Source of the DNA: Mariniblastus sp.
GTDB taxonomy: Bacteria; Planctomycetota; Planctomycetia; Pirellulales; Pirellulaceae
NCBI GenBank assembly: GCA_023300235.1
Contig: JALZWN010000082.1
Location: 1 to 41,842, forward strand
DNA length: 41,842 bases
Direction: 5' to 3'
Part shown: positions 1 to 41,842 of the stretch, piece after piece
Numbering within the stretch: position 1 is the first letter of the stretch
Layout of the letters: every line of letters begins with the position of its first letter
Notes under the pieces: model-generated
What the model saw: only the letters and a program-made list of their open reading frames with translations
Told to the model about the DNA's origin: nothing
Databases searched by the model: none
Made by a program: the position numbers and the translations under genes

Positions 1-85
1 CAGAATTCAGTTTGATTCAGAGGAAACCGAACTCTGGCGAGTCCGGCTACATGTTTCGATCCTAATCTTTATCTTTGACAGACCA

Positions 86-142
86 CTAGCCTGTCATTTA
101 CATGGGGCAGCGCGTAAGACAGGCTGGAAGCCCATCACCACA
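86..142. repeat. Dispersed repeat A, copy 1, with inverted repeat
   Basis: The arms CTAGCCTGTC and GACAGGCTGG can pair (one G-T pair) across a 22-base loop just downstream of the modC stop. The right part, with GTAAGACAGGCTGGAAGC, recurs in reverse orientation in the two large gaps near 6.6 kb and 8.1 kb. The arms could form a hairpin at the end of the modABC transcript, but no T-run follows, so a terminator role is only a guess. The first 85 bases of the window show no gene. Confidence 0.5.
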
Positions 143-169
143 GTTCACGATCCCCACTTTAGCTAGCGC

Positions 170-808
170 TTATGCCATCGTTAGCTTGCCGTTTTCCATT
201 TGGCAATGCACTGACTCAATACCCTTCAGTTCATCCGGATAATGAGTCACATGCAAAATCGAAATCCCTTCAACAGCGTGAATTGATTGAAGACGTTTCA
301 CCATACGCTCTCGCATGCCCGCGTCGATAGCGGATAGCGGTTCGTCTAAACACAGCAATTTCGGCCCGAACGCCAACGCTCGGCCGATCGCTACGCGTTG
401 TTTTTCTCCGCCGGACAAACCGCCTGGCGTTCGAGCACGTAAGTCGCGAAGTTCCAGCAACTCCAACAGTTCGTCCAATCGCTGTTGGTAACGCCGTCTT
501 TCAAACTTCCGAATCGACAGCGAAAAACCAATCTGTTTATCGACCGTCATCCCGGGGAAAAGTGCGGCGTCTTGTGGGACAAACCCGATTTGACGCATTG
601 CCGGCGGCATTTGGTGAACCGGTTTCTCATTGATCAAAATTTGCCCCGCCGACAAACGGTTGAGCCCGCAAATCGTTTCCAACAAGGTAGATTTTCCACA
701 ACCAGTCGGGCCAGTTAGCACCGCATACTGTCCGGTTTGAACAGACAGATTGATGTCCCGCAATTCAAACGTCCCCGTGGTCACCGCTAGATCTTTGACC
801 TCAATCAC
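170..808 (-). CDS. modC: Molybdate-type ABC transporter, ATP-binding protein
   Basis: This is the cytoplasmic ATPase subunit of an oxyanion importer. It carries a Walker A motif (GPTGCGKST, about residues 33-41), a Q-loop (FVPQDAALFPG), the signature LSGGEKQR, a Walker B (LLCLDEP) and an H-loop (HVTH). At 212 residues it stops after the ATPase core, so it lacks the C-terminal TOBE/MOP anion-sensing domain found in many ModC and CysA proteins. The start is GTG, and its GTGA overlaps the permease stop by 4 bases, which implies translational coupling. It is the last gene of a modA-modB-modC order. Substrate choice among molybdate, tungstate and sulfate cannot be settled from the ATPase; molybdate is preferred from the neighbouring binding protein. 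Confidence 0.85.
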   Translation of the reverse strand: MIEVKDLAVTTGTFELRDINLSVQTGQYAVLTGPTGCGKSTLLETICGLNRLSAGQILINEKPVHQMPPAMRQIGFVPQDAALFPGMTVDKQIGFSLSIRKFERRRYQQRLDELLELLELRDLRARTPGGLSGGEKQRVAIGRALAFGPKLLCLDEPLSAIDAGMRERMVKRLQSIHAVEGISILHVTHYPDELKGIESVHCQMENGKLTMA

Positions 809-1701
809 GACAACGTCCTTTCAGGAGTAAACGATCGAACCAAAATCAAAACAAACAACGCGACCGAGATCAAAATCATCGACGCTGATACGGCTGCCCT
901 CAAATCACCCGACTGAAAACTGAGGTAGATCGTCGTCGGCAAAACTTCGGTTTTAAGACGAGTCGTACCGGCAAAAATTAGCACCGGACCGAACTCGCCG
1001 ATCGCTCGAGCCCAAGCCAACGTGAACGCTGCTACCATCCCGCCAATGCTCTGTGGAAAGGCAATTCTGGCGAACGTTTGGTAATCGCTTGCTCCAAGAG
1101 TTCTAGCCACTTGTTCGGGGCGCGGATCGATTTGAGCGAAGCAGCGACGCATCGTTCGAATAGCAAAAGCCGTCACGACGGTGAACTGAGCCAAAATCAC
1201 CGCCGGAATTTCGTAGGTGATCCCCGAGATTTGATCGAAACCAAAACATCGGACCACCACCAAAAACACATCATTGATTTGTTTGCCAATCGGTGTTTGA
1301 AACAATACTAACAAGCTGATCCCTACCACAATCGGTGGCAACACAATAGGAATGTCCAGCAAAGTGAAGACCAGCTTTTTGGTAAATCGACGAGCCCAGC
1401 TGTGGGACTGATGGGATTCGAACCTGGCCAACCAATAGCCAGTAGGAACCGCGATCCACATCGCCATGATCGAAGCGATCGTGCTGCTGATCACCGACAA
1501 CATAATCGAATATCGAATCTTCGGATCAGAGATAAGTTTCTTAAAATCAGCGACACTCGAAAATTGCAAATCCGCCAATAGCAGTGCGATGATCAGCAAC
1601 ATATAGACGGCGGCAAACCCGAACAAAATCGACCAAAACAAACCGTTTCGGGGTTTGGTGATTTCTCGCGGCGATGGATGGTTGGTTTGGTTATCGCCCA
1701 T
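805..1701 (-). CDS. modB: Molybdate-type ABC transporter, permease
   Basis: This inner-membrane permease has about six hydrophobic segments. It carries the BPD-transporter 'EAA' loop, recognisable in ARTLGASDYQTFARIAFP followed by the GEFGPVLIFAG segment typical of ModB/CysT-type permeases. The ATG chosen here gives 298 residues and an 11-base overlap with the binding-protein gene. An in-frame ATG at 1743 would add 14 residues and enlarge the overlap to 53 bases, which is less likely. The N-terminal region before the first membrane segment is hydrophilic and rich in N, P and R. The gene is coupled to the ATPase by a GTGA overlap. The family call is firm; the exact anion is inferred. Confidence 0.82.
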   Translation of the reverse strand: MGDNQTNHPSPREITKPRNGLFWSILFGFAAVYMLLIIALLLADLQFSSVADFKKLISDPKIRYSIMLSVISSTIASIMAMWIAVPTGYWLARFESHQSHSWARRFTKKLVFTLLDIPIVLPPIVVGISLLVLFQTPIGKQINDVFLVVVRCFGFDQISGITYEIPAVILAQFTVVTAFAIRTMRRCFAQIDPRPEQVARTLGASDYQTFARIAFPQSIGGMVAAFTLAWARAIGEFGPVLIFAGTTRLKTEVLPTTIYLSFQSGDLRAAVSASMILISVALFVLILVRSFTPERTLS

Positions 1702-2710
1702 TATCGATGGAAAGGTCCAGTTGATAGTTTGAAAATCCAGCATCGATAAAATCGGTTAGAGCAATGTCTCGGTTCTCTTTCAGGTACTTAAAAAACGTAT
1801 CCGCGTGAGCACTAACCGAGCTCGATCGACCAACTTTGATATGGCTACCGGTCGCTGAGAATTTATCAGAACCAAATTTATCAGAACCATTTGCCAGTGG
1901 AAGGTTGTCCGCGGGCAAAGCCAGTTTTTCCAAAGGATTCAAGTTGGTGTCACCAGAAGTAAGATTCGTGACGTCCAATAAGGCGACGATCTTGATCGCA
2001 CGATTGTCCGTTTGGTTGAATTGAGTAACGGTGCTGTCCCACAGTATTGCACTATCGACGCTCCCGATCGAAAGAGCTTGAGCCAAGGACATTACGTTTT
2101 CAAATTCGGCAGTTTTTCTTTCGCCTAGCAAAGTATCACAACCAGCGAGTTGGGCAAAACGAACCGTTTCAAAACCGATCGCAGAGGAAATAGAACCGAC
2201 GCCCAGTTTGAGTTTTGAATTCAGCAGTGACGGTAAATCAAAAATTTGAGAGCAATCCAAATTTGCGTCAGCACAAATAGCTATCACGGGAAACTGAGCG
2301 GCTACAGGGTAGCATTCGACGATCGTTTGGTTGTCCACTAAATCGGTCATACGATTCGAGTCGGCGCAAACGAAAACGTCAGCCATCTGTTGAACACCGG
2401 TCAACATTTCGGCACTGATTTGTCCCGCCAAGGCTCCCGAGCCGCCTGTTCGAACGATGTCGACTCTGATCTTTTTAGTCGTCGCAATTTTTTCAGCGTT
2501 GAATCGAGTAACGATTTTGCTCAACGGTTTAACAACCGCGCTGGCGCAGTAGACTCGAACGACATGCAGATCATTTTGGTCCGTGGAGCTGATCGACAAC
2601 GCGCCCAAGAACAGCCCGAAACAAACAACGGCCGACAAAGCAAACCAGACTAGCGGCGACCATTGGGCAACCATCCCGGAGCGTTTTTGCAAACGAAAAC
2701 CATTTTTCAT
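1691..2710 (-). CDS. modA: Molybdate-type ABC transporter, substrate-binding protein
   Basis: This periplasmic oxyanion-binding protein resembles ModA. After a single N-terminal hydrophobic segment (about residues 20-40) comes the family opening, a strand followed by KPLSKIVTRFNA, then a GGSGALAGQI turn and later ADVFVCADSNRM. No lipobox cysteine is obvious, so it may be anchored by its uncleaved N-terminal helix. The ATG was chosen because AAGG lies about 8 bases upstream; a TTG 15 bases earlier is the alternative. The C-terminal third holds an in-frame tandem duplication (GSDKFGSDKF). It begins a tight modABC unit and starts only 18 bases after the membrane protein upstream. Tungstate-binding (TupA/WtpA) relatives cannot be excluded. 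Confidence 0.78.
   Translation of the reverse strand: MKNGFRLQKRSGMVAQWSPLVWFALSAVVCFGLFLGALSISSTDQNDLHVVRVYCASAVVKPLSKIVTRFNAEKIATTKKIRVDIVRTGGSGALAGQISAEMLTGVQQMADVFVCADSNRMTDLVDNQTIVECYPVAAQFPVIAICADANLDCSQIFDLPSLLNSKLKLGVGSISSAIGFETVRFAQLAGCDTLLGERKTAEFENVMSLAQALSIGSVDSAILWDSTVTQFNQTDNRAIKIVALLDVTNLTSGDTNLNPLEKLALPADNLPLANGSDKFGSDKFSATGSHIKVGRSSSVSAHADTFFKYLKENRDIALTDFIDAGFSNYQLDLSIDNGR
1860..1889 (-). repeat. 15-bp perfect tandem duplication inside modA
   Basis: Two identical head-to-tail copies of AATTTATCAGAACCA (plus-strand reading) lie within modA. Because the unit is 15 bases, the frame is kept and five residues are duplicated. The position looks like a surface loop rich in G, S, D and K. 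Confidence 0.85.
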
Positions 2711-2728
2711 CGTGATCGCCTTCAAGAG

Positions 2729-4207
2729 TTAGGCGACATCAATTTGTTTGCCACGACGAATTACAATTTCCTGAACCGCAACTCGGCCAGACATATTTGG
2801 TCGAAAGATGACTAACAGCAGTAGCGGGAGATACCAAGCCATGTGCAAGCCACCGTCCAAGGCATGCCAGAACTGGACCGCGACCATGATCGCGGCGGTA
2901 TAGCTTACTAGCGTGCCAAGATTTTTCTCAGTCGGCCATCCAATGAACGAAAAGCAGAGCGTGACGAAAGCCACCAAGATTGGTAGACGCCACCAACTGC
3001 TCCAGCCGAGTGACCAAATACCTTGAAGGTTATCCATTCGAGGGTACCAAAACCCGAACATGGATTGTAGCTGAGCAATAAAACCGGCGCTGTCGACTGA
3101 AGTAAGCACCGATCCGCCGATCACACAAATCACGACACCGGTAGTGACAAAAATGAGGAACTTTTTCCAGCCGCGTTCCCAATAGAAACTCGCCCATAGG
3201 GGCAGCACAAACAGTGGGTAATAAGCCACGCCAGTCGCCAAACCAATCAGCAAACCAGCTAACCATGGCATTCGAAAACAAACTGCAGCCCACAGCACTA
3301 ACGCCGCCGGCAAGGTATGCATCACGTTGACCGTATGCATTGCAGTGTACGGCAGCATCAAATAAATCGCTGCCGTACCGACACCTACACTTAGATTGTC
3401 GTAGTTACGATAACAGAACAAAATCAATCCCAACACAATCAGTGATTGAGTGACGATGGCAAGGATCTTTGCGGCCAAGATATACCGCTGAATGTTTTCA
3501 AGTTCGTCAGCATCGGTTTCGAGCATTTCACCACCATTGTCGAACGTGGACATGATTGGAAACACAAAGAACAACTGTAAACCAGGACCGCGTTGCTGCA
3601 GTTGTTGAACATCTACTGGTTCAGCAACTTCGCGTTGCATCAATTTAATCGCATTTTTGGCGCCCGCTAAATCGGCATTCGCTGGTTCCGACAGAATGAC
3701 ATTCGCGGTCAGAATCAAAAATAAACTACCGGCGAAAAAGAACAAACCGCCTTGGCTTAAATTTGGCTCCAGCACGGGTCGCCGCGTTAACCCAGGATCC
3801 ATAAGCAGTCGAACAAGCAAACAAAGTCCGATGGAAAACAACCAGATAAACCCGGACGACTGCCAGGCGAAACCCGTAGCGGCCAGTTTTTTAGCTGCGA
3901 TAGAAATCTGATTTTCTGCGGCTAGATTTGCGTCGTCAAAGTCAGTTAGTGCAGCAGGGAAATCCGAGTCGAGTGTATCAATCGAGGTATCTGCTGAAAC
4001 TGCATAGCGAACCGCTTGGCCCGTTTGATAGCGACCGCTTTCGATCATCAACAAGCCTGGAGCCAGCAGAATAATCAACAGCAAGTCGAGGTTGCGAATA
4101 CTCCAGAAGCGATTGAACTTAAAAAACAACGCGACCAGCAACAACGAAGACAAGTATGCCCAAGTCGTGCTGTCGATTTTTTGATAACTGAATGGAAGAT
4201 CACTCAT
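2729..4207 (-). CDS. Polytopic membrane protein, possibly GT-C/GT87-like
   Basis: I do not recognise a characterised family with certainty. The 492-residue product has about ten membrane segments, and a soluble loop of roughly residues 70-110 between early helices. A segment near residues 310-340 (GLLIGLATGVAYYPLFVLP) recalls the membrane-embedded GT87 (GT-C fold) mannosyltransferases, in which a proline follows a similar glycine-rich helix. If it is a GT-C enzyme it would use a lipid-linked sugar on the outer face of the inner membrane. It sits 17 bases downstream of the exosortase and just upstream of modA, so it is probably co-transcribed with the exosortase. A link to glycosylating exosortase substrates is speculation. 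Confidence 0.6.
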   Translation of the reverse strand: MSDLPFSYQKIDSTTWAYLSSLLLVALFFKFNRFWSIRNLDLLLIILLAPGLLMIESGRYQTGQAVRYAVSADTSIDTLDSDFPAALTDFDDANLAAENQISIAAKKLAATGFAWQSSGFIWLFSIGLCLLVRLLMDPGLTRRPVLEPNLSQGGLFFFAGSLFLILTANVILSEPANADLAGAKNAIKLMQREVAEPVDVQQLQQRGPGLQLFFVFPIMSTFDNGGEMLETDADELENIQRYILAAKILAIVTQSLIVLGLILFCYRNYDNLSVGVGTAAIYLMLPYTAMHTVNVMHTLPAALVLWAAVCFRMPWLAGLLIGLATGVAYYPLFVLPLWASFYWERGWKKFLIFVTTGVVICVIGGSVLTSVDSAGFIAQLQSMFGFWYPRMDNLQGIWSLGWSSWWRLPILVAFVTLCFSFIGWPTEKNLGTLVSYTAAIMVAVQFWHALDGGLHMAWYLPLLLLVIFRPNMSGRVAVQEIVIRRGKQIDVA

Positions 4208-4224
4208 CCGAGTTTAGCTCTCGA

Positions 4225-6159
4225 TCAGGCTTCCGGATTAGTGGCTAGTTTGTCAAGGAATCGTTTGCGAACCTCATCACGAATTTTTACATAGCGTTCA
4301 CGAGCTTCAGCCATGACTTCTGGATCAAAATCATTATAGGACTGGAGAAAGACTTGAACTTGGTAGGCTTCGCCTTGGACAAGCGTTGCTCGAATCCGGT
4401 GCGACATTCGATTCGAAACACGGGTGATGAACCCGTTGATGGATCCCCAGCTTTTTGGGACGGACAGTCCCTGACCGAAGGAATCGAAATGACTGAACAG
4501 TAAGTACCCGCGTTCGCCGGTAGGTTTTTGCATGGTCACTTCGATCATGTCCCATTTATCGCCATCGGTTGGGGCTGATTTGTCGAGCCCAAGAGCCTTG
4601 GCTCTTGAGAGAGCGCGGCGATTGATAATTTTCCAACCGGTGTTGGTGTAACAGGTGGTTAGCTCGTGCCAGCCAGGGAAAGTTTGGTCTACTGACGCGG
4701 TCGCGTAGCAAGTCGGAGCTTTGTACTGCCAAACATCAGAGCGTTCACCAAAGTCACTTCCGATGTTACGAGAAGTAGTCTCAAAATTAACCTTAGTCCA
4801 GTTTTCAATTTCATTTGGGATGTCACCTTCTTTAAACGGAACGGTTACATCACCATTAAAAACGTTGACGGATAAATTCTTTTCAGCCTTTATCAAGCAC
4901 TGTCGAACATCTCGCGATTGCCAAATGCCGGATAAAACCATCACACCCATAAAACCCCAGAGCGCTTTCTGCATCAAAGGAGAAATTGGTTGACGACTTC
5001 GTTTCTTGCGACCACGATTACTAGCAGTCGTGGCTTGAGTAGCGGAATTCGGAGACAAACTGTTCCACATTTTGCCAATCACTAGACCAAATTGTCCCGA
5101 CTCTTCCGCATCTTGTACCGGACCAAAAAAGAACATGATTAATTGGTCCGTACTAAGAATCAATACAATACCGATGATCAAAGAAACATAACCAAGCAGC
5201 ATGTGAGCATTTCCCTTGGCCAAATCGATCTCAAAAAACCTCATTGCAACAGGAATCGCCATGATGCGAATCGTATTCATGAAGATTGCCCAGAAAACTC
5301 CTGACATCACTAGCAAGGCGGTTCTGAAACCGATAAACGCATACAACATCAGTGTAATGCCAAGTAGGAAAAGTAAGCTCGACCAAAATACAGGCATGTC
5401 AACGCCGGCAGTCGCCTTAGGAATGGTTCGAGCCATGAAGCAGATGCTGCCAAACAAAAAGCTCAGAATGGCGACGCCTTTCGCCGGAGCTTTCACTTGT
5501 CGATTGAATGCCGAGTAAACGACGGCAACCAAGATAAGTGTGAAAAAGGACTGCACACCACTACAAGCTTGTTCGATACCAAACTGTCCCATGTTGGGGA
5601 CATTCAAAACCGTGCCCGACATGTGGTGACCGACGTTTAGGAGATCCAACAAACGGCTGGTGTAGGCTGCACTATAAACTTGCAAAGAGGTTACTAGATT
5701 CCGGTCCCAACCAAATGGTAGGTACAGAAATACGTACAGTGGCAAAGACGTGTACCACAACGACATTCCGTTAAGCTCTTTATCAGGAACTCGAGCTAAA
5801 AAGCTGGTGATGATTAACATCGTTGCTAGAGCTGACATCCATGGTAGGACAAACACCACACTACAAAAGACAGCGACTAACGCCAACACCATCAACGTGT
5901 TACTCGTGGCACTTCGTTGAAACTGAACCGCTTGGTCCCAAGGCCAACGGATGGCAGCAATCACAATCGTCGCCGCAACCGCAAAAATGGCCGAGTGATA
6001 ATGCGGTTCCTTCATCAAATGCTTGCCGTAGAAGTACAGCATCGGAAACTGTGAAACGAGTGCCACCGAGTATGCGATGACAACCCCCCACTGAATACCT
6101 TGCACTACATGAGTGTCAGACTTGGCTGTAGACGGAGTACGCTGAGCTGCGGTAGACAT
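4225..6159 (-). CDS. xrtU: Exosortase with C-terminal EpsI-like domain (XrtU-like)
   Basis: This is a membrane cysteine protease/transpeptidase that cleaves PEP-CTERM sorting signals. Residues 20-345 form about eight to ten membrane helices carrying the family triad: Cys199 in EQACSGVQSF, Arg298 in NTIRI, and His319 in NAHMLLGY. After a basic linker (NRGRKKRSRQ, about 381-390) and one more helix, residues 430-644 form a soluble region resembling EpsI, with PGWHELTTCY and GWKIINRRAL. That fused architecture and the length (644) match the long planctomycete exosortases I know as type U; the letter is assigned from memory. A PEP-CTERM substrate is encoded about 3.4 kb away. The gene starts with ATG and appears to lead a transcript through the membrane protein and possibly modABC. 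Confidence 0.85.
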   Translation of the reverse strand: MSTAAQRTPSTAKSDTHVVQGIQWGVVIAYSVALVSQFPMLYFYGKHLMKEPHYHSAIFAVAATIVIAAIRWPWDQAVQFQRSATSNTLMVLALVAVFCSVVFVLPWMSALATMLIITSFLARVPDKELNGMSLWYTSLPLYVFLYLPFGWDRNLVTSLQVYSAAYTSRLLDLLNVGHHMSGTVLNVPNMGQFGIEQACSGVQSFFTLILVAVVYSAFNRQVKAPAKGVAILSFLFGSICFMARTIPKATAGVDMPVFWSSLLFLLGITLMLYAFIGFRTALLVMSGVFWAIFMNTIRIMAIPVAMRFFEIDLAKGNAHMLLGYVSLIIGIVLILSTDQLIMFFFGPVQDAEESGQFGLVIGKMWNSLSPNSATQATTASNRGRKKRSRQPISPLMQKALWGFMGVMVLSGIWQSRDVRQCLIKAEKNLSVNVFNGDVTVPFKEGDIPNEIENWTKVNFETTSRNIGSDFGERSDVWQYKAPTCYATASVDQTFPGWHELTTCYTNTGWKIINRRALSRAKALGLDKSAPTDGDKWDMIEVTMQKPTGERGYLLFSHFDSFGQGLSVPKSWGSINGFITRVSNRMSHRIRATLVQGEAYQVQVFLQSYNDFDPEVMAEARERYVKIRDEVRKRFLDKLATNPEA

Positions 6160-6521
6160 GTTTTTTGTGAATCTTAGAAGAGCTTGGATCTTTGAAATTC
6201 TAATTTTACTTCGGCTTTAATTTCTCGATGGCAAATAATCACCGCATTGAGAAATGAGCTTGCTTGCACCAAGTACGCAGTGCTGGTGTTAAAATCTTTA
6301 TCGGTTTAATCCGGTAAAACCATCAAGGCCAATACTCGAATCGCTAGGACTCAAGAATTGTCGTAATTGCACTCGTATAGAGTCTAATTTAATTCAGCAA
6401 GGCATCAAACAGCAACAGAAAATAGGCCAGACTAAAGCAGAATTTGAAACATCAGTCGTGATACGGTGCGTAAGCGAGCCAAACCGAGCTATCAGGAGCT
6501 TCAAATTTGGTACTTTCTGGA

Positions 6522-6585
6522 TTTCATTAGCAGAGTTTAACGACCGGCCGGAATGTGGAGATGGGAAGCGACAGCGTCAATTTCA
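6522..6585. repeat. Dispersed repeat B, copy 1
   Basis: It contains AGCAGAGTTTAACG followed by a CCGG-rich segment and then AGCG-CAGCG-CAA-CAATTT-like spacing. The same core and the same following pattern recur at about 8.2 kb. Similar GC-rich intergenic repeats are common in planctomycete genomes. Confidence 0.6.
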
Positions 6586-6605
6586 ACCGCACCGCTCTCT
6601 AATAC

Positions 6606-6663
6606 TTCGGCGCGGCCCAAAATATGGAGATGCTTCCAGCCTGTCTTACGGGCCGCCCCCATG
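6606..6663. repeat. Dispersed repeat A, copy 2
   Basis: Read on the minus strand, this contains CGTAAGACAGGCTGGAAGC and matches copy 1 at the left edge of the window, including the CATGGGG segment before it. Its left half (CGGCGCGGCCCAAAATATG) also matches the left half of copy 3. Confidence 0.65.
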
Positions 6664-6721
6664 CAAACGCTTCTTTCATGGAAAGAAAGGCGACTATGAG
6701 CGCATGACTAAATCAACAAGC

Positions 6722-6735
6722 CCCAACGCGTTGGG
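6722..6735. repeat. 14-bp perfect palindrome
   Basis: CCCAACGCGTTGGG is a perfect palindrome in the gap between the epimerase and exosortase genes. It resembles short palindromic repeats often seen between planctomycete genes. It has too little loop to be a good RNA hairpin. Confidence 0.5.
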
Positions 6736-6810
6736 CTACCATCTATAGCGACAACCCAAGTTGCAAAACAGATTCACGCTGGCAACCAGCAATCGCAATA
6801 ACGAAACGAT

Positions 6811-6853
6811 AAGAAAACTTGCTAGACCCGTGACGGTAAACTTCAGCAAGTTT
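6811..6853 (-). terminator. Terminator-like hairpin after the epimerase gene
   Basis: Read on the minus strand it starts 3 bases after the epimerase stop codon. A perfect 9-bp stem, AAACTTGCT with AGCAAGTTT, encloses a 21-base loop that itself has a small CCG/CGG stem. A T-rich run (TTTTCTT) overlaps and follows the 3' arm, as in intrinsic terminators. The stem is AT-rich, so strength is uncertain. Confidence 0.5.
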
Positions 6854-6856
6854 CTT

Positions 6857-7846
6857 CTAGCCAAAACGTTTTTTGAACCACTCAAACGTGATATCCAAAC
6901 CACGATCGATGTCATACTGCGGGTCATAGCTCAACCGTTCTTTGGCTTGTGAAATATCAGCCAACGAGTGTCGAACATCGCCCGCTCGAGGATCCCGGTG
7001 CACTGCTTCGAGCTCAGAACCAGACAGATCCTTCAACGTCGAAAATAATTGATTGATCGTTCGGCGTTGGCCAAAGGCAACATTGTAAACTTTGCCAGTC
7101 GCCCCACTAACACTACTAAACATAGCACGAATGTTAGCTTCAACGGCATTGACGACAAACGTGAAATCCCGCGATTGCTCGCCATCACCATTGATCATAG
7201 GAGACTCGTTCTTGATCAAAGCATCCATGAACAACGGAATCACCGCAGCGTATGGACCGTCCGGTTTTTGTCTCGGGCCAAAGACGTTGAAATACCGTAA
7301 ACCGATCGTCTCAAAGCCGTAGCAGTTGGCAAACACGCTGCTGTAAAGTTCGTTGACGTACTTGGTTACCGCGTAAGGCGACAACTGATTACCAATATTG
7401 GCTTCCAGTTTGGGCAAATCTGCATGGTCGCCATAAACACTGCTACTGCTGGCGTACACAAAGCGTTTAACACCAGCATCTTTGGCAGCGGTCAGCATAT
7501 TTAAAAAGCCAGTAACGTTTGCATTGTTGGTGATTGTCGGCGTGGCGATTGACCTAGGTACAGATCCAAGAGCTGCTTGATGGCTCACGAAATCGATTCC
7601 TTGACAAGCCGTTTCACAAGTCGCCAAATCGTCGATATCGCCTTCGATGAATTCGACGTTGTCGAGTTTCAAAAACGGTTCGATGTTTTCAAGTTTTCCT
7701 TCGGACAGATTATCTAAAATCCTAACGGAGCCAGCTCCGTGGTGGATTAAATACTCGACAATGTTCGACCCGATGAACCCAGCGCCGCCAGTAATTAGAA
7801 ACTTGACAGACGAGATATCAGTGCCATGGAAATTTGTTTGGTACAT
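6857..7846 (-). CDS. UDP-N-acetylglucosamine 4-epimerase, WbpP/TviC type
   Basis: This cytoplasmic short-chain dehydrogenase/reductase interconverts UDP-GlcNAc and UDP-GalNAc, or the matching uronic acids. It has the NAD-binding GGAGFIG (residues 20-26), a serine cluster (133-136) and the catalytic pair Tyr158/Lys162 in SPYAVTKYVNEL. LGSVPRSI, SVYGDHADLPK and GLRYFNVFGPRQ are close to the WbpP/TviC subgroup rather than to GalE. The ATG used gives 329 residues; a TTG 42 bases upstream is in frame, and neither has a clear ribosome site. It stands alone between repeat-rich gaps, with a terminator-like hairpin after it. The dehydrogenase that usually partners this type lies about 2.5 kb away in another operon. 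Confidence 0.85.
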   Translation of the reverse strand: MYQTNFHGTDISSVKFLITGGAGFIGSNIVEYLIHHGAGSVRILDNLSEGKLENIEPFLKLDNVEFIEGDIDDLATCETACQGIDFVSHQAALGSVPRSIATPTITNNANVTGFLNMLTAAKDAGVKRFVYASSSSVYGDHADLPKLEANIGNQLSPYAVTKYVNELYSSVFANCYGFETIGLRYFNVFGPRQKPDGPYAAVIPLFMDALIKNESPMINGDGEQSRDFTFVVNAVEANIRAMFSSVSGATGKVYNVAFGQRRTINQLFSTLKDLSGSELEAVHRDPRAGDVRHSLADISQAKERLSYDPQYDIDRGLDITFEWFKKRFG

Positions 7847-7888
7847 ATCGGATTCAAAAACCGTCGCTTCAACGGTAGTAGAGTTCAA

Positions 7889-8246
7889 AACTTAGATAAC
7901 ACAGACCGCGGTAGTGGTCAGCCTAGTTTAAAGAAGGCAACAGTGTAGCGAAGCGGGGTAATTCATGAAACATGCCCAATAGCATCCACAGGCTGCATCA
8001 ACACTACAAATTAGGACGCCCCAGGGAGAGTTAGCCCGACGTGACAGGGCTTGTCGATTTACCAAGTCGTCGAATTGCGATGTTTTGGCGAAGCCCAAAA
8101 AATGTAGTGATGGGCTTCTAGCCTGTCATGCCCGCAAACCGCCAAGAAGCACCATCACCTTCGCGAAGCCTTAGAAATGTGTTCTTCACGGAATTTCGTA
8201 GCAGAGTTTAACGGCGAGCCGGAAGGCGTAGGCGGCAGCGCCAAGA
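7889..8246. other. Repeat-rich non-coding gap between the epimerase and protease genes
   Basis: No gene was found. The gap holds the third copy of repeat A and the second of repeat B. Near 7998-8022 a CCACAGGCTGCATCAACAC-like segment may be a decayed, opposite-facing piece of repeat A. The epimerase promoter should lie at the left end of this gap, but no clear hexamers were identified. Confidence 0.55.
8083..8136. repeat. Dispersed repeat A, copy 3
   Basis: The segment TTTTGGCGAAGCCCAAAA and the following GGGCTTCTAGCCTGTCATG align with copy 2 over most of its length. On the minus strand, GACAGGCTAGAAGCCCATCA matches copy 1 with one mismatch near the centre. Confidence 0.65.
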
Positions 8247-8253
8247 TCAATTT
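8194..8253. repeat. Dispersed repeat B, copy 2, touching the protease stop
   Basis: The core AGCAGAGTTTAACG is identical to copy 1, and the flanks (TTTC before; GCCGGAA and CAGCGCCAA after) also match. The repeat runs into the last codons of the protease gene. Confidence 0.6.
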
Positions 8254-9287
8254 ACAAGAACCGCAATGAACGGCGAGATATCCAAGAAGTCGACTTCGCC
8301 GTTGCCATCGATGTCTGCTTGTTCAAGGTAATCATCAGTCAACAGAATATTAATGAACGGAGATACGTCCAGAAAATCCACGACGCCGTCTAGGTTGCAA
8401 TCGCCCAACAGCACCGGCTCGATAAAGTTGGCAGCGAGGATAACGTTAATCTCTTCCACTTGGTTACCCGTGTAGGTGGAACCCGAAGATTGAAAACTCC
8501 CACCGTTTAATTGATAGGAGTTTACGCCAATCAATACCAATTCATTGGTAGCGCTACCAATCAAGAACGTAGGTCCACCCGAATCACCACCGCGAACATA
8601 CGATTCATGCGTTAAGGCGTTTGCCGACCCAACCGCATCTCTTTCGAGAATGATCGAGTCGTTATCAGAGTTGGATCCGAACACTACATTTTCAGAGTAA
8701 GCAAAGACCAAGTTTTCACCGACGGCTTGATCCGTAGACGTGCTCGGATTGGTACTCTGCGAAACCCCAACCATCAACGCCCGGTCACCCACGATATCAA
8801 CTAGTCGCGGATTGGTATTGAAAAACGTTTGGGTCGCGGTCGTACCATCGGGATTAGTAATCGTAACTGGTGCATCGCCCACGTATTCTTCCGTAGCGAA
8901 ATCGTATACAGCAATCCTCGAATCGACGTTACGATCAAGAATTGCAATGCTCAAATCAGTGTTCCCCACTCGAACGATACTCGTGACAATGGCAATCGAG
9001 GGAGTCGCCGTAGGATCATTGCCAGGATAGAACTCAAAAGTCGAACCTACCGACGGCGGGAAATGCCGAGCAGTCAGCGCGGCATTGCTACTGATTAGCG
9101 TGCCCCATCTACCGTTGTTCGTCGTTCGGGCAACACCACTGAAATCGAAACCGGTTCCGATGAAATTGGCGTTGTCGGTGAACCGATTGTTAGTGGCATC
9201 GGTAAAGTTCTCGATCAGCATTTGAGCTGAAACCGATTCAAGACCAGCAAAAAAGAGAAGCCCAACGGTCAATAACGATCGAAACAT
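8247..9287 (-). CDS. Secreted trypsin-like serine protease with dockerin-like tail
   Basis: This is a predicted extracellular peptidase. A signal peptide (residues 1-21, ending SVSA) leads into a chymotrypsin-fold domain with a visible catalytic set: His75 in LTARHF, Asp111 in NTDLSIAIL and Ser236 in GGDSGGP. The classic TAAHC sequence around the histidine is altered, so activity is likely but not certain. Residues 293-346 form a module with two Ca-binding-like loops, GDCNLDGVVDF and ADIDGNGEVDF, each followed by LD(V/I)SPFI, as in type I dockerins. The ATG used places the signal peptide at the N-terminus; an upstream frame would add 47 residues including another hydrophobic stretch. The same module closes the two SGNH proteins about 11 kb away. 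Confidence 0.8.
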   Translation of the reverse strand: MFRSLLTVGLLFFAGLESVSAQMLIENFTDATNNRFTDNANFIGTGFDFSGVARTTNNGRWGTLISSNAALTARHFPPSVGSTFEFYPGNDPTATPSIAIVTSIVRVGNTDLSIAILDRNVDSRIAVYDFATEEYVGDAPVTITNPDGTTATQTFFNTNPRLVDIVGDRALMVGVSQSTNPSTSTDQAVGENLVFAYSENVVFGSNSDNDSIILERDAVGSANALTHESYVRGGDSGGPTFLIGSATNELVLIGVNSYQLNGGSFQSSGSTYTGNQVEEINVILAANFIEPVLLGDCNLDGVVDFLDVSPFINILLTDDYLEQADIDGNGEVDFLDISPFIAVLVN

Positions 9288-9578
9288 TTGCAGCCCACGA
9301 GATAGAAAGAGAAAGGGCACCGTAAGTGATTCACGGAGAATCAAACAGATTACCCTTAATAATACGCCAGGCTGCGTGATCAGATTACAAAGATTATCTC
9401 GCCAATTGCAATAAGTAGTCGGATTCAATCGAGATATTCGAGTGGTAGGGGCAGTCCAGAAACGTTTTGCGACTTTGACACTTGGTGAATTAAAACCAAC
9501 GAGACGGACTGTGACCTGAGAGCCTGCCTATTGAAAACTCTGGTAGCTAAGCTCACCTTGCATGCTAGAGGGACTTAT

Positions 9579-10298
9579 TTACCCAAACGAAGAACGATAG
9601 CTTACAGAAGTCGAGCGGCGTCGACGGAAGGTACTAGCGATTACCAAGAAAATTGCTGGCAGTGCCGAAGGCTCAGGGACACTGACGGGGGTAACCGTTA
9701 AAACGGTATTTGATGATACAGGCCCAACGGGAGTGGATGTACTGCTCGGCCCAAGACTGAAAGAAGAAACACTTAATTCATAGGTGCCAGGTAGCAAGAT
9801 CCCCGCAGTATCAAATGGGACACTCGAGAAAGTGGATGAGTCAAACGTCAAGTCAATGTCACCACCAATAAGCGAGACACTAAGAAAGTTGTTGTCCGCC
9901 GACAAATCATCGTTAACGAGGATGCCTGCCAAAGTGAAATTACTGGCGGATAGAACTTCAAATTCCGCATCGAAGAATGTGTTTGCTTCGGTAAACCCAC
10001 AGTCTACAGCAGAGTTTGCCCCTTGGCTGAAAGTTTGAATATCAAAAACGCCGTCAATGATTGAAGAGGTTTGGCTCGCTTGGATGTTGCCAAGGTTGTG
10101 CGATTCGTTGTAAGTGCCTGGGCCGTTGAATTCACTTGAGTCCGAAAATGAAGACCCATCTTCGTCGATGTCTCCCACAGTGGTAAATGAAGATCTCTGG
10201 ACGATATTAATTTGGGAGTAGACGGAATCAACGCTCAGAAAAGAAAGCGTCATGGCGAGAAGTAGAGAGTATAGAAACCAGTGGACGTTCGAACTCAT
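9579..10298 (-). CDS. PEP-CTERM sorting-domain protein
   Basis: This is a secreted protein of unknown function and a likely substrate of the nearby exosortase. It has a signal peptide (about residues 1-29, ending VYSQ), a serine-, threonine- and asparagine-rich body, and a C-terminal sorting signal: VPEP at residues 207-210, a hydrophobic helix, then the basic cluster RRRR. The body reads as a beta-rich domain (FDAEFEVLSASNFTLAGI, SFSLGPSS), typical of PEP-CTERM proteins of low conservation. The tail after the arginines (11 residues) is a little longer than usual. The ATG was chosen because AAAAAGG lies 5 bases upstream and the signal peptide then starts correctly; a longer frame adds 16 residues. 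It follows the UDP-sugar dehydrogenase gene in the same direction. Confidence 0.8.
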   Translation of the reverse strand: MSSNVHWFLYSLLLAMTLSFLSVDSVYSQINIVQRSSFTTVGDIDEDGSSFSDSSEFNGPGTYNESHNLGNIQASQTSSIIDGVFDIQTFSQGANSAVDCGFTEANTFFDAEFEVLSASNFTLAGILVNDDLSADNNFLSVSLIGGDIDLTFDSSTFSSVPFDTAGILLPGTYELSVSSFSLGPSSTSTPVGPVSSNTVLTVTPVSVPEPSALPAIFLVIASTFRRRRSTSVSYRSSFG

Positions 10299-10390
10299 AG
10301 GAACCTTTTTATTTACTTGGGATAGTTTGACAAGGGAGATTTTCATGTTATCAGAAGCGTTGGTTTCGTGATTATCTCAATAACGAGTTT

Positions 10391-11716
10391 TTACGCTTTC
10401 CAGATTCGGTCCCGGTTTTCGGTGACGTTTTTCGTCGCGTTACGAGTATCAATGACCAGCTTCGAATTAGCCACAATCTCGTCCCAGTCAAACAGTGTGT
10501 GGTCGGTCGAGATCAAAGCACAATCAAGTGACTGCCAGTAGGCTGGCGTCGCTGGTTGGGTCATCATTGGAGCTAGATCGTAATGACGTTTTTGCTGAAT
10601 CGATGGTACGTGTGGATCGCAGTAGGTAACTTCAGCGCCGCGATCTAACAACAATTCCATCAGCTTGAACGAAGGACTCTCGCGATGGTCGTCGACGTCT
10701 CGTTTATAGGCCATGCCTAGGATGCCGATTTTGCTACCCTTGATAGGCTTGCCAATTTCATTCAGTGCTTCGGAAAGACGGTTGATTACATACAATGGCA
10801 TGCTGGTATTGATTTCACCGGCCAATTCAATGAACTTCGTCGGCATCTCGTGCTTCCGCGCAACCCAGCTTAGGTAAAACGGGTCAATTGGAATGCAGTG
10901 CCCACCAAGCCCAGGGCCCGGATAGAATGCTTGAAAACCAAAGGGTTTAGTTTTGGCTGCGTCGATGACTTCCCAAATATCGATACCAATTTTTTGAAAC
11001 AACACCTTGAGTTCATTGACCATCGCGATGTTGACACTGCGGTAGGTGTTTTCCAAAATTTTGCAAGCTTCAGCTGCTTCGCAAGAATCAACTGGGACCA
11101 CAGCCGTGATGGCTTGTTCATAAAACAAGGTCGCCAATTCAGTACTGTTTTTTTCATAACCGCCAACAACCTTGGGAATCGTTCCCGCAGTAAAGTTCGG
11201 ATTACCGGGGTCTTCTCTTTCGGGGCTATAAGCCAAAAAGAAATCTTTACCAGCCTTAAGCCCCGATTGCTCAAGAATCGGCAGCATGACATCCTTGGTC
11301 GTGCCCGGATACGTAGTACTTTCCAAGACGATTAATTGGCCAGGACGGAGTGTTTGGGCAATGGCTTTGGTTGTGCTGACCACGTACTTGAGATCGGGGT
11401 CGCGGGATTCAGACAAGGGAGTTGGTACGCAGATTAGAACGACATCAGCTTCAGCCAAGCGATCCATTTGTATCGTCGCTTCAAATTGGTTTTTGTCTAA
11501 CCAGTTTTGGATAACGGCGTCTTTAATATGGGCGATGTAAGTCTTGCCGGAATTGAGGGAATCTGCTTTTTTCGGATCGACGTCAAAACCTAAGCACTTA
11601 AAGCCAGCATTGACGTAAGCATCAATTAGCGGCAGGCCCACATAGCCAAGCCCCATCACGCCGACGATGCAGGATTGATCTTTTATTTTGGTAAGTAGTT
11701 GATTGGTATGATTCAT
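10391..11716 (-). CDS. Nucleotide-sugar 6-dehydrogenase, WbpA/TviB type
   Basis: This cytoplasmic NAD-dependent four-electron dehydrogenase oxidises the C6 of a UDP-N-acetylhexosamine to the uronic acid. It shows a Rossmann motif GLGYVG (residues 22-27), CVPTPL, and the catalytic cysteine Cys274 in GPGLGGHCIPIDP, with a normal length of 441. Sequence style (SPEREDPGN, YRSVNIAMVNELK) fits the WbpA/TviB/WbpO branch acting on UDP-GlcNAc or UDP-GalNAc rather than WecC. Together with the WbpP-type epimerase it would give UDP-GalNAcA or UDP-GlcNAcA. It is the last gene of a minus-strand series beginning at the bi-domain oxidoreductase, 87 bases after the 2-epimerase gene. Which of the two sugars is used cannot be read from the sequence. 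Confidence 0.88.
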   Translation of the reverse strand: MNHTNQLLTKIKDQSCIVGVMGLGYVGLPLIDAYVNAGFKCLGFDVDPKKADSLNSGKTYIAHIKDAVIQNWLDKNQFEATIQMDRLAEADVVLICVPTPLSESRDPDLKYVVSTTKAIAQTLRPGQLIVLESTTYPGTTKDVMLPILEQSGLKAGKDFFLAYSPEREDPGNPNFTAGTIPKVVGGYEKNSTELATLFYEQAITAVVPVDSCEAAEACKILENTYRSVNIAMVNELKVLFQKIGIDIWEVIDAAKTKPFGFQAFYPGPGLGGHCIPIDPFYLSWVARKHEMPTKFIELAGEINTSMPLYVINRLSEALNEIGKPIKGSKIGILGMAYKRDVDDHRESPSFKLMELLLDRGAEVTYCDPHVPSIQQKRHYDLAPMMTQPATPAYWQSLDCALISTDHTLFDWDEIVANSKLVIDTRNATKNVTENRDRIWKA

Positions 11717-11803
11717 TGAAAGGTTCTTGGTTCTAGAAGTGTTAAGAGCACTACTATTTTTTCAAACCAATGGTTTGACTAGGAGAACTAATTTGAGATT
11801 TTG

Positions 11804-12943
11804 CTAGTTGTTTAAGTAGTCGGCAACCGAATTAGCGATCCTTGTAGCCGCTTTGCCATCCCCATAAGGATTTTTTGCTTGTGCCATGGTTTCGTAGGCA
11901 GCTTCGTCATTGATCAACAAGTTTACATTTTCAATGATATTGACCGCCACTGCACCGACAAGCTTCACAGTACCAGCATCAACTCCCTCAGGTCGTTCAG
12001 TCGTGTCACGCATAACAAGAACGGGCTTGCCCAACGAAGGAGCTTCTTCCTGAACACCACCAGAGTCAGTAAGCACGATCCGGCTGTGATTCATCAACAT
12101 TACGAATTCAGAGTAAGGTTGTGGGGGGATCAACTTAATGTTGTCAAATTTGCCAAGTTTATCGTATACCGGCTTCTGAACCTTTGGATTCAAGTGAACT
12201 GGATAGATAAACAAGTGGTCGGGATGCGTACCCGCGAGCGTGGCTAGAGCGTTGCAAATTTCATCAAAGCCACCGCCAAGATTTTCACGACGATGCCCAG
12301 TGACAAGCACATAGGGTTTTTCTGTAAATTCTTCGCCGATCGCTTCGACCAATTTGGATTTCAAAGGAGCTAAAACCTCTTGTGAAGATTGCCGATCGAT
12401 TTCCAATTGCAGCGCATCAATTACCGTATTACCAGTGACCAAAATTGAATCACCAGCAACATGTTCATGCAACAAGTTCTTTTGGCTGTTTACGGTGGGC
12501 GGAAAGTGCAACGACACCAACGGGCAAGCAAGTTTTCGGTTGGCTTCTTCAGGAAATGGGGAACGCATGTTGCCCGTACGCAAACCCGCTTCCACATGAC
12601 CCACGGGAATACCTCGGTAAAAACAACATAGCGCCGCAGTAAACACAGTAGTCGTATCGCCTTGGACCAACGCCATGTCCGGTTTGGTTTCTTCCAGCAA
12701 AGCATCAATCCGAGTGATCAAACGAGCGGTCAACGACGGCAGAGTTTGATTGGGCTGCATGACTTCCAAATCATGATCCACTTTGATATCAAACAAGTCT
12801 ACGACCTGTTGCAGCATCTCTTTGTGCTGACCGGTGGAAACAACTAAGGGCTGTAGTCCGTCAGTAGCTTCGATTGCTTTCACAACCGGAGCCATTTTGA
12901 TTCCCTCGGGGCGAGTGCCCATAAAGATTGCAACTTTTTTCAT
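11804..12943 (-). CDS. wecB: UDP-N-acetylglucosamine 2-epimerase (non-hydrolysing)
   Basis: It converts UDP-GlcNAc to UDP-ManNAc in the cytoplasm. Family landmarks are present: GTRPEGIKMAPV at the N-terminus, VQGDTTTVFTAAL, VGHVEAGLRTGN, PFPEEANRK, TGHRRENLGGGF and LTDSGGVQEEAPSLGKPVLVM with TERPEG. The length of 379 is normal for the family. It lies between two nucleotide-sugar dehydrogenase genes, and the WecC-type one immediately upstream would oxidise its product to UDP-ManNAcA. The same pair is used for enterobacterial common antigen and many capsules. No operon-internal promoter was seen in the 67-base gap before it. Confidence 0.93.
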   Translation of the reverse strand: MKKVAIFMGTRPEGIKMAPVVKAIEATDGLQPLVVSTGQHKEMLQQVVDLFDIKVDHDLEVMQPNQTLPSLTARLITRIDALLEETKPDMALVQGDTTTVFTAALCCFYRGIPVGHVEAGLRTGNMRSPFPEEANRKLACPLVSLHFPPTVNSQKNLLHEHVAGDSILVTGNTVIDALQLEIDRQSSQEVLAPLKSKLVEAIGEEFTEKPYVLVTGHRRENLGGGFDEICNALATLAGTHPDHLFIYPVHLNPKVQKPVYDKLGKFDNIKLIPPQPYSEFVMLMNHSRIVLTDSGGVQEEAPSLGKPVLVMRDTTERPEGVDAGTVKLVGAVAVNIIENVNLLINDEAAYETMAQAKNPYGDGKAATRIANSVADYLNN

Positions 12944-13010
12944 CGTACTTGCTTTGCTTTAATTCAAATGGCTAGTTTTGTGGAGCGGTCTGAAGATCAC
13001 AGAGATCACA

Positions 13011-14222
13011 CTATCGATTCATTACACCGCATGTGTCGATGATAATTTTTTCCGCTAACTTGGACGTACTGATAGACAAAAATGGTCGGTGACCCACCAA
13101 AATCAACACAATATCAGCTTCTTCGAGTGCAGAATCTAAAGAAACTAAATCGAACTGATCGTGTGATTCTAAGTTAGGCTCTACGATCTTGAGTTCACCT
13201 AAATTGCGTTGCAGCAATTCTTTGACAATCTCTACAGCTGGCGATTCGCGTAGGTCGTCGATATCGGGCTTGTAAGCCAGTCCAAGGCAAGCAATCGTAG
13301 GATTCTTGAATCGTTCCGCCTTGGCAATCACGCGATCAACAACCCAACGTGGTTTGGCTTCGTTCACTTCGCGAGCCGTACGGATCAGATTGGTAACTTC
13401 AGGAGCACAGTCGACTAGGAACCATGGATCAACGGCAATGCAGTGCCCGCCAACGCCCGGCCCTGGGTTGAGAATGTTGACGCGGGGATGGTGATTGGCC
13501 AAACGAATTAACTCCCAAACATCTAGGTTCAATTCGTCACTCAACAAAGACAGTTCGTTGGCGAAAGCAATGTTGGTATCGCGATAGGCATTTTCAACGA
13601 GCTTGGCCGTTTCGGCGGTGCGGCTAGTGGTTTTGAGCAACTTACCGGTTACGAAACTACTGTAAAACTCGGCCGCCTTTTCAGTAGAAGCGTCGTCGAT
13701 ACCGCCGATGATGCGATCGTTTTCGACAACCTCGCGGAGAATCTTTCCTGGTAATACACGCTCAGGTGCGTGAGCGAAATGGACGTCGCCTTTTTGGAAA
13801 TCGCTGTTCTCTAAAACAATCTGCTCAATCATCTCCGTGGTGCCCGGAGGCGAGGTCGACTCAAGAATCACCAAGTTGCCCGACTTTAAAAAAGGCGTGA
13901 TCGACTGAGTAGCAGAGCGGATATAATCCAACTTTGGTTTGTTTGAATCCGTCAACGGCGTGGGCACGCAGATCATAAAGATGTCCGCCTCGGCGGGCTC
14001 AGTGTATGCCTTCAGATTCCCGGTTGTTACCACACCGCGAACCAAAATATCAAGATCTGGTTCAACGATATGAGCTTTGCCAGAGTTGATAATTTCAACC
14101 GCTTTGGGGTTAATTTCAACGCCATGGATTTGGTACCCACGAGAGCCCAGTACGGCAGCAGTCGGAAGGCCAATATAGCCAAGGCCAACAACACAGATTT
14201 TGATTTTGTGATCTAATCTCAT
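13011..14222 (-). CDS. wecC: UDP-N-acetyl-D-mannosamine dehydrogenase
   Basis: This cytoplasmic enzyme makes UDP-ManNAcA from UDP-ManNAc. The Rossmann motif GLGYIG lies at residues 13-18, CVPTPL follows, and the catalytic Cys261 is in GPGVGGHCIAVDPWF. The HAPERVLPGKI segment is characteristic of WecC as opposed to WbpA. The start chosen is the ATG whose ATGA overlaps the heparinase-family stop, giving 403 residues; a frame 22 codons longer exists but would lie deep inside the previous gene and adds non-conserved residues. With the 2-epimerase downstream it forms a complete ManNAcA route. Confidence 0.9.
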   Translation of the reverse strand: MRLDHKIKICVVGLGYIGLPTAAVLGSRGYQIHGVEINPKAVEIINSGKAHIVEPDLDILVRGVVTTGNLKAYTEPAEADIFMICVPTPLTDSNKPKLDYIRSATQSITPFLKSGNLVILESTSPPGTTEMIEQIVLENSDFQKGDVHFAHAPERVLPGKILREVVENDRIIGGIDDASTEKAAEFYSSFVTGKLLKTTSRTAETAKLVENAYRDTNIAFANELSLLSDELNLDVWELIRLANHHPRVNILNPGPGVGGHCIAVDPWFLVDCAPEVTNLIRTAREVNEAKPRWVVDRVIAKAERFKNPTIACLGLAYKPDIDDLRESPAVEIVKELLQRNLGELKIVEPNLESHDQFDLVSLDSALEEADIVLILVGHRPFLSISTSKLAEKIIIDTCGVMNR

Positions 14223-16111
14223 TCGGAAAGCTCGGTCCAAGATACGTTCAAATCGCCTATTATAATCTGAATTGATGCAGACGAGCATCGGATTTGAGGG
14301 TCATTTTCAAAATCGTGCAACATCCAACCTAGATTTGGATTCGAACTAGACCTTGTATACCGAATAACCACCCCAATCTCTCGCTGTCCAAAGCCAGTGC
14401 AATACCATCCTGGCTCTGTGAATACTTCATCAGCGAACACCAAAAGCGTTCGTTCCGTTGAACCAAGGCCCAGACGAAACCGCACCACCCCGTCAGAATC
14501 GGAATCGCGTCTTATCCACACATCAGGATGCAGATGTAGGTAACCCACCAGCGAGAGAGCATCGTCGCCAGAACTTACAGCCTGATCGATACAAAAAACG
14601 GCTTGGTCTTGAAACGCAACTAAGCGAGATATTTTAGGAACGCCTAAATTCTGATAGCCGTTGTGAGCGACGGTAGCCCAGTGCCACTGACCACGAACAC
14701 CTTGTTGGTGTCCAGAAACCTTTGCCCGATCACCCATGCGAAACTTAGACCACACGTTGGCTTGATTCTGATCGTTGATAGTAACGACGTTGTGCGCGAT
14801 AGAACTGCGGCAGTAATGTCGCATTGAGTCATCAGCATAGTTGAAATTGCCACTGTCCACGATCCATCGAGAACCCTCAACAGAAACCTCTAAGTTGGTA
14901 GCATCACAGTGCCCGTGAGCAGGTAGTGTTGATGCTGCAATTGGCCCGAAATCGCAGATCCCAAACAGTTTTTCCGAACGGAAAATTCGATAACCACCAA
15001 GTGATTCAAAAACAGTAGCACTTATTGTAGAAGGAATTGAATACCCGATGACTTTTGAAATTGCTACGATTTCTTGGACGGACGGTGCTTCGTGAAAACC
15101 ACTATCAGCAAACAGCGGAATCTCACCGTCTGGATGACAAATGAAAAAAAGAAACTTCAGCATAGGACGAATTATCGGCGTCAGGATATCAAGTAGTGTT
15201 TGATCTTTGTGACAGCAGGCTTCAATACGTAGTACATTGCTAAGTATTTGGCAGTGATACATTGGCGAAAATTCAAAATGTTCACCATGCAGTAAAACTT
15301 GCTTTGGTAATTCGACCGCCAACACGCTTGTCGCAATTTCGCGCCACCTAGTCGCATACTTTGAGTCAATCGTGCCGCTGGCGATCGCCAGTGCGGTGGC
15401 GTTTTCTAAAAGATGGTTACCGCCTAAGTCTCGTTCTAAATTCTTAGAAAGATAATTCGCCTGCTGAATCAACGAATTGAGCATCTGCTCCATCAGTTCC
15501 ACACTCAAACCATTCGCTTCTTTATTCGAATGGTGCATTAGCCAAATCCAGGCAACGATTCGTCGCGAAGTACAGTAAGGGTGCCATGCATCGTCGCTAC
15601 ATTTGACTTTTTCAGGTGAGTATTGAGTCAACCAATCAGTTAAAAACGAGTTGATGGCCTGCCAATTACCGATTGCCGCTTGAGTCAGTAAAAACTCGTG
15701 GTAGTGAAACTGAAAACGCCACAAATGGGACTGCTGATTTAATACCGTTGGATCAAAACCGTTGGGCATTGAAACGGCATCGCAGAGCATCGTGAACATG
15801 CCAGTTGAAAGATCGCATTGTTTGTGCGACGGGTGATCGCTCAATGCTTCAACGATACAAGTCGCAACCGAACCGGCCAGCGAGTTAACTGTTAGCTTGC
15901 CATTGTCACTAGAAATTTTCCCAACCATTTTTCCAGGCTGTAGTTTCTTTGCCAATAAATTACATCCGCGGCGAAAAATCTGCACGGAATCGTAATGCCG
16001 CAGGACCTGTGACAATCGGCCAACTTTCCCCATCAAACCAACAGGTCGTCGAGCGATTGTCAGCGCTCGTTGATCAATCGGCAGTGAGTTTTGCTTAATG
16101 GGGTCAACCAT
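14219..16111 (-). CDS. Heparinase II/III-family protein
   Basis: This is a predicted polysaccharide lyase-like protein of 630 residues. The N-terminal half is alpha-helical and resembles the (alpha/alpha) toroid of alginate and heparin lyases (GGNHLLENATALAIA, GEHFEFSPMYHCQIL). The C-terminal half is the heparinase II/III beta domain with GHCDATNLEVSV and a histidine in SSIAHNVVTINDQ. No clear signal peptide is seen, which is common for members inside polysaccharide assembly operons. It overlaps the glycosyltransferase stop by 8 bases and the wecC start by 4, so the three are tightly coupled. A role in cleaving or maturing an aminouronic polymer is inferred; direct activity is unproven for this subgroup. 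Confidence 0.82.
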   Translation of the reverse strand: MVDPIKQNSLPIDQRALTIARRPVGLMGKVGRLSQVLRHYDSVQIFRRGCNLLAKKLQPGKMVGKISSDNGKLTVNSLAGSVATCIVEALSDHPSHKQCDLSTGMFTMLCDAVSMPNGFDPTVLNQQSHLWRFQFHYHEFLLTQAAIGNWQAINSFLTDWLTQYSPEKVKCSDDAWHPYCTSRRIVAWIWLMHHSNKEANGLSVELMEQMLNSLIQQANYLSKNLERDLGGNHLLENATALAIASGTIDSKYATRWREIATSVLAVELPKQVLLHGEHFEFSPMYHCQILSNVLRIEACCHKDQTLLDILTPIIRPMLKFLFFICHPDGEIPLFADSGFHEAPSVQEIVAISKVIGYSIPSTISATVFESLGGYRIFRSEKLFGICDFGPIAASTLPAHGHCDATNLEVSVEGSRWIVDSGNFNYADDSMRHYCRSSIAHNVVTINDQNQANVWSKFRMGDRAKVSGHQQGVRGQWHWATVAHNGYQNLGVPKISRLVAFQDQAVFCIDQAVSSGDDALSLVGYLHLHPDVWIRRDSDSDGVVRFRLGLGSTERTLLVFADEVFTEPGWYCTGFGQREIGVVIRYTRSSSNPNLGWMLHDFENDPQIRCSSASIQIIIGDLNVSWTELSE

Positions 16112-17345
16112 TAGCAACTCGCTTCATCACATCCAGCATTTTTTCAGCAAGAGAATCCCGAGTGAAGTGTTCTCCCACGAATTGTCGACCGTTGGCACAT
16201 AGACGACTGTGAACTTCACTGTTGTCTTTCAGCTTGAGCACCGCGTCTACCAACTGTTGGGCGTTGTCCGATTCCATCGCGATTCCAGCGCCGCTTTCTT
16301 CAACGATATCAGCCGATTCGCCCTGCACTCCCATGACCAGAGGTCGTTCCATCGCCATTGCTTCAAAGATTTTGGAGGGAATTACCGTACCAAACAAGTC
16401 GGTCTTTTTCAGGTGGATCAACAAGCAATCAGAGCTTGCCAAAACCATCGGCATGTCCGATTTAGGCAATCGGCCCGTAAATCGAATCATGTCTTCAACA
16501 TTCGCTTCTTGCGATTCTTTTAAAATCTTCTGTCGCTGGGCTCCATCGCCAACCAGACAGAAAATCAAATCATTTCGATTCATAGATTTCAGAATCGTCG
16601 CAGCACGAACGACGACACTCAATCCGTGAGCCATGCCGATCGTACCGACATAGGAGCAAACGAAATGGTTTCCGAGTCCATGTTGTTCACGGAATTCTAG
16701 TGATGGATTTTGCGGGCAGAAGACGTTCAAATCGACTCCATTGGTCACCACCGAAATGCGGTCGGCAACATCGACCTTTGAAAGCACATTGTCTCGATAA
16801 CCTTTACCGACCGTCACGATATGATTCGCGCTACGGTACATCCATTTTTCAAGTCGCTCTAGAACACGAACAAGTAAGCTGGTTTTTTTTAATGCTCCAA
16901 CGGTCACAATTGACTCGGGCCAGATGTCACGAATCTCTAAAATAAACGGACACCACTTGAGCCACGATGCAAATGTGCCGGCCCAACCACAGAAAAATTG
17001 CGGCGATGTAGCGACGATTAAATTTGGCCGTCGACAGAAAAACAAAAAACACAGCACTGCAGAAAACAGATACGAAACATAATTCAAAATCCGTTTGGTG
17101 TTGCCAGTGTTCGCTGCCAAGTAAGTCCAAACCCGAATCACATCGATACCTTCGATCGTCTCACGCTGAGGCCAAAGGCGATTTTTATAACCCTCATAGA
17201 CAACGCCATCGGGGACGTTCGGCGCGCATGTAATCACCGTGATCTTGTGACCAGCTTCCACCCATCGCTTGCAATGTTCGTACGTACGAGATGCAGGAGC
17301 ATTGCCTTCGGGCGAGAAATAATGAGAGAAAAATACGACTCGCAT
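16104..17345 (-). CDS. Family 4 glycosyltransferase, WbuB-like
   Basis: This cytoplasmic GT-B enzyme transfers a sugar to a lipid-linked intermediate. The N-terminal domain opens with VVFFSHYFSPEGNAPASRTY and continues with the WPQRETIEGIDVIRVWTY segment seen in WbuB-type transferases; SYVGTIGMAHGL begins the nucleotide-binding half, with LVGDGAQR and the family glutamate in SKIFEAMAMERP. Two hydrophobic stretches near residues 80-125 may touch the membrane, as in WbuB (an N-acetylfucosamine transferase of E. coli). Length (413) is normal. It lies between the bi-domain oxidoreductase (3 bases before) and the heparinase-family gene (8-base overlap). This trio recurs in many bacterial polysaccharide loci, as I recall. 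The donor sugar is unknown. Confidence 0.85.
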   Translation of the reverse strand: MRVVFFSHYFSPEGNAPASRTYEHCKRWVEAGHKITVITCAPNVPDGVVYEGYKNRLWPQRETIEGIDVIRVWTYLAANTGNTKRILNYVSYLFSAVLCFLFFCRRPNLIVATSPQFFCGWAGTFASWLKWCPFILEIRDIWPESIVTVGALKKTSLLVRVLERLEKWMYRSANHIVTVGKGYRDNVLSKVDVADRISVVTNGVDLNVFCPQNPSLEFREQHGLGNHFVCSYVGTIGMAHGLSVVVRAATILKSMNRNDLIFCLVGDGAQRQKILKESQEANVEDMIRFTGRLPKSDMPMVLASSDCLLIHLKKTDLFGTVIPSKIFEAMAMERPLVMGVQGESADIVEESGAGIAMESDNAQQLVDAVLKLKDNSEVHSRLCANGRQFVGEHFTRDSLAEKMLDVMKRVANG

Positions 17346-17348
17346 GGT

Positions 17349-19478
17349 TTAAGAAAAGCTCGCCAAAGTCTTGTGAACACTCGCAGCAACATCGATCGTT
17401 ACCCGAGAAACTTCCAATAACTCGTCCGCTGGAATCGGCCATTGATCACCCGATCCGATTGCATCAATAAATGCCTTCAGTTCATCCGCATGGCCTTTGT
17501 TCTGGCTTGATGTTTTCTTCTTTCCTTTGCCTCCAATTTCGATTGACTTTCGGAAATTGTCGCAAGTCAGAACCTTTCCACCACTAAAAATCTCAATTCG
17601 CTCTTTAGGGAAATCCTTGCTCCCATTGGCCAGATAATGAATGGTAGCAATCGAACCATCGGCGAAGCCGAGTTGAATCGAAACGGTATCTCCCAGTCGC
17701 CCATCGGATCCACACATGGGTACTGCGTGATGAGAAACAATTGGGCTATCGGCAAAGAATCTAGCAAGGTCAATGAAGTGGCAGCCTTCGCCGATGATTC
17801 TACCGCCGCCGATTTTCAAATCTTGTGTCCAGTGGTCCGCTGGAATGGCGCCCGCGTTGATCGTTAACACGATTGATTTTGGGCCCGGATTAGAGGCCAA
17901 CCACTTTTTGATTTCGACAGAGTGAGGGGAAAAACGACGATTGAAACCGACCATCAAAATCTGTTCGGGATGACGCTGCATCGACTCGGCCACTTGTTCC
18001 AATTCCTCGTGGTTCATCGCGAGAGGTTTTTCGACAAACACGTGCTTGCCAGCCTCCAATGCCTCACACACCATCGCCGCATGGCTATTGTGAGGAGTCG
18101 TAATAAACACCGCATCAATTTCCGGATCGGCCATGGCGGCCGAGGAATCACTGGAGACGTTTTCGAAGCCAAATTTTTGTCCCGCATGCGACGCAGAAAC
18201 GCCCGTACTACTGACGATCGTTTTTCGAATCGCTTGCTTGGGTAGCAGTGGCAATAACATTCGCGTAGTGAACCCGCCAGCGCCGATGAAAGCGACCGCT
18301 GGTTGATTTGATGTTTTGCCGACGGAAGTTTTACCCGTCTTTAGGACACGCTGTTGCTTGGTTGTGTCAGCATTCTCATCGGCATATTCCAGCACGATGC
18401 CCATCGCACCTTTTTCACTGACTGCTTGGTAGCCAGCTAACGCATCGTCAAAATTAAAACGGTGCGTGATCAAAGGATCGATGATCAACTTTCCTTCAGC
18501 CATTAGTCCAAGTACAGCTTCAAAGTTTCGTTGCTCGGTCCAGCGAACAAAACCGATGGGGTAATCGAGCCCCATTTTTTCGTAGTTGGCGTCGTATCGT
18601 CCGGGGCCATAAGAACAAGATACTTGAAACGAAAGTTCTTTCTCGTAGAAGTCCGCTCGCTGCAAGTTCAGGCCAATCACACCCACCAACACGATGCGAC
18701 CGCGTTGGCGGCACATCGTAGCCGCCTGGTGAACCAGTTCATCGCTCTTGGTCGATGCCGTAATCAAGACACCATCGACTCCGACGCCATTGGTCCATGC
18801 TTCAGCAACTTTGACGGGGTCCTGTCCCTCAGACAGATCGACCGTTTCGGCGCCAAATTGACGAGCCAGTTCTAGTTTTTTCTTATCAAAATCGATCCCC
18901 AGCACTTGGCAGCCATGGGCTCGCAGCATTTGTACCGTTAGCAGTCCAATCAAACCCAGGCCACTCACGACGATACGTTCGCCCAGTGTTGGCTGAATCA
19001 GTCGTACGCCTTGCAGTCCGATAGCAGCAACGACGACGAACGCGGCTTGTTCGTCGGTCACGGCAGGGGGTATTTTTGCGGTTAAGTTCTGCGGCACGGC
19101 GACCATTTCGGCATGCGGACCGTTACTAACGATGCGGTCACCGACCGCGTAACCGCTGGCAGTATCGGCTTCGACAACTTTTCCGACGTTGCAATATCCT
19201 AATGGAATCGGAGTTCCCAGTTTGGCTTTGACGGCATCGAGCGTCGTCCAGAGTCCGTCCGTTTTGATCTTTTGGATGACCTGTTTAACTTTATCAGGTT
19301 GCGACCGGGCCTTGGCGATTAAACTGCCTTTGCCAAAGTCGATCAGCATCTTCTCGGTGCCAAGAGAAACCAGAGTTCGCGTGGTTTGGATCAGCACTGA
19401 TCCGGATCCACGCCGAGGGCAAGGAACGTCAGCCAGAATCGTCTCGCCGTTACCTAAGTTTTGTAAGATTTGTTTCAT
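17349..19478 (-). CDS. Bi-domain oxidoreductase (alcohol-dehydrogenase-like plus Gfo/Idh/MocA)
   Basis: This is a 709-residue fusion. Residues 1-370 are a medium-chain dehydrogenase with a Rossmann core at VVSGLGLIGLLTVQ; the usual GHE zinc-ligand motif is replaced by LGYCNVGKV, so catalytic zinc may be absent. Residues about 370-390 are a polar linker rich in T, K and S. Residues 390-709 are a Gfo/Idh/MocA domain with AFIGAGGFTTRML and the family lysine in VEKPLAMNHEE. Such bi-domain proteins accompany heparinase-like and WbuB-like genes in capsule loci and probably modify a nucleotide sugar or a linked sugar; the reaction is not established. It is the first gene of the left polysaccharide operon, with no strong ribosome site before its ATG. 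Confidence 0.85.
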   Translation of the reverse strand: MKQILQNLGNGETILADVPCPRRGSGSVLIQTTRTLVSLGTEKMLIDFGKGSLIAKARSQPDKVKQVIQKIKTDGLWTTLDAVKAKLGTPIPLGYCNVGKVVEADTASGYAVGDRIVSNGPHAEMVAVPQNLTAKIPPAVTDEQAAFVVVAAIGLQGVRLIQPTLGERIVVSGLGLIGLLTVQMLRAHGCQVLGIDFDKKKLELARQFGAETVDLSEGQDPVKVAEAWTNGVGVDGVLITASTKSDELVHQAATMCRQRGRIVLVGVIGLNLQRADFYEKELSFQVSCSYGPGRYDANYEKMGLDYPIGFVRWTEQRNFEAVLGLMAEGKLIIDPLITHRFNFDDALAGYQAVSEKGAMGIVLEYADENADTTKQQRVLKTGKTSVGKTSNQPAVAFIGAGGFTTRMLLPLLPKQAIRKTIVSSTGVSASHAGQKFGFENVSSDSSAAMADPEIDAVFITTPHNSHAAMVCEALEAGKHVFVEKPLAMNHEELEQVAESMQRHPEQILMVGFNRRFSPHSVEIKKWLASNPGPKSIVLTINAGAIPADHWTQDLKIGGGRIIGEGCHFIDLARFFADSPIVSHHAVPMCGSDGRLGDTVSIQLGFADGSIATIHYLANGSKDFPKERIEIFSGGKVLTCDNFRKSIEIGGKGKKKTSSQNKGHADELKAFIDAIGSGDQWPIPADELLEVSRVTIDVAASVHKTLASFS

Positions 19479-19592
19479 TGATAAATTCTATGGAGTCATT
19501 GCTACTTTGGGATTCACGCGAAAGTGATCTGTTTACGCCTCCAGCGAGCATGCAAGCCGAATTGGTGGATAGCGATGTGTTGGCAGGTTTAA

Positions 19593-19613
19593 TGTGTGTT
19601 TTTTCGCAATAAT
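19593..19613 (+). repeat. Direct repeat, copy 1 (TGTGTGTTTTTT)
   Basis: TGTGTGTTTTTT followed by a CGCAATAAT-like tail. The second copy starts at 19864, followed by GCGAAATTACT, with the same orientation. It could be a binding site pair or chance in an AT-rich gap. Confidence 0.4.
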
Positions 19614-19758
19614 GCCATGTGTTAAAGTTTGTTTGCTTTTCGGACAAAGAAGAACGGGTTGCATCCTATTCTAATCTAAGAGCCAATATTAGTCTCGGTA
19701 CCGTTGACCAGGCCGTCAGCTGCCAATTTTGTCATGCTGAAACGAGCGAGTAAACCAT

Positions 19759-19826
19759 ATAACAAGAAGAGAAGCGTGTAGCGTAGTTTCTAAGGCCCCA
19801 TTTCGGGAGCGTCATTAACTTGTTAT
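19759..19826. repeat. Inverted repeat, 8-bp arms
   Basis: The arms ATAACAAG (19759-19766) and CTTGTTAT (19819-19826) are perfectly complementary. The interior contains GCCCC-ATTTC-GGG, which could form a second small stem. No T-run follows on either strand. Confidence 0.4.
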
Positions 19827-19863
19827 GCAGATTACTTTCAGAAAGAAACATCACGCTGGTTTT

Positions 19864-19884
19864 TGTGTGTTTTTTGCGAAATTA
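19864..19884 (+). repeat. Direct repeat, copy 2 (TGTGTGTTTTTT)
   Basis: Same 12-base core as the copy at 19593, in the same orientation and in the same intergenic region. Confidence 0.4.
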
Positions 19885-20046
19885 CTGGTTGAGCAGTTTT
19901 TGTTTAAAAACATCGTCAAGCAATTGTGTGCCTCAATTTGCTAAACTAAATTTCCTAACCAGCTAAAACGGTGTTCGTTTAGCAAGCTTCTCGTAGGATT
20001 AGCCGAACGCCCAACAGGCTTAATTTTGACACAGTGGGAAAAATCG

Positions 20047-20892
20047 ATGGGTATGACAGCCAACAATAAATTCGGATTCATTTGCGTACTTTTGCAGAGC
20101 ATACTTTTGCAGAGTGTTGTTTTGCTTCTTGGAACTGCACAAGGACAGGATGTGAGATTTGACGTGGGCAGCAACGTCATGTTGGTTGGAGACTCGTTTA
20201 CCGATGGAAGCACAGAGTGGGCTCGACGAGTCACACTGTCATCTGAATTTTCTCTCGATTTCTTTTCGGAAGGTGGTCGCAGCATCCGATCGATGGCATT
20301 GTTATTTGGTGATCAGTACCAAGCCAATACCTATGAAGCCGTAGTCATCGCAGGAGGAATCAACGATGTGATTGGCAATCGAAACGCGATTCAAATTCAG
20401 GAGTCGATCGAAAGTATTATCGCGCAGACAAATGGCGAGCATATTATTTTAACAACGATCGCGCCATTCCAAGGCAATGCAAATATTTGGACCGCAGCCC
20501 GACAAAACGTGGCGAACGAAGTAGATGCTTGGATTACAACAACAGCAGCAGCGTCCACCAATATTAGTGTATTTGATATCCGTTCCATATTAGATGTCGA
20601 TAATGATCAAGTGATCGACCCCGGGGTAAACTCTGGTGACGGTCTTCATCCAGGGATGTGTCCTTTGAGTAGCCAGTGCGGTAGTTCTGTAATTGCTGAT
20701 GCTTTCATCGACCAGTTCAGTATTACTCTGGGAGATGTCAGTGGCGATGGTGAGGTGAACTTTCAAGATATCGCGGCGTTCATCGGGGTTCTGTCAGTGG
20801 GAGCTTTTCAAGACGAGGCGGACCTCGATCGCAGCGATGACGTGGGCTTTTTGGACATTGCTCCATTCATTTTGAGGCTTGGTGAGCAGTGA
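20047..20892 (+). CDS. Secreted SGNH/GDSL hydrolase with dockerin-like tail
   Basis: This is a predicted extracellular esterase or deacetylase of 281 residues. After a signal peptide (about residues 1-33, ending AQGQ) it shows the SGNH blocks: Ser50 in VGDSFTDG, a glycine in EGGRS, Asn106 in GGINDV, and Asp198/His201 in DGLHP. The C-terminus (about 228-281) is a dockerin-like module with GDVSGDGEVNFQDI and ADLDRSDDVGFLDIAPFI; its second loop is weaker. The ATG was chosen because GTGGGA lies 9 bases upstream; an in-frame TTG 21 bases earlier and an ATG 6 bases later are alternatives. It is followed by a diverged paralogue in the same orientation. Removal of acetyl groups from exopolysaccharide is a reasonable guess. 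Confidence 0.8.
   Translation: MGMTANNKFGFICVLLQSILLQSVVLLLGTAQGQDVRFDVGSNVMLVGDSFTDGSTEWARRVTLSSEFSLDFFSEGGRSIRSMALLFGDQYQANTYEAVVIAGGINDVIGNRNAIQIQESIESIIAQTNGEHIILTTIAPFQGNANIWTAARQNVANEVDAWITTTAAASTNISVFDIRSILDVDNDQVIDPGVNSGDGLHPGMCPLSSQCGSSVIADAFIDQFSITLGDVSGDGEVNFQDIAAFIGVLSVGAFQDEADLDRSDDVGFLDIAPFILRLGEQ
20087..20116 (+). repeat. 15-bp tandem duplication in the SGNH signal peptide
   Basis: TACTTTTGCAGAGCA is followed directly by TACTTTTGCAGAGTG (13 of 15 bases the same). It keeps the frame and duplicates LLQS(I/V) inside the hydrophobic core of the signal peptide. Confidence 0.75.
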
Positions 20893-20893
20893 G

Positions 20894-20946
20894 AACGTTT
20901 GCTGGCCGGAAATGCCTCTGAATACGTTGCAGGCCTTCACCGAATG
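20894..20946 (+). repeat. 53-base 3'-flank repeat, copy 1
   Basis: It begins just after the stop codon of the first SGNH gene and matches the segment after the second SGNH gene at 45 of 53 positions with no gaps by hand alignment. The shared core is CTCTGAATACGTTGCA. This copy does not form the hairpin of copy 2. Confidence 0.75.
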
Positions 20947-20999
20947 CCCACCGGCAACATACGTCCAAGAGTTTCACAACTAGTTTAGTGGTCATTGAT

Positions 21000-22046
21000 A
21001 TGTATCGATTTTTAATTGCCTTCGCTTTCTCCGTTTTTGCACTGTCGAATTTGATTGACGGCAAAGTTCAAGGTCAATCACGGGACTATTTCATTGGGAA
21101 TAGTTTGACGGATAACATTTTGACCGGGAGAGCGCTTGAGCGGGCAGCTGCTGGAACTTCAAATCCAATTCAAACCAGTCAACACATTCGTTGTGGCAGT
21201 TCATTGACCCGCACTTTGGTGGCAGTAGAGGATCCCTCCCAGACGGGCATCTGCGTGGCTACCGGTGACAGTAATTTTGACTTAGGAGAGTTTCCAAATG
21301 CGTTCCAGCAAGATATTGACCGGCTGATCCTACAGCCTTTTACAGGCTCATCATTCCAAGCGGAGCTTAATAGTACCGAAATATTAATTGATACTTTTAG
21401 AGCGAACCCAGACAATGCAACTGATCCGGTTTTCATCTACGCGACTTGGGGGCTTCAAGAAAACTTCTTGTCGATTTGGAATGACCATGTAGCAACACTG
21501 GAGGGTGCGTTTGTTCAATCAGCCAGTACATACGATTTGTTATTGAGTGAATTGGAAAAAGACGGCTATGAGGTCAAGGTGATACCAGCAGGTCAGGCGT
21601 TTGCTGATTTAATTACACTGCTTCAAACGACGAAAGTCGGCAATCTGGCAGATGCTGCTGATCTTTATCGAGATATAATTCATGCTAGTAACGCGGGGCG
21701 TTACCTTGGTGCCTTGACAGCCTACCTGGCGTTATCAGGAGACTCGATTGAAAACGTGAGTTTGGATCACACCGTATTTCCCTTTAACTTGAATGTAGAG
21801 GCCCATGGACTTACTCTTAATGATGAAGCAGTGGCCGGCATACGGCAAATTGCCAGTCAAGTAGCACCACCTTCAGTTATTCTAGGTGATGTTTCTAGGG
21901 ATGGTGAGGTGAACTTTCTAGACATCCCGCCATTCGTAACGATTCTGTCGGTGGGCGGTTTTCAGATTGAAGCAGACTTTGATCGAGATGGAGTCACGGA
22001 TTTCTTGGACATCAGTCCATTTGTAACGAAGTTAAGTGGGCAGTAA
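21000..22046 (+). CDS. Secreted SGNH-like hydrolase (GNSL variant) with dockerin-like tail
   Basis: A 348-residue predicted secreted protein. A signal peptide (about residues 1-26) precedes a domain whose first block is FIGNSLTDN, with Ser35 but Asn in place of the Asp of GDSL. A late DIIHASNAGRYLG supplies the Asp-x-x-His block. A clear GxND block was not found, so this is a distant SGNH-fold member. The C-terminus carries the same dockerin-like module as its neighbour (GDVSRDGEVNFLDIPPFV, then ADFDRDGVTDFLDISPFV), better conserved than in the first gene. The ATG was preferred to a GTG 12 bases upstream because it starts directly with the signal peptide. It is probably co-transcribed with the first SGNH gene, 107 bases upstream. 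Confidence 0.72.
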   Translation: MYRFLIAFAFSVFALSNLIDGKVQGQSRDYFIGNSLTDNILTGRALERAAAGTSNPIQTSQHIRCGSSLTRTLVAVEDPSQTGICVATGDSNFDLGEFPNAFQQDIDRLILQPFTGSSFQAELNSTEILIDTFRANPDNATDPVFIYATWGLQENFLSIWNDHVATLEGAFVQSASTYDLLLSELEKDGYEVKVIPAGQAFADLITLLQTTKVGNLADAADLYRDIIHASNAGRYLGALTAYLALSGDSIENVSLDHTVFPFNLNVEAHGLTLNDEAVAGIRQIASQVAPPSVILGDVSRDGEVNFLDIPPFVTILSVGGFQIEADFDRDGVTDFLDISPFVTKLSGQ

Positions 22047-22048
22047 CT

Positions 22049-22101
22049 AACGTTTGCCGATCGCAAACGTCTCTGAATACGTTGCAAGCCTTCACCTAAT
22101 G
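22049..22101. repeat. 53-base 3'-flank repeat, copy 2
   Basis: It follows the second SGNH gene and pairs with the copy after the first. Its right end overlaps the last codons of the convergent beta-helix gene. Confidence 0.75.
22050..22070. terminator. Hairpin between convergent genes, possible bidirectional terminator
   Basis: A perfect 8-bp stem, ACGTTTGC with GCAAACGT, encloses a five-base loop and sits between the stops of the convergent SGNH and beta-helix genes. No T-run follows on either strand, so factor-independent termination is not assured. Confidence 0.35.
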
Positions 22102-23777
22102 TTGCTTGGAATCCATCCATTACTTGTAGGATTCCAATTCCAATAATCCGCGTTTTTCCAATCATGTTTTGTTCGGTCCTGCCCATCAGACAGGAAAATT
22201 CTGTCACCGGCTTGACCGGTGATTTCAGTAAACGGTGGTCCAAGTAATTTGGAACTGAAAGTACCAACGATTTGTCCATCGTCATTTCGTTTAGCGACTC
22301 CTAACTTTGGATCGAACGTCAATGTGTTATCTAAACCATGATAGGAACTTAGTGCGAGTCGGCTTTCAGGCGAGTAAGCTAGCCAAAGTTGGTACTTCGT
22401 TTTCGAATGGATGGATTTTTCAAAGCGAAAATTAACCGCGTTGAAAAATGACGCTCGAAGGGGAACTCCTTTGCGAAAGACAAACGAGTTGTTTTTTTGT
22501 GCTTCAGAGATGAAATGGACGTCGCGAATTTTTAAATGGCAATTTTCATTCTCATCGCGTAAACTGGCAAGCGACGCCGGATGGATCAAAATTGAACGTT
22601 CGATAATCATTTTGACTGGGAAATTGATATCGTTAAATAATTCGTTACTGTAAGAAGTTGGCTTCCCGATTTTGCAGTTTGAAATCAACATCGTTTGCAG
22701 CTTCGAATCAAAATTAATTCCTTGGTCCCAATGACAGTTAAGTACTTGGCAAGACATAGAAATATCGTCCTGAGTTTTTTGTAATCTCATCGCCCAACCT
22801 TTGTAGGTTTCTGGAGTAACAACCGTCACATTGTGCAGTCGCGAATGAGTTATGTTTTTGATTTTAAAAACATGATGGTTTCTAATACTCCGGACGCTGG
22901 CACCCAATAGAATCGAACAGTTTTCGATGACCAAGCTATCCAAACCTTTTTCATCATCGTCGCCTGGATCAAAATTTAAAACGACTTCTCGTAGGTTTGG
23001 AGGCAAATCCTTGTCGATGAATTCAGCGAGAAAAGTGGAGTTACGGATCGTTATCGAGCCACGTTTATTGGCTGAGTTACTGTCTAAGTTGAACAGTCGA
23101 TTGCGCCCATTTTTAGTTGGGCGATTAATTTTTGCTTCAATGTGATCGAATATCGCATTGTTTGTGACACATCGAAAGCAAGCGAATCCTGGATTAAGCG
23201 CGCTGCAACGCAGCAAAAGTGAGTTATTACCAGCAATGTAAAAACAATTGGCTAAGTGACCATCTGGTGCGTCAGCGACAGCGCAATCAGTTAATTGACA
23301 GTCATTACCAACAATACGAATCCCTTCGCCCCGCCCATTGTTTTTACCCATCAGATCAATGGCTGGTCCGTTGCCATTTACTTTTACGCCATTTAAATGA
23401 ATCCCATTGCCAGTTGCGCTTAAAACATAGTCGTAGCGTTGATTGGCGGGCGCCTTTAGCGTTACATTTTGAAATCGAATTTTGCAATGGTTGGCCGTAA
23501 CTTCGATTCCGTTGGCGATAAATTCGGCAGGATGGTCGGCCCAAACAACGCAGTGAGCATTGTCCTTCAACTCAGTTTGTAGCAAGAGTTTTAGGTTCTG
23601 TCCGATAGTTTTATTACTTCCAGTTAGCTGAAACAATCGAGTGGTCGAGTCTGACACTTGAACGTTGAGTTGTCCATAACTTAAATTAGTTACGAATAGC
23701 AGTAAAAAACTTGCTGCCAAAAATGCGGTGTTTAGAGAGGGAACCGGAATTACTTTGTTACATCGCAGAGTAAGCAT
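22092..23777 (-). CDS. Secreted right-handed beta-helix protein
   Basis: A 561-residue protein with an N-terminal signal peptide (about residues 10-36, ending LSYGQ) and a long run of short beta-strand repeats of the parallel beta-helix type, such as GNGIHLNGVKVNGNG, GEGIRIVGNDCQLTDC and NNSLLLRCSALN. Such folds occur in pectate lyases, epimerases and polysaccharide-binding proteins; no recognised catalytic set was found, so the function is open. The C-terminal part (IVGTFSSKLLGPPF, GQAGDRIFLSDGQD) looks like a separate small domain. The ATG was preferred over a TTG 42 bases upstream because it precedes the signal peptide closely. It is the last gene of the right-hand block, 50 bases after an acyltransferase gene, so a role on the same polysaccharide is likely. 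Confidence 0.72.
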   Translation of the reverse strand: MLTLRCNKVIPVPSLNTAFLAASFLLLFVTNLSYGQLNVQVSDSTTRLFQLTGSNKTIGQNLKLLLQTELKDNAHCVVWADHPAEFIANGIEVTANHCKIRFQNVTLKAPANQRYDYVLSATGNGIHLNGVKVNGNGPAIDLMGKNNGRGEGIRIVGNDCQLTDCAVADAPDGHLANCFYIAGNNSLLLRCSALNPGFACFRCVTNNAIFDHIEAKINRPTKNGRNRLFNLDSNSANKRGSITIRNSTFLAEFIDKDLPPNLREVVLNFDPGDDDEKGLDSLVIENCSILLGASVRSIRNHHVFKIKNITHSRLHNVTVVTPETYKGWAMRLQKTQDDISMSCQVLNCHWDQGINFDSKLQTMLISNCKIGKPTSYSNELFNDINFPVKMIIERSILIHPASLASLRDENENCHLKIRDVHFISEAQKNNSFVFRKGVPLRASFFNAVNFRFEKSIHSKTKYQLWLAYSPESRLALSSYHGLDNTLTFDPKLGVAKRNDDGQIVGTFSSKLLGPPFTEITGQAGDRIFLSDGQDRTKHDWKNADYWNWNPTSNGWIPSNIR

Positions 23778-23827
23778 AAATTGTTCAAAGTATCGTAAGA
23801 TTGATTGATCAAAGCGCAAATGAAAAT

Positions 23828-24388
23828 TTAAGTGCTTCTTAATGGTCTTGGCCGGTTGACCGCCCCAGAGACAGTTGGCCCTTCGAGCATCTGGTTATGT
23901 CGTTCGCGATCTTCTTTGGATTTGAATCGTTCTCGAAGCTTTTTGTTTGGCACGCCACAGTGGATTTCGTAGGCAGGAACATCCTTGGTAACTACGGTCC
24001 CAGCAGCGATAATGGCACCGCGGCCAATCGTGACTCCAGACATGATTGTGGTGTTGATTCCGACCCAAACGTCATCCTCGATAACAGTTAGCTTTTGTTC
24101 AGGTGCTCCGGAGAAAATTGTCGGAGTCCCAGGTTTATCAAATATGTGGTTGTCACCAGTGATTGCAACACATGGTCCCAAAAGTACGTATCTACCAATT
24201 TTGGTTTGCGACGAGATTACACAGTTCATATTGATGAAGCTGTGCTCACCGACTTCAATGTCGTTGATGATATATGATTTACCAGAAAAATAAGCGGTTT
24301 TATGAACGTTTCGATAGCCATATTGGAGACGTTTTATAGCCATCAAGAATCGCCTGCGTAGAATTCGCAATCTTAAGCCGATAGACAT
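23828..24388 (-). CDS. Hexapeptide-repeat acyltransferase
   Basis: This is a left-handed beta-helix acetyltransferase of the WcaF/maltose-acetyltransferase type, about 186 residues. The hexapeptide pattern runs through NDIEVGEHSFINMNCVIS and VWVGINTTIMSGVTIGRGA, and the likely catalytic histidine lies in TGDNHIFD. The end, GVPNKKL, resembles the GxPAKxI tail of the family. It probably O-acetylates a sugar of the repeat unit in the cytoplasm using acetyl-CoA. The ATG chosen is internal to a frame that could start at a GTG 27 bases upstream; neither has a clear ribosome site. It is the second acyltransferase in the block. Confidence 0.82.
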   Translation of the reverse strand: MSIGLRLRILRRRFLMAIKRLQYGYRNVHKTAYFSGKSYIINDIEVGEHSFINMNCVISSQTKIGRYVLLGPCVAITGDNHIFDKPGTPTIFSGAPEQKLTVIEDDVWVGINTTIMSGVTIGRGAIIAAGTVVTKDVPAYEIHCGVPNKKLRERFKSKEDRERHNQMLEGPTVSGAVNRPRPLRST

Positions 24389-24446
24389 CTTAGAGTTTCT
24401 TTGGGAAGGCCGCACGGAATCTCATTTACCATGAAATGTAATGTAA

Positions 24447-25601
24447 CTAGTCGGTGAAAGCATCTGACATTTTGCTCCGAGTGGGTTCTTGCTGTCGTAT
24501 CGCGCGACGTATCTCAGAGGCTTGAATTCGCGGATTATAGAACCGATCTACGATCGCCATACATCTAGCTCTCATTAGTTCAAGATCCTGTTCAAGAAGT
24601 TTAGCAATTTTGGTCGCTAGATCCTCAGCATCACCATTTTTGAAAATGGCTCCAGAAAAATCGGGTACAACCGCCTCGACCTCTGGTCCATGGAAACTTG
24701 TTCTATCGCTTGTAACAACTGGAACTCCGTACATCATACTATGAATAACAGTCAAGCCAGCAGCGGCTGGGCAAATGGTCAACTGAGCGCACATCAGCAA
24801 GCGTCCAACGATTTCCTCATCATGACAAGATCCATAGAAATTGACTGGAAGGTCAAGGGATTGGGCAAGTTCTTTTAAATTTTCTCGATCTTCTCCATCT
24901 CCAACAATCAATATGTTAACAGGTTTTTTGAGTTGTTTGAGCTTTGCAGCTGCTTCTAACAATAGGTCGATGCGTTTGCTCCGACTGATTCTCCCTACAA
25001 GAATAAGCATCGGGTTCTCAGGGGACTCAAACAGCTCATGACGCAGCATTTTGAGTTCTTCTGGTGTCACGGATTCACGAATGGACTTCTGAGTTTCGTA
25101 ATCGAGACTGTTGTAAATCGTATAGATATTGTCATCTGCGAAACCTTGGGTGATACCGATCTCACGACCAATGTTTCCATACAATACCAATCCGTGTGGG
25201 ATTCGATAGAAGATTTTTCGGATGAACATTTTGATTCCTCTGTCTGAATCCCGCCATCCATGGGTCCAATATAGAACTGTTTTGCCTCTCAGCCGAGCGA
25301 GCACAGCGGAGATCCAAGTGGTTAAAAAATGCCAGTCACCGAGGAAGATGATTGTTTCGATGTCTTTGTTAAAAGCGAGCGAGATTACTTTTCGTTGAAG
25401 AAGGAATCCGCCTGGCAACCTCGTCCCCTTGGCTTCGACGAAGTCGCCGCCGTCTTTTGGACGCCAAACAGGAACCCCGGGCATTAAACGATTGACCGAG
25501 TCACCATAAAATATGTAGCTGTCGTCTTCATGAGTATCTAAATACTCAAGAATTGGTCGTCTATAGGTGGCAAAGAAATGGTAAACAATCGCGACTTTCA
25601 T
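24447..25601 (-). CDS. Family 4 glycosyltransferase
   Basis: A GT-B fold enzyme of 384 residues. The N-terminal half starts VAIVYHFFATYRRPI; the C-terminal half has ILVGRISRSKRIDLLLEA, VGDGEDRENLKELAQSL and a GLTVIHSMMYGVPVV segment in place of the typical EX7E motif, so the first acidic residue of that motif is not conserved. YFRRP-type openings occur in transferases acting on terminal positions of polysaccharides. The ATG was chosen over a GTG 36 bases upstream because GAGAGA lies close before it and the first strand then begins directly. Donor and acceptor are unknown. It follows the amidotransferase gene by 68 bases. Confidence 0.83.
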   Translation of the reverse strand: MKVAIVYHFFATYRRPILEYLDTHEDDSYIFYGDSVNRLMPGVPVWRPKDGGDFVEAKGTRLPGGFLLQRKVISLAFNKDIETIIFLGDWHFLTTWISAVLARLRGKTVLYWTHGWRDSDRGIKMFIRKIFYRIPHGLVLYGNIGREIGITQGFADDNIYTIYNSLDYETQKSIRESVTPEELKMLRHELFESPENPMLILVGRISRSKRIDLLLEAAAKLKQLKKPVNILIVGDGEDRENLKELAQSLDLPVNFYGSCHDEEIVGRLLMCAQLTICPAAAGLTVIHSMMYGVPVVTSDRTSFHGPEVEAVVPDFSGAIFKNGDAEDLATKIAKLLEQDLELMRARCMAIVDRFYNPRIQASEIRRAIRQQEPTRSKMSDAFTD

Positions 25602-25669
25602 ACACTCTATCTCTCTGCCGGAAATTGGAATCGACACCGGTCAAATGAAATTTTCTAGAACGGGCAGGT

Positions 25670-27523
25670 TCAGTCGATAAAGGCCTGAAACCAAAGTTCG
25701 GTCATTATCCAGCGGTAGATTTGACTGCGGAAATCCTTTTGCCCAGCTTGATGAGCCTTTAACAAAGACGCAATTCGATTGGAGTCGAACAATTGCCTTG
25801 CGCGGCACTCTTTGGAGAACAATACAGGCTTCACGATCGTATCCATGTGCTCTTGGAACCAAACTCCAACAGGAGAATCGAATCCACGTTTGGATCTTTC
25901 CCAGGTAATTTTGCGTGGAACATACTTGTCAACACTTTTTCTCAGTACGAATTTGGACCAACCACTATCAGACTTAAACTGCCCCGGCATTTTACTAGCA
26001 AGTTCGACAATCCGGTAATCCATAAATGGGAGCCTAGACTCAATTGAATGTGCCATTGGTATGGCATCACTGTATTGAAGTAGATTTACAAGACCATTTT
26101 CGTGGGACACTCTTAGATCGCGATTTAAACGGCCTTTTTCTTGGGTAGCTTTGCGAATTACAAAAGCGTCAGCATTGTGTTGGTAGAGTTCATTGATGTA
26201 GGCTCCTTCATCACCACGATAACGTCTGTAAGTCCTGTGGAGTTGTGGCACGGTGGTGCGTAACAAGTGCATTGCAAAAGTGGTTGGGCGATAACCGTAT
26301 GCACCAGTCAATACGGATCGACACCGAGCCAATGCTGATCGAAACCGACACTGCGTTAGGTCATCTAATAACGCGGGCCAAGTGGTAGCCGTCGAATAGC
26401 CAGCAAGGAGTTCGTCTGCACCCTGCCCTTCAAGAATAACCTTGACGTCCTTTTTTGCCTCTTCCATAATCTTCCAATAGGGCAGAATCGGCACTGCGGC
26501 ATGAGGTGCTTCAAGATGAACGACGGACTCGCGCATGGTTGGCAATAAGTCTTCCGGCCCAATTGGCACAGGAATAAATTCCATCTTGTTTTTATGCGCA
26601 ACCAGCTTTGCCGTTTCGGACTCGTCGCTGCGATAATTGGCATGGTCGTAAGTTGCGGTGTAAGTTCTCAAACCACTATGTCCGCACGAATTTGACAGAC
26701 ACACAATTGCTGAAGAATCCAAGCCGCCGGAAAGCGTAAATCCAACGGGCACGTCGGACCGGAGGCGTAATTTGACTGCATCCTTCAACAAAAACTCGAA
26801 TTCTTCGACGACTTGATCAAAGTTGCTATGCTCTGAATGATCTTGGCTGTTCGGATAGTCCCAATATCGAGATATTGAGATTTCACCATTTTCGATGATC
26901 AAATTGTGGGCCGGCAATAAACGATGAATTCCGGCAAAGCAAGTGTCAGGATTCTGACCACCAATGCTTGCTCGAAGTAGTAAGGAGATAGCTGCAAAAT
27001 TTGGCTGTTTAAATCGGGAATCAGCGGCCAGAATAGCTTTCGCTTCGGATGCAAAATAAAGAAACGAATCAGTTTTGGCATATAAAAAAGGCTTGATGCC
27101 GAATCGGTCTCTTGAACAAAAAACGCGTTTTTTGGCTGGATCTAAAATAGCGAACGCCCACATTCCATTAAGACGGTGGACACATTTGTCTTCCCACTGG
27201 CGGTAGGCTGCGAGCAATACCTCGGTGTCAGAGTTAGTTCTAAATTGGTGGCCTAAATGCTCAAGCTCTTCTCTAAGCTCAATGTAGTTGAAAATCTCAC
27301 CGTTAAAACAAAGGACTTGCCCATTGGCTTCAAAGGGTTGGTCCGAAATTGACGAGGTATCAATGATTGAAAGTCGAGCATGACCGAGACCACCTAAGCT
27401 AGGATGAACATGCGTTCCCTTAGCATCGGGGCCGCGGTGATTCATCGAAGCAACCATTTTATCAAGTAAAGCTTTGGGTGGCTGATGGTCTCGCAAAGAA
27501 ATGATGCCAGCTATTCCACACAT
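25670..27523 (-). CDS. asnB: Asparagine-synthase-like glutamine amidotransferase
   Basis: This 617-residue enzyme has an N-terminal class II glutaminase domain with the nucleophile Cys2 (MCGIAG), RLSIID and NGEIFNY, and a synthase domain with the pyrophosphate loop SGGLDSS at residues 265-271. It belongs to the AsnB family, but its place inside a polysaccharide block suggests that it amidates a uronic acid rather than aspartate. Precedents are WbpS-type proteins of O-antigen loci and the amidotransferases that accompany exosortase/EPS loci. It overlaps the preceding glycosyltransferase by 13 bases. A second, housekeeping asparagine synthase would be expected elsewhere if this reading is right. 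The symbol denotes the family. Confidence 0.88.
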   Translation of the reverse strand: MCGIAGIISLRDHQPPKALLDKMVASMNHRGPDAKGTHVHPSLGGLGHARLSIIDTSSISDQPFEANGQVLCFNGEIFNYIELREELEHLGHQFRTNSDTEVLLAAYRQWEDKCVHRLNGMWAFAILDPAKKRVFCSRDRFGIKPFLYAKTDSFLYFASEAKAILAADSRFKQPNFAAISLLLRASIGGQNPDTCFAGIHRLLPAHNLIIENGEISISRYWDYPNSQDHSEHSNFDQVVEEFEFLLKDAVKLRLRSDVPVGFTLSGGLDSSAIVCLSNSCGHSGLRTYTATYDHANYRSDESETAKLVAHKNKMEFIPVPIGPEDLLPTMRESVVHLEAPHAAVPILPYWKIMEEAKKDVKVILEGQGADELLAGYSTATTWPALLDDLTQCRFRSALARCRSVLTGAYGYRPTTFAMHLLRTTVPQLHRTYRRYRGDEGAYINELYQHNADAFVIRKATQEKGRLNRDLRVSHENGLVNLLQYSDAIPMAHSIESRLPFMDYRIVELASKMPGQFKSDSGWSKFVLRKSVDKYVPRKITWERSKRGFDSPVGVWFQEHMDTIVKPVLFSKECRARQLFDSNRIASLLKAHQAGQKDFRSQIYRWIMTELWFQAFID

Positions 27524-28779
27524 GTGTCTAATCCACTTCTTGATGTAACAGTAGACAGGTCAGTTACCCAGTCCCATTCGCATAATTTAGGATCAGGTTC
27601 CAATTCGAGTTTACTGCGTAGAACTTTCGTCCAGGTTGCACAGAAATTTTCAACCGAATGAAACTTGACGAAACGTCTAAGTTTTTCTGACGGCGTAAAA
27701 CTGGTCGATTTTTGTAAAGCGACCGGAATACACTCTGAGAATTTTTTGATGTTCGTCGTATCGCAGACGAATCCAGCATCAAACTGGTCAACTGTTTTAG
27801 CAAGCCATCCACAATTATTGACCAAAACAGGTTTTGATTCGGCGACGGCTCGCAATAACACCCCTGATGACTGATACGCACGCAAATACGGCAGACAAAC
27901 TAAATCCATCGCCTGGACTGCCCAATCGATTTCGTCAACAGATAGGAATCGGTTTAACATTAAGAGTCGATTGGATTCAATTTCATCTTGGAAATTATCA
28001 GAAATCCATTCAGCAAGCCCGTCTTTAAATGGTCCAGCCAATAGCAGTCGGTCATCATCAGCAAGCTGATTTTTGGCAGCAATAAACGACTGCACTAAGT
28101 TGTCGCAACCTTTGATTTTTTGAATCCATCCGGTCATGCCGATGTATCTGCCGGACGTTGGAAGTCCAAGTAATTTTCTTGCTGCTTCCTTCGCTTTCAC
28201 AGGTGCGGCGTCGACGGGATCAGGCATCAAACGGACACTCTTGCAATGGTGTTTCTGCAGATACTGAACCTGATATGGATCCAAATGAAACGTAGTGGTC
28301 CAAGGAGCCATGCGGATAAAGCTTCGAGACACGAATGTCTTTAGTGGTCGCTGAGCATTGGTATATCCAAACCGGCCACCGAGCACTAAAGCCTCCGTTT
28401 GTTTCATTTTTTCTTTTAGAAATGGGGTAAAAGCAAGTTTTGGCGAGAAACGGCAGCACTGTGTTAGACCGCCAGCGCTTGGAACATAGGAATGAAATGG
28501 GTCAACGCTTTTCAAGGCCTGTTGAAATTGCGTTAAGTTGTTGAAGCCATTTCGCAAGGGAGATTGATGAAAATCCAGATCATCAACGACGTATACTTTC
28601 AATTTATCGTTAAAATCACTCAGAAATGCGGCGAATTCTTCCGATTCGGTGGCGGATTGTGTTGTTGCAAGCCATGGTTCAACTCGGTCGATTTTTGATA
28701 AACACCGAACCAGATGCGCTACGAATTCAAACCGGTGGCCATGATGCAGCGGTTCGAAGATCAAGATTTTTATAGCCAT
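27511..28779 (-). CDS. Family 4 glycosyltransferase
   Basis: A 422-residue GT-B type transferase. It opens with KILIFEPLHHGHRFEFVAHL, with GHR as a typical nucleotide-sugar loop, and the C-terminal half has IGMTGWIQKIKGCDNLVQSF, LLLAGPFKDG, VCLPYLRAYQSSGVLLRAVA and SKPVLVNNCGW. The YQSSGVLLRA segment with ESKPVL is a divergent form of the GT4 C-terminal motif. The last 25 residues are polar and not family-like. It starts 7 bases after the polymerase stop and overlaps the amidotransferase gene. Substrate unknown. Confidence 0.78.
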   Translation of the reverse strand: MAIKILIFEPLHHGHRFEFVAHLVRCLSKIDRVEPWLATTQSATESEEFAAFLSDFNDKLKVYVVDDLDFHQSPLRNGFNNLTQFQQALKSVDPFHSYVPSAGGLTQCCRFSPKLAFTPFLKEKMKQTEALVLGGRFGYTNAQRPLKTFVSRSFIRMAPWTTTFHLDPYQVQYLQKHHCKSVRLMPDPVDAAPVKAKEAARKLLGLPTSGRYIGMTGWIQKIKGCDNLVQSFIAAKNQLADDDRLLLAGPFKDGLAEWISDNFQDEIESNRLLMLNRFLSVDEIDWAVQAMDLVCLPYLRAYQSSGVLLRAVAESKPVLVNNCGWLAKTVDQFDAGFVCDTTNIKKFSECIPVALQKSTSFTPSEKLRRFVKFHSVENFCATWTKVLRSKLELEPDPKLCEWDWVTDLSTVTSRSGLDTCVE

Positions 28780-28786
28780 TTGGGTA

Positions 28787-30088
28787 CTATTGATATTGTG
28801 CCCGATATTGCATTAACGATCTGGCTTTTTTGTTTGATCTATCGTAATCGCGGCAAAGGAATTCTAAAGTGATGGCGAACAGAAAAAGATTTTGCTCAAA
28901 AGGTAGCGTGCCTTGTTTGCAAGAGAGCAGAAATTCGGAAAAGAAGAGAGCCGAAATAACTACGAGCGTATTTCGCTTAAGTGCATTTGCATCGCTAAAA
29001 AACTTTTTTTCTTTGGAAACGATTACTTTCAGTAATTTGACGGTTGGAATTCCTAAAATCAGTAAAAATAAAATACCACCGATTAAACCTTCCTCACAGA
29101 AAACCTCAACCGTTGTGAAGTGAATATAGAACCCCACCACATCGTACGATTCGCCCGCACCTAACCCTGTGATCCAAAATATAGGATTTTCATTAAATAA
29201 AGTCGAGATCATTTCGCTACTGGCCCAGAGTCTACCTTGGTAGGCATTTTCAATATGCTGACTATCCCACCGTTGCGTGGAAGTGTATGGAAGAATCAGG
29301 TAGATGCATACAACTAAAGCGACTAATGTTAGTGCTCCAGCGACGATAGATCGACCAGATACCTGTCCACGATTGATAGGTATGAATACGAGAATCGTCG
29401 CAACAATCGCAACCGTTTGCCCACGTGATCCGGTTTTGAGAGTCAATAACAAGCCTGTGCCCACAAGTAGCCATCTCAGGATGAGCCAGTAAGGTTTTTT
29501 TGGAAAATTGATAATTCCAGCAATAATTGCAACGTAACTGCCGATGCTCGCCAGTGCTAGAACTGAGCTAACGGCTTGTACGTTGGAACTAGCCAGCACT
29601 ACGCCACGTGAATCCCATTGTGCCAAGATTAACAGTCCGAGGCACAAGATGGTTGCCATGACCAGTGTAGCGATTAATGCTTTGCGAGCTTGATCAATAC
29701 TGCGAATCAAGGCTGATCCGAAAAAAGTGATGCCCAATAAATAGGGTGCGTTTTTTACCCAGCCATCGTATCCACGATTTCCATGGTTGCCAGATAGCCA
29801 AAAAAATGTGGAGAATCCATACAGTAAGAGAACTGCTGCAAAGTAGTAGCTCTGGGGTGGCATAATCAGCTTACCTTTGGCAAAAGCAAGACCAAAAGCC
29901 GAACCACATATAATCAAAACGGTGTAATTCACCAACCGGCCATTGGAGACGAAAAATGAGGATTGCGTTTGTAAAAACTGCTCGAGCGCGAACACTACAA
30001 GCGCTAAAGCGATCACAAGGTGCGGCTTCCAAATTGCGCAGTAACTAAAATAGGCGACTATAGTTGCAAAGACTGCTAAAGCTAAAAT
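28787..30088 (-). CDS. O-antigen polymerase/ligase-type membrane protein (Wzy/WaaL), non-ATG start
   Basis: This is an integral membrane protein with about ten to twelve helices and the Wzy_C/WaaL signature near TLKTGSRGQTVAIV. It probably polymerises flipped repeat units at the periplasmic face; ligase activity cannot be excluded. The first accepted start codon is a GTG at 30016, but the frame stays open upstream and encodes another membrane helix (ILALAVFATIVAYFSYCAIW) expected for this family. The start proposed here is ATT, preceded by GGAG at a spacing of 6 bases, giving 433 residues; a CTG 12 bases further up is a second option. No in-frame ATG exists up to the stop at 30107-30109. It is the only polymerase-like gene in the window. 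Confidence 0.75.
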   Translation of the reverse strand: MLALAVFATIVAYFSYCAIWKPHLVIALALVVFALEQFLQTQSSFFVSNGRLVNYTVLIICGSAFGLAFAKGKLIMPPQSYYFAAVLLLYGFSTFFWLSGNHGNRGYDGWVKNAPYLLGITFFGSALIRSIDQARKALIATLVMATILCLGLLILAQWDSRGVVLASSNVQAVSSVLALASIGSYVAIIAGIINFPKKPYWLILRWLLVGTGLLLTLKTGSRGQTVAIVATILVFIPINRGQVSGRSIVAGALTLVALVVCIYLILPYTSTQRWDSQHIENAYQGRLWASSEMISTLFNENPIFWITGLGAGESYDVVGFYIHFTTVEVFCEEGLIGGILFLLILGIPTVKLLKVIVSKEKKFFSDANALKRNTLVVISALFFSEFLLSCKQGTLPFEQNLFLFAITLEFLCRDYDRSNKKARSLMQYRAQYQ

Positions 30089-30158
30089 CTTTCGCTCCAG
30101 TAAACGTTATGAATTATCGAATCAAATTTAGGAGAAACGAACACGAAAAGTAATACCA

Positions 30159-30755
30159 TTAATTTTCTTTTAAATTTAGATGCTTGATTACTTTTGCTGG
30201 CGTACCACCCGCTAAAACATCCGCTGGTATATCAGAGGTGACGATACTTCCAGCAGCGATAACCGATCTCGCCCCGATTGTTACGCCTTTAAGCACCGTA
30301 ACGTTCGCGGCCAGCCAAACGTCGTCCTCAATGCTAACCGGCGCTGTCGCAGGAACACCAGAGACACGTCGCTGTTGCCAGTCCATTGGATGGAAATCGG
30401 TATCGAAAATGTGGCAGTTCGCACCAATCAGGACGTGCTTACCGATTCTAATGCATTCCATTGAATAGATGGAAGCCCCAGAAATCCCAGTATGATCACC
30501 AATGGTTAAATCGGCCGACGCACCAGCGACCAGTTGTGTCGGGTGGTTGATTCCGGCTCGGTTGAATTTCGAGTCATTGATGATTGTGACGTTTTTTCCG
30601 ATTAAGATTTGTCCCCCAGCTGAAAGCCCGAGGGGGCCTAGAACTGTTAGGCCAGCTGGCCAGGCGACTCTTCGAATCGAAAATTGGATTCGAGCGCGAA
30701 ATCGCCAATAGGATTTAACAAGGCGATGTAGGAATTTTCCAAGTAGTGAAATCAT
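30159..30755 (-). CDS. Hexapeptide-repeat acyltransferase, WcaF/LbH type
   Basis: A 198-residue left-handed beta-helix acetyltransferase. It shows IRIGKHVLIGANCHIFDTD with the likely catalytic histidine, a trailing HPMDW, then EDDVWLAANVTVLKGVTIGA and the tail GGTPAKVIKHLN. An N-terminal basic helix (about residues 1-25) may contact the membrane. Its ATG lies in an ATGA overlap with the preceding glycosyltransferase. It probably O-acetylates a sugar of the repeat unit; the window therefore encodes two acetyltransferases and two SGNH hydrolases that could remove such groups. Confidence 0.85.
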   Translation of the reverse strand: MISLLGKFLHRLVKSYWRFRARIQFSIRRVAWPAGLTVLGPLGLSAGGQILIGKNVTIINDSKFNRAGINHPTQLVAGASADLTIGDHTGISGASIYSMECIRIGKHVLIGANCHIFDTDFHPMDWQQRRVSGVPATAPVSIEDDVWLAANVTVLKGVTIGARSVIAAGSIVTSDIPADVLAGGTPAKVIKHLNLKEN

Positions 30756-31930
30756 TGCGGAAGATCCTTGGCGATGAGTTTGCGATAAACATCGATTGTT
30801 TTCTGTAGGTTAGTTTCCAAAAAAAAGTTCTCGCTGGCAAATTCAATTGCAGCGGTACCAAACTGGATTTGTTTTTGCCGGTCGCAAAGGCTGTTGACTG
30901 CTTTGATGAACGAATCTTGCTGATCAAATTGAAACGCGAAACCAGTTTTACCTTCTACAATCAACTCGGTTAGATTGGGCAAATCAGTAACGACGGCTGG
31001 TTTGGCTGTGGCTGCTGCTTCAAATACACTTCGGGCACTATGTGGAGAAGTAAAAGGTGCAACAATTACATCGGCCGCATTGATAAGGCTTGCGGGATCT
31101 GGGTCAAAGGATAATGCAGAACAACGATTGGAATTTTGAATTAATGATCGGGCGCGTAGCTCGTAAGGAGTATCGCCGTGGAAACCAGCGACCGCAAATT
31201 TTGCGTTAGGATTTAATTTACTGGAGACCGATTCGACGAGTTCGGCAAGCTCGGCAGCTCCGTTGTGGGCACAAACACGAGACAACGATAAATAGAGGGT
31301 TTCATTTGGTTTCCAGCCCAACTCAGCTCGTTTTTTTAGGCGGGATTCATTGCATGGTCGAAATACATTTGGGTCGACGCAGTTTCTGACCACGTTTGCA
31401 ATGGCAGGATCAATTCCTCCAATCGAGGTCAAACCTGCGTTATCGATTGAAATAAAGTGATCGACATGTCTGCGGTTCATTCTGGCCAGCATTCTGCCCC
31501 ACCAGTTTTGTAGTAACGGTTCACGAACGTGGGCAATCACTGGCACGTTTTTATTTGCGAGGTGAGCACCTTTACCGGCTCCGACAAGGCAAGTGGAGTT
31601 CAGGTGTACTATATCCGGTTTAATATTTTGAACTAATCGTTGAGCAGTTTTCACAAGGCCTTGATAGGACAGAAACGCGTATGCCCGATCTTTAAGGGTC
31701 ACACAAGGAGCAACCTCCGAACCGTTGAAAGGGCGAATATCTTTTTCCAGAAGAACTTCTGCTCCATTCTGGCGAAACATCTCAGCGATCATGCCGGAAG
31801 CGGCACGCTCAGGCAATACTACGGTTGCTGAGAATTCGCTGTCCTTTAGTCCAGACATCAATAACGACAAACTTCTTGGAGCGCCGCCGTCGTTAATAGA
31901 ATGATGAAAGTAGAGTACTCTTCGCTTCAT
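30752..31930 (-). CDS. Family 4 glycosyltransferase, paralogue of the 38-kb one
   Basis: A 392-residue GT-B transferase. It opens with RRVLYFHHSINDGGAPRSLS, in which the GGAPRSL loop is the family's nucleotide-sugar/acceptor glycine loop. The C-terminal half has LYLSLSRVCAHNGAAELAEL and a terminal APFTSPHSARSVFEAA with AKPAVV. It is clearly related to the glycosyltransferase at the right of the block (same opening LYFHH and the same APF-HS-R segment) and to the stump directly upstream. Both neighbours are joined by ATGA overlaps. Duplication and divergence within the operon are evident; substrates are unknown. Confidence 0.85.
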   Translation of the reverse strand: MKRRVLYFHHSINDGGAPRSLSLLMSGLKDSEFSATVVLPERAASGMIAEMFRQNGAEVLLEKDIRPFNGSEVAPCVTLKDRAYAFLSYQGLVKTAQRLVQNIKPDIVHLNSTCLVGAGKGAHLANKNVPVIAHVREPLLQNWWGRMLARMNRRHVDHFISIDNAGLTSIGGIDPAIANVVRNCVDPNVFRPCNESRLKKRAELGWKPNETLYLSLSRVCAHNGAAELAELVESVSSKLNPNAKFAVAGFHGDTPYELRARSLIQNSNRCSALSFDPDPASLINAADVIVAPFTSPHSARSVFEAAATAKPAVVTDLPNLTELIVEGKTGFAFQFDQQDSFIKAVNSLCDRQKQIQFGTAAIEFASENFFLETNLQKTIDVYRKLIAKDLPQ

Positions 31931-32130
31931 TTTTTTGGCTTAAAGTATGTACAGAATATTTGTTGCGGGAATTTTTCCTGCAGTAGAAAGTAATTCGTTG
32001 ACGGCTTATTGGGCAATGCAACAAGTGGATCAAACTTCTTCTTATCAAGGCCGGCGATCAATAAGCTCAGGATTTTGGGAGCACCACTTAGCCCAAATCC
32101 GGGATTGATATAGAGGATTTTTTGTTTCAT
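31927..32130 (-). pseudogene. Truncated family 4 glycosyltransferase (N-terminal stump)
   Basis: This 67-residue frame matches only the first strand, glycine loop and second strand of the two paralogous transferases: KILYINPGFGLSGAPKILS aligns with the LYFHH...GGAP(R/K)SLS openings, and FDPLVALPNK with their VVLPE/VVMPK strands. It then stops after a lysine run, losing about 320 residues of a normal enzyme. The DNA after the stop is already the next gene, so the remainder is gone rather than frameshifted. ATGA overlaps occur at both ends, and the ribosome-passing frame has been kept intact. A functional small protein is possible but less likely than a deletion remnant. Confidence 0.8.
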
Positions 32131-33122
32131 GAATCCTGATTCAAAGAACTTTGCGAAGCGGAAGTCACCGACTTTGCGAGTGTGTATTTTTGATCAAGCT
32201 GTGATCCCTTTGATACCCCATCTAAAAAGCCGCGGGAAAATGCGGCTTCCATGCGTGAGCTTAAGCTCATTCCAAGACGGCCCCCTTTCAATGTCCTCAG
32301 TCTGTGCATAAGAATGAGCCCGAATCGCTTCCATGCTGGTTTCTGTTTGGCAAATTGGGTTTGATATCGGAAGCCTACCTGTATTCCATCCTTGACCTTG
32401 CGCCGAATGACAAAATCAACTGTTAGTCGTTCTTTCTCAACCCAGTGTTTGACAATCGCACCATCGACAAACTGGAACTCAAAATGGGCCTCTCGCATTC
32501 GCATTAGCATGTCGCTTTCCTGCCCCGAAGCTCCGGTCTTACTACCGGGACCAAAAAGCGGGTTGAACCCTCCGAGCGACTTGATGTCATCTGAATAAGC
32601 CCCCCAGTTATTGCCAATAAATAAGTGCGTTTTTGTTGAAAATTCTACATTAGCAGGCGGATAGCCAGTGTGAGAACTTGGCAGGAATTGTTTTAGTTCT
32701 TGTGGAATTGGTACTTCAGGGTCCGCTACAACTCGGCCGCCAAAAACAGTGCCGCGCCCGAAATTTTCACAGGCTTGTTGATAAGCTAGAAGCGTTTCAC
32801 CGTCGAACAACACATCGTCGTCGGTAAAAAAGATGAAATGGTTTTCCGAGATGCCTTCGAGCGCAATATTGAGTGCATTGCTCTTGTTCCCATCTTCCAC
32901 GAATTGATAAGTGGCCAATAGCGAGTCTGAGTAAGAAGCGACGATGCCTTGCACGTGAGACGATTTAGCGCCATTTTCAACGACGAGTACGCCTTGGAAG
33001 TTTGGCGGTCGCTGGCACATCGATAACGAAGCAAGCGTTCGGTCAAGTCGTGCGCCACCGCATGTGGCGATTAGAACAACCAGAGATACGGGATTCGAAT
33101 TTGTGGTGAGATTGGTAATGAT
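32127..33122 (-). CDS. Family 2 glycosyltransferase, non-ATG start
   Basis: A GT-A fold transferase with FTDDDVLFDG (the DxD-like metal site), GRVVADPEVP, and GPGSKTGASGQESDML, a feature of GT2 enzymes that carry a QES/E-D catalytic stretch. The first in-frame ATG (33020) would remove the first beta-strand and helix. Upstream, in the same open frame, lie LVVLIATC and RLDRTLASL, exactly the expected GT2 opening. No ATG, GTG or TTG precedes them; ATC, ATT (33119) and CTG (33083) are the only options before the stop TAA of the previous gene, which is adjacent. The coordinates given use ATC directly after that TAA. Product length would be about 330 residues. Confidence 0.75.
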   Translation of the reverse strand: MITNLTTNSNPVSLVVLIATCGGARLDRTLASLSMCQRPPNFQGVLVVENGAKSSHVQGIVASYSDSLLATYQFVEDGNKSNALNIALEGISENHFIFFTDDDVLFDGETLLAYQQACENFGRGTVFGGRVVADPEVPIPQELKQFLPSSHTGYPPANVEFSTKTHLFIGNNWGAYSDDIKSLGGFNPLFGPGSKTGASGQESDMLMRMREAHFEFQFVDGAIVKHWVEKERLTVDFVIRRKVKDGIQVGFRYQTQFAKQKPAWKRFGLILMHRLRTLKGGRLGMSLSSRMEAAFSRGFLDGVSKGSQLDQKYTLAKSVTSASQSSLNQDS

Positions 33123-33950
33123 TTAGAATCCCCATTTTTCTGGGTTGAACCCATAGGTGTCGTTCAAACCCTTCATCCCAACTTCTAATCGTTTGAAGAC
33201 AACGTTTCGTTCGTCTTTCGTCAGACGTCGCTTTTCAATCTTAGACAGTCGTCCGGCAATCGAGGTCAGTGATACTTTAATTGAGCGAGGCAAGAAGCGA
33301 AGCAATTTTTCGGCTCCGATTTTCCTTAGCGTCCTTTCAAGATTAGATCGATAGTTGGTTTGGTTTTTTACATCGTAGACGGTAGGGGAATGCGATCGAT
33401 CAATTCCCAAGAAATCAAAAGTGCGCCCTACTACATCAGCAGGTTTGTTTTTTAGGTCATCAAAATCTAGCAATAGAATGTTGTCTATTTGAAAGTGCTG
33501 ACGGTATTGTTCAAGCTGCAAGAAATAGTCGCAGGTCATAATGAGATGTTCGTCCAGTAGCTCCAACGACCAATTTTTCGCATCCGCCTTGAAATTGAAA
33601 TGACTCTCAATGCGGTCAAACGGGTTTCTCATTAAGTAAATGAGCTTGGGACGAATCCCAGAATCAAAAATTCTCTTGGCAACATTTTGTTCAGATGGAA
33701 ACTTTGTGTATCCAGTCGATCCGTCCAAGGTGTATCTGTGTTTTAAACAATCAAATTGAAATAGATCGTTATAATTCGCGACATCCAATCCGTGTCCTTG
33801 ATGTTCAGAGAAATACTCTGGCTCCTTCATTGTAGCAGGACAGATTTGAGGGTGGCAGCATAAATAGTCGTACAGAGAGGTCGTGCCACACTTCATGGCA
33901 CCAATAATCATCGCATGAGCGTCTACTGGAATTGTTTGGGCGTCAGACAT
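33123..33950 (-). CDS. Sulfotransferase
   Basis: A cytoplasmic PAPS-dependent sulfotransferase of 275 residues. The 5'-phosphosulfate-binding loop is IGAMKCGTTSLYDYL (residues 16-30) and the 3'-phosphate site is LIYLMRNPFDRIESHF; LLLDFDDLKNKPADVVGRTFDFLG supplies the late family segment. It resembles heparan-sulfate-type carbohydrate sulfotransferases, so a sugar of the repeat unit is the likely acceptor. The ATG used lies just after a short upstream frame starting at GTG (12 bases). It is adjacent to the GT2 gene (TAA then ATC) and 18 bases after the FkbM methyltransferase. Confidence 0.87.
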   Translation of the reverse strand: MSDAQTIPVDAHAMIIGAMKCGTTSLYDYLCCHPQICPATMKEPEYFSEHQGHGLDVANYNDLFQFDCLKHRYTLDGSTGYTKFPSEQNVAKRIFDSGIRPKLIYLMRNPFDRIESHFNFKADAKNWSLELLDEHLIMTCDYFLQLEQYRQHFQIDNILLLDFDDLKNKPADVVGRTFDFLGIDRSHSPTVYDVKNQTNYRSNLERTLRKIGAEKLLRFLPRSIKVSLTSIAGRLSKIEKRRLTKDERNVVFKRLEVGMKGLNDTYGFNPEKWGF

Positions 33951-33968
33951 TTTGTTTCTCACCTCTTC

Positions 33969-34712
33969 TTAACGTTGTTTAAAACGCGATGCTTGAGTTA
34001 GTTTCTCAGAGATGAAAATCGGATTTGAATAGCGAAGTACGGGTTCGCCAAACCGTTCAAGGGTTTGATCATAAACACCATACAGAAGATACCCACGAGA
34101 TTCGAGAAACGACTTGAACGTCTCAAAGGCAACGTGTTTTACGTTGTGAGGATTCATGCTCGCTTCGATTTGCAAAAATGAAATTTTGTGATCGTTGATA
34201 TATTTCTCAGCCCCTTTTAGGACTTCTAAATCAAAACCCTCCGTGTCGATTTTTAAAAAATCTATCTGGGGGATGTTGTGTTGCTCGCAAAATATATCAA
34301 GTGTGCTCACCGTCACCGTTTCACCAGAGTTCTCGGGGGCTATTTCAAGGCTCAGTTGGTTGCAGCGGGAATTTTCGTTTTTCTCGACGACGGCTTCACC
34401 TTCACTGGAACCAAGAGCCAAGTTAAAAGACTTGACTCTCTTATTTGAACCCATGCTTGATTCGAGTTCTTCGAAGGTTGAACGGACTGGTTCAAAACAG
34501 TAGATCGTGGCGGCTGAAAATTCTGGCAGAAACTGAACTGCCGAACGTCCATCGTTAGCGCCTACATCAAAAACGACCTTGAACGAATTTTCAGGAATCC
34601 TTTTTTTCATGTCGACGAACGGGTCTAGCCCATGAGGCGGATGCCTGATGATTCTGCAATTCAATGCTTTCTCCAAACATTGTTTGATTTGCGTTTTGAT
34701 TTGCTTCTTCAT
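33969..34712 (-). CDS. FkbM-family methyltransferase
   Basis: An S-adenosylmethionine-dependent methyltransferase of 247 residues. Motif I is VVFDVGANDGRS (about residues 43-54), followed by IYCFEPV and the post-motif FLKIDTEGFDLEVLKGAE, all typical of the FkbM fold used for O-methylation of sugars or polyketides. In a polysaccharide block, methylation of a sugar hydroxyl is the likely role. A 96-base gap precedes it, with no obvious promoter. The C-terminal part (YLLYGVYDQTLERFGEP) is family-like. Confidence 0.87.
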   Translation of the reverse strand: MKKQIKTQIKQCLEKALNCRIIRHPPHGLDPFVDMKKRIPENSFKVVFDVGANDGRSAVQFLPEFSAATIYCFEPVRSTFEELESSMGSNKRVKSFNLALGSSEGEAVVEKNENSRCNQLSLEIAPENSGETVTVSTLDIFCEQHNIPQIDFLKIDTEGFDLEVLKGAEKYINDHKISFLQIEASMNPHNVKHVAFETFKSFLESRGYLLYGVYDQTLERFGEPVLRYSNPIFISEKLTQASRFKQR

Positions 34713-34808
34713 TTGGTTGACACTTTTTGCTTATTGAAAATTTCAGTTGCACGAATGAGTTAGACGTTCAATTTTAGACGCTAAATCTCAATTCCCAACA
34801 GTTTTTGT

Positions 34809-36329
34809 CTATTTAAAAACCTGTAAGCTTTTGGCAATTCCGTAAACATCACTTCGCACAGACGGAGTCAACAAAACACAGATTGTGCCGAACCCCAAAT
34901 ACAAACCGGAATTCAGTAAAATTTGGGTCCATGCCCCACTCGGTTGATTTACGAACGCATTGGCAATCATCGCCGCAGCCAGTGCGATGGCGACGATGGC
35001 GATAGGCTTGTAAACACATATTAAAACGTCTCTCGACGGAATAGGAGTTGGTCTGCTGGCATAGATAATTGAGAGGGGTTTGTTAAACACAATCGCTGCT
35101 GAAACAGCCCATGCGACACCGGTCACGCCGAATGGTAAGCCGATCCCAATAGCCAACAGGACCACGCTCGTTTGGAAAATTGACCATTTAAGCTGCTTGT
35201 CTACATGGCCATAGCTCAAGTAAAGCCATCCACTCACGGTGTTTGTTCCAGCGGTCATGCATGCTAGGCTCAAAGCATAAAAGATCGGTACGATTTCAAG
35301 CCAATTTTCCCCCAGGAACAAAAAAACTAAGTTATCAATGTTCAAGACAGCGAAGCCAACGAGAATGGTTTGGAAATATGCTAACGGAGTTAGGCACGTC
35401 AAAAACACCTGCCGATATTTTTTGGCATCATCGCGGACACGCGAAAGTGCGGGAACCACTACGTTTGTCAGGGGGCCATTTAATTTACTGGCTGGCATCA
35501 TCATTAGACTGTATGTTCGAGCGTACAGGCCTAAAGGGCCAGCGCCCCAAAAATATCCAAGGAGTGCATTGTCTGCGTTTCTCGCAAAGTAGTTGACAAA
35601 CTGAAATCCGGTGACGCGACTGCCAAAACTGAGCATTTCCCGGACACCAGAACCGCGTCGAGGTCGTCCTGGAATCCAAGGACAAACAACCCACATGCCG
35701 ATGACTATGATCAACTGCGATGTCGCAGACATCGCAATCAACGCCCAGTATTTCCCACCAAGATAGGCAATTACGACCGAGATGATGGCGGCGATCAAGG
35801 TCGCTACTAGAGAAACGAAGGTGAGCTTGCCATGCTCCATGCGGCGGGCCAGCAAAGCGCGGTGCTGCAAACCCAATGCACTCACAACAAATAGACTTGA
35901 TAACGCCAAATTGATCGGCATGAGTCGCGGTTCATTGTATATCCAGACTAGTATTGGCGTGATAGCCGCAACGCAAAGGGCTATTAATGTAGCGATAGCT
36001 AAGTTAATCCAAAACAGAGTGGAAACCTGTTCGTGGTTGATATCCTTTTTTTGAATTACTGCTCGTGAAAGCCCCAAGTCCAAAAAGATTCTTGCAAAAC
36101 CAGTTAGCACCGTAACCATTGCGACCAAACCAAAATCTTCACCGGTCAACTGCCGTGTCACTAATATCGTGCTGCTTGTCGTTACCAGAAAATTGATTGC
36201 CGTGGCGCCAAGCGTGTAAGCTCCGCCCTTTGCTGTTTTCTTTCCTATCTTGCCCTGAAGATCATCCGTTCCAAAGAGCTGGGCTGCATTGTTTCGGAAC
36301 TTCAATGACGAGAGTAACCTATTTGTCAT
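34809..36329 (-). CDS. Wzx-type lipopolysaccharide/polysaccharide flippase
   Basis: A polytopic inner-membrane protein of 506 residues with about 12-14 helices. It would flip undecaprenyl-linked repeat units. The WzxC/Polysacc_synt_3 style is seen in TRQLTGEDFGLVAMVTVL, DLGLSRAVIQKKDINHEQVS, FGSRVTGFQFVNYFARNADN and GAGPLGLYARTYSLMMMP. A soluble N-terminal tail of about 30 residues precedes the first helix. It overlaps the preceding sulfotransferase by 11 bases. A second flippase of a different subfamily starts the visible part of this block, so there may be two export routes or two polymers. Confidence 0.88.
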   Translation of the reverse strand: MTNRLLSSLKFRNNAAQLFGTDDLQGKIGKKTAKGGAYTLGATAINFLVTTSSTILVTRQLTGEDFGLVAMVTVLTGFARIFLDLGLSRAVIQKKDINHEQVSTLFWINLAIATLIALCVAAITPILVWIYNEPRLMPINLALSSLFVVSALGLQHRALLARRMEHGKLTFVSLVATLIAAIISVVIAYLGGKYWALIAMSATSQLIIVIGMWVVCPWIPGRPRRGSGVREMLSFGSRVTGFQFVNYFARNADNALLGYFWGAGPLGLYARTYSLMMMPASKLNGPLTNVVVPALSRVRDDAKKYRQVFLTCLTPLAYFQTILVGFAVLNIDNLVFLFLGENWLEIVPIFYALSLACMTAGTNTVSGWLYLSYGHVDKQLKWSIFQTSVVLLAIGIGLPFGVTGVAWAVSAAIVFNKPLSIIYASRPTPIPSRDVLICVYKPIAIVAIALAAAMIANAFVNQPSGAWTQILLNSGLYLGFGTICVLLTPSVRSDVYGIAKSLQVFK

Positions 36330-37266
36330 TAGTTAATTTCGTTCGGTAGCCAATGCCAGTAGATACTTGTTTACCGTTACGGTCCAGTTTCGAACAAATC
36401 AATTGTCCGTTGGACATGATGAGTTCATAACTAGCATTTTTGCTCGCAGGCCAAACAATGATTCCAGCAGACGTTTTTTTAAATTCAAATTTATGATTCT
36501 TGCTGTCAGCCGCAGTTGAACTCGCCAGTCGCGAACTGAGAATCAGGTGGTCTTGGCTTAGATGCACGCCCTCCCAAACCCAACCACTTTGCCATTCGAT
36601 CTTCCAAGCGTAGTTCGTTAATCGAAACGTTATTGTTTTTGATTCAGACAGCGTGGATTCAATCGGTTCAATTCGATTTTCCACGGTGACTTTCGGTAAG
36701 CCCTTCAGGTCACCTACAACCTGTCTGTAATGCTTTAGCGAGATTGCTTGGTAACCACTTAGCTTTTTATCCTGTGACAGCTCCCACCAGCGGTCGGCGA
36801 TTTGTAGACGTTGTTCTGGTGTGGATTTCTTTCGTGACAACTCGTCTTGGGCAAGTTTTTGCAGTGCGCTCTCGGGGCCCTTTGCCAAACTTCCGATGCG
36901 CTGTTTGATTGAGTACGCAACGTCCCGTCCATTCCTGAGGATAATGATAATTTTTGCGTCGGAAATCCAATTGAGTATTTTATCAATGTGCTGAATGGGT
37001 TTGGGAGTCTTCTCGAACCATCGTTTTTTCCCGTTCGCAACGGTTTGTTTATCAAAACCCGAAACTGTTTTTCTAAACTCTCGAACGTCGGATTCTAGGG
37101 CCACTCGACTTTCGCCAGGAACTGCATAAATCCGCGAGTGGGAACCCAGAATAGCGCGCAGCAATGAAGTGCCACTGTGGCCGCAACCCACGATAAAAGC
37201 AGGGCCTTTGTCGATTGCAATTCGCCTGACAAATTTATTCCATAAATAGCGGTAGTAGTAAGACAA
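36319..37266 (-). CDS. Sulfotransferase-like protein with distinct C-terminal beta-rich domain
   Basis: The first 190 of 315 residues are a sulfotransferase domain: 5'-phosphosulfate loop IVGCGHSGTSLLRAIL (25-40), KTPKPIQHIDKILNW, and 3'-phosphate site IIIILRNGRDVAYSIKQR (RNGRD at 111-115). The C-terminal 115 residues (TITFRLTNYAWKIEWQSGW, AGIIVWPASKNASYEL, RNGKQVSTGIGYRTKL) read as a small all-beta domain I do not recognise, in place of the usual YEDL-type ending. The start is TTG; there is no ATG in frame for a long stretch, and the frame is open 14 further codons upstream. Acceptor and the role of the extra domain are unknown. Confidence 0.7.
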   Translation of the reverse strand: MSYYYRYLWNKFVRRIAIDKGPAFIVGCGHSGTSLLRAILGSHSRIYAVPGESRVALESDVREFRKTVSGFDKQTVANGKKRWFEKTPKPIQHIDKILNWISDAKIIIILRNGRDVAYSIKQRIGSLAKGPESALQKLAQDELSRKKSTPEQRLQIADRWWELSQDKKLSGYQAISLKHYRQVVGDLKGLPKVTVENRIEPIESTLSESKTITFRLTNYAWKIEWQSGWVWEGVHLSQDHLILSSRLASSTAADSKNHKFEFKKTSAGIIVWPASKNASYELIMSNGQLICSKLDRNGKQVSTGIGYRTKLTNDK

Positions 37267-37328
37267 GCTTTTAATTTCACATACTGTTGGGAATGAAGGT
37301 TCTATATGTTAGTCGTCTAGTGCAGAAA

Positions 37329-37772
37329 TCAACAATTTAATTGCCGATGCCCTAGTGACTGAAGAACACCGACACGATTGCATACTGATTGGGACATTGT
37401 TGGTAGCAGAAAGTCCAAGCCGGTTTTTAGTGCCATGCCATCGCCGGGCGGAACCGCAACGGCATCGGGTTGGCACTGCTTAATCTGCTGGGCCAGCCAA
37501 CGCCTGCTTTCACAGACATCTGCGAAGACGCTTGTTTGAGGTTCTGTTTCAAAGAACTGAAAACTGACTTGATCGGAAAAATGGTCGTTTAAGATTAGTT
37601 TGTCAGCGATCTGCTGGGAAAGCCCAACAATCACTTCATTATCTGAAAATGTTTTCGCTGCGAGTCCGGTGTAGGGCATTCGGTGACCATCCGGGATCGA
37701 GGCGAAGTTTTTGTAACTAACATTGTTGGGGAATTGACTGATCCAAACATCGGACAGATTTAACAATTTCAA
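37329..37772 (-). CDS. Unknown protein, possibly N-terminal part of a glycosyltransferase
   Basis: I do not recognise this 147-residue product. It starts at TTG with KLLNLSDVWISQFPNN, a strand-like opening reminiscent of GT-B enzymes, and later has CQPDAVAVPPGDGMALKTG, which resembles the CxPDVVxxPSGD step before the donor domain. The final residues (LGHRQLNC) look random, and the length is a third of a normal transferase, so it may be a broken gene. The 60 bases after its stop carry no continuing homology. The frame is also open upstream for 20 codons without ATG. It lies between a glycosyltransferase gene and a sulfotransferase gene. Confidence 0.5.
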   Translation of the reverse strand: MKLLNLSDVWISQFPNNVSYKNFASIPDGHRMPYTGLAAKTFSDNEVIVGLSQQIADKLILNDHFSDQVSFQFFETEPQTSVFADVCESRRWLAQQIKQCQPDAVAVPPGDGMALKTGLDFLLPTMSQSVCNRVGVLQSLGHRQLNC

Positions 37773-37810
37773 AAGTGCTGACTTTAGAAATATATAAAGC
37801 CTGTCGTAGA

Positions 37811-38986
37811 CTACTTATCTTCGAGGACCTTGGAATAAAAATCATTGATTTTTGTTTTGTTCACGGCTAGTGAAAAATTTTGGTTGGCGAACTTTAAAGC
37901 AGCTTTACCCATCTGCATTGTCTTTTGTCGATCGGATAATTGTTTAATCGCTTCAATGATCGTTTCGGGCTGCTCATATTGGAAAATTAGTCCCGATTCA
38001 TTGAGGGAAATTTGTTCTCGAAGATTTGGAAGGTCGCTAACTAAAGCTGGTTTTCCGATTGAAGCTCCTTCGATCACCGCTCGCGAACTGTGTGATGTCA
38101 GAAAAGGCGCCAAGATTACATCCGAGGCTCCAAGTATGCTTCCAATATCCTTTGTAAAGTCCATTGCAAAAGCGCACTCACTTTTTTCGATTGCCGCGCG
38201 AGCACTTTCTACATAATCAATATTCGAATCATCAAAGCCGCAAAAAACGAAACGCACATTCGTAGGGAGTTTCGACTGCCACTCTGCTAGAAATTCGGCA
38301 AAATGTAAAACTCCATTTGCCGACATAATACGACAGATAGATCCAAAAACTACGGTTTCATCATCGCAATTGAATTGAGTTCTAAGTTCATTGACAGAAC
38401 TTTTTTCGATCGAGATGCCACTTGTGTCCACTGAATTGTGAATGACGATGCTTTGATTCGTTAAATCGCCAATGGTATCCAATCCACTTTGATCTATTCC
38501 GACGTACCAATCGGAGAATCGACGATTGAAAAATGCTAGGATTCGGCCCCACCAGCTTCGCAATAAGCTTTCACGAACATGAGTCACTACCGGAGCGCCG
38601 ACACCAGCAAGTTTTGCCCCCAGTCCAGCGAAGGGAAGGACGCTAGTGTTCAAGTGAACGAGATCGGGTTTGAGCTTTCGAACCCATTTACGACTGGCCA
38701 ACGCAGTAGGGATTGCCGCTAGAACCGCATATTTTCGATCTGAAAATGAATCGCACCGACAACCATTGACACCATTAAACGGACGCATATGAGTCTCTTC
38801 AATGACCTCTGCACCAGCATCTAAAAAAAGTTTTTTAACGTCATCATTGCCTTTTCGCTTAGGCATGACGACGATTGGCTCGTAGCGTGTTTTGTCTAAG
38901 CTTTGAATTAAAATCGATAGGCTTTTAGGCGCACCGCCCATACCGATTGCATGGTGGAAGTAGAGGATTTTGATTCTAAGTGACAA
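37811..38986 (-). CDS. Family 4 glycosyltransferase, paralogue of the 31-kb one
   Basis: A 391-residue GT-B transferase with the opening IKILYFHHAIGMGGAPKSLS and a C-terminal APFLTSHSSRAVIEGAS with GKPALVSDLPNLREQI. It matches the transferase near 31 kb along most of its length (both have RPFNG, LKPDLVHLN/IKPDIVHLN, HVRE-LL-WWGR-LA, N-RR, IDQSGLDTIG/IDNAGLTSIG and FASEN/FANQNFSL ends). The start is TTG; no clear ribosome site precedes it. The two act presumably on the same polymer with different linkages. Confidence 0.85.
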   Translation of the reverse strand: MSLRIKILYFHHAIGMGGAPKSLSILIQSLDKTRYEPIVVMPKRKGNDDVKKLFLDAGAEVIEETHMRPFNGVNGCRCDSFSDRKYAVLAAIPTALASRKWVRKLKPDLVHLNTSVLPFAGLGAKLAGVGAPVVTHVRESLLRSWWGRILAFFNRRFSDWYVGIDQSGLDTIGDLTNQSIVIHNSVDTSGISIEKSSVNELRTQFNCDDETVVFGSICRIMSANGVLHFAEFLAEWQSKLPTNVRFVFCGFDDSNIDYVESARAAIEKSECAFAMDFTKDIGSILGASDVILAPFLTSHSSRAVIEGASIGKPALVSDLPNLREQISLNESGLIFQYEQPETIIEAIKQLSDRQKTMQMGKAALKFANQNFSLAVNKTKINDFYSKVLEDK

Positions 38987-39009
38987 CTTACTACAACAAC
39001 TTAAGGTGA

Positions 39010-39708
39010 TTAAACAACTGGATTGAAAGAATCGCCTTTACTGAGCATCCAGAATTGGGAGTTAACTTTTTTAATCTTCGCATTTAATTCTTTTTCCCAC
39101 GACTTCGCAATTAGTTTTTCGCCATCACGATGAAGGTCATCTAGAAATATGGAGTAGTTGTTTGCAAGGTATGGTTTGACAATCAGTGCCGCTGGATATC
39201 TGGATAATGAACGGGCTTTATCATATGCCATCGGTCCATCGACAATTACTACATCGACTGCTGATTTCGATTTGACTGCTGTAATTACAGGCTGTTGGTC
39301 ATACCACTTAAGCCCCTCTTTGGCCTCTTTACAGTCAGTCAGAGGAGCAAAGACAAAGGTCACGAAATCTTCGAGGCCTTCTGCTTGTAAATGCTGTTTC
39401 ATTAAACTCAGCCAAGCTTCATTGTCGTCGACCGAAACGATAGAAGTGCTCAACTTCAAGTCTCGTACGACACGAGCTAAACAGAGTGTAGATAGGCCTG
39501 CTCCAAATTCGACAATGCTTTGTCTACGATTGATAATCACGTCGTTAATGATAGTGGCAACTGAGTGGAGGTTAATCGACGAAGCAGTAGTTGGGAAATA
39601 TTGCCCCTGTGACAAGATGTTGTCTAATAAAATGCCAGCGTGAATATCATCTAGTTTTAGCGTCTGACGCTTCAAATAATTTTGAAATCGTTTAACAAGT
39701 TTGATCAT
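39010..39708 (-). CDS. Class I SAM-dependent methyltransferase-like protein
   Basis: A 232-residue protein with motif I VEFGAGLSTLCLARVV (about residues 65-80), SIVSVDDNEAW as the acidic strand-2 motif and VDVVIVDGPMAYDKARS later. Its closest style is the methyltransferases found in polysaccharide loci that act on sugars or on phosphate esters. The sequence AAL(I)VKPYLANNYSIFLDDLH is the usual strand-5 region. The start ATG follows the upstream stop directly (TAAATG), so the two are coupled. The acceptor is unknown. Confidence 0.72.
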   Translation of the reverse strand: MIKLVKRFQNYLKRQTLKLDDIHAGILLDNILSQGQYFPTTASSINLHSVATIINDVIINRRQSIVEFGAGLSTLCLARVVRDLKLSTSIVSVDDNEAWLSLMKQHLQAEGLEDFVTFVFAPLTDCKEAKEGLKWYDQQPVITAVKSKSAVDVVIVDGPMAYDKARSLSRYPAALIVKPYLANNYSIFLDDLHRDGEKLIAKSWEKELNAKIKKVNSQFWMLSKGDSFNPVV

Positions 39709-40317
39709 TTAAGACTTCTCACCTTTGATTTTTCGAACAACCTTTTCCAAGAAGCTTTTCTTTATGTTGCCATTGGATTTATTATGTTTCATATTCCAAC
39801 ATTCCATTGCTGCGTTCAGATCTCCTTCAGCCCCAATCCAGTTCCAGAATTCTGGGAAATCATTCTTGACGTTTTCAAGCTGAACTTCCATTTGATTCTT
39901 CTTGCCTTGTAAGAAATGGCAAATGTTGGACGTTCCTACTTCGACAATCTCGGTGGCTAAGAGTCGCGTATCATTTAGATCTGGAGAAGGTTGGCGAATT
40001 AAACCATCAGCAAAAGCTTTCATGATTCCGAACCCTTTCCGTTTCACGAAACTGTCAATTACTGCTTTTGGATCTCGTTTTAAATGCACGTAATAAGCAT
40101 CGTTGCCATACTTCTGATCGAGTTTTCCTAAGTACCAAGATAACCGATTGTCAATTTCAATATGGTTTTTGGCGTAGTCCAATCTTGCATCACCCAAACG
40201 CATTGCAAGTGACTCGTGATCGGCGGTGAAATTCGTTATTGATTGACACGCTTGGGAGAATGTTACCGAACCACATCTACCAGTGCAAAGGACAAAAATA
40301 TTCATGGGCGAAATCAT
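39709..40317 (-). CDS. Small sulfotransferase-like P-loop protein
   Basis: A 202-residue protein with a 5'-phosphosulfate-like loop (LCTGRCGSVTFSQA, about residues 10-23) and a 3'-phosphate-like segment (YYVHLKRDPKAVIDSFVKR, about 75-93). The family later part is short, and the C-terminus is a basic helix (KKSFLEKVVRKIKGEKS). A sulfotransferase role is therefore probable but less secure than for the gene at 33 kb. The start ATG forms an ATGA overlap with the flippase stop; an ATG 12 bases further in is possible. It is the third sulfotransferase-like gene of the block. Confidence 0.72.
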   Translation of the reverse strand: MISPMNIFVLCTGRCGSVTFSQACQSITNFTADHESLAMRLGDARLDYAKNHIEIDNRLSWYLGKLDQKYGNDAYYVHLKRDPKAVIDSFVKRKGFGIMKAFADGLIRQPSPDLNDTRLLATEIVEVGTSNICHFLQGKKNQMEVQLENVKNDFPEFWNWIGAEGDLNAAMECWNMKHNKSNGNIKKSFLEKVVRKIKGEKS

Positions 40318-41804
40318 TTAACAAATTTTTGAACCAAATGGTTCATAGTTGTGGAAAAATTCAAAAGTCCAAATCGCGCGAAAAGGATTCCGATTGCGGC
40401 GAAGTATACGCCAGCCGAGGCAGCGACTAAAAGAAAGCTGTTGGCCCCGTCCAAAAGATAGGTAACGGTCATTAGGCAGGGAATTGGAATTAGCGAGACA
40501 CATAGTAGCTTAGCTGCGTCCGACCAGTGAACAAGCTCCCTTATGCGACAATCTAAGACGTCTGCTGCAATCCAGGCGCGGCCAAGCCCGTTAATAAAAT
40601 AGACGACCAACACTGTAGCAATTGCACAGCCTACGACGCCAATAAAGTGTAATGCAAAGTAGTTCAAAATCACGTTTGCAAATAACGCCAAAAAAGGAAT
40701 CATTGCTAGCTGAAATGTTCTACCGGCAGCTAATCCGATTGCTCCGACAGCAAATGTGCGAATAGGAAGCATCAAAAGATAGACTCGAAATACGGTAGCA
40801 CTATCTCGATATTCATTTCCCCAAATACATGCCATGAAATCTGGAGCTAGGAACAATAGGAAAACCATCGTGGGAATAAGGATTGTCCCACTCTTGATCA
40901 TCGCACGATGTAGTAACGGAAGGATTAGCATTCGCTGTTCAGGCTTGTCCAGCATCTTTTTATAATCCACTAGCAAGATGCTTGTCATCGAACCAGTGAC
41001 GATTGCAATTAAAGGGATTTCCAGTGCTCCATTGTCAAAAACAGCATATTCAGCTGTAGTTCGGTAGGCTGATACCATGGACCGATCTATGTTGCGACTC
41101 AAGGTCGTTACCATCGTGCCAACTCCTAACGGCACGCCATAAATGAGAATAGACTTCATACCCGAAATGGAAGCGCGACCATTTTTGCAAATGGAGAACA
41201 TAAGAAAAACTGCGATAAACGAAAAAACTCCAACGGCCACAACATTTGCGATAACAAGATGAGTAACGTCTTTCGTAAAAAAAATTGTTCCTATGACACA
41301 TGTGACAATAGAAATTCTAGCGCATGCTGTAAATATTGCAGCAAGGGATACTTTTTCGGATGAAATAAAGCATGGACCAGCACACCCTAAAAGTAATTGA
41401 AAAATTGCAATTGGTGCGATGATCAAAAGCGTTGATTTTAACGCTGGATTTCCCCAAGAATTCGCAATGTATTCATTCCCTCCCAGTACCATGAAAAAGA
41501 AAAAAACTAATCCAGCAGCCGTTACAATTATCAGGCTCTCAGTAAGAATCCCGCGATTGCGATCTTCGTTAGATGGCAGGAAATAGAATAGAGATTTAGA
41601 GACTCCCAACGCAAGTATTGGAGCTACCAACATAAAAACGAGTGTAGTCTGTCTGTAGGTTCCCCATTCCTCTTTTGACAATACTCTTGAGAGGACCATG
41701 CCAAGTAATATTGATCCTAAAGAAGCAATGGTTGTTCCAAGCGACAAAACAATGGTTTTGGCCGAGCGGCTATTTTTCGCCAGTGGTTTGTTACTTTCGA
41801 TCAA
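40314..41804 (-). CDS. Wzx-type oligosaccharide flippase, TTG start
   Basis: A 496-residue membrane protein with about 12-14 helices. It resembles the MATE/Polysacc_synt family: GTTIASLGSILLGMVLSRVLS followed by EEWGTYRQTTLV, VPLGVGTMVTTLSRNIDRSMV, and YAVFDNGALEIPLI. The start is a TTG that overlaps an upstream stop (TTGA); the frame remains open beyond it to the window edge, so a further upstream start is possible if that stop belongs to nothing. It is the most upstream visible gene of the block. Confidence 0.85.
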   Translation of the reverse strand: MIESNKPLAKNSRSAKTIVLSLGTTIASLGSILLGMVLSRVLSKEEWGTYRQTTLVFMLVAPILALGVSKSLFYFLPSNEDRNRGILTESLIIVTAAGLVFFFFMVLGGNEYIANSWGNPALKSTLLIIAPIAIFQLLLGCAGPCFISSEKVSLAAIFTACARISIVTCVIGTIFFTKDVTHLVIANVVAVGVFSFIAVFLMFSICKNGRASISGMKSILIYGVPLGVGTMVTTLSRNIDRSMVSAYRTTAEYAVFDNGALEIPLIAIVTGSMTSILLVDYKKMLDKPEQRMLILPLLHRAMIKSGTILIPTMVFLLFLAPDFMACIWGNEYRDSATVFRVYLLMLPIRTFAVGAIGLAAGRTFQLAMIPFLALFANVILNYFALHFIGVVGCAIATVLVVYFINGLGRAWIAADVLDCRIRELVHWSDAAKLLCVSLIPIPCLMTVTYLLDGANSFLLVAASAGVYFAAIGILFARFGLLNFSTTMNHLVQKFVK

Positions 41805-41842
41805 TTGGTCAAATCTTTTTCTTTGCTTGGCATGTAGGTGAC
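41801..41842 (-). CDS. C-terminal end of an upstream gene, cut by the window edge
   Basis: A frame entering from the right edge ends with KEKDLTN and a TGA that overlaps the flippase TTG as TTGA. Such a 4-base overlap is common in this block, so this is probably the tail of the preceding operon gene. Only 13 codons are visible, so no product can be named. Confidence 0.4.
   Translation of the reverse strand, partial: VTYMPSKEKDLTN

Follow-up and report, generated by a model that had tools for sequence, protein, structure and literature searches.

The window analysed here is an entire contig (C82) of 41,842 bases, one of the 311 contigs of a draft genome. Between 22092 and 41840 every gene with support is on the minus strand (Table 1), overlapped in places by short plus-strand ORFs; because the window is the whole contig, the right edge of the "operon" is the contig end and its first flippase is possibly cut. 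The first-pass annotation had described a large one-strand cluster with nearly all genes joined by overlaps of 4–13 bases or short gaps. The common strand and the glycan genes are real; the inventory and the polymer drawn from it need correction. Measured from the listed ORF starts, 6 of the 18 junctions in the block (22092–41842) are overlaps of up to 13 bases and 9 have gaps of 0–38 bases, as described, but the remaining three have gaps of 62, 96 and 142 bases. A promoter and terminator scan returned fewer sites than shuffled sequences did (22 vs 32.5; 18 vs 21) and is hence uninformative.

Table 1. Features of the window in order of position, with the evidence for each.
Feature	Position	Strand	Evidence
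Exosortase U (XrtU)	4225–6159	-	NF033780 145.2 vs 40 bits; PF09721 60.8 vs 25.7 bits
TviC-like NDP-sugar epimerase, left region	6857–7888	-	NF011728 331 bits, below cut-off 760
Second nucleotide-sugar dehydrogenase, left region	10391–11716	-	TIGR03026 413.1 vs 189.8; no equivalog above cut-off
WecB, UDP-GlcNAc 2-epimerase, left group	11804–12943	-	TIGR00236 467.4 bits, cut-off 210.15
WecC, UDP-ManNAc dehydrogenase, left group	13011–14288	-	NF008286 530.5 bits, cut-off 459
Heparinase II/III-like protein, left group	14219–16117	-	PF07940 133 vs 24 bits; PF16889 78.8 vs 22 bits
WcaI-like GT4, left group	16104–17345	-	GT4 of the recurring ManNAcA group
Two-domain oxidoreductase, left group	17349–19478	-	Relatives in 5/27 other genus genomes searched
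Orphan protein	22092–23819	-	No Pfam match
Hexapeptide acyltransferase 1	23828–24415	-	Hexapep 65.6 bits, cut-off 27
GT4 a	24447–25637	-	Glycos_transf_1 97 bits
AsnB-like glutamine amidotransferase	25670–27523	-	TIGR01536 434.6 bits, cut-off 267.1
GT4 b	27511–28779	-	Glyco_trans_1_4 34.3 bits, cut-off 27
Wzy-like polymerase/ligase	28787–30016	-	Wzy_C 24.8 bits, below cut-off 31.7
Hexapeptide acyltransferase 2	30159–30755	-	Hexapep 46.5 bits, cut-off 27
GT4 c	30752–31930	-	Glycos_transf_1 68.9 bits
GT4 remnant, 67 codons	31930–32130	-	45% identity over 42 residues to GT4 d
GT2	32127–33122	-	No usual start codon; frame opens directly after ST2 stop
ST2, carbohydrate-type sulfotransferase	33123–33962	-	Sulfotransfer_1 65.7 bits, cut-off 22
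FkbM-family methyltransferase	33969–34712	-	Methyltransf_21 78.3 bits; TIGR01444 100.9, cut-off 37.7
Wzx flippase 1	34809–36329	-	Polysacc_synt_3 257.7 bits, cut-off 23
ST1 chimera	36319–37266	-	Sulfotransferase N-terminal part, then unrelated protein's tail; join near 36888
ORF, possible gene fragment	37329–37814	-	No Pfam match at E 10
GT4 d	37811–38986	-	Glycos_transf_1 47.3 bits, cut-off 26.4; 39% identity to GT4 c
Methyltransferase	39010–39708	-	Methyltransf_24 37.3 bits, cut-off 26.3
ST0, small sulfotransferase-like protein	39709–40317	-	Motif-level support only
Wzx flippase 2	40314–41804	-	Polysacc_synt 51.4 bits, cut-off 28.2; frame open to 41840, may be truncated

Two flippases, four GT4 glycosyltransferases, two hexapeptide acyltransferases, one Methyltransf_24 and one FkbM methyltransferase, the AsnB-like protein, and Sulfotransfer_1 (at 33126) and Sulfotransfer_3 (at 36322) matches all exceed their Pfam cut-offs, and the flippases, acyltransferases, methyltransferases and amidotransferase are thus present in the numbers first given. 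The proposed polymerase has a match, yet one under the cut-off. Five intact glycosyltransferases had been counted: the four GT4 genes are intact, but the GT2 lacks a usual start and the extra GT4 is a remnant. The GT2 scores 24.1 bits (below the Pfam cut-off of 27) and no ATG, GTG or TTG start was found in its N-terminal part, which nonetheless aligns to other GT2 proteins. The ORF at 37329–37814 has no plasmid match at 0.01 and two weak viral-contig matches (29% over 67 residues), with no plus-strand ORF of at least 120 aa listed across the matched region. We found no priming transferase or exporter in the block or elsewhere on C82, which ends inside the block at 41842; in the same genome, priming transferases (Bac_transf) are present on C85, C125 and C231 and Poly_export proteins on five other contigs.

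The block has the marks of a species-specific locus. Five block genes were searched for in the sampled genomes, and none had a close relative there. The orphan protein (22092–23819) was found in one of 241 family genomes, its own, and has no relatives in plasmids or viral contigs; its single-sequence model (pLDDT 34.5) is too poor for use.

Three sulfotransferase-like proteins had been proposed, and one, ST2, is intact. Among PDB sequences, ST2 has 14 matches at E ≤ 0.01, of which 13 are heparan sulfate sulfotransferases, and its top match is heparan sulfate 3-O-sulfotransferase 3A1 (E 6.9e-9). In an alignment of 8 sequences, which takes in 7 of the 15 relatives detected, K24 and E47 are invariant, as are the motifs MKCGT, KEPE and R.P..R..S. 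We take these to represent the lysine of the 5'-phosphosulfate loop, the catalytic glutamate and the 3'-phosphate motif. When the predicted model of ST2 (pLDDT 76.8) was searched with Foldseek, a bacterial sulfotransferase came first, followed by heparan sulfate NDST and 3-OST (best E 7.8e-10, probability 1.00; query TM-score 0.49–0.63 in the first 21 rows). Family, conserved residues and predicted fold together support the prediction that ST2 is an intact PAPS sulfotransferase, and the genome has two APS-kinase genes (three matches) that would supply PAPS. Two controls bear on the likeness to heparan sulfate enzymes: for another sulfotransferase from the same genome, a segment of 248 residues had no PDB match at 0.01, and a sulfotransferase from G083 matched a bacterial sulfotransferase first with heparan sulfate 3-OST behind it. 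As G083 belongs to the same bacterial family, the 3-OST resemblance is partly generic. At the 15 loci that hold ST2 relatives, the neighbouring genes gave second ST2-like matches and otherwise only weak matches in two loci, one with AsnB-like (30%) and TviC-like (29% and 32%) matches (L020) and one with AsnB-like (30%) and Wzx (24%) matches (L022).

The other two candidates differ from ST2. ST1 is joined in-frame at about 36888 to the tail of an unrelated protein; the portion after the join is replaced and a complete sulfotransferase domain is absent. ST0 has no Pfam match at 0.01 and reaches 12.5 bits against Sulfotransfer_3 (cut-off 27), so it has no family match above a cut-off. Two of its motifs are conserved in 3 relatives, no relative was found among viral contigs, and hhalign aligned it to the ST1 group with E 0.0042 (probability 8%) and to the ST2 group with E 0.073 (probability 0.8%).

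The ST1 chimera, and perhaps the glycosyltransferase remnants, could be artefacts of draft assembly, with the true block complete; this would be compatible with the other readings considered here. The genome lies in 311 pieces, and the ST1 region shares with contig C219 a 65-base exact run, long enough to mislead some short-read assemblies. However, the tail is not copied from C219, as identity drops to 50–71% per 24 bases after the first 143 bases or so; no further copy of it was found in the genome; and in the 48 bases that directly precede the join on the sulfotransferase side, 7 of 24 positions agree with C219 in each of the two 24-base steps. We therefore consider an artefact unlikely. 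One could also read the chimera, the GT4 remnant, the GT2 without a usual start and the ORF at 37329 without a Pfam match as signs that the block is a mosaic in decay and has stopped producing a complete polymer. We regard this as very unlikely, as both flippases, the four GT4 enzymes, the acyltransferases, the methyltransferases, the AsnB-like protein and ST2 keep open frames that score above cut-off.

The polymer had also been described as perhaps amidated, and this is not borne out by the AsnB-like protein, whose loop reads LEGQGADE and which has a paralog on C6 of its own genome. On TIGR03108, the profile of uronamide-forming enzymes of the WbpS type, it scores 370.3, far under the cut-off of 816.9 and lower than five comparison AsnB-like proteins (530–595, likewise below the cut-off). 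The uronamide-forming amidotransferases WbpS and WbqG are likewise AsnB-type enzymes in a glycan cluster, according to the accessible part of PMC7468200; the window protein is set apart from them by family profiles, as TIGR01536 fits it better than TIGR03108, whose cut-off it does not reach.

To the left lies a ManNAcA gene group, and WecB, WecC and the block had been joined into one sulfated aminouronic polymer. Both enzymes pass curated cut-offs, a heparinase II/III-like protein lies in the same group, ST2 resembles heparan sulfate 3-OST in sequence and fold, and the two gene groups adjoin on one contig, all of which would fit a joint product, possibly amidated and glycosaminoglycan-like. 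In contrast, two plus-strand genes (20026–22046) stand between the left group and the block, and G+C content (44.4% against 47.9%; third-position 43.2% against 49.6%) is further evidence that they are separate. The left group also occurs elsewhere with different neighbours. The genus relative G165 carries it (84% for both WecB and WecC) and has no close relative of the right block. Among the five genus relatives bearing the oxidoreductase, only G165 has both WecB and WecC at high identity and G169 has WecB by itself, so the ManNAcA genes are no fixed part of the group within the genus; for three of the five, the contig measures 19850, 8819 or 3373 bases, so absence of the block is only partly visible there.

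Two plasmids of other phyla than the window's host carry the same ManNAcA group of two-domain oxidoreductase, heparinase/alginate-lyase-like protein, wecC, wecB and GT4. The left-group oxidoreductase, WecB and WecC match at 55%, 53% and 54% in Sphingobium pl3, where the heparinase is known from annotation and has no tblastn match, and at 49%, 50% and 48% in the Parabacteroides plasmid. The sole match to the right block in these two loci is one weak acyltransferase (32%). In G165 and both plasmids, then, the aminouronic-acid genes do not form one conserved unit with the block's sulfotransferases. Together with the chimeric ST1, the AsnB-like score and the partly generic 3-OST resemblance, these findings make a joint polymer doubtful. 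Because WecB and WecC belong to another gene group that occurs without the block, the case for a glycosaminoglycan-like polymer with sulfated aminouronic acids is not established.

We instead read the block at 22092–41842 as a Wzx/Wzy-type glycan cluster that is species-specific, was probably assembled by lateral transfer and is separate from the adjoining ManNAcA/exosortase U group, and put the probability of this at about 0.68. The sequence lends good support to the prediction of such a cluster whose product bears acyl and methyl groups and at least one sulfate decoration. The GT4 enzymes, and probably the GT2, would build a lipid-linked repeat unit, which the FkbM and Methyltransf_24 enzymes would methylate, the two hexapeptide enzymes acylate and ST2, using PAPS, sulfate. 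Wzx would flip the unit and the Wzy-like protein then polymerise it, with priming and export supplied by genes elsewhere in the genome or past the contig end. Recombination probably led to the decay of ST1 and of one GT4. The surface polymer is probably decorated and perhaps sulfated; its sugars and linkages, the actual addition of sulfate and the product class (exopolysaccharide, O-antigen-like or protein glycan) we infer.

Such chemistry had been called rarely described in bacteria. Published chemistry is indeed scarce, but of the 149 genomes sampled from the bacterial family 146 carry Sulfotransfer_1 genes, and clusters for sulfated exopolysaccharides have already been published (accessible parts of PMC8205485 and PMC7356697). 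The former, as far as its accessible part goes, holds sulfated polysaccharides to be cyanobacterial only. It describes the xss cluster for synechan in Synechocystis PCC 6803, which is Wzx/Wzy-type like the block, has eight glycosyltransferases and two sulfotransferase genes, and has a demonstrated sulfated product made up of rhamnose, mannose, galactose, glucose and sulfate. A priming transferase, a co-polymerase and regulators are encoded in xss too; we found none of these in the window. Pontiella sulfatireligans, of the PVC superphylum, has a putative sulfated glycosaminoglycan cluster with a sulfotransferase beside eight GT2/GT4 genes, and a sulfated hexosamine-type exopolymer was measured in strains (PMC7356697, in part). 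Compared by description only, that cluster differs in that the accessible part of the source mentions no ManNAcA genes and no exosortase. Within the same bacterial family, the L114 cluster of G083 has a Wzx, a Wzy-like protein below cut-off and four sulfotransferases above cut-off; it differs from the block in carrying Poly_export and a pyruvyl transferase, and WecB and WecC have no match in its 20 kb stretch. The block is a fairly ordinary member of a known cluster type, mosaic and partly decayed.

It is rather unlikely that both groups make a sulfated, acylated and methylated ManNAcA polymer trimmed by the heparinase-like enzyme, with ST2 a true 3-OST-like enzyme; if true, this would be a Wzx/Wzy-assembled bacterial counterpart of sulfated glycosaminoglycans in a planctomycete-like bacterium. 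Taken together, these data suggest that a recurring ManNAcA gene group has blocks such as this one swapped in and out at its side, and neighbouring genes are then not enough to deduce the chemistry of the polymer. Chemical proof exists for few sulfated surface polymers of bacteria, and most of their sulfating enzymes are untested; this locus yields one clean candidate sulfating enzyme, ST2.

The right block of the window, its minus-strand glycan genes, is a mosaic, partly broken gene set of an already known cluster kind. The window spans the whole of contig C82, one of the 311 contigs that make up a 4.73 Mb draft genome, and the minus strand carries all supported genes of the block from 22092 to 41840. 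Across the 18 junctions measured, we found 6 overlaps (at most 13 bases), 9 gaps of 0–38 bases and 3 gaps of 62, 96 and 142 bases; overall, the first-pass annotation of the block is partly confirmed. By profile search, Pfam supports two flippases, four GT4 glycosyltransferases, two acyltransferases of the hexapeptide type, two methyltransferases that belong to separate families, the AsnB-like protein and two sulfotransferase matches; the polymerase and the GT2 glycosyltransferase score under their Pfam cut-offs, and a fifth GT4 is a remnant. The GT2 frame opens right behind the stop of the sulfotransferase gene ST2 (TAA ATC ATT; 33020–33125), with no ATG, GTG or TTG start before 33020, and the part upstream of 33020 aligns to other GT2 proteins. 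An unusual start codon and a lost start are both possible, as is a non-standard start coupled to the ST2 stop. Profile searches of the block revealed neither a priming transferase nor an exporter, and anything further to the right is hidden by the contig end. Bac_transf maps to C85, C125 and C231, and Poly_export maps to C78, C151, C208, C245 and C61; neither is on C82.

Features of the window, with strand where assigned
Feature	Position	Strand	Remark
ABC importer solute-binding protein and permease domains	805–2725	-	left end of window
Two intervening genes	20026–22046	+	first of GDSL type; dockerin-like repeats at the end of each (by eye)
GT4 remnant	31930–32130		67 codons
ST2	33123–33962		Sulfotransfer_1, 65.7 bits
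ST1	36319–37266		chimeric ORF, judged by alignment
Unassigned ORF	37329–37814		no family assignment
ST0	39709–40317		no family match reaching cut-off

Of the three sulfotransferase-like proteins first counted in the block, ST2 is the sound one, while ST1 appears chimeric and ST0 lacks a family match above cut-off. The first part of ST1 aligns to sulfotransferase ORFs of two other genomes, G418 (48%) and G609 (34%), as far as a join past which these relatives carry sequence absent from ST1; from 'LAKGPES' onward, ST1 aligns to the C-terminal region of a protein without a Pfam match, encoded on contig C219 of the same genome (50% over 189 residues). Because its first part is intact, ST1 still scores 54.7 against the Sulfotransfer_3 cut-off of 27, and therefore it had been counted as a sulfotransferase. 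At the DNA level, about 143 bases of the tail (36746–36888) are near-identical to C219; this stretch includes an exact run of 65 bases and has sharp edges. Identity is at background just before the join and 50–71% per 24 bases past the 143. The pattern suggests a recombination event accompanied by local gene conversion, misassembly being the less probable explanation. ST1 was found in 5 of 392 phylum genomes, its own counted. In ST0, two sulfotransferase-like motifs are conserved, and profile comparison with sulfotransferases gave weak support. Its relatives (42–48% identity) are in G540, a Pseudanabaena plasmid and the Streptomonospora plasmid phiM2, and in both plasmids FkbM methyltransferases and glycosyltransferases lie within a few kb; phiM2 also carries a phage tail gene. 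Two of 392 phylum genomes encode ST0, its own counted (the other at 49%).

The solved sequence nearest to ST2 is heparan sulfate 3-O-sulfotransferase 3A1 (E 6.9e-9), and its loop lysine and glutamate are invariant across 8 aligned sequences; we take these to hold the roles assigned to such sulfotransferase residues. The predicted ST2 model (pLDDT 76.8) matches a bacterial sulfotransferase fold best, followed by the heparan sulfate enzymes NDST and 3-OST. This likeness is partly generic, because 3-OST is likewise matched by a sulfotransferase from a second genome of the family, where a bacterial enzyme ranks ahead of it; a stretch of another sulfotransferase from the window's genome matched no solved structure. 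ST2 relatives are encoded at 15 loci in named genome records, the eight closest (39–51%) in KSB1, Pseudoalteromonas, two Marinobacter, Puniceicoccaceae, Flavobacteriaceae, Salinisphaera and Ectothiorhodospiraceae records, and 2 of the 15 loci match other window proteins (ST2-like hits aside), all weakly. At 1e-10, ST2 is found in 21 of 149 family genomes, the window's own counted, the others at 28–39% identity. In Puniceicoccaceae bacterium K14, one locus (L018:4210–17479) holds a Glyco_transf_64 protein, presumably exostosin-type, an alginate-lyase domain and an ABC transporter, together with several sulfotransferases, two of which are ST2 relatives. This locus is a better candidate than the window for a glycosaminoglycan-like locus.

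The AsnB-like protein, proposed as an amidotransferase, has the glutaminase cysteine as well as the ATP-loop motif; it scores 370.3 with TIGR03108 (uronamide; cut-off 816.9) and higher, 434.6, with TIGR01536 (cut-off 267.1). WbpS-type enzymes (TIGR03108) make uronamides, according to part of PMC7468200. In all five AsnB-like comparison proteins, chosen from the matches (two from G166, a Pseudohalocynthiibacter plasmid, a Methanosarcina plasmid and a Salinisphaera record), this order is reversed, with TIGR03108 (530–595) above TIGR01536, and none of the five reaches the TIGR03108 cut-off. The loop reads EGQGADE, against SGEGSDE in E. coli AsnB, and the loop glutamate position is E, D or Q among eight aligned proteins. 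At 1e-20, AsnB-like proteins occur in 15 of the 28 genomes of the genus, counting the window's own, the others at 40% or less.

The reading of the whole as a sulfated aminouronic polymer is only partly supported. WecB and WecC score above curated cut-offs, and therefore there is good support for UDP-ManNAcA synthesis by predicted window enzymes. No specific cut-off is reached by either the TviC-like epimerase or the second dehydrogenase. The aminouronic genes accompany a two-domain oxidoreductase, a GT4 and a heparinase-like protein (left group). Of the 28 genomes of the genus, 6 have the oxidoreductase, counting the window's own. In G165, the oxidoreductase, GT4, heparinase-like, WecC and WecB genes keep the window's order; G169 is the same save for having WecB only, plus a dehydrogenase at 36%. 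G158 and G166 have the oxidoreductase, second dehydrogenase and exosortase U with distant WecB-like matches (30–31%), and G161 shows three genes on a contig of 3373 bases. No close relative of a right-block gene was found in these five genomes, where the only matches to it are a GT4 at 23% (G165) and an acyltransferase at 27% (G166). A different gene block adjoins the left group in G165, which from its ORF beginnings we take to look like NeuB- and NeuC-type genes. Sphingobium and Parabacteroides plasmids, from other phyla, carry the oxidoreductase, WecB, WecC and an annotated heparinase-family or alginate-lyase-family gene. Within the window, the left group and the block are parted by two genes on the opposite strand and differ in composition. 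Given this split, the differing composition and the left group's occurrence elsewhere, neighbourhood alone does not put ManNAcA in a sulfated polymer. The window also encodes exosortase U, PEP-CTERM-like and dockerin-like proteins, which suggest a planctomycete source; PEP-CTERM systems occur in planctomycetes, as part of PMC1569441 reports.

Synechan (in sections of PMC8205485) and Pontiella (in sections of PMC7356697) are published precedents for sulfated polysaccharide clusters. Two reports speak against calling such clusters common: the synechan authors state there that they are aware of no sulfotransferases in further bacterial polysaccharide clusters, and portions of PMC9723792, which relied on PF13469 with identity limited to 30%, report that some draft genomes of planctomycetes have sulfotransferase genes but that most planctomycete orders lack them. 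The portions consulted of PMC7356697, PMC9723792 and PMC4807772 describe no planctomycete sulfated-polymer cluster. Only five block genes were searched across genomes (ST2, AsnB-like, ST1, ST0 and the orphan at 22092), the orphan being found in 1 of 241, its own. In G083, one cluster holds four sulfotransferases beside Wzx and an exporter. Sulfotransferases in general are common in this bacterial family, with Sulfotransfer_1 over cut-off in 146 of 149 family genomes compared to 2 of 14 control genomes.
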